Positions 1 to 64,000 of a stretch of 64,000 nucleotides of DNA are shown one piece after another. Both the position numbers and the translations under genes were made by a program. How positions within the stretch are numbered: position 1 is the stretch's first letter; each line of letters begins with the position of its first letter. The notes beneath the pieces are model-generated. The model made no database searches and had not been told where the DNA came from. It saw only the letters and a program-made list of their open reading frames with translations. Source of the stretch: Pseudofabraea citricarpa (taxonomy: Eukaryota > Ascomycota > Leotiomycetes > Helotiales > Dermateaceae); contig JAPWGK010000008.1 of NCBI GenBank assembly GCA_029641185.1, forward strand, positions 806,001 to 870,000. The letters are read 5' to 3'.

Positions 1-1100
1 CTGTGTCTTCTCTCACGGGCAGGTTGGATTATCTAGCATTTTGACCCGGCCTGACCTGACCTGCCTTGACCTGCCTTGATCTGGCCTGGCTAGGCTGCCT
101 GCAGCTAAGCGGAAGTTCTGTTGCACGTCTGGTCTGCAAAAAGATGCTAGATGATCTGGCATTCTGTTCTGTCTCAGAGCAGCAGGCAGGCAGGCAGGCA
201 GGTAGGCAGGTAGGCAGGCAGGTAGGCATCATTGAGGAGAACCTTGATATCAAGGTTCTTGCCGCACGTCTGCAGATAATCGCGCGGGATATCCTATTCT
301 CATGATTTTGACACAGACAGACAGACAAACAGACAGATACTCACAAGCTCACAAGCAAAAGCAAAAGCAAAAAGAGCAAGCTCACAAAAGATCAAATCCT
401 CACAAGCGAATCCGTACAGCTCAACATCATATCATTTTGTTTGCTAGGTAGGGTGATGCCGGAGTGCAGTGGGTGAGCGTGATGTGTGCGTGTTTGTCTG
501 CGTGTTTGTCTGCAGCTTCCGGAACATCTGCATCTTGCATCTTGCATCTTGCTCGCACTCACACGCCTGCACCACCCATTTCTACGACAGCTATACAATT
601 CTACATCTCCAACATTCATCCTCAATCCTCCTTTAGTCATGTGCGAGCGAGCTTCTTTTCTTTTCTTTCCCCCACCTCTCCCCTCACCTCATCCATCCAC
701 CTCCACAATAAAATTCTCGCAATGCACAAGCTCAAGCTCAAAACTTTCATCACTAAAAAAAAAAAGAGAAAAAAAGGCCGCCCATTCGCAGTTCAGATCG
801 GAAATAGAAAGAGAGAGAAAAAGTGCTGAACTACCGGTATAAATGCAATCCAGCCGCACGTAGAAAATCAAAAACGTTTCACAATTCTTCTTCCCAAACG
901 CCAAAGATCCATGGTTGGTCTCTTTTTATGAGTTAATCGGCAAATAGAAGTCATGCATTTGTCCAACCGGCAAGGACAAGAAAACACCCTTGACTCCCCG
1001 CCTTCTTTTCGGCCACACTAAGTTATACTTTCCCCATTTGGTATTTTCGTCAAGTTGATCGTAAGCAAAGTTCATCGTACTCATCATGTCCTGTAGCTCT
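1..1100. other. Intergenic, 3' side of cla4, with simple repeats
   Basis: No credible gene is seen. A GGCA/GGTA tetranucleotide tract lies at about 180-229 and a GACA-type tract at about 309-337. CT-rich and A-rich stretches fill 650-830. Open frames here are short, overlap on both strands and are driven by the repeats. The right end should contain the 3' untranslated region of the kinase gene that ends at 1101. Confidence 0.6.
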
Positions 1101-4071
1101 CTACTTGGCATGCTTGCGGAATGCCAATAGATCAGCCAAGCTTGCAGTAGTACATCCATGCTTGAGGAAATCGTGCATGAGAAGCTCGTTTGCGGAAGCT
1201 CTGCTTCGGATGTCGACACAGAGACATACGGACAAGAATGCCTTCAATTCCTTGCTGAGTTTCTCGGGCTTCTTTAGACGAGGTGTTCCGTTGGTAGCAA
1301 TGAGGTAGAGTGCCTTGAGGGGTTCTTCGTTCAAGTACGGTGGCTCAGACTCGATCATCTCAATCGCCATGATACCGAGAGACCAGATATCGACCTTGGG
1401 CCCGTACTCCTTCTGCTTGACAACCTCCGGAGCCATCCAGTACGGTGTGCCGACCATGGTAGCACGCTTAGACTTGGACTCGGTAAGCTTGGCGCAGAAT
1501 CCGAAATCGGCTGTAACGTGTTAGTGACAAGTGACAAGTAGGATTTCAGGAGACACGCACTAATCTTGACATTACCACGAGCATCAAGGAGAACGTTGTC
1601 ACTCTTGATATCACGATGGATGATGCTCTGCTGATGCAGATGCTCAAGACCCCGGCAAGTCTACCCAGAGTTAGCAACGATACAGCCACGTGATAGGTTT
1701 TCCTTACCTCAAGACAGATGGTGGAGATCTGATCTTCGGTTATGTTGGGGTTGTTGTCAATGACATCAGTCAAAGCACCTCCCTCCATGTACTCCATGAC
1801 CACCCAGAGTTCACCATAGTTGTTTCGCAAGAAGGCGTCCAAGAAGTTGACGATGTTTCTGTGCTTGCTGTCCTTCATGACCATGATCTCATTAACAATT
1901 AATTCCTTTCTTGGTTGGTGAGCCAAGTCCATCTGCTTGATGGCAACCTGTGCCTTGCTTCCTTGTTGACGAACAACCTCTCTTGCAACTGGGGACAAAG
2001 GATTCTCCTTGATCTTTGCAACGTAAACTGATCCAGACGCGCCCTGTCCGATCTTCTTCTGTTTTGAGTATGACATGTTAGGGTCATCCTTGGAGACGGC
2101 CTCCTTGAGTCTTTGCATAACCTCATTCTCAGTCATGGTAGACATGCGCACATCCTTCTGTCGCTCGGCTGCCGTTGGCTTGGCAGTAAGAGCAGCTTCA
2201 GCAGCCTTGACGGCATCAGTCTGTGCAATCCCGTTGCTTGCTGGAGCACCCGTTGGCTGCTTAGATGCAACGTTGAGTGGCTTGACTTGGTTGACGGGTG
2301 CAGGCAGTCTTGACGGAGGTTGTTGACCGCTTGGTTGCACACGTGCTGGAGGGGTTTGAACAGCTCCACCATTCTGGTAACGTGGATCTGGTGTGCGTTG
2401 TGGGCTTTCCATTCTTCCTGGTGGGGAACCATTTTGTTGACGGGGAATAGAAGAAGAGCTCTGCTGACTGGTCATAGGCGGTCGTTGGCCACTGCTTGGG
2501 CTTGGAGCAGATGGAGCTTGTCGCTGTACCCGAAGTGGTGCAGCCTGCTGTTGTTGCTGGCGAGCACCAGGAGCAGGTGGTGCCGCTCTTGAAGGGTTAT
2601 AACGATCAGTAGGAGCTCCGCCACCGAAACCTCCGACCTCTTGCTTAGCGATAGGAGTTCTAGTTTGGGGAATTGATGCATTATATGCTTCCATATCTCT
2701 ACGGTTTGCCTCCTCTATCTCACGTTCACGTTGAGCCTGAGCCTGAGTATCCAGCTGCTTTTGGCGTTGATCCTCACGCTGCTGTGGCGATACGTAGTTG
2801 GCGGCCATCTGCTGCATCTGACTGCGTTGCTGATCCGACTCGGGGGGAGTTGGACGTCGGAGCTTCTCGAGCCCACTGGCGTTTGGAGGCGGGTTGTTGT
2901 TGCCATAGCTATTGTTGCGTTGGGTACTCTGCATAGGTCGTGGTGGTGCAATGGATGTGCCCACACCTCCGTAACCAAGCTGCTTCAGATTATTTTGACC
3001 TCCAACTGCTGGGGGAGTAGGGGTGAGACTTGGGTACTCATTGGGATTGTTCGCCCGCTTCGTAATATCCGAGTAGAATTCCAAGACCTCGAAAACGGCT
3101 TGAGGGTTGCGCTCGTAATCTTCCTTGGTGATGGCAGACGAGTTGAGCAACTTGGACCACTCATCTGGCAATCCTACAAAGTTTCCAGTCTGCGGATCGA
3201 AACCAACGTGGACCGAGTGGGAGAAGTTGGTGGGGTTGCTGACACCACCCATCCCAGGGCAGCGGGCATAGATAAAGTCGATCCACTGGTACAGGTCGTC
3301 ATCGGACTTGACTCGGATCTGCATTGTTTTGGCATTGCCGTCGTCGTCACCCGGGTTTGTGGAAGAGCCATTGAGAGCTCGTCTAATCTCGAAGATGGTT
3401 CCCGCAGCCTCGACTCGGGAGACACCTATCACGTCCTTGAGGATGATCTGATATGAAATCTTACCGCCTTCCGTCTTGTGGAAATCGAGAGCCTCTTTCC
3501 GGAGAATCAACCACTTTTGCTTCCACCCATTGAATAACGTCTTGCCCTCCTTGACCGAGGCCCAGCCCTCCTTGATGACGGCTACACCCCCGAGGCCATC
3601 GAAGTTATTGTTGGTGGAGGAGCGAGCCAGCGGCAGTGCCACGGTCGAGCCGGTGTATGTGGAGGTGGTCGTGCGGGTGATGGGAGAGTTGATGCTCATC
3701 TGGGACATGTTGCCTGGCAGGTTGGCGGTTGATGGGGTGAGGTTCAGGCGTGGGCGATCTGTTGGTGGTCGTGGTGCTGGTCCAGGGTTCATGAACTGAC
3801 CCGGAGTATAGATGCTACCAAGGACAATGGGTTAGCAACAGCAGTAGATCGAAGGGACGACGCATGTGAGGTTCTGGAGAGCAAGTGACTGGCACTTTAG
3901 ATCGAAACAGGTACGGCAATAGGGGAGATCGCAGGTCGGGCGCTGACCTAAACAGTCGTGGTCGTAGTCCGTAGCAGTGGGTGGATCCCCCTGTGTTTAC
4001 AAACCGTAACAAGTCGCGATCTGTGCAGAAACAACGAAACTCTCGCACACGTACCTATTTTGTGAAGCCAT
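1101..4071 (-). CDS. cla4: PAK-family serine/threonine kinase, Cla4 type (PH-CRIB-kinase)
   Basis: Effector kinase of Cdc42/Rac in polarity, septation and hyphal growth. Four exons join in frame: 4071-4055, 3814-1708, 1660-1561 and 1510-1101, giving 877 aa. The first coding exon is only 17 nt (MASQN plus two bases); its intron (4054-3815) has a GCTAACC branch site and restores the usual start, reading on into [16 protein letters not shown] domain lies at about residues 87-195. A CRIB motif follows directly (about 197-226: [14 protein letters not shown]). A long Q/P/S-rich linker leads to the kinase domain (about 587-870), with glycine loop GQGASGSV, lysine in [22 protein letters not shown] and GTPYWMAPE all intact. 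The PH domain separates Cla4 from Ste20. The neighbours are unrelated housekeeping genes. Confidence 0.95.
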
Positions 4072-4582
4072 GGTCGGCGGCCAAGATGCACCGCACCGTC
4101 GCTGTGGCTCGAGGAAAGGCTCTAGACTCTAGACGTGTGCCCTCCGGACAGACGCTGTATAGAAGGTTCGCAGCGGGGTATCGTAAAAAGGGAGGAAATC
4201 AATTAGATCGCTTGGTTGTGCTGTCGAGGTCGAGTCATGGTTAGCGGAGGCTGACACCAGACGGGGGGGGAGAGCAAGGCAAGCAAGGTAGGGGCAGGTT
4301 GAGAGGTGAGGCTGGGTTGGGTGAACGTACAAGTTATGGAAAGGCTCGAAGGAAAGGAGAAGGCGAGCGTAGTATTATGCGATTCCTCGGGGAGACGTTG
4401 TGAAATAATGATCGATCTAAGGTGTATTGCGAAGGGGGGGTGATGGTGGTGGTGTTGTGGTGGTGGTGGTGGTGTGTGCCTTATCGCACAGCGGTACAGG
4501 ATCGTCAATGCAGAAGAGGACGAAACTCAGAGGATCACGGGGGGTGTAGACTGCAGAGACTCTGGATGGCGGATGAGAAGAG

Positions 4583-4620
<38 letters not shown>

Positions 4621-5861
4621 AGCAGAGCAGAGGTGTTGCTGGTGATTATCATGGCATGGGGATGGGAGGGTTGGACGGAGTGAGGTTGGGTTAGAGGGTG
4701 GAGGGTAGGCGGTAGGCGGTTGGCGGTTGGCGGTAGACCAGCAGCGGTAGACGGTAGAAGGACAGCCAGTAGCCAGTAGAGTTGAGAATTGAGAAGTGAA
4801 AGTGGTGACCTTGGATCTTGGACCTTGACGCTTCCGATCTCTCTCTGTCTCGCTAGCGCCCAGACTACGGTAGGGAGATGGACGAGTTCAGGGGGAGGGG
4901 GGAGGGGGGAGAAGAGGAGAAGAGGACAAGAGAAGAGGAGAGGGGAATAGATGAGAGGATCGAGGAATCAGAATGCCAATCAATGAAGCCATCAATCAAT
5001 CAGACAAGGGCATCACCGCTAGAGCTCCACCGCATCCAATCTCATTTGACGTGTGATTATTATTCAAGAACAGATGGGCGCAAAGGCAAACACTTATCGA
5101 ACCAGACGCCGCGCGATAAAGCAGAGAATACTACGTAGCAGGGCAGAAAACCAGGGTCCTGCAAGGCCAAAGAAGAAAAGAAAAGAGTAGTATCTCGGCG
5201 TGCAAAGCTTCATTCTCGTGACTGCATAGCCTAGCATAGCATAGCATAGCGATGTGATCTCAACAACCCATCTCGACAACCAATTCCGGTACCATGCATT
5301 TCCGCTCACCACTACCGTATTGTTTCCCCCCGTAACGACAGTGCGCAATAAATAGTCCATTGTACAGTATTCGCTGATGAATTCATGCTTGCTTGCTGTT
5401 TCAGAATAAACAACATCCGAGCCTCACAATCAGAACCCCTCTCCCCCCTCTCTCTCTCTGCACTCGAGCTAATCCCATTGGCCACAACTGCCATAAGCTA
5501 CTTCCACCAGCAAAGCAACCAAGTATTCCCCCCGCCACAGAATCAATAGACTACCTCGATGCTGCAAACAGCCACCACTCACTACTGACTGCACTGGTAT
5601 CATCATAAATGAGTAATAGTCGCAGCGTTGGGTCAAATCTTAAAATGAAAATCGTCACTCTACTCTAGACTTGCCTCAAAGCCCGACGACCACTCCCCAC
5701 TCCCTACACCAAAAAAGACGGGAGCAGCAGACCCCGTTGTCCTGTTGCAGCAACCCCAAGAGCCCTTCCCTCTCATCCCTCCCCTTCCCCTTCCCGCAAC
5801 CCGCTGAGCCTATAGGATACCAAGCGCAAACCTTGAAACGGGAGGGGAGGGGGAGCCAGGA

Positions 5862-5905
<44 letters not shown>

Positions 5906-6780
5906 CAGGCCCCCCCAGACTCAGACAGACAGACACCAGAGGCTGAGTGCTGTGCTGTAGTTTCCAAATAAACCATCACGAGCCGACCGAGACCCGTAAC
6001 AGAAGGACCAGAAAGAGCACGAGCACGAGCACGAGCACGGCTGTGAGATGTTTCTCGCCTCCTTTCTCAAATCTCCCTCACCACACCAGTGACACCACAC
6101 ACCACCACACCCCCGAGCCTGTGCCCATTTCTTGCTTCTTCCGGCTTTTTCTAGAAGCATTGATCACCGCTCACTGGCACTCACTCACTCTCGTTGCCTC
6201 TCAGAGGGCGGGGCTCGTCATCTCGGATGCTTCGAGTTACAGTACACACTCACTCACTCACTCACAACCCCCCTAACCCCCCCATAAATCTCCTGCTGCC
6301 TCGGCCCGCCACCATTCCAGCATTAAAACTCAATCTCCAAAATTCAAATCGATCCACCTCCGCCTCCACCTCTTCATGACATGCTTGACTTACTTTTGAT
6401 TGACATGCTGACATGCTGACATGTTTCCCCTTCATTATTCACCTCCCCCCCCCTTGCCTCATCTGACCGACCCGCCCGCGACGACGAGCGCGCTTCGAGT
6501 AACGTCTGCGGGACGGAGCACGGTGGAGCAAACCGCCATCCGCTCCCTACGGCACTCCTGCTCCACAGCTCTCGGCCAAGTCTCATCAAAACACATGGCA
6601 GAGCCGCAGGACACATGGGTTGCATTACGCTCTCTTTTTGGTTTGTTTGTTTGTTTTAAACTCCTACGTCTATGGCCTCCGTCATACGTATTTCCTACCA
6701 CGTAGTCTCTGTACAATCCATTCATTTCATTTTGGTTATATGGTAAGCGAGCTGGCTCTTCATCATCTCCAGATACCATC
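4072..6780. other. Long leader/promoter region of cla4 and low-complexity DNA
   Basis: About 2.7 kb without a supportable gene. The part next to 4072 should carry the promoter and 5' leader of cla4. It contains a CAG/CAA tract (about 4587-4625), a GGAG/GAGA-rich block (4878-4960), CT-rich tracts near 5440-5460, and a perfect CCAGAG hexanucleotide tract (about 5863-5908). Frames here encode only repeat-driven peptides such as poly-Q and (EP)n. Confidence 0.6.
5863..5908. repeat. CCAGAG hexanucleotide microsatellite
   Basis: More than seven perfect copies of CCAGAG are visible. The tract translates as (EP)n or (GS)n in the two directions, which explains the open frames over it. It is non-coding in this annotation. 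Confidence 0.9.
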
Positions 6781-9009
6781 TTAGCGAATCGGCACCTCAG
6801 CTTCTTGGCCCTCAAACGCCGGTAACTCCTTCTCCACATCTGCCCAGACCTTGGTCCCGTCAGCCAGGGACTTGATGGCCGCTAAAATGGCCTCCTCGTC
6901 TGCCCGAACTTGTTTCGTAGAATCTCGGTCTCTGAGCGTGAAAGAACCATCTTGTACACTCTGGAAATCAACCGTGATACCGAGCGGCGTACCGAGTTCA
7001 TCGTTCCGGCTGTAACGCTTGCCAATCGACGCCGAGGAATCATCGATACGGCTGGAAACACCCAACGAACGAAGCTTGTGTGACATCTTCTTGAGAAGCG
7101 GCTTGAAACTCTCGTGGGAAGAGAGAGGGACAAGCAGAACTTTGGTTGGTGCCACAACAGGCGGGAAGGAAAGGACCTAGAACATTGATCAGTACGACTG
7201 TATGGATGAAGAGGAGAATAAAACTTACACCACGTGCTTCATCACCACCGTCGCTACCACGGGTCCAGTAGTTGTGCTCGATCAAGGCGTAGATGATTCT
7301 GCCAATACCGAATGAAGGCTCAATAACATTAGGCGTGAATTCTCTGGTGTTCTCAACCCGTGTTCGTTTCTCAATGACAATAAGATCTTTGCTGACTTCA
7401 ACCTTGCCATTGCCAACACCCTCGACATCAATGGTAATCTTGCCATCCTGCTTGAGAGATTCGGCTAGAGTCTCGCGTGATGATTGGGGCAGAGCCTCAA
7501 TGGCAGCTTCGACAGTTTTGCCGTCTTTCTTGAAAAATGGACCAAACTTCTTCTTGTCAAGATCGATCTGCCATTCCTCAATGCTGATGGGTGTAGCCAG
7601 TCTTTCTCGGACTACCAGTGGTGCACCAGTCTTCTTTGCGTGCACAGTAAGATCATATGCGCTTCGATCAGCACAGCCCACACACTCGATCCAGCCATAG
7701 CTAGTAAGAAGCTCGGCATCCCAGCAGTCAGCGGCATAATGAGCCATCTCGTTTGCCATGTGCTGTCTGAATCGGATCTTGGACTGATCAACACCGATCT
7801 TCTTCAGGAATAATTGAATGCGTGCCAAGAAGTAACCAAGAGTCTCGTTATCAACAGTGCCGTCGGTGACAGCCTTGCCAATAGAGACCTTCTCGACCTC
7901 TGTCTTGCCAGCCAATTGAGTATGACGGTTCAACAGAACAAGCTCGACATCCTTGATCTCATCAAAACGACTGTGCTTCTTGCCACCTTGAGGATCGACA
8001 TAGTGCTCAATCTCAGCCATCAAGAATTCGCGAACACGTAGAAGACCGGCACGTGGTGAAATTTCATTTCTGAAAGATTTACCAATGGACGCAGATGCAA
8101 ATGGCATTTGCTGTTGGTTGAAATCAAGCAGTTTTGCAAAGTTCAAGAACTGGCCTTGGGCAGTCTCTGGTCGTAAATAACCAGGGGCATTACTGCTTGG
8201 GCCGATGCTAGTCTGGAACATAAGGTTGAAAGCGACTGGTGGTGATGGCTCTACACCAGTATTTGGGTTCTTGAGTTGGAACTTTTTGATCAACTCGCCG
8301 AGCTCTTCGCCGTTATAGTTGTCAATCTATTTTCTGTTAGAGCCTGTTTATACCACTCCATGTATATCCGTACCTTTGCCAAACATTCTTCATATTCCTT
8401 GACGACAGCATCGTCCAGCTTGACTGCCTCGGTGCCCTTGACTTTTCTCTTCTTCTTCTTTGGGTCTTCTTCCTTTTCCTCAATCTTGATACCTCTAGCC
8501 TCCTTGTCACCCTTCAACCTGGCCTCGAGCACCTCCTCCACGAAATGATCCGCTCTGATAATCTCGCCATTCTTTGGGTCCTTGCACATCCAATCGGCAA
8601 ACTTATCAACGTGGCCACTAGTCTTCAGAACCTCATGAGGAGTCAGAGCGGTACAATCGACCTCCAGCATGTCCTCCTCGAGAACGAAGTGCTTGCGCCA
8701 GAGATCAACAACATTGGAAGTTAGCGAGCAACCTGGCGGACCATAATCGTACAGACCGGCGACACCACCGTAGATTTCGAACGAGGGCGTATAGAACATG
8801 CGCCGCCGCAGCATGGAATCGAGGACCGGGCGGTCGAGGGGCTGGCCCTTCAAAGTGGTAGCCGACATGGTGGTGGGCTTGGGGGGATTCGTTGTTCTCT
8901 GGACTTGGTACTTGTACTTCTGGACAGTAGCAGTGAATGCTCGAGATTGGAAGAGGTACGTCGGTGTACGGGGGATGGTGGTTCTGTGGAAGCTGCAGAA
9001 GGAGCGCAT
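6781..9009 (-). CDS. GRS1: Glycyl-tRNA synthetase, probably dual cytosolic/mitochondrial
   Basis: Class II aminoacyl-tRNA synthetase that charges tRNA-Gly. Exons 9009-8374, 8326-7229 and 7176-6781 join in frame for 709 aa; the introns are 47 and 52 nt. The catalytic core starts at DRPVLDSMLRRRMFYTPSFE and GGVAGLYDYGPPG. It continues through LRPETAQGQF (motif 2 region), a mid insertion, and the motif 3 region with IEPSFGIGRI. The C-terminal anticodon-binding domain begins at PPVVAPTKVLLVPL. Two in-frame starts are plausible. ATG 9009 adds 47 residues rich in R, S, T and F with no acidic residue, like a mitochondrial presequence. ATG 8868 (MSATTLKGQP) gives a 662-aa cytosolic form. This matches the two-start expression known for yeast GRS1; here it is inference. 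RPF1 is divergent across 283 bp. Confidence 0.95.
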
Positions 9010-9292
9010 TCACTCTAGCTAGGATTTTCAAATGGAGGGGTGAGTCGTTTCTGCGGGCAAGCAAGCACTGAAATTCAAAAGCGTGTTAGGTGTGTTGACT
9101 CAGACCCCACCAAGAGTTTTGCGTGCACGCCTACCAACCACCAACGACCAACCACACGGAGCGGAGCTGAGCATCCGAATTCGCTCCGGATCAACCTTTC
9201 GCCGCCCAAAATTTATTTCTCAATCGGCACTTTTTTGCTCTTATCTTGCTCTGTGATATAAGAGATATTCTACCCCACAACACCACAACACC
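9010..9292. promoter_or_regulatory. Shared divergent promoter region, GRS1 / RPF1
   Basis: A 283-bp gap separates the start of the glycyl-tRNA synthetase (minus) from the start of RPF1 (plus). It must hold both promoters, so the two translation-related genes may be co-regulated. No individual element is assigned. Confidence 0.5.
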
Positions 9293-10534
9293 ATGGGTTC
9301 CAAACGAGTCAAGCCGTCAGCTAAGGCGTCACTACCCTTCAAGACCGATAACAAATACCGCCGACAAGATCTGCATGTAAAACAAAAGAAAGCTCGAGAC
9401 TCTCTGAGGCGCGACGAGCGCTTCAAAAGGAAGCGGGAGGAGGACAAAGATCCAGAGCTCAAGAGGGAACGACTAGCCAAGAACATACCGCATACGATTG
9501 ATCGGAAGCGTGCCTGGGACGATGTGGAAGGCGATGGGCTCTATGTCAGCGTAGATGTGGAGCAATTGAAGAGGCGGCGCATAGAGGAAGCCGAAGCAGC
9601 AGAGAACGAGCCATTGGCAGACGAGGAGGACGATGAGGAGGACGATGTAGACAGCATGTTAGGATCCGACTCGGAAGCAGGCTCGGATTCAGAAGAAGAC
9701 AGCAAAGCCTCGAAAAGGAAACAGAGGGCTCCGTCCAATGCGCCGTCAACCACCAGCACCAATCTCGACCTCACACCCAGCTCGCTCTCCCTCAAATTCC
9801 CCACCCTCTTCTCCGACGAACCTCCACCAGCACCCAAGATCCTCCTCACAACCTCCATAAATTCCAACCTGCACCACGAAGCCGAACTTCTCTGCACGCT
9901 CTTCCCAAACAGTATCTACATCCCGCGCTCTGCTCATCGGTTCGGACACAAATTCTCACTCCGCGAGATCTCCAAATTCGCAGCGAACCGCAACTATACG
10001 TCAGTGATTCTGCTAAAGGAAGACCAGAAGAAACCGACGGGGCTGACGATCGTGCACCTGCCATCAGGACCGACGTGCCACTTCAGCATCGCCAACTGGG
10101 TCGACGGCAAGAAACTGCCCGGGCACGGAAACCCCACCAACCACTACCCGGAACTGATCCTGAATAACTTCCGCACGCCCTTGGGTCTACTGACGGCACG
10201 CCTCTTCCTCACTCTCTTCCCACCACAGCCCGAACTGCAGGGCCGCCAGGTCGTCACGCTCCATAACCAGCGTGATTATATCTTCTTGCGGAGACACCGC
10301 TACGTATTCCGCGACAAGCGAGAGACGGAGAAGAGCGTGGTAGGGCCAGACGGGAAGATAGTCGAAGGCGTCGAGGGGATCCGTGCCGGTCTGCAAGAGC
10401 TGGGGCCGCGCTTCACACTGAAGCTCAGGCGTGTCGACAAGGGCGTGGGCCGAGCAGGAAGCCAAGGCGAGGATGCCGTACAGTGGGAATGGAAGCCTCA
10501 CATGGAGAAGCAACGCACGAGGTTCAACCTGTAG
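9293..10534 (+). CDS. RPF1: Ribosome production factor 1 (Brix domain)
   Basis: Nucleolar Brix-domain protein of 60S subunit assembly. The gene is intronless and encodes 413 aa. The N-terminal third is highly basic, then acidic (E/D-rich stretch at about residues 95-140). The RPF1 signature is seen as LKRERLAKNIPHTIDRKR near residues 62-80, followed by a DDVEGDGLYVSVD segment. The Brix domain covers about residues 175-385: KILLTTSINSN, LCTLFPNSIYIPRS, FSIANWVDGK, LNNFRTPLGLLTARLF, QVVTLHNQRDYIFLRRHRY and LGPRFTLKLRR. The start is the first in-frame ATG (MGSKRVK). The order and content of motifs match RPF1 better than BRX1, IMP4, SSF1 or RPF2. Confidence 0.93.
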   Translation: MGSKRVKPSAKASLPFKTDNKYRRQDLHVKQKKARDSLRRDERFKRKREEDKDPELKRERLAKNIPHTIDRKRAWDDVEGDGLYVSVDVEQLKRRRIEEAEAAENEPLADEEDDEEDDVDSMLGSDSEAGSDSEEDSKASKRKQRAPSNAPSTTSTNLDLTPSSLSLKFPTLFSDEPPPAPKILLTTSINSNLHHEAELLCTLFPNSIYIPRSAHRFGHKFSLREISKFAANRNYTSVILLKEDQKKPTGLTIVHLPSGPTCHFSIANWVDGKKLPGHGNPTNHYPELILNNFRTPLGLLTARLFLTLFPPQPELQGRQVVTLHNQRDYIFLRRHRYVFRDKRETEKSVVGPDGKIVEGVEGIRAGLQELGPRFTLKLRRVDKGVGRAGSQGEDAVQWEWKPHMEKQRTRFNL

Positions 10535-11133
10535 TTTATCTCTTCCCATCTAGAAAGAATAGTAAAAGTCCAAGATATAAGAAGAGGCGGGTTGAAACCA
10601 TGTGACTTTTACCATCACTTGGTCTGGGTTTAGCGAGAGCGTGTAGCTGTTCATAGCTTCACTTGAGCAGAGCAGGTTCCAAAATTTGAACTACCTACTT
10701 AGGTACTTACCTACAAAACAACCTCCACAATCTACCGACTCAAGTCGCCTGCCTACCTGCCTATAAAATTCCCAAACAGATTTCGCAGCAGGAAAATCTC
10801 GGGCGGGTTGCACGTAGAGTTTTGACAGTATTTATCATGGTATATCTTTATATCGGTATCTGTATCTGTATGTATATCTATGTATACAATGCAAAATCCT
10901 GCGTATTTCCACTTGGCATTCGTTTTGACGTCTCTCTCTCACTCTCTCGCTCTAAAATTGGTACACGCCCAAATTCCTTCCTCTGGATAAAAAGCCCTCC
11001 CAGTCCCAGTCCCAGTCCCAGTTCCAATCCGGAAGAAGAAGAAAAACGCCATCGCTATGCAGTAAAGAATACGACAGGAATAGAAATAGAAATAGAAGAG
11101 AAGAAGAAGAAGAAGAAAAGTAAAGTGGCTCAA
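10535..11133. other. Convergent intergenic region
   Basis: 3' regions of RPF1 (plus) and of the RgpF-like gene (minus). It contains a TACTTAGGTACTTACCTAC direct-repeat-like stretch near 10693-10715, TATC/TGTATC tracts (10850-10880), CCAGTC repeats (about 10998-11022) and GAAGAA tracts. No gene is seen. Confidence 0.6.
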
Positions 11134-12292
11134 TCAGGCCTTGCAGAAGTCATAACTGCTGTACTCCCTCCCGTCGGTCCACTCAGTCAAGCGATCGAGG
11201 GCGACGGGGTCGATATCACGATTGCTCTTCTGGAAGATGGTCTCGTAGGGGTGGACGTTGGTGCCCTCGTACTTGTCGTTCCACAGCACGTCGCCGTTCT
11301 CCTTGCCGCCGCACGTGGCCTCGTAGTCCTTGGTCTTGTGGAGGCGGCTCATCATGGCATCGACCTTGTAGCCGCCGGCCTTGATGAGCGCCGTGGCGCC
11401 AATCTCGGCGTGCACCGCCGACTTCCACGTGTGAAAGCACGTGTTGATCCCCGGCGGCAGCTGCGACTCGTCGATGCTGTCGTCGTTCGGGAAGTACACG
11501 CCCGGCGTGAAGTTGTCGATGGCTGACTTGGGTGGGAACAGGAGCAGCTCGATCCCGATCCGGTCCGTCGCCCAGATCATCGATTGTACGTGGAACGCTG
11601 GCCAGCAGTTGGCTGTCATACCCACGAGCTAGTAATAAGTCAGTCGCTGGAATATATGTCTTGGATAACTAGTGGGCGTGGCTTACCTTGACTTGATCGG
11701 TTACCCGCTTCAGGTACATGTCGCTCCAGCAAGATTCGGACCAATAGGGTAGGAAGGGACCTCTAAGACTGGCATTCAACATGATGAATTTTTTGTACTT
11801 CTTGTAGAGGTTGTTCCCGGTCAAGACTTCTGCATAGGCACCGATATCGTAGCAATCGTTTGGCCGCTGGATGGACTTGATGTTTTCCCTCTTAGGAATC
11901 AGGTCCGTCGCATCTGATTTTCCGTTCATGATGAAGATGAAATCTGCAGCAGCATGGATTCCGTGCTTGAGGAAGAATTGCAGATTGGTTCGTGCCGATT
12001 CGGTCTCTGAGTAGGCGTAAAGGATAAGTGGGCGATCTGATTCTCCTCCTACTGGGGCATGCTCTGACTCTTCTAGATAGTCCTCATCGGCCGGTGTGTT
12101 CCCTCCTTTCTCGACGGCTTCTTTCCCATCCTGACCCTGTAGTTGTTGTCCGACAGCTGAACTGAGCCCGCCTTGGTTTTGGATGGCAGTCTTGACTGCG
12201 GGCATCTCGAGATACCATATGGACCAGATCAGGAGCAGAACTACTATCGACGCTACGTATGGCGTCCTCGAGGGTGAAGACATGACCGACAT
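11134..12292 (-). CDS. RgpF-like type II membrane glycosyltransferase, copy A
   Basis: Putative Golgi/ER glycosyltransferase. Exons 12292-11687 and 11628-11134 (58-nt intron, phase 0) give 366 aa. A short N-terminal tail and one membrane segment (about residues 12-28) indicate type II topology; a low-complexity stem follows to about residue 86. The catalytic-looking domain has PLILYAYSET, DFIFIMNGKSDA, NDCYDIGAYAEVL, then FIMLNASLRGPFLP (about 169-182), CWSD, HVQSMIWATD and NVHPYE. The pattern of an N-x-C-x-D-x-G-A motif followed by a [LM]NAS-x-x-GP motif recalls rhamnan synthesis protein F (RgpF family), from memory rather than a search. The paralogue at 18710-20108 shares all these blocks and the same intron site. 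An upstream in-frame ATG (12346) would add 18 residues before the anchor; the start at 12292 (MSVMSSPS) is preferred. Confidence 0.8.
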
Positions 12293-15200
12293 GATCTGAA
12301 GATGAATTGTTGTGAAGTGAAAGGAAGTGTTCGAGGTCTGATTCAACCTCTAGTCAGATGGACTCGAAACGGGACGAAGAGACGGGTGTCAGACACTCTT
12401 TAGCAAAAAGATGACAATGCTGAGGTACGCGGCCTACTTCCCCACAGCGCAGACTGCGCCGAGCTAACGCACGAGCTCGGGGATCTTTGGGATTCTATAA
12501 ATGTCGTCGTCGCATTAAAGATCTCCAAGGGAGGGAGGATCAATTCAGTGCCGGCACGGCGAAGACGAGATGAAAAAAAGCGACGGGTACGCAATGAAGG
12601 ATGCCAGCAAATTGAACAAATGCAAATGCGATTGCGCTTCGCTTCGACTTCAAAGCAGAAGACACTCTCAGGAAATCTGGATAAAAAGGACAGAAGAGAT
12701 GCAGCCGGGGGGGGCATTGATAGGGCATATCTGGATGGCTTGCTTCCCTTGCGGCTTTGCTTGCGTAACTGAGTCCGGGAGTCCGGTCCAAAGAGTATAT
12801 TTGTGGAGCAGCACACCCCACTGCTCCTCTTGGTGAGTGGCCATCACTTCCTCGATGCAGGCCTTGTCACCTTGTTATCTCGAGGATCCTCTGGCCGGTA
12901 GCAAGGATGGCCGAGAGAGGGCGAGCGAGTAGGTGAGTGAGTGCTTGAGCAACGGTCGGTTCCTGCTGTACCACGAACGTTTCATTGAGACAATGGCACA
13001 AGTCCCGAATGGCCGCATTGTTTACATCTGACTCTGCAACGTCTATCAGACTTTGGGCACCGGATGGCCGAGTGCAATTGGCCGGTGAGGCTCAGTTGTT
13101 TCCTTGGGGGTCATGGTGCCGCTGGTTGCCAAACGCTTGTCTGTGCTGCTGCAACGGATGCCAAGCGTACGTAGACGCCGAAAAGACCCAGCTGCAGATC
13201 CGATGCTGTGGTGCTGGGGCTGAGGCGTTTAACTCACGATGCCGACGGGAGGAGTGAAATGAGCGAGTGATGACTCTGATGAGATGTCTCTTCTTGATGG
13301 CGTGCTGCGGGGATGAGCTTGGTTTGATCTTCACTCAAGAAGATTACTTAAGATGAACGGAATCCTTCGCTATGGCCGGCGCAGGAAAGGGGCAAGGACT
13401 CAAGGAGGAAGAATGCGAACCTAGAGGATCTGGCCATCGCACAAAAGGTCGCTACTGTACTGTACACTGCACTGTAGAAGGCTGTAACCGAACCATCTCA
13501 GGGGGGACTTGGTCTTGAAGTCTTGGAGGAGGAAGTTGAAGGCCACGAGGCTTTTAGCTTTGCAATACCCTGAATGCCAAGCAGCCAAGCCAGCTAACAC
13601 AAAACCTTAATTGAGAAAGCAGATCGAGCCCAATTCAGAGAGAGAGAGAGCCCTGTTTCTGCTGAGTACAGTACAGTACAGTAGTTCGAGATGTTATCAA
13701 TTGTAGTTGGAAGGTCTGATGGCACTGGTTCAGCGGAATGACAGCTTCAAACTCGTCTATAACAAACTGGTTGATGTCGAGGCATTCTGCTGCGCCCTGA
13801 CGGATCAGTATGTTTGAAGTTTCATCTTTCACACGTGCTTGAAACAACCAAGGTTCGTTCGTACAGGACGTACTCGGAGAACAGAGGCACGACGGCGAGA
13901 GTTCTCGATAACATGTTTTAGTATCTACTGTGCATCTCTATCCAAGTGGTCGAAATAGAACATGACAAGGTTTCGTGTTCTATTGCGGGGCTTCTTCTGA
14001 ACAAGACAATCAAGAGTGGCTCGAAACACTTTTTATTCTTGGTGTGCATCTATCTCGTTCCTCAACGAGATATCTGTATTTCTTATCCTACTTACTACAT
14101 GACACAACAAAACCACGATCTACAATTCAAGAATCTTGCTTTGCGGTGAAATCAGGTAAAAGCATGTTCTCGCAATTCTAGTACCCTGATAAAAAGTCAG
14201 AGAAATAAACCATCATCACATACGTAGTAGAAACACCACCCCTCCTCAAGCGAGCAGAAATAGATGAACTGCCCACCAGGTTCATACAGCACAGTATCAA
14301 GATCAAGCAAACCTAATCTTCTCATACCAGAACCCCTCAATCTCTGTCCTGTAGGGGTTCTCGTCTGTCAAGAGAGGCTTATTCTTTCGAGAACAGGAAC
14401 CATGTCACTCGGAACGGTCATCGGATCTGGATACGAGGTGTTTAAACGGGTGCAGGTTTTGGGTTGATTGCGATAGCTGTGGCTCGACAGATGACTATAG
14501 CATGGGAGGGGGGGGGGGGGTTAATAGAGTGATTCTTGATAAACCATTTCCCCTCGTCTCTTTTGGTTTTTGTTTCTACAAGCCACGTACAATCTAAAGG
14601 CTCTTCTTTTTAACAAAAGAAACAAAAACGAAAAAGGCAAACCAGAGCAAAAAAACCAGAAATGCTTTACTTTTTGTGTTATACTGGTGTGACTTTACTA
14701 GATACCTCTTCCCTTTCACTCAGGCAGAGTCTCGTAAAAGAAAAGGAAGAAAAACAGAAAAAGATATCTACACAGAGACTAGCAGCACAGATTATACCCA
14801 GGGAAAATCAGCAACAAACCCTCACATCTCAATAAAGATTTACATTACATCTCAGGCTGCAAGTTCCATCCAGAGCACACAAGTCTACAGCTTATCATCT
14901 TCTTAGCATCATGACAAGACAAGACAGGACAAGACAAGACAAGAGCCTAGAAACCTCAACCTTTTCTTTAACCTGCACATATATTCCACGTATCTGTGAT
15001 GAATGAATGACAACAGAAGCAGAGATGACAACAGAAACAGATCGTGCATATACCTTAATGTAGTAACGCGGTAATGTTATGCCGCTCCGATACTGCCGTC
15101 CGCCATCAGGTGCTGTTAGAATCAGAGGTTGGTTTGACTGCTGCTATGAGTAACAGCCTCAGGTGTTACTGGAATACTGCTGGGAAGCAAAAGTAGCTCT

Positions 15201-16085
15201 CGGGTAGAATCAGATCAGGTTAAATCAAAGCATGTCATGTATCCGTAGATTTTTTGAGCATCCTCTCAGTCTTTCATTCTCACGCAGAACAATTCAATTC
15301 AATCCAATCCAATCCAATCCAACATGTGCATATACGTCTATTCCAAGCTATGCAAGAGCCAACCAGCTACACATGACAAGTCAACTCACCAAGGCTCTGT
15401 CTAGAGAGAGCCCCTGGCTTCCAGATGTGTAAGACGGACATCGCGGATAGTCAAACACATATCTCTTCTTTTTCTTTTTTTCTTTTCCTCTACGGATGAT
15501 TCCTTCTGCATCCAGAAAGCTGGATTCGAGAATGGGACATTGGATAAACGTCTTTTGATTCTGGTATATATAGATGATAGGAGGGAGAGTGCTTCAAGCC
15601 TCTTCTTGGCTTGGCTACAGCAGTCGAAGAGTATCATCACTATGTTACCGCACGCGAGTTGTATAGATGAGCACAGCACTGACGACCAAGGTAGGGAGGG
15701 AGGGTTCAGCTGATTGAATGCGCATATCTACATATCCAGCAAGCATCACCTCCTTGTGTCAAATGTCTCAGAAACCAAAGGGCATCAACGCAGAACTCTG
15801 AGACAGATGAAGTAGATAGACCTGATATATTTCATCTATTGGTTCGAAGATTCTCCATGAGAAAGGGATGTGATATCCCCTTGATTCCTCGCCTAAAAAC
15901 GCCGGCCCCCCTCGGAAAGAGAAAAAGAGAGAAAGAGGCATCATATATCTCTCTGCCATTTTTTACCCCTCGGAACTATGCATAGGGAAAAGAAGAGGTC
16001 GGACGAGAAGAGAAGCGCTAGAGATACAGGGTACAAAAAACACAGAGATGAGAAAGGAAAAGAAAGATTATCTGCGCGGCTCTTG
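12293..16085. other. Long intergenic region
   Basis: About 3.8 kb with no gene that can be supported. It should hold the promoter of copy A (minus) and the 3' region of the DUF5672 gene ending at 16086. Visible structures are a run of eleven or so G near 14510-14520, an ACAAG tandem near 14905-14943, an AATCC tandem near 15297-15320 and scattered A-rich tracts. Open frames up to about 138 aa occur but lack motifs, splice logic or strand-specific bias. A non-coding RNA or a small gene cannot be excluded. Confidence 0.5.
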
Positions 16086-17231
16086 TCAGCTCGCTGCCTC
16101 TATCGCCCTGGCGGAGTGCGCTACTCCTCCTCCCCCTCCGACGATCGTCCCTTCGTGATTGTCGCCGTCGCACCTCTCCCTCGTCAGCTTCATGGGCATG
16201 ATCATGCTGACTTCTGGGCAGTAGTCGAATATCCTCTTGCGTTGATCTTCGCTTTTCCAGACGGCCTCGGCCAGACTCTCACCTCCGTTGCGGGCATGGT
16301 ATCCCATGGGTTTCTCATGCCAGACGTCTTCCACGGTGAAGTGCTGTTCTTCCTGCGCGCTTGCCACCTTTGCACCTGGGAGCACCGTAATCCTGCGGCC
16401 GAACCACTCGTCCTCGGGTTCCGTGTCATTGTACCGGGACTGGAATCCTAAGATTCTTCGGACTGCCGATATCCTGCGGAGGGAGAGGCCGCCATTCCCG
16501 GCAAATCGGTCCGTGGAGGTTCTGCTGGAAGCATTAGATTTGTATATCTCTCACGCGCGGCTCAAAACACACCTGGGAGCTCCGGCCCAACTATACTCCA
16601 GCCAATCGTTCAGGCTGTCCTGCGAATTGGCGCACATGATGCTGTCGGATTCGAACTTCAGCAGCCATTCCACGCCCGGCAGGTATGTGTCGTAGAAGCG
16701 GAGATCGGTCAGGGTCCTGAAGACGTCCTCTTTGCTATCCACCGACCACGGCTTGGGCATGACGACGAGGTCCAGCTTCCCGTTTGCGATCTGATAGCGC
16801 GTGGCAAAGCTCCGCTGCACGCTGAGCACGCTCTCGTTCGTGCCGACAAACAGGAAGCGCCAATCCGGCGGCACCACCGAGATCATGTGGAGGAGCTGCG
16901 GTACGAGGTGCGGGATGGGCCTGCCCTCGATCAAGAGAGCGACCTTGGACGAGTTGAACTGCTCGCGCGGGTCACGGTTCGGATACCAATCCACCTTGAT
17001 ACCCGGGATGTGCTCGGCGACATCGTTGACTCGATCTTTCGCATAGGCCTTGATGGTCGGTTTGTACGAGGGCAGGAGATGCGCGATGGTCCATCTAGCC
17101 AGCTGTCAGCATCTCCAATGATCCGCGCCATGGCCGACGTACGTGACGATGAGGGACACCACAATCAAGACCCTCGTCCTGTTGATGACGAAGATGCCCG
17201 TTGAGCTGGGTCCGGCAAGTGAGGTCGACAT
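16086..17231 (-). CDS. DUF5672-type membrane glycosyltransferase-like protein 1
   Basis: Three exons, 17231-17143, 17094-16573 and 16521-16086, join in frame for 348 aa. The introns are 48 and 51 nt. A single hydrophobic anchor lies at about residues 19-37 (VLIVVSLIVTWTIAHLL) with positive residues before it, which suggests type II topology. The lumenal domain carries VALLIEGRP, VVPPDWRFLFVG, WLLKFESDSIMCANS, LEYSWAGAP, FAGNGGLSLRR, PEDEWFG and PMGYHA. These match the DUF5672 family as I know it, which is linked to glycan loci. The D-S-[MI]-[LM]-C-A motif could be the metal-binding site; that is inference. The C-terminal end after IFDYCPEV is short and glycine-rich compared with the copy at 24609-25928, so a further 3' exon may have been missed. 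Confidence 0.78.
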
Positions 17232-18709
17232 GATGAGCAGCTTACAACGAAAGGGAAGGAATTACAATGGGGGGACAGCGAGAGGGAGATGTCGTCTGAC
17301 GGTCGTACACGAGGTTAGCTAGCTCGCGGGCAGGCTAAGATGGATAATTCGAGGTTCGAGGTTCGAGGCTCGAGGCTCGAGGCTCCCTGTTCAGAATTCC
17401 GTCGTCCTATCTGGTGGGTGATTGTCGCATGTTGGTGTTGAGTGGATTGAGGTTCTTTGAAACATACAAACAGCCAGATATGTGCCAATCCGCAGTTGAC
17501 ACAGGAGGATTTTAAAAACGTGGGCCAACACAAAGAAAATGCGACGTCTGCAACAAAGAGGAATTGCTTGCCTGGAATCGGCAAGAGAGCAGTTGCGTCG
17601 CAGGTAAACTCTGTTCACGGCTGTTGTTGCAGTACTTGGTATTACTTACCGTAAGTCAGTGGGGGGGAGGGAGGGACGAGGGACGAGGGGGTGGTTGGTA
17701 ACTTGGTAGGGGCTTACGAACGAACGAACGCCGGGCCTCTCGGGTGCCCCTGCGAACATCACCTCAGATGTCAGGGTAAAGGGTAATTTGGGAACGACAA
17801 CGCTACACGAACCTGGTTACGGGGGACTTAAAGCAGCAAGGATAATGGATCCTTTGGGAAACCGTAAAATGACATATTTACGGCTGCAATATTCTAATAT
17901 TCCCCTTATTTGTAAGCATATGTATTTAGTCTTTTGGCTTGACGGGCCGCTACGCTACTTACTGTACTTGCAAAGCAGATCCGATAGTTCGGCACAAGGT
18001 TTATTAACCCTTCACACTTTACATTCATTCATCCATTACTCGCCCCCCACGGCTGAGGGAACCATTCCTGCTATCGCCATGACGACCTCGACAACAGAGT
18101 TAGTTACTCAGTTATTGTTATTGGAACCTCCAGTCTCGAGCTGTTCCCATCAATGATCGATCATCGGCCTTTCCCGATCCTGGCCGGTTGGCAGTGCTGC
18201 TGTGCCACAACCTCTTATCGGGCGGCCCTCCCCTCCGCTCCCAGAATGTCTGCTTGCAACAGCTGCGTGGTCTTTTGCGGAGAGTCGTCGTCGAGTGGCG
18301 CGTGGGTGGTGAGCTGTGCTGTGCTGTGCTGTGGAAGGGCGTCGCTATCTGGTGGCTGATGTGGATATGATCATTCCTGCCGCCCTCGCTAGAAGGGAAT
18401 AGTGTCCGCCATGTCCCAAGTAGGGGCGTACGGGCGGGAGATGCCTCGACTCCCTTTAAAGAGCTGAGCTTAGGAAGAAGAGCTATCTGCTGCGTCGTTC
18501 TAGCCTTGCAGACAGATGTCCCCGAGATGCGTCCCCCTTGGCTCTAGAGCAAGCGCCCTATCGCCGAGTCAACTTTCTAAACTCTAGCCCCAGGACCCTC
18601 ACCGAGCAGAGGCTCCGGTACCGTACATGCCAGTGCTGCTGTCGTCGCTGAATCTGATGTGAACAGGAGACGAGGAATCAGAGGGGACCTCTCAACACAT
18701 ATCCTCCTC
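17232..18709. other. Divergent intergenic region between two glycosyltransferase-like genes
   Basis: About 1.5 kb between the DUF5672 gene (minus) and RgpF-like copy B (plus). It should contain both promoters. A GAGGTTC/GAGGCTC tandem lies at about 17351-17385 and a TGCTGTGC tandem near 18313-18335. No gene is supported. Confidence 0.55.
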
Positions 18710-20108
18710 ATGGCTGTCTCAACCCGATCAATAGGGCTGAGTGCCATCTTGACCATACTCCTCATCTCCTTTCTTTCCAAGTTGAGATCAGTAGGTATCT
18801 CTACCTCTCGCCAGTGACGTGCAGTCTCTAACACCAGCCAGTCTCCGCCTCTTCCTCCTCCACAGTATGCAACCCAGAGTGGTCCTGCAATCATAAATGC
18901 TGCCACGTTAGAATCGGCTCAAGAAGACCTGCTTGCGGGAGTGACTCCGCCCGTTCCTAAAGATCCCTCTACGGACCTGAACAATGAGCCCGTTCGAGTA
19001 TTTATTCCACCGGCAATCATCCCACCCCAGGACGACGTCTGGGAACTGCCGAGTGGGACGGAGAATGGGAAAGAAAAAGTCCCACTGGACCCCTCGACAT
19101 CTGATGAATATCACAAGGAGTCATCCGCGCACAGAGAGCCGAATGGGAAGACAGCAGCATGGCAGACAGAGCGCTGCGATTATGACCTGAATTGCCCCAA
19201 GCTCGAGAAGCTGACGTCGTCGTATACCAACGGGGTCGATTCCAAAGACAAGCCCTTGATTACATATGCATACTTCGAGACGGAGTTCGGCCGAGCGAAC
19301 CTGGAATTCTTCGTCAGTCATGGATTGCACGATGCAGCAGACTTTATCTTCATCCTGAACGGCGAGACGGATGTCGACGAGGCCATCATCCCGAAGGATA
19401 AACCGAATATCAAAGTCGTCAGACGGGACAACCAATGCTTCGACCTGGGTGCACATGCAGAAGTGCTCGGGAGCGAAGAGAACGGCAAGGCGTTGAAGGA
19501 CCAGTATAAATACTTCATTTTAATGAACGCATCAATCCGGGGACCATTCTTGCCACACTGGAGTCGGGAATGCTGGAGCGATGCATACCTGTCCAAGGTC
19601 AACGACAAAGTAAAGGTAAGTCTCCCCTCGAAGCAACAGGTCGTGTGAAAATCTCTAAGACGCCGTCCAGCTCGTCGGATCCACGCTCAACTGCCAGAAC
19701 AACGCCGACACGGCACACGTGCAGTCGATGATCTGGGCGACGGACTCGGTCGGGCTCAGCCACCTGCTGGACCCGGAAGCCATCGGGCAGGAGTGCTTCG
19801 ACACGCTGCAGGCGGCCATGAACGCCGAGGTGCGCACGACACCGTACCTGCGCTCGCTCGGCTACCACGTCGATGTCATGATGTCCAGCTACCAGCTCGA
19901 GAAGGACTACGCCTACATCGACAAGCACTGCCACGAGACGGGCGACCAGCTGTACGACAACGCCTACTGGGGCTTCAACGTCCACCCCTACGAGCTTATC
20001 TTCATGAAGAGCCACCGCGGCATCGACGATGCCATGCTGGACAAGATGAGCGAGTGGAGTGACGGGAGTGGCTATAGTAGCTATGACGTCTGTAAGAGTT
20101 CCGGCTGA
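18710..20108 (+). CDS. RgpF-like type II membrane glycosyltransferase, copy B
   Basis: Paralogue of the gene at 11134-12292. Exons 18710-18790, 18866-19615 and 19671-20108 give 422 aa. The short first exon supplies the anchor (MAVSTRSIGLSAILTILLIS, membrane segment about residues 8-23) and ends at phase 0. A stem of about 130 residues follows. The domain has PLITYAYFETE, DFIFILNGETD, NQCFDLGAHAEVL, FILMNASIRGPFLP, CWSDAYL, HVQSMIWATDS, GFNVHPYELIF and SYDVCKSS. The last intron splits VK from LVG in phase 0, exactly as in copy A. Relative to copy A the stem is longer and a C-x8-C pair (CDYDLNC) is added before the domain. Function as a rhamnosyl- or deoxyhexosyltransferase is inferred from RgpF resemblance and from the dehydratase and transporter nearby. 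Confidence 0.8.
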
Positions 20109-21173
20109 AGTGATCAGTGAGACGAGGGATATCCTTTGTTCTTTTTTTCTTCTCTTTTTTCTTGTGGTCTTTTTTCTTCTTCGTTGAGGATGTGGGGTTT
20201 ACGTTTGCGCTTACTTTACAGAAAGGAGTTCTTGGGAGTTGTTGCACCGGTTTTCCTCTTCTCTTTGGCTTAGTGCGCTTGGGGTATAGGTACTTGTAAG
20301 CCAGTAGAGAGCTGAGCAAGGACGTAAAAGCAGGCGGTAGATAGATGGGGTGGGTCGGTAGACAGTTGGGTAGAGTGGGTAGAGGGAGAGGAGGGGGAAG
20401 AAGGAACAAAAAACCGAAGTTGTATAGAGTTTGTATACTGGAGAAGAGGAACCGAATTGAATCGAATGATGAATAGATTTAAGTTCTTGTGAATGTTCAT
20501 TCATGCTCACGTGAAATTCCCAGTGCCGACCCTCAGTTGTTCCCGAGTCTTTTCCCTCGCTTCATTCTATTATCCGCCGTGCCTAGGGCATCTGCATCTC
20601 ACCGCATACATACTCTCTCGCGTACCCCGGGTGGTAAAGCATATACATACATACATGCGTCCGTCTGTACCCTCATGATCGTATCCACTCAACTTACTCA
20701 CTCACTCATGCACATATGATGAGACATTTTGAATTCTGAATATTTTTATAACTTCCTATACCTAATCTACTTAGGTTTTCCTTCCTGGTGACATGGCATG
20801 AGCGTCCATACACGAAAGGGGAAGAAAAGCGAAACCAAAATCGACTTTCTATCTTTCCCTTTCCCGTTTCCCATCTCTATATGTGAAAAGCCAACTCCCT
20901 CCTAAAACACCTCGGCTGGGCTTCTTGTCCTTCTTCATTTTTGGGTCTGCTCTACCGTACCCATGCCGATTCGATTCCCCGTCCCAAAAAGACAAAAAAC
21001 AATAGAACTCCTCCTGATTCTAAGCGCACCCGGGTCCCAAAGGTCCAACCCCCAAAAAGCTAACAGCGCGAGATAAAAAAGATACAGAAATAAACAATAA
21101 GTAACTTAGAGAGGAAGAGAGGAGGATTTGTCTGTCCTATCATATTCATAGTCATTGGTTGTGTTGGTGAGAC
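20109..21173. other. Convergent intergenic region
   Basis: 3' regions of RgpF-like copy B and of the second DUF5672 gene. A T-rich/CT-rich tract follows the stop codon (20135-20180). No gene is seen. Confidence 0.6.
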
Positions 21174-22350
21174 TCATGTATCCTTGATGGGATCCGTCGA
21201 GCACAGCTTGTACTCGGGACACCACTCGTCTAGACTGACCATGCCCTCGCCCATCCAGCGGTGCACCTGGTGTACGCCGAGCGGGTGCGGGAAGTCAATA
21301 GTTTCGACGCTGAAGGTGCGCGCGACTTCCATGGTGGGGAGGTTGACGGCGCCGGGATCCGTGGGGAGGATACCTGCCTCTTCGTCGCGTTCTTGAAGGG
21401 TAAGTAGTCTGCATCATGATTTACATGTTAGCTTATGTCCCTCTTTCTTGGGAGCCTGCTTTTCTTTGCTTGGGCTTTTGGGGAAACACGAACCGGTTAT
21501 AGAACCACTGGTCTTCAAATCGATCACCCTGCTTCTGCGTCGTAGACCAGTCCCATTCCTCAAGGATGCGGATCGTGCTGCTCCTCTTCCGCAGGCTCAG
21601 GCCGCCATTATACCCATGGCCGAGATCCGCGCGGATTGGAGCTCCCACGAAGTCGTAGATGAAGAAGTCATCCACGCTGCGCGCCGCATTGGCACAGAGC
21701 ATGCTATCACTTTGGAAGATGAGGATGTTCTCGGCTGGGGCCAGGCTGTCCCACAGCCAGGACTTGGTCATGAACTCGTTGACACTATTTGAGTTGGTGA
21801 AGAGGACGGATGAGGGCAGGATCCGGATCTGGATCGTGCCTCGGCGAAGATGTCTGGAGAGTGCTGCTGAGGTCGAAAATTGTCCAACTGCTTCGGCGGA
21901 CGTGTAGATTAGAATGGGCCAGTCTGGCCCGAGTACAGTGCTGAAATGCAGGATCAAGGGGATCAAATTCATTCGGAATCGCGTCTCGATTATGACGGCC
22001 GCTTTAGTTGTGATGTTGCCGTCGAAGGTATCTCCAGCTTCCACAATACTCACATTGGGGATTTTCGGATCGGCTTTTGCTGCTGCTGTCGGTGTAGGCT
22101 TTGGCTTGAGCTTTTGTACGCCCGCTGTATTGCTACTTGGTATGGTTATCAAGCCTCCAGGGCCATGAGGCGCAATGCCCTGAGGTTCTGCTGCTTCGGG
22201 ATCTTCTGTATAACCACTATATACGCTGAGCACGGTGTGCTGGGGAAATGACAACTTGATAGTCCATACGAACAGCAGGACGAAGAACGCCGAGAAGACT
22301 ATGTTTCTGTTTCTCCTCTTGCGTTCTTCTGTGGTCGTTGGCATAGCCAT
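21174..22350 (-). CDS. DUF5672-type membrane glycosyltransferase-like protein 2
   Basis: Exons 22350-21494 and 21408-21174 (85-nt intron, phase 2) give 363 aa. The donor is a weak GTTCGT, but frame and motif continuity (WFYNR to LLTLQERDEEAG) support the join. The N-terminus is basic (EERKRRNRN) followed by a membrane segment at about residues 17-33, a type II anchor. The start at 22350 is chosen because the anchor follows at once; an in-frame ATG at 22653 would add 101 residues without any recognisable motif. A P/T/A-rich stem leads to AAVIIETRF, LGPDWPILIYTS, ILIFQSDSMLCANA, YDFVGAP and GYNGGLSLRKR. The sequence is the most divergent of the three DUF5672 copies and ends with a cysteine pair (WCPEYKLC). 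Confidence 0.8.
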
Positions 22351-24267
22351 ATTCGGTAATTTTGGCTCGCTCGCTGGATTTGATACTGGGTGCTTGAACG
22401 AATGGACGTATGAAGTGGTTATGCGTTTTCCAACGGATGAAGGTAAAATTGGACAGTTCCTATGCAGCCACAGACATCTCTTGGGCGGAAGAGAATGCGT
22501 CAAAGCGAGTGTGATCTGCCAACTCGCAATTGGGGGATTGCAATTGCTTGGAGGGAGGATCTGAAATGAGAGTGGCCCACGATCGACGGGGAAAGAAATT
22601 CGGAGTGCGTCGGGACTCAGGAATGATGGGAAGCTGTAAGGAATGATCTTCAACGCCAGCTTTTTCTTCAGCAGCCCAAGGAGTATGCAGGACCACTACG
22701 ACGGCAAGTCCCCTTGTTTGCACGGCCACAGGGAGGAAATGGAGTGAAGGAAAAGACGAAAGCAGAAAGGAAAGGATGGCGTGCGTAGAGGCACGGTACT
22801 CGGAGTGTATCTCTTAAGTCTCCATGATGACTGGGGAGGTGTTATAATGTGGGGGGTGGACTTTCAGCCCCCTGGACGCGATTGATTGATCGCGGCGCCC
22901 ACGTTTATCGGATGGCACTTGGTCGCTTCGTGAAGAGCCGACATGGATGGGCTCGCCAGGGGCATGAGGCATGGAAGTTGTGTATCAAATAATTCCTTCC
23001 GTACTTGCTTTACCGGTGACGCCAAAGAAGGTTCAGCACCAAGATGGGACGGCGTAGTGCAGAATACTGTCGATGGTTATCGCCATGAACAAGCCCTGTC
23101 TTTGTGCTCAGTTTCAGCTTGATCATGAAGACCGACTGCCTGCCGTGACTAGTCTGCTGGGCGTGAAGCATGGTCTCTGGATAATCGAGGTCGATGCAAT
23201 CCTATATTGCAGATGATAGACTGGGTGGTTGCGAAGCTGTTTTGGGGCTTAGTTGTGAATATTGACTCGTGGGCAGAGTCTGGGTCTCTGATGGCGACGA
23301 CCTCGATCTTTTTTGAGAGCATTCGAGTCGAGGTCTATCGAATGCCTGAGCACATGTATGTGGGACTCTCCAGCTGGACACTAAGTTGTTAAGCTGGGCG
23401 GGTGGAGATGATGATGATGCGAGGTCTGGGTTGGTTGGGAAATGCTGCTCTGGTACAGAGACGGAGACGGAGTACCACTGAGCAAAGCGGCAAGTAACAC
23501 GTGCCAGAATCTGTCGGTTGTCTGTTTGCAGCCCGACAAACAAAGGCCACGACGCTGATTCATCATTGATCACAATTTTCCCATTTTGGGTCCATGGAAC
23601 CACAGCCACCGCAGGCGTCGTCGTCGTCGTCAACATGGCGCCATCCGCCCTCTACAACTAGACAGCAATATCGATATCAGAGCTCAATATCCCTCTTGAC
23701 AGCCGTGGTGGCCAGCTGGACCCTCGGCGGCCTTGTCGGGACGGGGGACCCCTCGAGAAGGAAAAACAAGCCTTTTAACAATGCTTGGCAAGGAGCATTT
23801 TTACCTGAAATCCTTGGATCCCTTGGACGTGTTTTATCTCCTTTTATGGTATAAAATCCTGCGAGGGCGGAAAACCTTCATGGGGGTCTCTGCGTTTCAT
23901 CCCATCTTCGTATTCCCGCAAAGGCAGCTCTCGAATCCTCGTGTCAGCACGCAAATTGGCATATTCCAAATGATGATGCTAATGATTGATTGTGACAATG
24001 TGACGAACACAAAGATATTGTGGCATCGAGTCTGTTACATGGCCTGTCCTTGACTCGTCCAGGTCCTGTGAACGATTTGCTTTCCCCCCCTCCCATCCAT
24101 GGACCACACTTCGCCCGTACCGGGTACTGTAGGCTGCAGCTAGGAAGATAACACCTATAGCAGCGCAATAGCAGAGCGACTCCTGGGAAGAATTGGCGGG
24201 AAATCCACTGCGGGACTCCAGGGATTTTCAACCCCCTCGATTAAGTCCGCCCTTGGCACATGAGAGA

Positions 24268-24299
<32 letters not shown>

Positions 24300-24608
24300 T
24301 ATTGCAGCCTGCGACCTCAGGCCACCCAAATCAGCAGCATCGCCGCCCGCGGAACCTGAACGGCATGGCGCATCACGTTAAGCTTCAGGCTTCCGTTTGC
24401 TGCCAGACTTACTGTACTGTACTTCCCGTACAACCTGCACTACATTCTTCCCCAAGTAATCTTCTTCCTCCCCACCCACCCGTCGAACCGTAATCGTGTC
24501 ATGAACTACCTCTCGTGACAAGACGGCAATCGTTAATTGTGAGCGCACAAGAGGCAACAGGAAGACCTCTCTGCCAGTGCCAGTGCCAGTCTTGCACTTT
24601 ACGCGACC
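22351..24608. other. Divergent intergenic region
   Basis: About 2.3 kb between two divergent DUF5672 genes; both promoters should lie here. A (GA)n tract is at about 24263-24299. Open frames are short and unconvincing. Confidence 0.55.
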
Positions 24609-25928
24609 ATGGCCACTAATTCGTCGGCCGGTGACATGACCATTGAGGATGCCTGGCAATCCGTCCAGACAGCAGTCCTGTCCCTATGGGCGAAGACCAC
24701 ACGGCGAATGCGCGCAACGGGTGCTGTAGTATTATTCTTGTACGGGCCCACGAACTCCCTCTCCCATGGCCAGCCAGTGCTAACTCCTCCATAGTCTTCT
24801 CTGCATCTTTCTTTTCGGCGGGCCGTCAATGCCAGATACACAGTCTTTACCAAGCCTACCTCAGATCCCCAAGGTCTCGCTCGACTACGGCGAGGGCCCC
24901 ATCTCTCCCTATAATGTTTCCAAGGTCGCCCTCCTAATCGAAAACCGGCCGAATCCCATCCTCGCCCCTCTCCTCCTACATTTCATGTCGGTGGTGCCGC
25001 CGGACTGGCGCTTTCGATTCATGGGCTCCCTCGAGTCGGTGGCCCACGTAAATTCATCCACGGCCATCCGGCACCAGGTGGAGGCAGGGAAGCTCGATCT
25101 CACCTATATTCCCGCCAACATGTCGACTGCGGGGCAGGAGATGATCAGCAGATTCCTCACCACCCTCTGGTTGTACGAGACCGTTCTGCAACCCGCGGAA
25201 TGGCTCCTGATCTTCCAGACAGACAGCATGCTATGCGCCAACAGCAGGCAGAGCTTGAATAACTGGCTGGATTACGATTGGGTTGGCGCACCATGGAATC
25301 CCACCGCGCGCTTTGGAGGCAATGGAGGTCTGTCATTGAGGAGAGTGAGCACCATCATCGATGTCCTGAAGAACCAAGAGAGAATCCATGATTCCGAGCC
25401 CGAAGATGTCTGGTTGACCGATCGATTGGGTCATCGCCCAGGAGCAAAATTGGCCAATGGTACCGCGTCTCTCACGTTCTCAGGAGAGATGTACAGTGGA
25501 GACGGTGAGAAGTTAGACACGGGAAAGAAGACCAAGCCGAATGAAGATCCGACGAAATTCGGCGAGGTCGCTGGGACTCTGGTCAAGGGAATCGATGACT
25601 GGAGAGAAGGGTTCTACGAACCAATGGGATACCACACCGGTGGATCAGGCCGGACTTTGCATGGTCCTATCTGGGGTACGAAAGAGATGCGGAAGCACAT
25701 CTGGGATTACTGCCCCGAAGTCAAGATGATGCTTGAGATGGATGCAGCCAAGGTAAGTTAGCAAGAAGGGGATTTTACGGGATCCGCTAATTATTTTGAT
25801 AGTACGTGCCCGGAGACTGCCATTCGGAATGGAAAAGATGGGACGAAGGGGAAGGCATGGGACAAGCAACAGAGATCATCGACGGGGTAGAATATCCCAT
25901 GTTGCCAGCAGGATTAAGTCCTTGGTAG
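24609..25928 (+). CDS. DUF5672-type membrane glycosyltransferase-like protein 3
   Basis: Exons 24609-24739, 24795-25752 and 25803-25928 give 404 aa. The first intron (55 nt, phase 2) interrupts the membrane anchor, which reads GAVVLFFLLCIFLFGG at about residues 38-53 only after splicing; this strongly supports the join. The domain has VALLIENRP, VVPPDWRFRFMG, WLLIFQTDSMLCANS, WLDYDWVGAPW, FGGNGGLSLRR, PEDVWLTDR, PMGYHTGG and IWDYCPEV. It is closest to the gene at 16086-17231. The last intron (50 nt) opens a final exon encoding a 41-residue tail (YVPGDCHSEWKRW...) absent from the other two models. Predicted to act in the secretory pathway lumen on glycans; donor and acceptor are unknown. Confidence 0.82.
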
Positions 25929-26559
25929 CATGGCCTCTACCTCTCTGTTGCTTAATTTTTTCTTTTTCTTTCACTTCTCTTCGACCGTTGTTTTTTTGGA
26001 GGCGACCATGTACGTTATTGTACGTATCAGAGGAAGACCGGCTTGGGGTTTCGGTTTGGGATTGGGTTTCTGGGAACGGCACATGGGAAACTGGGCGTAT
26101 TTGGTGTTTCGATATATTACTCTCTTTCCCCCCTGATAGATAGATAGGTCGGTGGGTGTAGGCACACCACGCATAGCATAGGTCTGAGGAAAAGAAGAAG
26201 AAAGCAATACGAAGTGTTCAAGCTCCGTTGCGTTATGTCAGAGCTGGCCGAATGACTTCCCCAGGAGAGAAAAGAGAAGAGAGAATAACATGCATGCGGC
26301 GAAAGAGCATGAAAATCAATCCCATCTAATCACTCTCTCTAATCGAGAAACCGAACTGGGCTGTGACAGATATACTCTACCATACCATACCCTACCCTAC
26401 CCTACCCTACCACGGCAGCGCAGGCAGGGACTAGGCTAGGTCTAGCACAGCAGAATCCAACTATATACTCAGTATATTCATCAGCATTTCATCAATCAAT
26501 CGATTTATGCCCAAGACATGTATCCATCTATGTTTTCATTCATTTATGTGCACGCCCAA

Positions 26560-26611
<52 letters not shown>

Positions 26612-27568
26612 GACCAACCAACGAAGGCAGAAGAGGAAAAGAAGATGGATGGATGTTGGTAGGTGACATGCAAGCCACAATATAACCGCCCCATCCCTCT
26701 CCCTTGAAAACAAAACAAGAAACAGTAAAGTAGTCCCGATGACATGCTACCTGCCACATACCACATGCCCCACGCCATACTCAGCTGAGCAAGATGTCGA
26801 ATATCAAAGAAGAAGAAAAAAAGAAGAAAAAAAGAATTCTGATCCTGATTATAGTTTTGAGTTTTGATTCTGATTCTGATTCTGGTTCTGGTTCTCTGCA
26901 TCTGTTCTGTCTAACTAAGTGGTATATTCTCCATCCTCCTCTCCCTCCCGAGATTTTAGCTATTGATTTTTATCCTCTTCCTTCTCTACACGTCCGTAGA
27001 CCGCGCTTGTACCCTGTGCGTGCGAAAGAATGCAAAAAAAAGAAAGGAAGAAAGAAAAAAAAAAAATATGAAATGAAAATGCAAGTGCAAGCTGTTGATA
27101 TCACCAAATAAAACAGCGACACAAAAGAGAGAAAAAAAAAAAAAAAAAAAAAACGCCTATCCCCCAAGAACAACAATAGGTATGCCCACACTCCGGAGAA
27201 CCCCCCAAGCCGAAAGGAGCACAAGGAAACGGACGATCTTTTTTTTTTGGGGTGTCTTTTTGTTCTGAACCACGCAAGAGGATCATCCGTGCTCTGGCAG
27301 TTGCGTGTGTGTTTTTTCTGTCTTGCTGGTGGTTGTATGTCTGTTCTTACATGGGACGCGCGGTCAAAGGATGAATGAACAACTCCTCCCCACGTCCACG
27401 CTCCCCCTTCCGCCTCGCTTTTTTTTTTCCCGCGGCCGATCGAGGCCGACGAAGCGACCCCCCTTGTTCAAAGACACCGGGAGCAGCCAGACCGTCCGTC
27501 CGTACAGTAGCTTATCGACAAGCCCCGACGGACGAGGACGAGCGACGAGGGACAATCGCATCGCCTCT
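25929..27568. other. Convergent intergenic region with repeats
   Basis: About 1.6 kb of 3' flanks. It contains a TACCC tandem (about 26381-26412), a CCAGAA hexanucleotide tract (about 26560-26611), a TTCTGA tandem (about 26868-26892), poly-A/T runs at about 27056-27066, 27131-27152 and 27240-27248. Open frames here are repeat-driven. Confidence 0.6.
26560..26611. repeat. CCAGAA hexanucleotide microsatellite
   Basis: About eight to nine copies of CCAGAA in perfect tandem. The complementary frame encodes an artificial WFWFWF-type peptide. It is non-coding in this annotation. Confidence 0.9.
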
Positions 27569-29209
27569 TTATGCTTTCCCACCCGTCGCTGCTTTGTGCT
27601 TGAGCATGACCATCGAGTATCTAGAGACCAACGGCAAGTTAGCTACCGCAATCAGATGAGGTGATATCATGTCATAACCGCGCAACAATACTTCTTCCGG
27701 CTGCTTTTTTTCTTGTTTGCCACGAGGAATGCGCACTTGCATATCGAGCTCGCGCCTCTCTCCCACCCACCCGAAACATCTTGAGGCTATGCCAAGGTGC
27801 AGGAAAGATGAGAGAGCATTATTTGGCTGCAGACTCGACCCAATAATGCCATGGTGATCGGCACCAACGGGTGTGTCGCAGGCTGGGCTAGTGATGTGTG
27901 TGAAGGAGTGGGAGACAAAAGGCAAAAATGTAAAATTGCGGAGTGGAACTTACGCGATGATTCCGCCCACGGCGATGAAGACGCCGATGATGGACTTGTC
28001 GCCAACGGCACGTCCGGACGTCATCCAGCCCAGCGCGACGATCGAGCACGTCTTCAGGTGGCCGACGACCGTACTTGACACGGGGCCCGTTTGGGCAATG
28101 ATGAAGAACTGTGACATGTTGATCAAGCAGGCGAAGAAGCCAGACTAAGGGGTGTTATATTAGCCAAGCCCGTATACCGGATTCCGAGAGTTCCCAGACA
28201 GCTCATAATCATTTCTGGGGTTCTTGGCAGATCAGGCAGAGGGATTTGGGAAAAACTTACCATCATGATCATAACCCATCGGCTGACAGGGACCTCGGTC
28301 CATACGGGGAAAGTATCGACAAAAGGAATAACGTAGAGGAGCATGAATGCTGCCAATGGGGCCTGGTTGAAGAGCAACTGCATGCTGTTCATCTGGAGCT
28401 TCTTGTGATAGCTGGCGATCCAGACCGTATAGATGGAGCTGGCAAAGATCCCAGCGAAGGCAAAGATAACTCCCAAACTGCTGGTGGTCTTGACGGTTGC
28501 GTCCGCGCTTGGCAGAGAATCATAGTATGAGACCATTCCCACTCCCAAGCAAGCTGGTACCAGAGCGTAGATTGCGTTTCTGGGAAGGGTGGATTTGTAG
28601 AGAACAAAGTTCATGAGCGCAACGGTGGGCGTCAGGAGAATTCGTGCGACTTGGTAGAAGGTGACGGTAGAAAATGCGAGTGACAGGTTCGGGAGGATCA
28701 CATTAAGGGCCATTGCAATGGCCAGAGGGAAGATATCCTTGATCGCAACCCTCCGCGGGGAGAAGAAGGCAAATCGGGGCCTCGAGAGGGTGAATAGTGT
28801 GAGCCATGTTATGAAAAAATGGAAGGCCGCGAAAGTAAGCTGGGCGAGCTTTAAGGACGGATCGGAGAAGATGGCTTTGTTGGTGAAGACCTGTGTAATA
28901 AATCAGCTTCTGCTCCTCTCAAGCAGTGACATGTATGCTCACAATTCCTATGGTGGCTAGTGTATTCACCACCATCCAGATCACCGCAGACTGCGTCGAG
29001 CCCTCTGAGGACTTGGGTTTCTCCTGCTGGATGGGTTGCGGCAGCAATTCAGCCCTCTCGATGTCGTCGCCAACCTCTAATTCCTCCGGGGACTTGAGCT
29101 TGACGAAGCTGCCTTCCGATCTCAAGTCGCCATTCTTCTCGTCGTATGCGTCTGCCTCGGTGACCGAGGAGCTCACTGAGGGAGCGCGGTCCGCTGATCG
29201 TTCGGCCAT
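27569..29209 (-). CDS. Nucleotide-sugar transporter, TPT/SLC35 family
   Basis: Multi-pass Golgi/ER antiporter importing a nucleotide sugar. Exons 29209-28943, 28890-28261, 28144-27954 and 27620-27569 join in frame for 379 aa. The introns are 52, 116 and 333 nt. The cytosolic N-tail is acidic (about residues 1-68). Membrane segments begin at VIWMVVNTLATIGIVFTNKA, and about ten helices follow. Family features are NKAIF near the first helix, QLTFAAFHF, the LPNLSLAFSTVTFYQVARI stretch, and GHLKTCSIVALGW near the end. The last exon is only 52 nt; it restores the typical ending GGIIAYSMVMLK and a K-rich tail. Substrate cannot be read from sequence. The TPT type includes plant UDP-rhamnose/UDP-galactose carriers, and the dehydratase 2 kb away makes UDP-rhamnose a reasonable guess. 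Confidence 0.88.
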
Positions 29210-31258
29210 TTCGGAAGTGGTGATGAAAGTGTCTAAGGAGTGTGGTGGTAGTGGTGGTGTTGCTGAAGAAGAAGTGAAGAGACAATGAAAAGAAACAGGG
29301 CGAATAAGGTGGTGAGAACTGGGCGTTGAGTTGTGATATTATTATGTCCGCATTCCTGGAGGAGCGAACGTGGATGTGGGATCTTGGGTGCTGGGTGCTG
29401 GGGATTCCTCCGCTGGGCTCGCCTGAGGTCAACGAAATGATTCGAGCAGGGACTTGCCGCTGGGAATGCTCAAACTGCGCAGTGGGCGAGAGGTGGAGCA
29501 GTAAGTCTGAGTAGTGGGCAGTGGGCAGTGGGCAGTGGGCAGTGAGTACGGAGTAGTAAGTGAGTATGAATAGTACGAACAGTACAGTAGTGAGTGGGTG
29601 CAAGGGAGAAGGTATAGATAGAATCCGACAGGAGGGGTGTTACATGTGTGCCCTTTTTACACTTCAGACGACGCGCAGGTACGTACTGTACTTATTCAGT
29701 TCAGGGCTGCTTTCGTGGACTATGGACCCTATAGTGGCTGCTTGCAGTGTTCGCAGAGCTGTTTAGAGAGTGGACGCTAAGCTTATTATTACCAGGACTA
29801 TAGGCGGTTCAGCGAGAGCCTCTTGTTATTACAGTGCACAGTGCAGAGCTATCAACTGAACGAGTGCCTGGGGGGGCGCAGTGCTAGGTCGCTTCGGGGC
29901 ATGATTCCACTGATTACAGTTAAATTTACTGAGGCTGCGCTGCCCTATGGCTGGGCCATGGCAGGCTAGCGGGGCTTCACAGGTCTCCCCTCGTGTCGGC
30001 CCTGGACTCCCTGTACTGTCGCTCCCTGTCGCTCCCTGTAGCTCCCCGTGGCTCCCTGTGGCTCCCTGTAGCTCGCTGTAGCGTCCCCTCGCTGCCCCTA
30101 CAGTGCGATCGGCATGGTTTCATTCTTATCGTTCGGGCCTTGAGCCAGATCTTCAAACCGAGGACTCGTAAGATGCTGATGAGTCGCTTCCACTATCACA
30201 GTTATTCTTGTAGCGACGAGAAAACAACAACAACAATCACAACACACCCGTCACCCCGCTGATCCTTCGTCTTCGTATCCTCGCTGATCACCGAAATAGC
30301 CAGCGGGTGCTCACTGCTCAGTGAGTAAGCACCAGCCCGGGGAAAGGAAAGGATGCAAGTTCAAACACGAGGGAATGGCTTCACTCGCTTCGACATCCCC
30401 AATCACAGAATCATCGTAGGGGCGCACAGCCACACCTCTCGAGAGTCGAGTCTCGACAACCCCTGGACGACCCTGGGCCCCATTTCTGTATGATTTCACC
30501 CCCATCCCATCTCGTACTGTAGTCTGTAAGTGTACGCAAACATAACGAACGGGCTTAACCTTCAGTACGAGTCTCGAACCCCCCTTTAATGATATAAGGT
30601 TCATAGGCAATAGTACAGGACAGGTTGAACGCAGCACAAGAAGGATTATTGTCAGAACACCTTCATACAGTACCGTAAATGTAAAAGTAAAAGTACCACA
30701 ACCTAGTCCCAGTTGGTTCTTCAGCAGATGGTGGCTCTCCTGCCGCCCTGTATCGGCCTCCCTCTTCACTCACTCACTCACAAACATTCTTTGCGTGCAG
30801 CCTTGCTTACCCGCCGTCCAATAACCGGCCGGCTCGACGGCAAGGGAGCAAAGGCACCTGTTCGTAAAATGATGTCCTTCCTTGCGCATAGCATGATACT
30901 GTAAGTAGCATACCGCAGGATTGGCATCATTTTGTGCAGAAGGACAAGTAGACTTTTACAGTATACCCATTGAGCGAGCTAATTACCCCTCGCCTGGGCG
31001 TGCTTGATTCCCAAATTCTGTTGGCCTGCGATTTCAGACACGCGTACATCGGCCGTGATCCAAATAAAAGCTATCCCCCACCGCCAATTCCGTCTTCTCA
31101 GCCTTCCGGACAGAGTTCAGCCCATTGTTCTGAAGTGTACATTCTGCAATCATCCCCCTCGCAAGCACTTGAAGCCCTCCAGTCCCACCATCTACACTCC
31201 GGCGCAATCTCGAGTCGAGTCGAATCTCATCTTCCTCCGCCTGCCACCTCTTCGCAAC
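29210..31258. promoter_or_regulatory. Divergent promoter region, transporter / dehydratase
   Basis: About 2 kb separates the divergent starts of the nucleotide-sugar transporter and the 4,6-dehydratase. It contains a GTGGGCA tandem (about 29514-29543) and a CTCCCTGT/AGCTCCC tandem (about 30008-30075). No gene is supported. A shared regulatory region would fit a common pathway, but no site is identified. Confidence 0.45.
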
Positions 31259-32733
31259 ATGTCTGCAAAACACAGCAATGGGGGTCCCCCAAGTGAGTGC
31301 TCCATGAGCGTTGTGCGCCGCTGCGAGTTACTGAGAATTACCTCTGATCACTGATTCGGGCAGCACCAGCAGCATCCTCCAATGGAGAGCAGAATAAGTT
31401 CTTCGAGGACTTTGGCGTATGGAAGGATGCGCCAATTCTCACCGGCAGCACCAAATTCGAGCCCTTACCCGACGTGAAGAACATCATGATCACTGGCGGA
31501 GCGGGATTCATGTGAGCTGAGCTGAGAGCATGCGTGTGTCGTCGTGCGTACTGACGAATGTAGTGCCTGCTGGCTGGTGAGACATTTGACCCTCACATAC
31601 CCTGACGCATACAACATCGTATCTTTCGATAAGCTCGACTACTGCGCGTCTCTGAACAATACCCGAGTCCTGAACGACAAGAGAAACTTCAGCTTCTACC
31701 ATGGCGACATCACAAACCCCTCGGAAGTCATGGACTGCCTGCAGAGGCATAACATCGACACCGTCTTCCACTTCGCCGCACAGTCACACGTGGATCTGAG
31801 TTTCGGAAACTCGTACGCCTTCACCCACACCAACGTATACGGAACACATGTGTTGTTGGAGAGCGCGAAGAAGGTCGGCATCAAGAAGTTCATCCACATC
31901 TCAACCGACGAGGTCTATGGAGAAGTCCGGGATGATGCAGATGATCTGCTCGAGACTAGCATCCTTGCACCCACGAACCCGTACGCGGCCAGCAAGGCAG
32001 CGGCGGAGATGTTGGTCCACTCATATCAGAAGAGTTTCAAGCTGCCCGTCATCATTGTACGCAGCAACAATGTGTACGGGCCGCATCAGTTCCCCGAGAG
32101 TAAGCCAAACCGCCGCAAGAAATCTGGGTTGGTCGCTAACATGCTTCAGAAATCATTCCCAAATTCAGCTGTCTGTTGAACCGAGGACAGCCTGTAGTCC
32201 TGCACGGAGACGGGACCCCAACCCGGAGGTACCTCTTCGCTGGTGATGCTGCCGATGCCTTCGACACAATTCTTCACAAGGGTACGATGGATCAAATCTA
32301 CAACGTGGGCTCGTACGATGAAATTTCCAACTTGACCCTCTGCTCGAAACTCCTCACCTACCTCCAAATCCCCCACGAGACACAAGAGCAGCTTCACAAC
32401 TGGGTGAAGCACACTCACGATCGTCCATTCAACGACCACAGATACGCTGTCGACGGTACCAAGCTCAGACAATTAGGGTGGGACCAGAAGACCAGCTTCT
32501 CGGACGGCATGGCCATCACCGTTGACTGGTACAAGCGATTTGGCGAGCAGTGGTGGGGAGACATCACCAAGGTTCTCACGCCTTTCCCAACCGTGGCTGG
32601 GTCCGAAGTGGTTGCCGATACGGCTCCGGTCGAGGATGTGAAGGAAGACATGATTGTAGACAGCAACGATACCATGACGCTAGCCAAGAAAAGAAAGATA
32701 GAGGACGGCAGCGGCGTGGCCGTCGTGGCTTAA
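31259..32733 (+). CDS. NDP-glucose 4,6-dehydratase (UDP-rhamnose pathway, SDR)
   Basis: Converts UDP-glucose (or dTDP-glucose) to the 4-keto-6-deoxy sugar, the first step to rhamnose. Four exons, 31259-31292, 31364-31511, 31564-32099 and 32150-32733, join in frame for 433 aa. The Rossmann glycine motif is TGGAGFIA (residues 55-62), interrupted by an intron in the I61 codon. The catalytic set is complete: STDE (residues 174-177, with T-D-E in place as in RmlB-type dehydratases) and Y201-x3-K205 in NPYAASKAAAE. Also seen are FDKLDYCASLNN, HFAAQSHVD, RSNNVYGPHQFPEK and GDGTPTRRYLFAGD. The C-terminus carries a short KKRK-containing tail after the fold. Fungal UDP-glucose 4,6-dehydratases of Magnaporthe and Botrytis are the nearest described relatives. 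UDP rather than dTDP as substrate is inferred from fungal biology. Confidence 0.9.
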
Positions 32734-34907
32734 GAGGTGCTCGTTCGTTCTCTAGAAAGGAAAAAAAGAAAAGAAAAGAAAAAGAGGAGAAAAGAAAGAA
32801 GGGTCCTGGCTCGCATTTGGGTTGGCGGATAAAGTTCATACATTTTTTTTCCCCTCACGAACATTGCTTTTTATGGCGAATAGATAAAAGGGGCCCTTTG
32901 AAGGGCAAGATAGCAGCACAGCACGTCGGGAGGGGGGCTCTGTATTTTTTTTTATTACTTTTTTGCCTATACTCATCCCTTCCTCCTCCCCCTACACATC
33001 CTAGTATTTAGCATGGGCTCCGGGCTCGCAGATATGTATGCCACAAATCAATTTCACCGCTTCATATAAACAAACCAGAGACCGGGAGGGCTCGGGGGTC
33101 CGAGTGCCAAACGAGAGGGGAGAAAGAGACGGCATTGGATTCGAGATTTGAGGCTTGATCAATTGAGCACCTTGGTCAGAAATGCCAGAGTGGAAGGGAA
33201 GTGAAGTGAAGTGAAGTGAAGTGACGTATCAAAAGGCCAAGCAAGTATCGACAGCCAGCAGCAGCAGGCAAGCAGACAAGCCAGTGAAGCATTGACAAGA
33301 ATTCTGACGGATGCTGCTGCTGCTGCTGATGCTGATGTTGATGCAGTGCAACGCTCGTACACAAACGTCGTTCGTTCGTCGCGCACTGCACTGCATTTCA
33401 TGCGATGCGATGCACTTGCTCTGCGGTCCACTCAGCAGTGGCCGTTCGTTGATTTTGTTTGTCTGCCTGTCTGTTGTATGTATGTACGGTATGGTACACA
33501 TCATACATACATGACGGCGAAAGAGGTTCGTGACACTGACACTGACAGGTGGAGGTTCGAAATAAAACGATACAGTAAAGAGAAATACAAGCCGTGATCG
33601 ACAGAGCTGGGATCTGGTACTGGGATATCGGGATTGGGACTGGGACTGGGACTGGAAGACTGGGACATGGGAAAAAGAAAGTTTTGGAGGGTTTTTTTTT
33701 TAAGATGTTCGTTTGATGTGTGGGATGTGTGATGTGATCATCATCACCCACCAACCAACCGGAGGCAGATCGTTGGGATGGGTTGGGGATGCGATGGGTA
33801 GGTAGGGTAGGGATGGTGATTCAATCCCGTACAGTACGTCTTGACTTTGTTATCCTGTGTTGTGTTTTGTTGTGTTGTGATGTCCTGTGTGGTGTGTGCT
33901 GGGACTGTCTTGTACAGTACTGATCAGGTCATGATATGCTGCAGGATTGATTGATTGATTGATTAATTGATAGTCGATTGTTGCTTGTTAATTGATTGAT
34001 CAATTATTGCACCTCGGATACGGAGAGTGGTGGGTTCAGGTACCAGTAGGGATGAAGCTCTCAGAGCTTCCCCTCCTCTTCCCCCCTCTTATTCTCCCCT
34101 CCCACGGCTCTTTGCCTCTCTTGCTACAGATGCAGATGCAAATGCTTCTGCAAGAGGTCGTCGAGCCCGAGGGAGGTTCATCGGACATTTTACTACCATG
34201 AATTACTACAGTACTGACTGACTTCTAACTATTCAGATCCAGGGCAGAGGAACGGGACGCTGGAACGGGCCTGTAAAGCCGGGCCTCTGTCTGATTTGCT
34301 TCTTCTGTGCCTCCTCCAACTTCCCCGTCCAGGTCCAGTTCCCACGAACAACTCTCCTGCATCCCGACAAACAAAAACCCTCGAATTGCTGCCCTCTTTA
34401 GCCTCGCCTCACCTGCTTCTGGGAAGCCCATGTCCATGGTCCTGTCTTCCATCACTCAATCAGCTTCCATCTCGCGCCCCCCTCTCCTCTCCCCTCCCTC
34501 TCCACCCGCCCCGAACCCATCTGTCGTTCCCTCTATTTTTTTTTTTATTTTTTTCTGCCTCTCGCGTCTCTCTCTCCTACACACCTGTTGTCCCGGGGAA
34601 AATCATTCCATCGTCCCCCTCCCCGATCCCCATTCGACGCACACCCCCCCAGCGCTCTGCCCTCATGCATCTTCCCGAACTTCACCTGCCCCGTCTCTGT
34701 GCTAAGTCAAAGTCATTCGATCTGTCGGGGTACCAAGGAACTGGCCATCTGCTCCCGGAGAGGTGGTCCTGAACCCCAACGTGTGAGCATGGTATTACCA
34801 CGAAGTCCCATTTGCATCTGGATATCAAGCGGGAGGAGACCGAGCACTGGATTTGTCAGACCAGCAGACACCATTCAGCATCCGTCCCGGTAGATGCCAT
34901 TGTACAT
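32734..34907. other. Intergenic region with repeats
   Basis: About 2.2 kb. Contains an AAAGAAAAG-type purine tract after the dehydratase stop (32757-32800), a GAAGT tandem (about 33199-33224), GCTGCTGAT repeats (33313-33340), a GGGACT tandem (33634-33655) and TGATT tandems near 33948-33965. The right end should hold the promoter of the methyltransferase. No gene is supported. Confidence 0.55.
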
Positions 34908-36104
34908 ATGGAGCAGGCGCAAACTCCAGATGGCGGAGGCGAACCTTCGTCTGGATTTCTGAGTGCCACTACTGCTCCGCCGGGTCTTGATTCCAAGCAG
35001 TCGGGAGAGAGCGACGTTGATATGGATGCTGGAGAGGTGGCCAATCGTGCGGAGACTCAGGCGCATGATGGGAGTACCATGTAAGAAAACCCCCCCTCAC
35101 CATGGCCAGTTTCCCTTGCTCATACCGACGTGTATAGAAACTCCACACGCTCTCTGTACGCGTCTGATATAGTTTACGATGTCGAGAACGGCCGGACGTA
35201 TTGTGGCGAGTATTACATGCCGATAGACGACGCGGAAACCGACCGCCTTCAATTGGTCCACCAAGTATATCTTCGCCTTTCCAACGGAGCGCTGACGACC
35301 GTCCCCCTGTGCAACCCGACCAAGATCCTCGACGTCGGCACGGGAAAGGGGGATTGGGCCATGGCCGTCGCGGATCAATATCCAGAGGCAGAAGTCATCG
35401 GGACCGACATCGCGAAGGTCCAACCGACGGCCGTGCCCCCGAATGTCTTCTTCGAGATTGACGATGCCGAAGACGAGAGCGGCTGGACCTTTGCAGAGGA
35501 CGACTTCGACCTGATCCACTTCCGCAACCTGTCCGGCGCCTTCTCGGACTGGGACCACATCTACAGCGAAGCCTGGGCGCACCTCAAACCGGGCGGCTGG
35601 ATCGAGGTGCTGGACTTTGACGAGCACAAAGGGCTGCTGTCGTGCTTCGAGCCCGGCTCGGAGATCGCTCGCTTCTTCCAGACCGTTGGCGAGGCATCGA
35701 TACGGTCGGGCAGGCCGCGCACCGTGCTGCACCTCCAGCACGAACGCTTCCGCGCCGCTGGCTTCGAGCAGATCGTCACCGAGGAGCACGAGATCCCCTT
35801 CGGCCAGTGGCACGACGACCGCGAGAAGAAGTTCCTCGGCAAGCTCTGGCTCTCCATCTGCCTCATCAGCATGGAGGCCCTCAGCATGCGCCTCCTCACC
35901 AAGCAGATGGGCTGGGAGCCGGCCGAAGTCCGCCGCATGTGTGACCTCGTCGAGCAGGAGGTCACGCTCTTTGCGAGGGACAAGGGCCGTATCGATGGGT
36001 GTATCGTCAAGCTCAAGGTGGTGCGGGCCAGGAAGCCGAGGGGATCTTCAGCTTCTGATGACGATCCTGACGGGTTGGTCGTCGATGAGAATGAAGACGT
36101 TTGA
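34908..36104 (+). CDS. LaeA-like SAM-dependent methyltransferase
   Basis: Exons 34908-35080 and 35138-36104 (57-nt intron, phase 2) give 379 aa. The first about 57 residues are polar and disordered. The class I methyltransferase fold has motif I as ILDVGTGKG (residues 121-129), an acidic end of beta-2 in EVIGTDIAKVQP, then FDLIHFRNLSGAFSDW and LKPGGWIEVLDF. This is the common fungal LaeA/UMTA-like family, whose members include secondary-metabolism regulators and many uncharacterised enzymes. The start (MEQAQTPDG) is the first ATG in the open frame; an upstream exon cannot be excluded. It lies downstream of the dehydratase on the same strand, 2.2 kb away. Whether it methylates a glycan of the same pathway is unknown; it may simply be a neighbour. 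Confidence 0.85.
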
Positions 36105-38238
36105 TGATGATGATTATGATGATGATTTGAATCTGAGACATGAACGAACGTGATGATGACGAGACGAAAGACTCTGCTCTGCTCTACTCTGCGTTATCCT
36201 TCGAACTTCTGACTTGGGCATTTATACAGCATGCATCCCGACGGCGTTTTTCCTTTTTCTTCTTCTTCTGGAATAATCCCAACTCTCTTGAAAAACAGGA
36301 AAGAGAGCGGTGTTCTATTTTGCTGCTTTTGGGGGAAGGATTGGTGTTCTACCTATCTGCTTGCTTATACGCATGCACACATGTCATGGCGGGGAAATGG
36401 GAGGTTGAGGTGTGGAAGAGTGGGTTTGGGAGTTCTTTTCTCTTTTTCTCCTTTCTCCTTCCTTTGACATTTTTGGTAGCGAGGAAGGAGGGATCTTTTG
36501 GTACATCTCTATTCTTGGGGAGGAAGGGAGAGGGGAGAGGAAAAGGCTTCTTGCTATCTCTGTAGATCTCTCACTGTGGCTACAGCGGTTGCGGTTTGCA
36601 CAGGAGCGTGATAACGACGAATGACGATAACGATGATATTATCTTATAAATAACACGACCTGATGCTCGAGTTGAGAATCAACCACTCACGATAGTCCTA
36701 GCGACACAGCACCAGGCCTTCGTGCGCTGTGATCCATAACTCAGGAGGGAAGCAAGGGAGTTTATGCGTAAGAAGTGATTATCTTATCGTGTAAGAAGTG
36801 ATTATCCATCCCACTGGTGTATACTACCTCTTTTTTCTTTTGCTTTTAAGCGAGAGTAGGGGACTGGCAACGGGAGGTTGCTTGACAACAGAGAGTAGCT
36901 CGATAACAGGAATGATGATAACAATAGCCTATTACTCCTTCCTACCTCTTCTTACCTCTCCTTCCCTTGTAGAAACTAGACCCGGAAAGTATCAAGACGT
37001 GATATAGGTAAGCTAACGATAGGTAGGGTATAACTTAGTAACTCCCCGCTTATTCGCTTCGTGTAGATTATTCTGTGAGTTAACAAAGATTAATTTGTGG
37101 TGATAATAAGATATAGATAGATAGATAGTAGGAAGCAGGCTGATGACAGAGTATAAATTGGTGATAGAGTGTAAACTGACAATAGGAAGCAAGCTGATAG
37201 TAGAGAGTAGGCTGACAACAGAAAGGAGTATAACAGAAACTTAAGAATTTTATTTTCTTCCTTCGTATCAACTATTCTGCGAAGGAGCAAAGGTGTGACG
37301 GCAGCAGAATATAGACAGACAATAGGATCCAACCTCCTAGATCTACCACTCCCCTCCGCATAAACTATTCCGCGAAGGTATAAAGACTCAGCGTGAAAAT
37401 GATGACAGAAAATCAATTGGCAACAGAAAAGAGATTAAGAACAGGAAGCAGGCTGACAGTAGGATACAAACTAGAAAGATCTACTTATCCCTCTCTGCGT
37501 TAACTATTCCACGAAAGCACAAAAACTAACCTATAGTGACTAGAACAGAACATAGACTAGTAACAGGACATAGCTCTTCCAACCTACCCCCCCCCCCCGC
37601 ATAAACTATTCAGCGAAAGCACAAAGACACACAGCGAAAATGGTGACAGCAGGAAGCAAGCTGACAGCAGAATGATAATTACAGCTAATTCTACCTAGGG
37701 GAAGGTGGATTTCCCTAAGAACGGCGTATCTTTCCCCGTTTTGGGGGAAGTGAGAAAGCTACACGACGGCAACTCTCTGATTAATGATGCCACATTACTC
37801 TACGCCGTCTGAAGATCTGTCGACGCCAATGGACATCCCCGTTTGGAGAGTGGAGGGCCCTTTATATAGTTGGATTTGAACAGGTGAACCCGCACAGCGT
37901 CGGTCATAAGTTATGGTAGTGGACTGTATAGATTGCTTGTCGCTTACCCTGGGAATACATACGGTTTTTGGGCAGCTGTTATATTTAATATTGTTACTAG
38001 TATAACAGGTCCCAGCTGTGTTGATAGTATCAGCCTTAGAAATGTTTTGCTAGCACAAGATATATTAGCCGACGAGCTGGCTACTTACTAGGTCATTCAC
38101 CCGAACGAAATACTGTTATCATTATCAATTGCTTATAGATTATCGTTCCTCATCATCAATACTCTCATACTCTCCCAACTCTTCCTATCATTACAGAATT
38201 CACTCAGGCGCAACCTACGATTCAACGCCCTCTGAGAA
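36105..38238. other. AT-rich intergenic region with degenerate satellite
   Basis: About 2.1 kb without a convincing gene. Base composition turns visibly AT-richer from about 36.6 kb. A 22-bp unit GTAAGAAGTGATTATC is doubled at about 36769-36806. Most of 36.8-37.7 kb is occupied by a diverged tandem repeat described separately. Confidence 0.6.
36840..37680. repeat. Degenerate tandem repeat (about 100-200 bp unit)
   Basis: Two short blocks recur. Block 1 (consensus close to CGCATAAACTATTCCGCGAA followed by GGCACAAAG) occurs at about 37057, 37262, 37355, 37496 and 37597. Block 2 (AGGAAGCAGGCTGACAGTAG) occurs at about 37131, 37182, 37442 and 37650. Linkers rich in ACAGAA/ATAGA join them. Spacing of block 1 is about 205, 93, 141 and 101 bp. 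The units have diverged by point changes, so the array is old. Its origin (minisatellite or decayed mobile element) is unclear. Confidence 0.65.
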
Positions 38239-38980
38239 ATGAGAGGCGCCAAGAAAAGATACGCGCGAGAGCTCTATCAGCTTTTAGCGAATAGCGATCT
38301 CAGCAACCGGGATGATGCGAATGCCGTCGAGGAGAAGATCTATAAGGCACCAGTTTATGTCCCACTAGGATCCCAGCACTATTGGGAGCGGCATGATCGC
38401 TTTTGCTGCAAGCAAGAGGCTAATGACAAGTACGTGATGCTGGGATGCGTGACGACAGTTCACGATGATGGGTACTCTTACGTGCTTGCCGCACCTAGGG
38501 ACTCGAAGCCGACGAGTCTGGTCCTCCTCTTTACAGAACCGTGCGTCCCAAGACCCGAGCTCTATGGATTGCTCTTATTCCCAAACCCGCCGGCAGAGAC
38601 TCAAGTACGGCATTGTGACCTCTCTCCGAGAGCTTCAAGAAGGCTGCACGACGGCACATATACGCCTCCAAGAACCGCGAGGCAAGGCGCATGATGATCT
38701 AAGGTTGGTGGGCATCTCTTTCCTGCTTTACCCCGTCCCGTACGTGGAGGATTCTCCTGCTCGCTATCCTCATAGCCTTCTTCTTGCCCACCACGGAGAT
38801 TGGGAGAGAGATGATGATGAGCCACCGCCAGCTCAAAGGAGGCTGCTTTTGAGTCTACGCAGTGACCCAGCCTCCTACGCCCCCGATTTCAAATACGCCA
38901 TCGACCTCCCTTCTGATGCCCAGATCTTAAAGGACCTGAATGCTGGATTATGGATGAACGCTAAGCTATTTCTTGACTGA
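38239..38980 (+). CDS. Orphan protein, unknown function
   Basis: I do not recognise this gene. Two overlapping open frames are offset by one base. A model with exons 38239-38481 and 38537-38980 and a 55-nt intron (weak donor GTGCTT, good acceptor CTCTTTACAG) joins them in phase 0 for 228 aa. The N-terminal part is charged (MRGAKKRYARELYQLLANSD) with an HYWERHDRFCCKQE stretch. The C-terminal part has KYGIVTSLRELQE, a hydrophobic LVGISFLLYPVPYV and DWERDDDEPPP, ending in LWMNAKLFLD. No signal peptide or membrane anchor is evident. The alternative to the intron is a single-base frameshift, making it a pseudogene. It sits alone in AT-rich DNA beside the satellite. Confidence 0.45.
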
Positions 38981-39979
38981 AGCGGCTGCTACGTGTAAAA
39001 AGGCTTGTGGTTGCTATCCTGTGGATCTCTTCTGGTGCGCAAACACCGGAGTCACTGCAAGAGCTGAGACTTATGGGACATTGGGGGTACTGGAATGTTT
39101 GGATGCTGGGAAGCTTGGGGAGTTTTGGAAGTAACTGGCGATTTGGTGCCGTATGATATAGAAGAACCCTGAGAGAATACTTGGGTTACAGGGAAAGTGC
39201 ACTTGGCAAACAGCTACGACTAATAGATTCCTTATTCCCCCTTGAATTCTCGAGCGATTTCGAATATTGTTGAGGTGATTGTCGTGGTGATATCGAGGGG
39301 GGTTGATATTTTTCTCCTACATAGTCTGCAGAAGAGATGCTAGTTTTTTTTGGCAGATATACGGATATGTGCTAACGAGAGGTGTTTTAAGGGCCCAAAG
39401 AAAAAAAGAAAAAAGAAAAAAAGAAAAAAGAAAAAGAGAAAAAAGAAAAAGAGAAAAAGAGAAAAAGAGGAAAAGAGAATAGTATCGGTGGACTGTAACT
39501 AATGGATCGATGGGCACCGCCATGAATGCTCGTATTCGAAGGTATTGATTTGTCTGAAGAAAGAGGAGTACTACAGGAAAGAGACCTCTATATCAGCAGT
39601 AGCTGATCATATGATTCCAACAAACAGGAAGTTCAGAAAAAAGACAGAATGATAGACAGAAATCGAAATGGCCTTCATCCCACTTCTGCTCTGCTTTGCC
39701 TTTGCCTTTGCATGTTGCATTGCATAAGCTCTAAGCCAATTAGGCGACGGTGATACAACGCTTGCCTATCAATGCCCTCTCTTATCTAGACTTTGGAAGG
39801 TACAGGCATGATAATATACCACGCATGAGATTACGTAGGTAGAGGTAGGAAGAAGAGTGGGAGCGGCGCATAAGGTAGATATATCGAAATTGGTCCGCTG
39901 CAATACCAAGCCAGCCAGCCATTTTGAATGAATACCTAGGTACACTTGGCCTCCCTCCGACTTCCACCCACCACGCACC
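38981..39979. other. Intergenic region with purine tract
   Basis: About 1 kb. A GAAAAA/AAAAAGA purine tract spans about 39396-39476. The right part is the probable promoter of the MFS gene starting at 39980. No gene is seen. Confidence 0.6.
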
Positions 39980-41905
39980 ATGGTGACACTCGACGAGACG
40001 GCCATCCCAGGAACGATCCACCTCATCGATCTAGAAGGCACGCTGCGCTTCAAGAAACACGACGCCCATCTGCAGGATATCATCCTCGTGCCCACGCCCT
40101 CGGCCGACCCAGATGATCCTCTCAACTGGTCTCCGAATCGCAAACGCCTCTCTACCGCTTCCCAGTCTGTCTATACCCTCATGGTAGGCATCGCGTCAGC
40201 GGCTATCTATAGCGTGCTCGTCCCCATCGCTGAGGATACGGGTCTCAGCCTCGCTGATCTCAATGCGGGCACGGGCTATATGTTTTTGGCCTTTGGATGG
40301 GGGTGTTTGGTCTGGCAGCCCTTGGCCCTGCAGTATGGGAAGAGACCAGTGTTTTTGTTTTCTTTATTGGCGACCTTGGTAGGTGTTTTTTTATTTTGCG
40401 TACCTATGTTTTGGACTGCATTCCCGTGGAATTTCAGCCTGGGTGCTTGGTTGGCGGTTGTGCTTTTAATTTATTTCTTTTCATATTTCTTTTCTCGGTT
40501 TGTTTTCTTCCGCCCTTCTTTTGTGTGCCTGTATGCTGCTATGTCCATTGGATGACAGGCTGATGGTCGTGACTAGGGAATCATGGTTTGGGTACCGCAT
40601 GCTACTACGAATGGCCAATGGATTGGAAGCAAGATTCTACAGGGCTTTGTGGGAGCTCCTATCGAATCTCTATGCGAGATTTCCATCACTGATATGTATA
40701 TTTCCAAAGCCCCGTGTTTAATCCTCAAGCCATATTGACCCGTTGCTCTAGATATTTTACTCATGATAGAGGTACTTACATGGGGTTGTATGCTTTTATG
40801 TTAGCAGGGAGCAACTTCATTGCCCCGGTATTTGCTGGTTTTATAAATGATGGACAAGGTGAGTTGTCTGAATATGATGTTGGATTTATTAGTGTGATTG
40901 ATGTGTCATTTTCCAGGTTGGCAATGGGTCATGTACTGGTGTGCCATATTTCAAGGCATCGGATTTATCTTCTGTTTTTTCTTCATGGAAGAGACAAACT
41001 ACGACCGCGCACCACTCGAGATGATCAGCGAAAGTCCCACGCCTCAAGAAGGAACTATCTCCCCATCCACAGACCTGGAGAAGAATGCACCAGGACCAAC
41101 TACGGACATATCCCCAGGCCTCGTCGAGTACAAGCCCAAGACGTATATTCAGAAACTCGCACTGCTGGATAAGAAACGTGATTTTCACCTCTTCCGCATG
41201 ATGGTGCGACCTTTGATCTTTCTTAGTTTTCCAGCGATCTTCTACGCGGGTTTCTCGTATGGCAGCAATCTCGTCTGGTTCAACGTGCTGAACGGAACGG
41301 CGTCGCTTATCCTGAGCGCTGCACCATATAACTTCCCAGCCTCGATGGTCGGTCTGTCGTATCTTTCTCCTCTGGTAGGTGTAGCCTTCGGATCTTTCTA
41401 TTCTGGCGTCATAGGCGATCGGGTAGTGCTCTGGATTGCACGACGCAACAAGGGAGTCTTGGAATCTGAGCATCGGCTTTGGTTGTTCTCGGCCTCGCTC
41501 ATCCTCATCCCGGGCTCTCTGATTCTCTGGGGCGTTGGTGCAGCCCATCATATCCATTGGTTCGGCTTGGTCTTCGCTATGGGTGTCATTGCCTGCTCGA
41601 ATTCTATCGGCATCCAACTCTCCGTCTCGTACTGCATCGATAGCTATAAGGATCTGAGTGGCGAGGCCATGGTCACCGTTATCATCATCCGCAATACCAT
41701 GAGTTTCGCCGTTGGCTATGGTATTACGCCCTGGGTTACCAATATGGGCTATCAGAATGCGTTTATCCTTGCGGCGTTTGCGGGGCTCGCCCAGGTCTTG
41801 ACCTTCTTTGTCGTCGTGAAGTGGGGCAAAGGCTGGAGAGACGCGAGCAAGAAGAGATACTATGGCTATGTGAAAGAGATGGAGATTCTAGGCACTGGTC
41901 ATTGA
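39980..41905 (+). CDS. MFS transporter, DHA1 family
   Basis: Twelve-helix proton-coupled transporter of the plasma or vacuolar membrane. Exons 39980-40378, 40577-40695, 40752-40858 and 40917-41905 join in frame for 537 aa. The introns are 198, 56 and 58 nt. The pre-helix motif PDDPLNWSPNRK (about residues 47-58) is typical of fungal DHA1 carriers. Further family features are FGWGCLVWQPLALQYGKRPV (motif A region), GAPIESLCEISITDIYFTHDRG and NFIAPVFAGFINDGQGWQWVMYW. A polar central loop (about residues 235-290) separates the two halves. The second half has NVLNGTASLILSAAPYNF and FAVGYGITPWV. The first intron is long for this organism, so a misread there is possible, though the motif runs through it correctly. 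Substrate cannot be predicted. Confidence 0.88.
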
Positions 41906-42199
41906 AAAAAGGTTAGTGGTTAGAAATGCTTTATATTAGAGCGAGGCATTGGACTACATTAGATTGCGCTCGGCCGCTTCTGTGCCGTGCAATTTCAGAG
42001 AATCGAGGTTAGCCTCTTTGAACTCATCCCTTTCAAGAATCGAGTTTCCCCTTCTTGCAGAACCTCGATCGTGTTTTACTTGAACGCATTCTGTCTTTTG
42101 CTTGCATCTGCAAATCATTCCACTCTTTAAGCTTCGTACTCCACTGCTCTTCGCGACAGAGGAAAATCATCCCTTGTGTTACCCAATCAAACATCCACG

Positions 42200-43015
42200 A
42201 TGCACGCTTCTATCCAGTCGCTCTTGGCGATGCTCGCCCTTGCGAATGCCCAAACGACAACAACAGGTTTCTTCATGGAATACTTCGATCAGTCGATTCT
42301 CAGTGTCGTGACGGCAACTGCTATTGAATCTGTCCGTTTTTCCATGGCTTCCATGGGCATGTGAAAACTCTTGGCTAATACCACATGACCAGGATGCTTC
42401 AGCGACGACTTACCTCCTTGGCTGCGGCTCTCAAGAGGCGACTGAAAACTGTGGTCCACCGTTCACCTTTACCGAGGGACCATCGACATATGCTTTCCAC
42501 TCTACGGACCACAATACAGCGGAAGATACTGACTTGTGAGATCACCCCCTGGCCTTTTGTGTTTTTTTTTTTTTTTTTTTTTTGAATATGAGTGAAAGAC
42601 CTCTTCTTGCTAAACCTAACACAGCACCGTCAACGTCGAGTGTTCGCTCGAGGGCTCTACCCAAGCCATCTGCACCGAGTCCTTTGGAGGCACAGAAGCC
42701 AACTTTCCAGGTATCACGACGGAGACGTATTCTTCGGATGCTTGGGTTACACTCCCTGTCGTCGGCGTCGCTACGTCCTCTTTGGCTTCGGCTACTTCTA
42801 CCTCAGCAATTGCTCCTGGCTCTACCCCAACTTCTAGTCGGCCGCTGCAAACTGCAAGTAGCACTCAGACGACCCGAGCAAGTGCAAGCTCTACTAGTAC
42901 TCAAGCAACATCCGCTTCGCCAAGCAGTGCGAGTTCAGCAGCTGTGGCAAGGATCGCTGCAGGGCCAGGCTGGGTTGTTGGCGCCGGTGCTTTGGCAGCT
43001 CTTGTAGCTTTATGA
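42200..43015 (+). CDS. Secreted Ser/Thr-rich GPI-anchored wall protein
   Basis: Exons 42200-42331, 42393-42535 and 42625-43015 give 221 aa. Signal peptide: about residues 1-18 (ending LALANAQ). The mature part has a cysteine-containing domain (YLLGCGSQ, ENCGPPFTFTEGPSTY, VNVECSLEGSTQAICTESFGG), then a Ser/Thr/Ala-rich stalk. It ends in a hydrophobic tail (GWVVGAGALAALVAL) typical of GPI addition. The second intron (89 nt) contains a poly-T run. The first intron has an unusual donor (GTCCGT) but a good branch site (GGCTAATAC) and acceptor; frame continuity on both sides supports it. The layout resembles the small GPI-anchored proteins common in filamentous ascomycetes, of unknown role in the wall. 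Confidence 0.75.
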
Positions 43016-43173
43016 TGAGTATTCATGCTTATTATCATCGGGAAGCATCTTGTAACTATTTAATTCGATTCATAATACAACGGAAGAGGAATATTAAACA
43101 GTATTTTTGAGTTACGTGAAAATATATGATTTATCTAGACAAGTTCTATATACTGCGACTTATATATCGTCAC

Positions 43174-44906
43174 TCAAGCACTAATATCTTGTTCGAGTTT
43201 ATAGTCACCCATCTTACGTGGAGGGATTCTGGCGGCAAAGAGATCGTCAATCTCGGCAAAGGTCTTACCCTTCAGCTCTGGGATGTAGAAGAAACTTGCC
43301 ACTGTCGCAATTGCACCGAGGCCACCAAAGACAAAGCCGACCTTGCCTTTCAGGTTTCCTGCATCGGGATTGACCATGTAGGGCACGGCGAAATTCATTC
43401 CAATGCCGAAGATGGACTGGGTCATGGTGCAGAGACCGGTCGTCTTTGCTCGTAGTTTCGGAGAGGAGACTTCACCGAGCAAGACGAACGCCATGGCTCC
43501 GATGGTCATGAAGTACACGAAGGCGTAGATGACCGTGAACGATGACTGGGCCCATTTAGCTCCCCCAGTGGGAATGACATCCATGATACCAATCAGAAGT
43601 AAGAGGGTTGTCAGAGCGGCCATTCCTTGTACGAAAACCTTGCGGCGGCCGTACGAGTTGACCATGAACCAGGAGAGGAAGTTACCAAGCACACCACAGG
43701 CCGTGACTCCGACACCGAGGTTGAATGAATCCGACACGGCTACGCCAGCGAGCTGGAAGAAGTAGGTCGAGAATCCAAGGACGAAAATGATGCCGACGAG
43801 ATGTTGGCAGGCGAAAGCCCCGGTGGAAATCAGCGTGCGTAAAAGATTGGTGCCGCGGAAGCAATCCATCCATGTCCCACTGTCTTCAAGTTGTTCCATC
43901 TCGACGGTGCGTTGGATGAATGCGATCTTTCCCTCGACATCAGGCTCGTTGGGATAAAGCCGTGCATAGTCTCTCTTCGCGTGTTCGAATTGTCCTTTGC
44001 GGACTAGATACCATGGCGACTCTGGGGCAAATGGGAGACCGGCTGCAAGGAATGCTACACTTGGTGTTAGTTTAATGCATAGGAGCAAATCTGGTGATTG
44101 CCATAATATTCTAGTAGCAAAACAGCTTACCAACAAATACCAACTGCAGGGCAAAAGGAGCTCGGTAAGCCCATCTATCTGTTCTCTCGCCGAATGCCTT
44201 TACCGCAGCATTGGAAAGCAATTGACCGACGACTATACCAAGATTGATACCGGCCGTTGTAATACCTCGTAGGTTTACTGGTGATGCCTACAAGGATCAG
44301 TATCTGAGACTCGACAACAGTCTATCTGATTAATTACCTCCGAGCAATATAAGGGGCCAATAGTCAGATAGGCACCCAATCCAACCCCGAGGATGAGCTT
44401 GCTGACAAGGAAAGCTGCTCGAGTAGTCGAAAAGATCTGACCGAAGATTGCACCGCAGCAAACTATCACACCTGCTCCCAGTGCTCCGCGTCGACCGATT
44501 CTATCAGCGAGCCAACCAATGCCGAAACCGGAGAAGAATTGTCCAACCGAGCTGACGATATTGAAAGCGCTCTGCCAGTCTGCTGGAAGAATGTATTCGC
44601 CATCAAGAGTGTATCCAAAATCGCGTCTAAAGGAGGGCACGGAGATCATGGCTCCATTGACTTGAGCATCGAAACCCCTAAGGATATTAGTGACAGACAA
44701 CCAAAACTTTGCTGGGATACATACCATCCGATAGCACTGATGGCAAAGAAGAATGTCCACCAAAGAACACTCCCATTGCCTCTCATGGCCTCTCTAAGAC
44801 TCGTGGTTTTGTCGAGATCCGTTGCATGATTTGGCACTTCCTTGGTGACAAACTCTTCATGTGCAGGATTTGTCACTTCGACATCCTCTTTCTTGATGTC
44901 TGCCAT
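43174..44906 (-). CDS. MFS sugar transporter, alpha-glucoside:H+ symporter type
   Basis: Plasma-membrane sugar porter. Exons 44906-44725, 44677-44338, 44287-44131 and 44054-43174 join in frame for 519 aa; the introns are 47, 50 and 76 nt. The sugar-porter motifs are GFDAQVNGAMISVPSFRRDFGY, WLADRIGRRGAL between helices 2 and 3, LYCSEASPVNLRG, PFAPESPWYLVRKG after helix 6, and PELKGKTFAEID at the C-terminus. The QVNG and PESPWYLVRKG forms are those of maltose/alpha-glucoside permeases rather than of hexose carriers. The N-tail has several K/E-rich acidic stretches, as in permeases regulated by ubiquitin, but no site is assigned. It is divergent from the Zn2Cys6 regulator at 45605, 698 bp away, which could control it. 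Confidence 0.92.
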
Positions 44907-45604
44907 GATGATGGTCTTAATTCGAGACCAAGTGAAAGTGTAAAGTATGAGATGATTTTATTCTCTGCCCAGGAGAATTGCCAGAACAGGGAAAAGATGG
45001 ACACTTATATATTTCTCTCCCGACTTTGTCCAGACAACTCTAGAAGCAGAAGCTCTCTCCACATTCGACGTCGCGTCAGGAGAACAGGTGATGTTCTGTC
45101 TCCACGCGGAGTAAATACACCCCTACCCAGTACCTAGCATGGTCTGGGGAGCATAAATTCGTACTTGGGACGACATTCCGCGACGGCACTGAGGAGCACA
45201 TACTGTTAATGGAAGGGAGTGCCACAGTGGCGTTCACAAAAATCGCATTTCTCGGAACTATGAAGCCAAGAATGAATTTAGCCTGAATACCCTGCCCAGC
45301 TTTTCGGGATCGGTCTCCCAAATCCTGGAGTGAGTAGTGCAGGATTTAGTTGTAGCTGGTGGTGTGTTGGGGAACGCGGGGAATAATGCAGTCGAGAAGC
45401 ATCAAAGCGGAGAACATCGGCTCGTGCCTTGTGGCCTGGTTTACTGAGTACATAATGATGGCAGCACGCAGATGCCGAGACTCCCCGCTTGCAAACCCAG
45501 CTCTTCTCCATCCTCCATCCCAAACCAAAGCCCCTGGCAGAGAGACACGCGTGGGAGAGGTTATCATTGGAATCGATGTTGCAAGACGACCCACTTATCT
45601 GAAC
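44907..45604. promoter_or_regulatory. Divergent promoter region, sugar transporter / Zn2Cys6 regulator
   Basis: About 700 bp between the transporter and regulator starts. It is the natural place for binding sites of the regulator itself. No clear CGG-spacer-CCG pair was picked out by eye. An upstream in-frame ATG at 45359 belongs to this region and is not taken as the start of the regulator. Confidence 0.45.
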
Positions 45605-47713
45605 ATGTCGGCGAGCAGTCCACATACCTCACTTCAATCCGGGACTCCACCCGGCACTGATAATATATCAGTTGAGAATACAGCCAAAGCCTCAAAACGC
45701 CCAGCACCGCGCGGTAGAGCTGCTTATCCACGAAAACGAGCCAACAAGGCGTGTCAAGTTTGTCGAGCCAGAAGAACTAAGTGTGACAATAATCGACCAT
45801 GTTCGTTCTGCGAGAAAACAGGTGCTACCTGCACTTATACGGCTCACGACTTCTCCTCGTGAGTAGTTTTATACCACTTTCCTCTGTCGTGGAAGCCACA
45901 TCTGAAGCGTTCTGGCATCTCGTGCTGGAATTTCTTAGATTGAGTTGCTTGAAATGCGGTATTCTCTGTAGGCCCAAATCTGATGCAGAACTCTAGATTC
46001 GACCCTGCAAGTCTCGCTATACTTGAGCGATTTGATCAGCTTGAATCGTTGCTGCTCTCCAACGGGAATCCCAATCAATCCCAAGCTCAGGTTCCTATTA
46101 CACCACAGTCTTTCAATCCAGCATATCAAATTGAGACCATAGAGGATCGTGATCGATTACTTGGTTGTTTTTCTAATGAGCTCATCAGCCTTAGATTGGA
46201 GGATGTGTTGCAATGGACACCATTGCGGAATACATCCATTCCAAAGGACCATAACTGGAACAGCTATCTTGACTATCACACAAGGTACTCCCGAGGAGAA
46301 TCTTTCACGCCTGGGGAGCTTGATATGGCATCTTGTAATGAGATGCTTGCATGTTTTTGGACCTCCGTTCACTCAAAAAATCCAATCCTGGTCCAGGAAG
46401 ACATTCGGAGATACATGAACCGCGTTTGTATGAACGGAGTCAGCTGGGATGCTCAGTCATGTCTAGTGGTACGTAAACAAAAACTGCTATCTATGATGTT
46501 GCTAATAAATTCCAGCTATTGATTTGTGCACTTGGAACGATAGCCTCGGATTTTGGTAGCAATTCCGCCGACGAAGAGCAGCAGTTGTTGCGGGAGGAAA
46601 CAACTCATAGATTAGCTCGAGCCGAGTATTACTTCTCAGCTGCACAGAAGAGGATAGGTGTCTGTCTGGGGAAGAGAGGATTGTTAGAAGCCCATTGCTT
46701 CATATATTCAGGGGTTTATTTAGCGACTACCATGCGTCCAGAAGCCGCATGGTCATTGTTTTTACAAGCAATGGCTAGCTGTCAAGACTTTCGTTGTCTA
46801 TCTGGCGGTCCAAGAGACGAGAATCTAGGCCCAGGGATTGAGATCGAAGATTCCCGGATAGTAGAAGAATGCACCTATTGGACATGTCTCAAGTCAGAAT
46901 TGTACGTATGTCTTTTTGACTTTCCATAAATGTGTACTGAAGTCATACAACAGGGAACTCCGCTTGGAGGTTAGCCCAGCAGGCTTTAGGACAATCGATC
47001 TCTGGTACCCAGAACGATTTCCTGGACCGCCAAGAAATATTGCTACTGGTTCCGATCGTTCTTGGTTCTTTTACCTGGCAGAGATTGCCCTCAGACGCCT
47101 CGCAAATCGCATTATGTCTTACATCGCTAGGGGATATGATCTCGATAATCCTCGAGACCAAAAACAGGCTCGCGAAGCCGCATCAGGATTTGAACAAGAA
47201 GCTCAAGACTGGTAGGAGTTCCTCTATTATCCACAACTTGGCTAATTTTTCAGGATACAATCACTCCCATCACCGAACGAGCTTGAAAATAGCACAGATG
47301 ATGTTTTGAATTTTATTCTAAAAGGACATCTAGCGAATTGCCACGAGCAGATATACTGGCCCTTTGTGAAACATGCCATGAATTCGGTGTTACCAGCATC
47401 TTCTTTAGATTGCGAATATCTTCGCAAGGGCCTTCAACTCTGTGTGGACCGAATCGCCCTAAATGAACCTGGGTTTCGTCATAGACATCATGGAACTTGG
47501 GGAATGATTCGGTCCTGCACCCGGAGTGCTTTTGTTCTGCTGGCAGCTTACTTTCGCGGCTTTTCATACTTGATGCCAGCAAGCTGGGAGACAGCAGTAT
47601 GCAGTAATATTGACCTCTTGAGTTTTTGGTGTGGCGAAATAAAGGATGCCAGCTTGTGGAAGGAGAAAATGGTGTCCCTGCTGCAAGAAGCCCAGGCTTT
47701 GCGGGCTTCATAA
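45605..47713 (+). CDS. Zn2Cys6 fungal transcription factor
   Basis: Nuclear DNA-binding regulator. Five exons, 45605-45858, 45997-46468, 46516-46901, 46954-47211 and 47254-47713, join in frame for 609 aa. The zinc cluster is complete: cysteines at residues 50, 53, 60, 66, 69 and 76, spacing C-x2-C-x6-C-x5-C-x2-C-x6-C, preceded by a basic stretch (YPRKRANK). The first intron (138 nt) ends at TCTAG before ATTCGACC; this acceptor, not the nearer CAG, restores the frame and gives FSSFDPASLAILERFDQLE, a coiled-coil-like linker usual after the cluster. The middle homology region contains WYPERFPGPPRNI and a hydrophobic helical C-terminus. The start at 45605 (MSASSPH) is preferred to 45359. Target is likely the divergent sugar transporter and perhaps the GH5 gene downstream. 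Confidence 0.9.
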
Positions 47714-48541
47714 AAAGAAATAGGAAATAAAATCCACCCCACTCACTACTGTAACTTGAGGATTTCTTAATGTCGGCTTCATTAATTTTTATCAGCGGAA
47801 ATCCGATTAGAGGGCAGCAGAGAAAGAAGCCTCTATTTCTCGATATTGGCTTTGCCATCTAGATCTTCTAAAATCGGGTGATGTTGCCAAGTATATGACT
47901 GGAAAGAAAACCACCCGGTCTGCTGGTACTTGGATCCCACAACATATGTCGGCTTACTTGTGTCAAGGCTTACCTAGATAAGCACTTCAGCTTAAGATAC
48001 TGGCTCGCCAAAAGCGTTTCTATTGCAAAGGTCTGCTAGTCAAACCTATTTTGAAATGTTATTCCAAAGGAACAGGTGACGACTCCTGGTCTTGATTTGG
48101 GGAAAACCACGCCAACAATGACGAACTGTTCTCAAATACATTGTTTCTGGCTACGGCCCCGATCTGGTTTCCGGGAGCAGTTCAAGCGGGGAATGAAAAA
48201 AACCAGGGTCCTATGCGGACTGTCGGCTTCATGCGATGAGGTTGCCCTCCTGACTTGTAGGGTCGCGGAATGTCGCTTTTATCATGATCTTGGCATCCCC
48301 ACACCTCCACCCTCGACCTTTTTGAGTGCGACGCGGGCAAAACCTCGGATCTCCTTATCCATCATCCCACTTCGCGGTCGGCGCGTCTTCCTGCTAGAAC
48401 TGCTATATATGTAGGTCAGACCGTGTTTTGTTTTTTTCCTGTAGCATCAAACTTTTTTTCTCGTTCCCCAATATACTCAATCGCGTTTTCCAACAAAAGA
48501 ATATCTAAATCGAAGTAGAAAATTTGATTGGAAGAGAAATT
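47714..48541. other. Intergenic region
   Basis: About 830 bp between the regulator and the GH5 gene on the same strand. It should contain the GH5 promoter, with TATATATG at 48404-48411 about 130 bp before the start. No gene is seen. Confidence 0.55.
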
Positions 48542-50156
48542 ATGGGTTCAATTGCACAAAAGGAAGCCAGCACGATAACCTCGATACTTAAAGTATCCGG
48601 GACAGATATCGTTGACGGAAATGGGCAAAGAGTAGTGTTGAAAGGTGTAAGTTGTATAGCCTCAATCGCCGGTCACCCATTATCGACTTCGTCGCTTATT
48701 CATATATCATGTAGGCTGGATTGGGAGGGCACATGAATATGGAGAACTTCATTTCTGGCTTTACGGGATCCGAGCACCAGCACAGAAAAGCTATGCTCGA
48801 AGTATTAGGGCAAGAGAAATACGATTTCTTCTTTGACAAGGTGAGGACTTTCCCCTTTTGAATCGTTCGTCGGCTAAGCTGAGATTGCAGTTCCTGGATT
48901 ATTTCTTCACTCGAGCCGATGCGAAATACTTCGCTTCCTTAGGTCTCAACTGTGTCAGAGTCCCATTTAACTACCGACATTTCGAAGAAGACTCAAACCC
49001 GGGTGTATACTTAGAGAAAGGATTCCAACTCCTGGATCGTGTTGTTCAACACTGTTCTGCTGAGAATCTATACGTCATCTTAGATCTCCATGCCGTACCC
49101 GGAGGACAGAATCAAGATTGGCATTCGGACTCTGGGCTGAACGTTGCATTGTTCTGGCAGTTCCGAGAATTTCAAGACCGCGTAATAAAGTTGTGGGAAG
49201 AGATTGCGAGGAGATACAAAGGAAACCCATTCGTAAGTGAAGTGGTCAGCCAATCCACGAGCAACACCATCTAACAAAAGATAAAGATAGCAGGTTACAA
49301 TCCCGTCAACGAGCCAGCCGACCCAGAGCACAAGAACCTTGTTGCATTTTACGACCGTTTCAACACTGCCATCCGTGCCATTGATCCCGAACATATCCTC
49401 TTCCTCGACGGCAACACATATGCGATGGACTTCCGCCGATTCGAGACTGTTCTTCCTAACTGCGTATATTCGATGCATGATTACTCATTCTATGGATTCC
49501 CAGGCTTTGAACAGTTTGAAGGAAGCGATGCACAGAAGACCAAGCTCAGAAGCCAATTCGAGCGAAAGGTAGAATACATGCGTGAGAACAAGGTACCCAT
49601 ATGGAACGGAGAATTCGGACCAGTCTACGAGGCAGCCGATGAAGTCACCAACGCGAAGCGATACGCACTCCTAGGCGAGCAGCTGAACATGTACGCTGAG
49701 ACCAACGTTTCATGGTCTATCTGGTTGTACAAAGACATCGGATACCAAGGTATGGTGTACGTACCCAAGAGCTCAGCATGGCACAAACTACTGGGCCCGT
49801 TCTTGGAGAAGAAGGCGAAGACGGGCGTAGATTTCTGGGGCCGCAACGACTCTGCTGAGATCACAGCCATCTACGAGCCCATCAAGCAGCATTTCAAAGA
49901 CGTCGTGCCTCAGAAGTTCTGGAATAAGAGATATCCGTCTCCGCTCTGGGATATGGCGAGGCACATTGACCGCTCCGTCAGAGAGAACCTGCTGAGCGAG
50001 TATATGAATTATGAGATGGCGAGCTATTTTGAGGGCAAGTCGTTCGAGGAATTGGATGAGTTGGCGGCGAGCTTTAAGATTGAGAATTGTGAGCAGCGGA
50101 CGCAGCTTAATGATATTCTGCAGGCCGATGCGGCTAAGCATTCGAAGGCTTTGTAG
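48542..50156 (+). CDS. Intracellular glycoside hydrolase family 5 protein
   Basis: Retaining beta-glycosidase of the (beta/alpha)8 GH5 fold. Exons 48542-48646, 48715-48840, 48891-49232 and 49287-50156 join in frame for 480 aa. No signal peptide, so probably cytosolic. Core motifs are LGLNCVRVPFNYRHFEE, VILDLHAVPGGQN, the acid/base Glu in NPVNEP (about residue 200), MHDYSFYGFPG, and the nucleophile Glu in WNGEFGP (about residue 300), then SWSIWLYKDIG. Both catalytic residues are present. The last 110 residues form an added helical tail. The start at 48542 (MGSIAQKE) is chosen; an in-frame ATG six codons upstream (48524) is an alternative. A second acceptor six bases upstream of 49287 would add two residues. 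Substrate is not predictable; a glycoside taken up by the nearby transporter is possible. Confidence 0.87.
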
Positions 50157-50332
50157 ATATCTTGCTGTAGGAATAGCTAGACTTTTGTAGATAATGATTA
50201 GACATTTTCCGTCCCAATTTTCCTGATTTAGATAGATAAAATGTTGCTCTCTTCTTAGATGATCGAAAGGAAATGCAACTTTTTTCGATGATAAATGTGT
50301 TATTTATGCAAAGATCTATGAGAAATACCTTG

Positions 50333-50522
50333 TAATACGTGGTAATCAAGGATAGTTACCTATAGCTCTACGTACAGGATAGTGGGTATTCACTTATTCA
50401 TATGCGGTGATCTTGGTACACAATATTGTTGTTATTGTAGAGGAGGACCGTAAGGAGCTGCAAGGTGATATGGGAGTAGTTATTCACCTATTCCAGTCAC
50501 CTGATATATTAACACTAGCAAC
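50333..50522 (-). repeat. LTR copy (3' LTR in element orientation)
   Basis: 190-bp repeat paired with 51601-51790. Shared blocks occur in the same order with indels of a few bases only. Confidence 0.72.
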
Positions 50523-50721
50523 TCTTTAAGTTGGGTGAAGAACCACACGAATCCACCGATCTAATCTTTCATGTATTCCTGTCTTCCTTGATTGATCAAT
50601 TGGTTGATCAATCACTCTTGTTTTTGATATTCCTCCAACTGTCTCCAACCAGTTATTTCCTCTATTCAACCAATCCCATGCTTTGATTCCTGTTCCTCCA
50701 CTTTTTCCCTGTTCCTGTTCC

Positions 50722-51519
50722 TTATGCCCCTCTGGTAATTCTTGAATAATGGAAATGAGAGGTTGTGGAAGAGGATGTTCTTGACTCGGAAGTTCTGAAT
50801 GAGGTTCCGGAGGTTGCTCTTGATTCGGAAGTTCTGAAAGAAGTTCTGGAAGAGGTTGTTCTTGATTCTGAGTAAGAGGAGGTTGTTTCTGGTTCAGAGG
50901 TTGATTCGGAGGCTGTTCCTGATTGAGAGGTTCTGGAAGAGGGCTGTTCTTGATTCGGAGGTTGTTCTTGATTCGGAGTAAGAGGAGGTTGTTCTTGGGT
51001 GGGAGAAGGAGGTTGCTCCTGATTCGGAGGCTCTGAAAGAGGTTCTTCTTTGTATTCTTTCTGTAGTTGCTCTGAAGAGGATCTGAATAGCTTCGTGAGT
51101 TCCTCTAGTTGTTCCTGTTGCTTGTGTGCCTCCCGTCCTTCTTCCTTCAGCTTCTTTAGCCGTGCATATTTTGTTCTAGTCCCTGGTACTAGAACTGGCC
51201 ATTCTTCGTATTCTTCGCGTTCTAGTAGTTGTACCAATTGATCTGCAATTGGCATTCCATCCTTCCTGACCCAGATTCCAAAGGAGAGGAGAGTATCACG
51301 TAGTATCTGGAGGCTCTCTGTACCTGCTTTACAGAACGTTTCTTGGTCCCATTCGCAGAAATCTTCACAGAAAGAGAACCATAGATCCTTGCCAAATTCT
51401 CTGTACGAGGAATGTTCCTTGTATGCTATTGCCCTTTGTTTTATGCATCCTGCAAGTCCCCTGCCTGTTGCTTTCCTTGGATAAATATCCGCGCATCGTA
51501 TCTCTGCCTCCAGTTCCAT
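50722..51519 (-). pseudogene. Frameshifted single ORF of the LTR element, possible Gag-like
   Basis: As it stands it reads 265 aa. The first about 155 residues are a compact charged domain (YREFGKDLWFSFCEDFCEW, ATESLQ-like helices, LLEREEYEEWPVLVPG) followed by a K/E/Q-rich coiled-coil stretch. A repetitive tail follows with NQEQPP units. Near 50940 one repeat unit has one extra base compared with its neighbours (GAAGAGGGCTGTTC against GAAGAGGTTGTTC, plus strand). After it the current frame becomes a Ser/Thr-rich nonsense version, while the NQEQP repeat continues in the adjacent frame to a stop just before the other LTR. So the ancestral protein probably spanned almost the whole internal region. 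Function is unknown; a Gag role is inferred only from position. Confidence 0.6.
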
Positions 51520-51600
51520 TATTCTTCCTTCTTTGGTCTGGGTAGTCGTGGAAAGGGTGATTCGCTGCGTTCGAGAGGAGGAGAGTCAATTCCTGCCTTA

Positions 51601-51790
51601 TAGTACGTGGTGATTGAGGGTGATTACCTGTAACTTTACTTATGGAATAGTGGGTATTCACTTATTCATGCGCAGTAAGCTTGGTAGGTAATATGGTTGT
51701 TTTGTAAAGGAGGATCGTAAGGATCCGTAAGGTTATATGGGAGTGGTTATTCACCTATTCTAGTCATATGATATATCAATAACTAGTGAC
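51601..51790 (-). repeat. LTR copy (5' LTR in element orientation)
   Basis: 190-bp repeat paired with 50333-50522. The ORF on the minus strand starts about 80 bp inside this LTR. Confidence 0.72.
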
Positions 51791-52880
51791 ATAGGCTAGA
51801 TGAAACTATTTTAGCACTGCTAGCCTGATAAATTAAGATCTTAAAGTTACCATGTGAGTAGTTTTCCGTCCCTCTTTTTGTTTTTTGGAAAGACTTATTA
51901 CCTCGCTTGCTGTTTCTAGATAAACCAACTGAGAATGATCCAGTCCCGTTGTTTTAACGTTCACATATCAGCTATTCTATATCAGATACTCCAAATACCA
52001 GCATACAACCAAATCAAAACTATCGAACTTGGCACAAATATATACTTGAAGGTTTTGTCTTCCGTAATTCTGAGCGAGATATATTTTAGCATCGGTTACA
52101 AGAAAGCCAACAAGCGAGCTATTTTCTCAAAGACTTATTCCGGCCCCAATGCAAAGATATGTCATCGGAAGAACAATACAACGAGTCGCAAAGTCTTCGA
52201 TGTGAGATCGTCAATATTTTAATCTAGCAGGTGATCTACCGGCACATAGGCTCTGCGATATCATCCCTCGGCCGAAACTTTAAAACTTTAAATTTGCTTG
52301 CTTGGCAGCAGATTAAAAGGTCCACTCAAACGGCTGCAGGGGCAAATATCAGATGAAATATACATGTCCGTGCCTGGTTCGTAATCGTAACAAGAAGAAT
52401 CACATGAAGATTGAGAATTTGGTCATATTCAAGCTTAGCATGTATCTGATGAAGCACTCCCTCGATAATGCGTATCTAAGAATCAACGAGGAAAGGTTCT
52501 TTTTGAGAATTTGATACAACATCAAATTTTCTGCGAAATTTCGTCCCTTTTCCCCTCGCCCTCGGTGGTTGTAGTTGGAGCTAGTCCGAAGCCTGGACGT
52601 CATAGCAATTGTCTATCTCGCTTAGGCCTTGTTTGCTCTGCAGCGATTTTTCCTCCAGGTGCAGGCATTCGAGTGAAAAACCGAATCCTAACTTTTATTC
52701 AATCTCGGAAACAACGGAGTTAGGCCCCTTTCTCTTGGTTTCAATAGAGTTCGGGTGGAAGAATCTTATATCCAAGAAAGCGTGTGAAGTACTTAAAGTA
52801 ATGTTCTCGCAGGAGTCTAAGCAGCATCGACTGGTCATTCTTTCTTCGGTCCTTATAATTTTCTCGCGACACTAGCCGAT
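51791..52880. other. AT-rich intergenic region
   Basis: About 1.1 kb between the LTR element and the beta-propeller gene. Open frames up to about 95 aa show no motif. The right end should hold the promoter of the gene at 52881. Confidence 0.6.
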
Positions 52881-53945
52881 ATGATGTTCTCACAGATGCT
52901 GTTCCCTCGAGCTTTTATGGTGGTGCTTCTCACACAGTACTCAGGGGTTCACTCTCTTCCAACTACATCTACATCTGTATCGAATGGAAGTTACCCACAC
53001 ACAATAGTCCAGGATTTCGCCATGCCAGTATCGCTCGAGAATATTGCGGCTCGTAAAAGTGGGGAGTTACTCATAACTTCCATCACATCATCACTTCTAT
53101 ATCAAATCGATCCATTCTCACCTAAAGAGCCACTGCTCATCGCTGAAGTACCTGGCATCAATGGCATGCTCGGAATTGCGGAGCTCGAAGATGATGTATT
53201 TTACGTTGTTGGAGCCAGTTTGGCATCGCTTTCTCCTCTTGTCACTATCCCAGGATCCTTCGGTGTTTGGAAGATCGATGTTAGAGATTGCAGTATCGAG
53301 AATGGTACCGTGACACGATCTGGAAATGTCACACTTGTTACTATGATTCCCGATGCCCAGCTACTGAATGGAATGTGTCGGTTGGCGAATAACGACACTT
53401 CAAACCTTCTTATTGCAGACTCCCTCGCTGGAACAGTTACCAAACTTGATGTTAGCACAGGACAGTATGAGATCGCTATCACGGATCCAACCATGGAAAT
53501 TACAACAGACGCCCTACAGGTTGCGATAAATGGCATCGAAGTGTCTGGTTCTGATCTATTCTTCACCAACTTCAATCAGGGACTATTTGCAAGAGTTCCT
53601 ATTTCGCTTGCTACCGGCTATGCAACTGGGCCTGTCGATGTTATCGTTCACAGTCCTGCTGGAGATGATTTCGCTATGTCCAAGGATGGGAAGAAAGCGT
53701 ACATTGCTCAGAATGGACAAAGCACAGTGGCAGAAGTCAACATTCCAAACCGATCGGTTAGAACTGTGGTAAACTCTACAGATCTGGGCTCTGATGCTGC
53801 TGTCGCTCTCGGCCGAACACACCGCGATTGGAATAGTGTCTATGTGACAGCATCTGGCACTGTCAACGGGACAGCCGGTGGAAATTCAACCACAAGTGGA
53901 CGAGTTGTCAGGATAGATATCCCACTTGCCGAGCTTCATGCATAG
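52881..53945 (+). CDS. Secreted six-bladed beta-propeller (SMP-30/gluconolactonase-like)
   Basis: Intronless, 354 aa. A signal peptide is visible (about residues 1-25, ending SGVHS). The mature protein begins with a Ser/Thr-rich stretch, then NYxxPxS-type opening QDFAMPVSLENIAARKSGELLITS, and repeated beta-strand segments of the NHL/SMP-30 propeller fold (LYQIDPFSP, FGVWKIDVRD, NLLIADSLAGTVTKLDVSTG, NGIEVSGSDLFFTNFNQGLFARVPI, GDDFAMSKDGKKAYIAQNG). Several N-x-S/T sites fit secretion. Proteins of this type are widespread in fungal genomes and often lie in metabolite clusters; their substrates are mostly unknown. Translation could start at either of two adjacent ATGs (52881, 52884). It is convergent with the bZIP gene, with only 124 bp between stops. 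Confidence 0.8.
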   Translation: MMFSQMLFPRAFMVVLLTQYSGVHSLPTTSTSVSNGSYPHTIVQDFAMPVSLENIAARKSGELLITSITSSLLYQIDPFSPKEPLLIAEVPGINGMLGIAELEDDVFYVVGASLASLSPLVTIPGSFGVWKIDVRDCSIENGTVTRSGNVTLVTMIPDAQLLNGMCRLANNDTSNLLIADSLAGTVTKLDVSTGQYEIAITDPTMEITTDALQVAINGIEVSGSDLFFTNFNQGLFARVPISLATGYATGPVDVIVHSPAGDDFAMSKDGKKAYIAQNGQSTVAEVNIPNRSVRTVVNSTDLGSDAAVALGRTHRDWNSVYVTASGTVNGTAGGNSTTSGRVVRIDIPLAELHA

Positions 53946-54069
53946 AGAATCTTCAAGTGTGCTTCATAGCTTGAGAAATTGAGGATGATTCTGCAATAAT
54001 GAACAGTATTATCCACTCTACCCCGGTAGAATATAAACTCTAAGTTTTAGTCAATTGTGATGCCGTTAA

Positions 54070-55147
54070 CTATCTGATATGTCCTATATTGCACTTTGAC
54101 GTCGTCGAGTTGAAAATACTCCAATGGAGCCTTGACTCCCCGCGCTTTGCACGCCAATAATTAGTTGATTCGTATACTTCTCGACAGCCCCTCAATGTCC
54201 AACCCCAATATTCCAAGAACGGCTCTGTAGCCTCCCAGGCCCATGGATCCCATGCTTCACGCCATATTACCATTCCAGTTCTACACGTGGAAGGGCTGAA
54301 GAAGCCAACGAGGTCACCGCATAACGCCATATCATCGTATGAATCGCCTGCACGTATGAGGTTGTCGCGCATCCCTGATATAGGTATCATGTCAATCCAT
54401 GGATGATGTATAACAGCTCGCTGAAGCCGAGTTGGATGAAGACTGGGTGGAAGATTAACATTCAACCGTCCTGGGGCCATGGTGTTGAAGGGTGATATGG
54501 CATCATCATCCGATGTGTCTTCTAACTTCAGACCAAGCACAAACGTGTTGCTGATAAATGCACGCCATATGTTGAATTTGACAAGAACCAGCAGATGATC
54601 GGTGTTGGAAGTAGCAAGCTTGTGGTTCCGGGCTGCCCAGTCTTCAAATCTCTGTATGATCTTGGAATCCCGAACCCAAGTTAGTTTGCACAAAGTCGTG
54701 TCTTCAGGGGTCGGTGGATCAGATTGACAGACGACAACTGCGCAACCACTCGGATCTACTTCCGAGTCTGCCTTTGCGTCTGCCTTTGAATGATGTCCCT
54801 GTATCGAGCTAGATTGTGGGTTACCCAGGAGGTTTCCGGTCCTAATTATGTTAAACTCTTTTGACTTAGAAGGAGATTGTAAGCCTTTCTTTCGCTTTGT
54901 AAGGCGTCTTCCTATAACGCAATATGACCTTACATTAGCGTACTGATCAATTTAGTCAAGCGATTTAAGATGACTACTGTAACTTACTATAAGCTCTTTG
55001 GTTTATTCGATTTTGCAAAGCTCTTCTCTGCGTAGGGCTCGTAATCCCACTCCAATCTTCTTCTGAAATTGAGACTCCTAGCTGTTGCGGCATTCGCTCA
55101 AGCTGTATAAGCGGGGTGGTATCTTTCTCAACTTTCCTGATTTCCAT
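54070..55147 (-). CDS. bZIP transcription factor with DUF3425 domain
   Basis: Exons 55147-54988 and 54911-54070 (76-nt intron, phase 1) give 333 aa. The basic region is RRALQNRINQRAYRRRLTKRKK (residues 41-62); the intron falls inside it, so it is seen only after splicing. As in other DUF3425 proteins, the leucine zipper is short or absent. The DUF3425 domain covers about residues 185-310, with HHPWIDMIPISGMRDNLIRAG, DMALCGDLVGF, MVIWREAWDPWAWEATEPFL, WGWTLRGCREVYESTNYWRAKRGE. This is a filamentous-ascomycete family of regulators, several linked to stress or secondary metabolism. Its tandem neighbour upstream is an aldo-keto reductase and its convergent neighbour a secreted propeller protein. 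Confidence 0.9.
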
Positions 55148-55741
55148 ATTTTCTCTATAGGGCTGTTGGAAGATCTATATGCGTCTGTTACATAAGAGAA
55201 ATTACCGCTACCATACAAAATAATGTGAGTATTTCATGCAGCTTGCTTACATCCACAGATCCGTCAGTACAAACTTATGCAAGGCTTTACTGCCCCTTTA
55301 GCCTGATCGGGGGATTTCGAAAAAGCCAAGGAAAAGCAAGGAAGTATCCCCGTTAGTAGGATGTAACGAGTTGATTTTGTTTTAATGATTTGTTCAACGT
55401 AAATACGTCGGTGCGGTTTAGAATTTGCTCGAGATAGAGGGGCTCGGAGTTAACATGGACTTAGTGGTGGCCCCTAATGCAGGTTGATAACTGGTACATT
55501 AGCGTCGGGTCACTAGCCGCAGACTGCTCGCCTAATTTAAAAGCATCTTGTTCTGCTCAAGGACGTCTTCCTTAATGATTACAGGACCAGTATATTGTTT
55601 TACTTTTTCATCTATCGGAAGTCTGTATCATCCAAGTAAAATGTCGCTCGTAATGCATGTATCCAATCAAGATAGCTCGGATTTAGTGCTAAGATACCCA
55701 TGCGCTTTAAAATGTCATTCATTCATCACATCCGCGAGAGC
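55148..55741. other. Intergenic region
   Basis: About 600 bp of AT-rich sequence between two minus-strand genes. It holds the promoter of the bZIP gene and the 3' flank of the aldo-keto reductase. No gene is seen. Confidence 0.6.
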
Positions 55742-56800
55742 TTAATGCCAATACTTTGGTGCCACAGCCTTGGTCTTCAACCAAGCTTTCTCCAAGGCCT
55801 CAACCACATCAGCAGGCAATGGCCCTTTCTCCAAATCCTCCAAGTTCCCTTCCAGATGCTTTACACTACTAGCACCAACAATGATAGCATCATTGAACTC
55901 TGGCTTCATCATGGAATGATGCTCCATCCATCTTAGAGAAATCTCGGCTACCGTCAATCCGTGCTTCTTACCGGCTTCCTGGATGAGTTCAAGAGCATCG
56001 AAGTAAGAATCATTCCAATAACGACCTTGGTGAAGCTTTCCTTGCATGATCTTTGGATCGAATCGAGAACCAGCCTCAAACTCGGTTTGGTCGCGCTGGT
56101 ATCTTCCAGTCAAGAAACCGCCTGCTAATGGCTGGAATGCGTAAAGAGAAATGCCGTAGTGTCGAAGGCAAGGAAATAATTCAGGCTCAATACTACGTTG
56201 AAGTGCGTTGTAAACTCCTTGATACGCAGTTGGCTTAATCCAACCATTCTTATCGCAGATTTCGCAAATCTTTGCGACCTCGTAGGAAAGATAGTTGCTG
56301 ATACCAAATCGCGTGAAGTAGCCTTCTTCATGGAGCTTGTTGACTTCTCTAAGTGTGTCCTCGAATGGATGTTTTCGGTCTGGGCCATGCAAGTAGAACA
56401 TATCGATCTTCTTTGTCTTGAGTGATTCAAGAGATTTCAGCAATCCTCTGCGCACATCTTCAGGTGTATGGGTATATGGTTCGGTTCCAGCCATTGGGCC
56501 TCCTGCAGTTGGGTATAACTTAGTGTCCATCACAATACCACGCTTCTGCCAATCAGTCTCTGATAAAATTTCCTCGGTTGAACCGTTGCCATAAACTCGA
56601 GCTGTGTCGATTTCGTTGTGGCCATGCTTCTGAAAAACATCGAGAATTTCAGACACAACTTTTAAATCGTGTACACGAGCACCGAGAGTATCTAAGGTTC
56701 TAGTTTAGATAATAGTTATAAGACGATATACAGGAGTGTACCTACTGGGCTGGCCAATTGTCATGGCCCCAAAAACGACCTTCATGGCTGTTTTACTCAT
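55742..56800 (-). CDS. Aldo-keto reductase, AKR7 (aflatoxin-aldehyde reductase) type
   Basis: NADPH-dependent cytosolic reductase of aldehydes. Exons 56800-56742 and 56699-55742 (42-nt intron, phase 2) give 338 aa. The TIM-barrel start reads MKVVFGAMTIGQPSRTL. The catalytic tetrad is complete: Asp51 and Tyr56 in IDTARVYG, Lys80 in MDTKLYP, His124 in FYLHGPD. Cofactor-site residues appear as FGISNYLSYEV, AYQGVYNALQRSIE, YAFQPLAGGFLTGRY and IIVGASSVKHLEGNL. The 3' half matches AKR7 and YakC-like proteins. The donor AG/GTACAC was selected because it alone keeps the frame. Aflatoxin relation is a family name only. It may act with the neighbouring bZIP gene; that is inference. Confidence 0.92.
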
Positions 56801-57925
56801 TGTGAGATCGTGGTTCGAGAATGCGAGAAAGTTGCAATGCTAATGTGTTTGTGTCTTTATGATTGAAGTTGGAAAGCGTATGGGTAAAGTAAGATGGTGT
56901 AATGGAAAAAGGAGGGGCAGTGAGCGATGCCTTTATATTGATCTGCTATTCTGTGACCTCACGGTTTCACGGATCTAGCGGCGATAAGAACATATGAATC
57001 GTTTTATGACGACACGTTGTGTGGGAAGATCCCTAACTCCGTGATTGCACGGCGCTTTTGCGACTCGAGTTGTGTGAGTGGATCGAAGTGCACTTTTGCA
57101 CCTACAAACACGGACACATACAGAAGTGGCAACAGTCCACTTCTCAAATTCTGGCAGAAGGAGAAGGCGGCATTATGGAGCTGAACTACGTCCTCAATCG
57201 AGCTAAAAGAAAGGAATCACTTTCTTGTCAATGAGAAAAGTGTTAAAAGTGAGAGATAGCCTTTCAAACCTCGAAGAGTTTCTTCATACACCTTAGTATA
57301 TTTGCAAGTTTTCATCAATGCTTGTTTTACTAAGTAGTACAATAGAAACACTTGAGCTACACACTGATGGATCCATGATTCGTGCAGTCTCATCCATTCT
57401 ACTTTGCTATTTCACAGGAATACATCTTACGAGTTGGAAACTTGCCATCACAGCTTCCGGCCGATTTTGATATACTCTTTATTTATTCGACATATCTCGG
57501 CCGAGGGTAATCCTCGGCCGTAGAGAAAGCTCACGAATAGGGCTGCATGGTGACTCAGCAACCGCTAGCGGATCGGCGGCCGCGAATCCGCTAGAGATTG
57601 CCGCGCTTCAGCGTGTCGCGGCCTCAGGCACTCACTCAGCCTCATGTCTCACCCTTGCAAAGTCCACAACCCTTTTCGCAGACATAATTCAACGCGTCAG
57701 GAACTCTGCAACAAAACGGCCGATTCTTGACCGGAACTCCAAGCCGCTCTCGACTTGCGCTGCCTCGACCAAAGTCTAGCCTCGCCCGCGAAGGTTTTGC
57801 TCTTCACGACTGTGGTAGGCATAGGAGAAAAAAATACCGAATCGAGGAGGGGAGCCCTAAGAAGGCCTTCCCAGCGCCTCTGTAATTTCACAAACAGACT
57901 TGCACAGCACAACCCACCAGACAAC
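56801..57925. promoter_or_regulatory. Divergent promoter region, aldo-keto reductase / PAC1
   Basis: About 1.1 kb. A perfect inverted repeat CGGCCGAGG-GTAAT-CCTCGGCCG lies at 57498-57520. A GC-rich block follows (57560-57650) upstream of PAC1. No gene is supported. Confidence 0.5.
57498..57520. repeat. Perfect 9-bp inverted repeat, 5-nt spacer
   Basis: Arms CGGCCGAGG and CCTCGGCCG with spacer GTAAT. It lies about 400 bp upstream of PAC1. It could be a hairpin or a palindromic protein-binding site; no more can be said. Confidence 0.6.
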
Positions 57926-59407
57926 ATGAGTCGAATATTGCCGAGTCGGCAAGCTGAAGAACTGTGTGTACATGCCCGTGGTTAGAGATACGAGGTGAGG
58001 ACCAGGTCTAGGCTAACACAACATTTCTAGTCACAAGTCCATCATAGCATACTTGTCAGCAAACAGCCTCCCAAATACCGCCGCCGCACTTAGGACAGAG
58101 TTGAACCTGGGGGAAGAAGTTTTTGATGCAGCCACGGCAAAAAAATACGAGACATTGTTAGAGAAGAAATGGACCAGCGTTATCCGCCTACAAAAGAAGG
58201 CAAGCCTTTCCCAGCCCAACTTGCTTTATATTCTGTTCTCGTCACGTCCTTAACTAGTATCATGCTGTAGATAATGGACCTCGAATCACAACTTGCTACA
58301 TTAAAATCCGAGCTCGAAAGCGCTACCCCTTCCTCTCTGTCAAGACGTAACCAAGATCCGACCTCCTGGCTTCCTAGTAAGCCTGCCCGATATACTCTGG
58401 AATCACACCAATACGAAATTTCCTGTATCGTATTTCATCCAGTCTATTCCACTATTGCGTCCGGTGATCAGGGCTCCACTATTAAGATATGGGACTGGGA
58501 ACTCGGCGAACTAGAGAGAACAATCAAGGGCCATACCAAAGCAATCACCGGTATCGACTATGGTGGTCCTAAAGGTCATACCCTTCTAGTCTCTTGTAGT
58601 TCAGACCTGACTATCAAATTGTGGGATCCGGCAGATGGATATAAGAATACTCGGACGCTGTCAGGCCATGACCATACCGTCAGTGCTGTCCGCTTCATGC
58701 CATCTGGGGACATGATTGTTAGCGCCAGTCGGGATACGACTTTGAGAATATGGGACGTCACCACTGGATACTGTGTGAAGACGATACGCGGGCATTCAGA
58801 GTGGGTTCGTGATGTTTGTCCCTCGCCCGACGGATCTTTCGTTCTCTCGACCGGGGATGACCAGACGGTCCGGTTATGGAATGTTTCCGGATCACGATCA
58901 GAAAACAAGTTGGCAATGTTCGGTCACGAGAACTTTATCGAATGCTGCGTCTTTGCGCCGCCATCCTCGTACCAGTACCTAGCATCCCTGGCCGGATTGC
59001 AGAAGCCGCCACCGACAAGCAACACATCAGAATTCATGGCCACCGGGTCGCGAGACAAGACCATCAAGCTGTGGGATATGCGGGGCACATGTATCAAGAC
59101 ACTAATCGGCCATAACAACTGGGTGCGGGCTCTTGTTTTCCACCCCGGCGGCAAGTATCTTCTTTCTGTGGCAGACGACAAGACACTACGTTGCTGGGAT
59201 CTAAGTCAAGACGGCAAGTGTGTCAAGGAGCTAGCGGATCTGCATGATCATTTTATCTCTTGCCTGGGATGGGCTCCGGTAATTGTGAAGGATAGAGATA
59301 GACCTCCAACCAACGGCGAGGCTGGAGGAGGTCCACCAGAGGTGCAGATTCGCTGTGTGATTGCCACCGGAAGCGTGGATATGAAACTGAAGATATTTGC
59401 AAGGTAG
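57926..59407 (+). CDS. PAC1: Nuclear distribution protein PAC1/LIS1 (dynein regulator)
   Basis: Dynein-dynactin regulator (NudF/LIS1) that moves nuclei along microtubules. Exons 57926-57963, 58031-58199 and 58271-59407 join in frame for 447 aa. The LisH motif is near residues 9-40 ([24 protein letters not shown]), followed by a coiled coil (about 60-90, [21 protein letters not shown]). Seven WD40 repeats then run to the end, with [55 protein letters not shown] and a final [10 protein letters not shown]. The second intron starts with GCAAGC, a GC-AG intron, and joins KK to IMDLE as in the family. The stop at 59405 leaves a short C-terminus (KIFAR); a further 3' exon is possible because a GT follows inside the last codons. 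Confidence 0.94.
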
Positions 59408-61071
59408 TCGTGCAAGATTCGGTCCATAGGCAGGCTCTGACATTACTGTTCGTGCTTCTCTAGAGACCTTGGAGATAGTGGCATGACCATCAGTAGCGGC
59501 TTCACGGACCGACTGAAGCATGCAAAACGAGGGACAAAATTGTAAGAAAACAGGCTGCCCCGCTGCACAAACAGGTACCAGAGTAGCTGCGCAGGGACTT
59601 CCGGCGATAATGTTGATGAATAGCGTCCCTTTTAAATGACCATCCGTCTGCGGTAGCTTCGGAGTTTGGGTGATAGATGGGTTGTATCTCAGGCGCCGGA
59701 AAACATGACCAGCTCAGATTGGCAAATCTGCATTTTCGCGAATGGTGTTGGTGCCTTGGGTTCGGTCTTTCAGATACTAGACCTTGTAAGCAAATTAGGG
59801 GCAAAAGGTCTCTTGGTCCTTTATTGAGTGCAACAATTTGCCCCCGACAGTGATGATTCGTCTGGATTTTCCCTTCAGGTTGGTTGTGGTTGACCAAGTT
59901 CCGGAATGCATATCTCTTTTCTGTATCTGGTAATAAGGAATGCAGTCGCCTCCGATGGTCATCTCAGCGGCTATTTTCTATGCTCTGTGCCCCAATGAGC
60001 TCGGATTTTTACGGACCTTTCTACTTCTTAAATCGCGATAAGTCGGGGGTGAGGGGTGAATCTAATCCCACAGCTACAGTACAAGATGCGAGCAAGGAGA
60101 GGTTGGCGGCTCGTCTAGCCGCCGCCTTGGATCCCTGAAAATTGCTCCATCGGGTCAAGCCCTGGTCTATATCTACATGATGGCCTAGGCTAAGTGCTAA
60201 AAATGGCCAGCAGCCAGTTCACTAAGCCTGGCGTATCGCCTTCTTCTATGTATAAGAGTCTTCAATCGGTCGATTGTAGATCACCTTCCAGCCTGCGATT
60301 CGGGCTGAAGCATTGGCTAGCTATTCGAGACGGTCATGGCGTGAATTCGCTGGGCAGTGCTGGCGGCTAGGGGGGCCGCATTGGCAACCTGCACTTTGCT
60401 TCTAAGTAGTTGGCTAACTACCGCGTCTCTTTCTCCAGACTTGTAAAACAGCAACCGCTCGTTGGTGGATCAGTCAGCTGCTTAGTCGATAGACCAGTGA
60501 CTTGACCACAACTTCTCAAACATCATTGGCCAAAAGCTTGTTACTCAGGCAGCCCTTTAACAAGGTTCTAGGTCATTGCATAGCTATTCTCTTCTCTTCT
60601 CTACTCTTTTCTACTAAACGACGATGGTCACGACGCAAGGCGGAGTGTTTTAGGCTAGACTATTGAATTGGCGCCTAAGTCAGGTCTGGAAGTCGGGTCT
60701 GGTCTGGACAGCTCTTCCTCCTGTCGATACTGTTCCTCACACGTAGATGCATTCTGTCGGCTTGAAAGAGCAGCGGCTCTCCGGCTTTCCAACATATCAG
60801 CCAGATATTGTTAGATCTGAAAAAGTATAAGTATCCCTAGAGTTGTCAAGTCAGTAAGGTTTTCATCATCAAGCATCGACAACTCACCAATCTACAATAC
60901 TCTGAGCCACTCTCATATATAACACCTCTGCAAAAAAGCTATTCTCCTAGCATTCACACCCGCCCTCTCCTCAATCAAGACACACAACAGTCAACAGCAC
61001 CTGTAAGCCTCATCCTCGTCTACAGAGTCCTACCATCACATTCTCACATTATCATAGCATCCTCAAACACA
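59408..61071. other. Intergenic region
   Basis: About 1.7 kb downstream of PAC1. Minus-strand frames of up to 131 aa (59502-59897) have no motif and no start context. A CT-rich leader-like stretch lies at 60880-61070 just before a small candidate ORF. Nothing else is recognised. Confidence 0.5.
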
Positions 61072-61255
61072 ATGCCGTGCCGCCGCTGCGGTGAGCAGGG
61101 TAGTTGATACGACTCCCAAGCAGATGACTTTTTTTGTAGATAATAGGGAAACTATAAACGAGTTTGAAGGGCGCCAGAAGTGGATCTACCTCTGGATTCT
61201 TAGGCTAACTCAGAGCCGTGCTCGGGGCTCAGGGCTTGGCTCAGGCTCAGGTTAG
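61072..61255 (+). CDS. Possible small two-exon protein
   Basis: Very tentative. An ATG follows a long CT/CA-rich leader. The first exon (61072-61090) reads MPCRRC plus one base, and a GTGAGC donor follows. An acceptor after TTTTTTTGTAG (61139) keeps an open frame that ends at 61255, giving about 43 aa with a G/S-rich tail. There is no recognised family. It could equally be a decayed gene whose 5' end survives. Confidence 0.2.
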
Positions 61256-61587
61256 AGCAGCAACTGCTCAGGCCCAAAGATGGAAATAGGTTCTAGTGAG
61301 GTCACTTTTCCGGTGAGACTTTAGAGGTAGGTATGAATTATTAGAGATGCTTTTTCTTCGTCGACAGGAAAGAAAGGCCTATTTCTCGCCATAGAAATTT
61401 TACTTGGCGTATTTAACATAATCAGCTGAGTTTGGTTATATAAATGCTATTGATTTAGCAATTCTTGCTACTTAGAAAAATGACGGGATCTGGGTTCAAA
61501 ATGATTACTCTACTGCCACTAGTTGTTCAAGACTTAGTGACCTCGCGCCACCGCTGTCATTAAATATTTCAACGATAATAAAGACGA
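61256..61587. other. Intergenic region
   Basis: About 330 bp of AT-rich sequence. Nothing recognised. Confidence 0.6.
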
Positions 61588-63300
61588 TCAGATTTCGTCG
61601 TAGTAATCATAGCCTTCATCGTGCTCCATGTACTCCTCATTCTCCACCTCAGCATATTCATCGTCATGATAATTTTCCTCGTCCTGCTCGGCCTGCCAAT
61701 AACCCTGCCATTTTAATGCATGCAATGCCGCGCCACGAGCAGCGTAATTGAATGAAGGGAAGCACATTCCGCGCTCACCAATAACGACCTCGTGGCCCGT
61801 CGCTCTCAATATAGCTCGAGTAAGTACTTCCATATAAATACTGGTGTCCATAACAATGACATGATCTGGGGGGGCTATCCATGACCCGATATGCGCTGGT
61901 GCTGGCATGGTATGAACTATGTTTCTAAGTTGCTTTTCCCTCAGATTCCAGGGGAGCTTTTCATCATAGTGTGAATGAGCTATTCCACGTCAGTCTCTTA
62001 TTTTTGCAAATATGATTCGAAATAATACTGACCTTTGCCATACTCGCGTATTTCATTCTCCTTCCACAAGTCTCGTTCAATAATGTCGCTATACTTATTG
62101 ACCCATAAATCATCAATGTCCGCTATGTCTCGACCAGTAATATTCACCTGCCTCTGATAACCTGCAACATCTGTGAGGTTCATACTCACTGTTCTGTTGA
62201 CTCTATCCATGTCTTCTGGCCAACGAGAGCCGTACATGATACCGAGTCGCGCATATGCTACTTCTGTCATAAGAGGCCCAATACCTACTTGCTTCGGCCA
62301 ACCCCTCTCTTCTTCGGTAATGTTCGCATTGTAGATACCAATGACATGGTTCACCAAAGAGTATAGGATCGGCCAACCTCCATATCTAGGTTCACTTCTA
62401 GTGCCCCTTGTTTGATAGACTCCGTCTTCCTTTGACCACTGAGCCTGGTGAATGTTCAAAAAGAAATGGCTGTGGTCTACGATCATCACGGTACCGTTAT
62501 CTGGAGCTTCTATCGTCCTCAAGGCCATGTCTTTCCTCTCTTGCGACTGCTCCCATGATTCGATACCTGCAATTGCACATGCCTCGTCAATCAGATCACT
62601 AAGCTCGTTGTAAAACTGATTAGGTCGCGCAATTATTGCAGATTTGATAACAACACCATGGTCTTCAAATGCAATGCGTTTAACTTCTTCCAGCATATCA
62701 ACAAATAGTACAAGAAGCTCGCTTTTCAAAAGACTACTAGATGTTGGTGCTGATCGAAACCATTTGGGCAACATAGCTCGCAGTCGTTTTTGGGCTCTCA
62801 GCCGGGTAATAAAGCCCTTGTTTCGTAGGTAAGGTGGTTGCGGGTTGTATTCTTCCCTTTCAGGATAACAGATCTCTTCCAGGGTATCAAGCCACCTCGA
62901 ACTATCCCGCCAGGGGCGGAAGGTTTTGGTGAGCTTTGAGCAAGTATGCTCAGCCCACTCTGTCTTTTCAGATGTGATCCAATTTTGTACTTTATTTCTC
63001 CATAGTTCGAGGTTAGAGATCGCGGGAAGATCGTCCAAGAGTACTGATTGGAATGGCGACTTTTTCAGTTCTTGGTGAAGTCGATGCATGACTAGCACAT
63101 ACTGCTCTCTCGTGGGAACAAGTGCCAAGGTTGTGAAGTTTGACCCATCGGTGATTACGGCAGTTCTATACAGTATCAACACTCCATCAATCCAATTAAT
63201 CATCCAGACTTGATACTGACGCTGTCAAAGTTGAGAAGTCTATCCCGATGGCATTGGGTTTGCCAGACCAATAACGGTCCCCCCTTTCGAAGTAGCATAG
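61588..63300 (-). CDS. Divergent Hsp70/actin-fold ATPase-like protein, 5' end unresolved
   Basis: At least three exons: an upstream exon ending at 63221, then 63165-62033 and 61979-61588; the introns are 55 and 53 nt. The part from 63165 on encodes about 507 residues. Splicing the first visible intron gives PNAIGIDFSTLTATAVITDGS, which resembles the phosphate-1 loop of Hsp70-like ATPases. Later GVVIKSAIIARPNQFYNELSDLIDEA, GTVMIVDHSHFFLNIHQAQW and DHVIVMDTSIYMEVLTRAILR...ARGAALHALKW follow the order of phosphate-2, adenosine and C-terminal elements of that fold. Key glycines of the phosphate loops (DLGGGT, GTTNS) are not conserved, so ATP hydrolysis is doubtful. The C-terminus is a long acidic D/E/Y-rich tail. 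No in-frame ATG was found near 63300, so the start is unknown. Confidence 0.62.
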
Positions 63301-64000
63301 TCCTAATCTCGAAAAGCATAAGACTGAACATATAAACCCGGAGAAAAACAACATTATTTCGAGATTGAGGCTTCAAATCTCATTCTCGGAGTTCGACATA
63401 ATAAATGATCACTACGACAGGAGATTTTGGAAGAAAATCAAACGGGTTGTATCTTTTCGGCCTAGCCTCCAGCCACTGGCTGCTACCTAATTCTAAGCAC
63501 GTGACCACAACACACCACACTTACAACGACATCTCTACTGAGTCGCATTTCGACTCTCCGAACATCAGATCCTCCTAGTTGTCTTTTCTTTATACCAGCA
63601 AATCAAGTGATGTATTTGACTTGAGGAGCAAGAGCTAAAGAAATAAAACCAAGCCTAAAATCCATCGGCAGAAGACTTTTCTGAGGTTGAAGGCAGTAAA
63701 GCAAGTAAGCAAAGATCACAAAAGAGCACAACTTCACGAAGGCTCGCTTTTAGTACTTCTTGCCTTATCCAATAAGCACCAAGCAACTCTTGGAATTAGA
63801 TAGCAAGATAGCCTGAAATCCTTCAAATAGCTACTATTCTTGTCGCGTAGCCAGAACCGAAAATAGCCCGCGGGATAATGGGGAAAGAATTACGATCGGA
63901 TCCTTCTGATGTGGGGAGTTAGTATTCGGGAGGGGGAAGCAAACAAGCTTTTCGATATCCGAAGGCTACTCTAAGTGGGACATGTCGGGAAAATGGGGTA
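63301..64000. other. Intergenic region at the window end
   Basis: About 700 bp of AT-rich sequence. It may include the promoter and first exon of the Hsp70-like gene. No other gene is seen. Confidence 0.5.

Follow-up and report, generated by a model that had tools for sequence, protein, structure and literature searches.

Do the seven genes that lie side by side within about 21.6 kb of the Pseudofabraea citricarpa genome act together in the making of one rhamnose-bearing glycan? Rhamnose is a recognised wall sugar in several ascomycetes and a component of Sporothrix and Scedosporium surface glycans. The window analysed here comprises 64,000 nt (assembly GCA_029641185.1, contig JAPWGK010000008.1, positions 806,001-870,000 of the forward strand), and the genes A-G occupy its positions 11134-32733, limits that correspond to the stop of gene A and the stop of gene G. 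As a candidate rhamnose-glycan locus, A-G are well supported. That the locus encodes both the supply of UDP-rhamnose and its use in a surface or secreted glycan made in the Golgi is the reading we consider probable, with some reserve. The locus brings together the sole close UDP-glucose 4,6-dehydratase of the genome, a transporter and five predicted Golgi glycosyltransferases that are uncharacterised. It thereby makes fungal rhamnan assembly directly testable and offers named candidates for fungal rhamnose attachment from two poorly understood families (RgpF-like and DUF5672).

Seven genes in an uninterrupted run

All seven genes contain introns and gave open spliced models with GT..AG introns: two RgpF-like genes (A and C), three DUF5672 genes (B, D and E), one TPT-type transporter (F) and one 4,6-dehydratase (G). 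The gene content and order in the preliminary description were thus confirmed. In a hydropathy scan with a window of 19 residues and a threshold of 1.6, each of A-E showed one N-terminal segment and no other, in agreement with the single-pass type II layout proposed for them; F showed six segments and G none. It had also been claimed that no unrelated gene interrupts the run, and this holds: when ORFs of at least 50 codons were scored, none of the six intergenic gaps contained a further gene-sized coding-like ORF. The best gap ORF is 51 codons long and scores 0.272 bits/codon, which is within the A-G range (0.234-0.343), followed by a runner-up at 0.215; the score was trained on A-G and five flank ORFs and is biased in favour of A-G. 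Across the window, no RNA-family match was found with Rfam.

Proposed supply and import of the sugar nucleotide

Gene G (31259-32733, plus strand; exons 31259-31292, 31364-31511, 31564-32099 and 32150-32733) encodes a putative UDP-glucose 4,6-dehydratase of 433 aa; the start of its second exon was chosen among several open alternatives. The protein matches PF16363 (GDP_Man_Dehyd) with 229.5 bits (cut-off 27), and its GGxGFI, TDE and YxxxK motifs align with those of the solved dehydratases 6vlo and 6bi4, so that the catalytic set is intact, as had been noted before. G stays below the bacterial dTDP equivalog TIGR01181 (324.5 vs 365.1 bits). It is the only close dehydratase of the genome, the six other matching places reaching just 23-35% identity. 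By analogy with the fungal enzyme of PMC5698552, as far as its available text describes it, G probably forms UDP-4-keto-6-deoxyglucose from UDP-glucose.

A second UDP-rhamnose pathway gene was sought inside the cluster and none was found. A full NRS/ER gene, encoding this second enzyme, is present in the same genome on another contig (C5), where no recognisable glycan genes were seen by eye among the surrounding long ORFs. The best RmlD-profile match in the genome, on C4, was rejected as the reductase, as it is actually a methionine adenosyltransferase 2 beta homologue. In the UDP-rhamnose pathway of Botrytis and Magnaporthe (PMC5698552), DH corresponds to G and ER to the gene on C5; in its available part, that report deals with the enzymes and mentions neither a transporter nor transferases linked to them. 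A Botrytis mutant that lacks UDP-rhamnose looked normal, which is a weaker point for the rhamnose reading. The earlier idea that every gene fits one pathway gains partial support from the sole close dehydratase, from the NRS/ER gene elsewhere and from partial linkage in relatives (see below).

Gene F (27569-29209, minus strand, four exons) encodes a putative TPT/SLC35-type nucleotide-sugar transporter of 379 aa. It scores 27.6 bits against PF03151 (TPT), with a cut-off of 30, and its 98% identical Phlyctema orthologue (P0121) carries a precomputed PF03151 annotation. No paralogue of F was detected in the genome, and a PDB sequence search returned no credible relative of it. By description only, F can be likened to the UDP-rhamnose/UDP-galactose transporters of Arabidopsis and to the TPT-domain proteins NST1/NST2 of Magnaporthe oryzae, which are likewise nucleotide-sugar carriers into the secretory pathway; NST1/NST2 are reported, in the accessible part of the source, to carry nucleotide mannose/glucose (PMC10013753).

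Taken together, the following route can be proposed. In the cytosol, G would convert UDP-glucose to UDP-4-keto-6-deoxyglucose, from which the unlinked NRS/ER would generate UDP-rhamnose. F would import UDP-rhamnose into the Golgi lumen, where A-E, anchored and facing the lumen, would assemble a rhamnose-bearing glycan and cap it; side chains on mannan or glycoprotein are the most likely product. The donor sugar, the substrate of F, the Golgi location and the acceptor are those that we infer.

Candidate glycosyltransferases of two families

Gene A (11134-12292, minus strand; exons 12292-11687 and 11628-11134; 366 aa) and gene C (18710-20108, plus strand; exons 18710-18794, 18825-19615 and 19671-20108; 437 aa) encode candidate type II membrane glycosyltransferases; the least certain boundary in the model of C is its first intron. 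Both had been labelled RgpF-like. Against PF05045 (RgpF) they score 16.1 and 12.8 bits, respectively, below the curated cut-off of 25, and thus fall outside the profile family. Among 74 homologues, selected from the best 120 of 384 matches, 46 match PF05045 with E-values no higher than 0.1, the lowest being 3.1e-6. The weak match in A and C is centred on the central motif region. As both proteins are under the cut-off and their homologues match at such a permissive level, the label describes a remote resemblance. By profile, the preliminary description was borne out for DUF5672 and GDP_Man_Dehyd, which exceed their cut-offs, while RgpF stays below its own. The 44 Mb genome yielded no RgpF-like genes besides A and C, and an exon-by-exon search of it with PF05045 gave nothing at E up to 0.001; under random placement, two such genes fell within 21.6 kb in 400 of 400,000 trials. 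That A and C are the sole detected RgpF-like genes is new here, as are the lack of a detected paralogue of F and the status of G as sole close dehydratase.

When prokaryote genomes were scanned with the A/C family alignment, one relative was found, L047 in a cyanobacterial MAG, in which a domain of the A/C family (25% identity) is located behind a GT2 domain. L047 itself has no RgpF profile match at E up to 0.1, and its genome yielded nothing with PF05045 at E up to 0.001. The domain was matched in two of 386 genomes drawn from the same phylum, one being L047's own. A scan of viral contigs with this alignment gave zero relatives.

The DUF5672 type II membrane proteins are encoded by B (16086-17231, minus strand; exons 17231-17143, 17094-16573 and 16521-16086; 348 aa), D (21174-22350, minus strand; exons 22350-21494 and 21408-21174; 363 aa) and E (24609-25928, plus strand; exons 24609-24739, 24795-25752 and 25803-25928; 404 aa). 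All pass the PF18922 cut-off of 24.4, with 91.7, 116.8 and 107.7 bits, respectively. The genome holds 12 DUF5672 places; in 400,000 random-placement trials (44 Mb), three of the 12 came to lie within 21.6 kb 63 times. Recent tandem duplication was rejected as the origin of the triple, since D is nearer to four non-cluster paralogues (42-45% identity) than to either B or E. A DUF5672 pair on C29, 9 kb apart, was rejected as a second cluster, no recognisable glycan neighbours being visible by eye among the long ORFs. The open-licence literature on DUF5672 contained nothing on this cluster; the match concerned a bacterial secretion system.

For one A-type and one E-type protein, the Phlyctema orthologues PVAG01_02266 and PVAG01_02262, a GT-A-like fold is predicted. 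The solved folds nearest to these models are glycogenin, GnT-I, LARGE1 and the galactofuranosyltransferase AfGfsA; by PDB sequence search, no credible relative was found for either type. In the predicted models, from which the motif placement is taken, the motifs follow strands 159-164 (A type) and 181-185 (E type). The A type lacks a metal-binding DxD after its fourth strand and has NAS-(I/L)-RGP instead, a motif whose Ser, Arg, Gly and Pro are the same in all 74 sequences. At the same place the E type carries TDS rather than DxD, and its Asp and Ser do not vary across 63 sequences.

RHT1/RHT2 of Sporothrix schenckii, together with putative homologues, are the fungal rhamnosyltransferases for which reports of activity were found. 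They are reported, in the available text of the sources, to transfer rhamnose from UDP-rhamnose onto fungal glycans or glycolipid (PMC9145935, PMC13429783). According to the same partial texts, they were found via a plant profile and belong to the GT-B clan (PF00201/PF04101/PF03033). In contrast, the A-type and E-type representatives are predicted to be GT-A-like, and PF00201, PF03033 and PF04101 were all absent from A-E in Pfam at E up to 1. A and C share with bacterial RgpF a weak profile likeness and the proposed sugar but, unlike it, are single-pass anchored eukaryotic proteins. They appear to be the strongest candidates for rhamnosyl transfer. More tentatively, and with the balance of our judgement somewhat against it, the A/C family, and perhaps the DUF5672 proteins of the cluster too, may be undescribed Golgi GT-A type II rhamnosyltransferases of filamentous ascomycetes. 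In these, NAS would replace DxD, catalysis could be metal-independent as in bacterial GT6, and the genes would lie next to a UDP-rhamnose source and an importer of their own, in a glycan cluster that is conserved in part. The preliminary description was aware of no described fungal cluster of this make-up, and no description was found in the open-licence literature, judged mostly from listing-level information.

Linkage in relatives and competing readings

In Phlyctema vagabunda, the closest relative, the order E, C, B, A is kept (PVAG01_02262, 02264, 02265 and 02266), and the orthologues are 74% (A), 91% (B), 74% (C), 91% (E) and 98% (F) identical. In Rhynchosporium secalis, whose wall contains rhamnose, E and C are two tags apart. 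G is linked to a gene of the set in Stromatinia, Hymenoscyphus, Chlorociboria, Colletotrichum caudatum and, tentatively, Lachnellula occidentalis; in Colletotrichum, G and an A-type gene share one 17.8-kb contig. The Chlorociboria model P0140 has both B-like and D-like matches. Several genera thus keep partial linkage, and in one case it reaches into a second class. These cases come from the matches listed (the best 120 of 384, 964 and 7991) among cluster representatives and give no rate; shared contigs are deduced, with locus tags where shown. The expected conservation of the gene set is therefore partial. A is often unlinked (Diplocarpon, Drepanopeziza, Bisporella and Pseudogymnoascus), which leaves the standing of the readings unaffected, since the C/E/F/G links do not rest on A.

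It is rather unlikely, yet deserves weight, that this is a true Golgi glycan locus in which A-E use other donors (e.g. UDP-galactose, UDP-galactofuranose or GDP-mannose). The dehydratase would then serve one minor residue or be a chance neighbour, and rhamnose would perhaps be attached by GT-B enzymes like RHT1/RHT2. The spread of DUF5672 over the genome and the many donors spanned by the nearest solved folds are consistent with this, as are the 12 mol% of 5-linked galactofuranose in R. secalis walls and the lower glycan rhamnose upon RHT2 silencing in Sporothrix, as given in the available text of PMC13429783. However, G stays linked to a gene of the set in the relatives named above, which argues against this reading.

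That the genes are neighbours merely through gene-order conservation among related fungi, with no common function, is improbable. Linkage retention is given as a bare count of cases, and the high identity of the Phlyctema orthologues would allow for long shared blocks. Yet each of the seven is a sugar-nucleotide gene, a transporter gene or a predicted glycosyltransferase gene, and the gaps are free of gene-sized coding-like ORFs; the linkage extends to another class, and gene order does break elsewhere, as seen for A in Diplocarpon and Drepanopeziza. Least probable is a non-rhamnose role of UDP-4-keto-6-deoxyglucose to which the transferase linkage would be secondary. The model for this is the animal TGDS, which, according to the accessible part of PMC12488480, makes the same compound as a mimic of the UXS1 reaction intermediate and so preserves enzyme function. 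Against such a rescue role stand the full NRS/ER gene in the same genome and the toxicity of the keto sugar in Botrytis unless it is reduced, as stated in the available text of PMC5698552.

The seven-gene run and its protein families

On contig C42 of the 44-Mb assembly, which its introns and its relatives mark as that of a filamentous ascomycete, seven genes, A to G (window 11134-32733), lie between a Brix-domain gene (ORF 9257-10531) on one side and a methyltransferase-domain ORF (35085-36101) on the other. Their models were built by hand with GT..AG introns. In the six gaps, a 51-codon ORF scored highest, at 0.272 bits per codon, followed by one at 0.215; the genes, which belong to the training set, score 0.234-0.343. 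From these coding scores, the preliminary description's claim of a run uninterrupted by unrelated genes holds at the level of gene-sized ORFs.

The gaps have some features of their own. A gene-free stretch of 3.7 kb between A and B (12350-16050) is partly AT-rich (14001-16000: 43% GC), and short tandem repeats of the CAGAAC and GCTCCCTGT types were seen by eye beside F and G (about 26558-26612 and 30005-30085). Beyond its methyltransferase-domain ORF, the right flank (35085-56704) contains a weak MFS match, a sugar transporter, a GH5 cellulase and an aldo-keto reductase, all with no obvious relation to the cluster.

Profile search places B, D and E clearly in DUF5672, and profile match and alignment show G to be a 4,6-dehydratase whose motifs are intact. 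For A and C the resemblance to RgpF stands but is weak, their scores (16.1 and 12.8 bits) falling below the PF05045 cut-off of 25 bits. PF05045 does match 46 of the 74 A/C-family homologues aligned, picked from the best 120 of 384 matches, at E up to 0.1 (best 3.1e-6). F looks like a TPT-type carrier; its score of 27.6 bits falls slightly short of the TPT cut-off of 30, and its close orthologues carry the PF03151 annotation. A simple hydropathy scan found one N-terminal hydrophobic segment in each of A-E, in agreement with the single-pass layout proposed for them, six segments in F and none in G. The lumenal orientation and Golgi location of A-E are predicted from the usual arrangement of type II transferases.

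Paralogues and pathway partners in the genome

With gene A as the query, A and C were the only RgpF-like genes detected in the genome, and the query with F detected F itself alone. DUF5672 genes occupy at least 12 places, three of them in the cluster, and G has six other matching places (23-35% identity across part of the protein). These numbers are minimum counts, because the search goes exon by exon and scores the best candidates only. Random placement brought three of 12 DUF5672 genes within 21.6 kb in 63 of 400,000 trials, and the RgpF-like pair in 400 of 400,000, both rare outcomes. Judging by the identities, the DUF5672 triple did not arise by recent tandem duplication: B and E share about 43%, and D is nearer to four paralogues outside the cluster (42-45%) than to B or E. 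Two other DUF5672 genes, divergent from each other, are about 9 kb apart at C29:269281-278640 (L003, L006), where no glycan neighbours are evident by eye.

The second UDP-rhamnose enzyme, NRS/ER, was searched for with an Arabidopsis fragment, which gave two matches on contig C5, the larger with 64% identity. The gene was modelled at 298 residues, and a stretch of 275 of them matches the solved '3,5-epimerase/4-reductase' 4qqr (E 2e-97). The genome's best match to the RmlD profile, at C4:1085319-1086065 (L027, L036), proved to be a homologue of the methionine adenosyltransferase (MAT2) beta subunit; it is a trap when UDP-rhamnose pathways are counted by that profile.

Linkage in related genomes

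Linkage was inferred from locus tags and from contigs of equal size among the best 120 matches per search, and so the cases are named rather than given as a rate; paralogues were assigned for A-F. The closest named relative among the matches listed is Phlyctema vagabunda (Helotiales, Dermateaceae per taxonomy), with orthologue identities of 74% for A and C, 91% for B and E and 98% for F. There, E (02262), C (02264), B (02265) and A (02266) stand together, and F is on an equal-sized contig; tag 02263, which falls between E and C, could be that of D, a gene absent from the matches listed.

In Coleophoma crateriformis, F (08474), E (08475) and B (08477) are close together, with A at 08459. F and E have consecutive tags in Mollisiaceae sp. 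and Diplocarpon rosae, as do F and C in Cadophora gregata and Oculimacula yallundae, and F and G in Hymenoscyphus albidus. C and F are two tags apart in D. coronariae, E and C two apart in Rhynchosporium secalis, and E and G three apart in Stromatinia cepivora. In Chlorociboria aeruginascens, F lies two tags on from the 665-residue model P0140, which has B- and D-like matches, and G is on an equal-sized contig. F and A-type genes occupy equal-sized contigs in Lachnellula arida and L. suecica; in L. occidentalis an A-type gene lies on a 76,120-base contig, a size shared by the contig of a G match that may come from this species. Colletotrichum caudatum (Sordariomycetes per taxonomy) has G and an A-type gene on one 17,846-base contig. 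Coleophoma cylindrospora, Tricladium, Sclerotinia and Xylogone are looser cases, each on one long contig. The taxonomy was consulted for Phlyctema, R. secalis and C. caudatum; the other named cases are mostly Leotiomycetes. Two public models at homologous loci look fused: P0140, which unites its B- and D-like DUF5672 parts in a single protein, and P0010 from Oculimacula, an RgpF-like protein with a CN-hydrolase domain.

A sits on a contig whose size differs from that of the contig with C, E or F in D. rosae, D. coronariae, three Drepanopeziza brunnea assemblies, Bisporella sp. PMI_857, Pseudogymnoascus sp. VKM F-4514, Colletotrichum falcatum and Apiospora phragmitis; breaks in the assembly may explain some of these cases. 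E and G are separated in Pestalotiopsis sp. NC0098, Pseudomassariella vexata and Neopestalotiopsis clavispora. Conservation of the gene set in relatives, put forward as a check in the preliminary description, was therefore found in part: linkage is partial in several genera, and among the matches listed C, E, F and G form a tighter core, with A as the loosest member.

The rhamnose reading and known systems

In the most likely reading, G and NRS/ER would produce UDP-rhamnose, F would import it, and A-E would use it in the Golgi. Independent, chemical support for the UDP-rhamnose reading comes from the wall of R. secalis, whose barley isolates in the wall study may now carry the name R. commune. 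Table 2 of PMC7388969, citing Pettolino 2009, gives 5.7 mol% terminal and 1.3 mol% 2-linked rhamnose for this wall; the same table lists no rhamnose for the walls of ungerminated Blumeria conidia, N. crassa, A. fumigatus and S. cerevisiae. A point against it is that a Botrytis mutant lacking UDP-rhamnose had a normal appearance. In a phylogenomic study the UDP-rhamnose pathway is described as found through Ascomycota and lost in cases in Eurotiomycetes (PMC8092308). G and NRS/ER are therefore ordinary in themselves, and what is new is that they are tied to the putative transferases A-E and transporter F.

Fungal rhamnosyltransferases with reported activity are RHT1 and RHT2 of Sporothrix, both of them GT-B-clan proteins that were identified with a plant profile (PMC9145935, PMC12295706, PMC13429783). 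In contrast, profile search found A-E to be without the GT-B-clan domains of RHT1 and RHT2, and no description of such a cluster was found in the open-licence literature searched. The locus would thus be one for fungal glycan synthesis whose transferase families are, in the papers searched, not linked with rhamnose in fungi.

A protein from a cyanobacterial MAG (L047:2053-4017) combines a GT2 domain with a C-terminal domain that resembles the fungal A/C family at 25% identity and includes the motif FLNASVRGPF.
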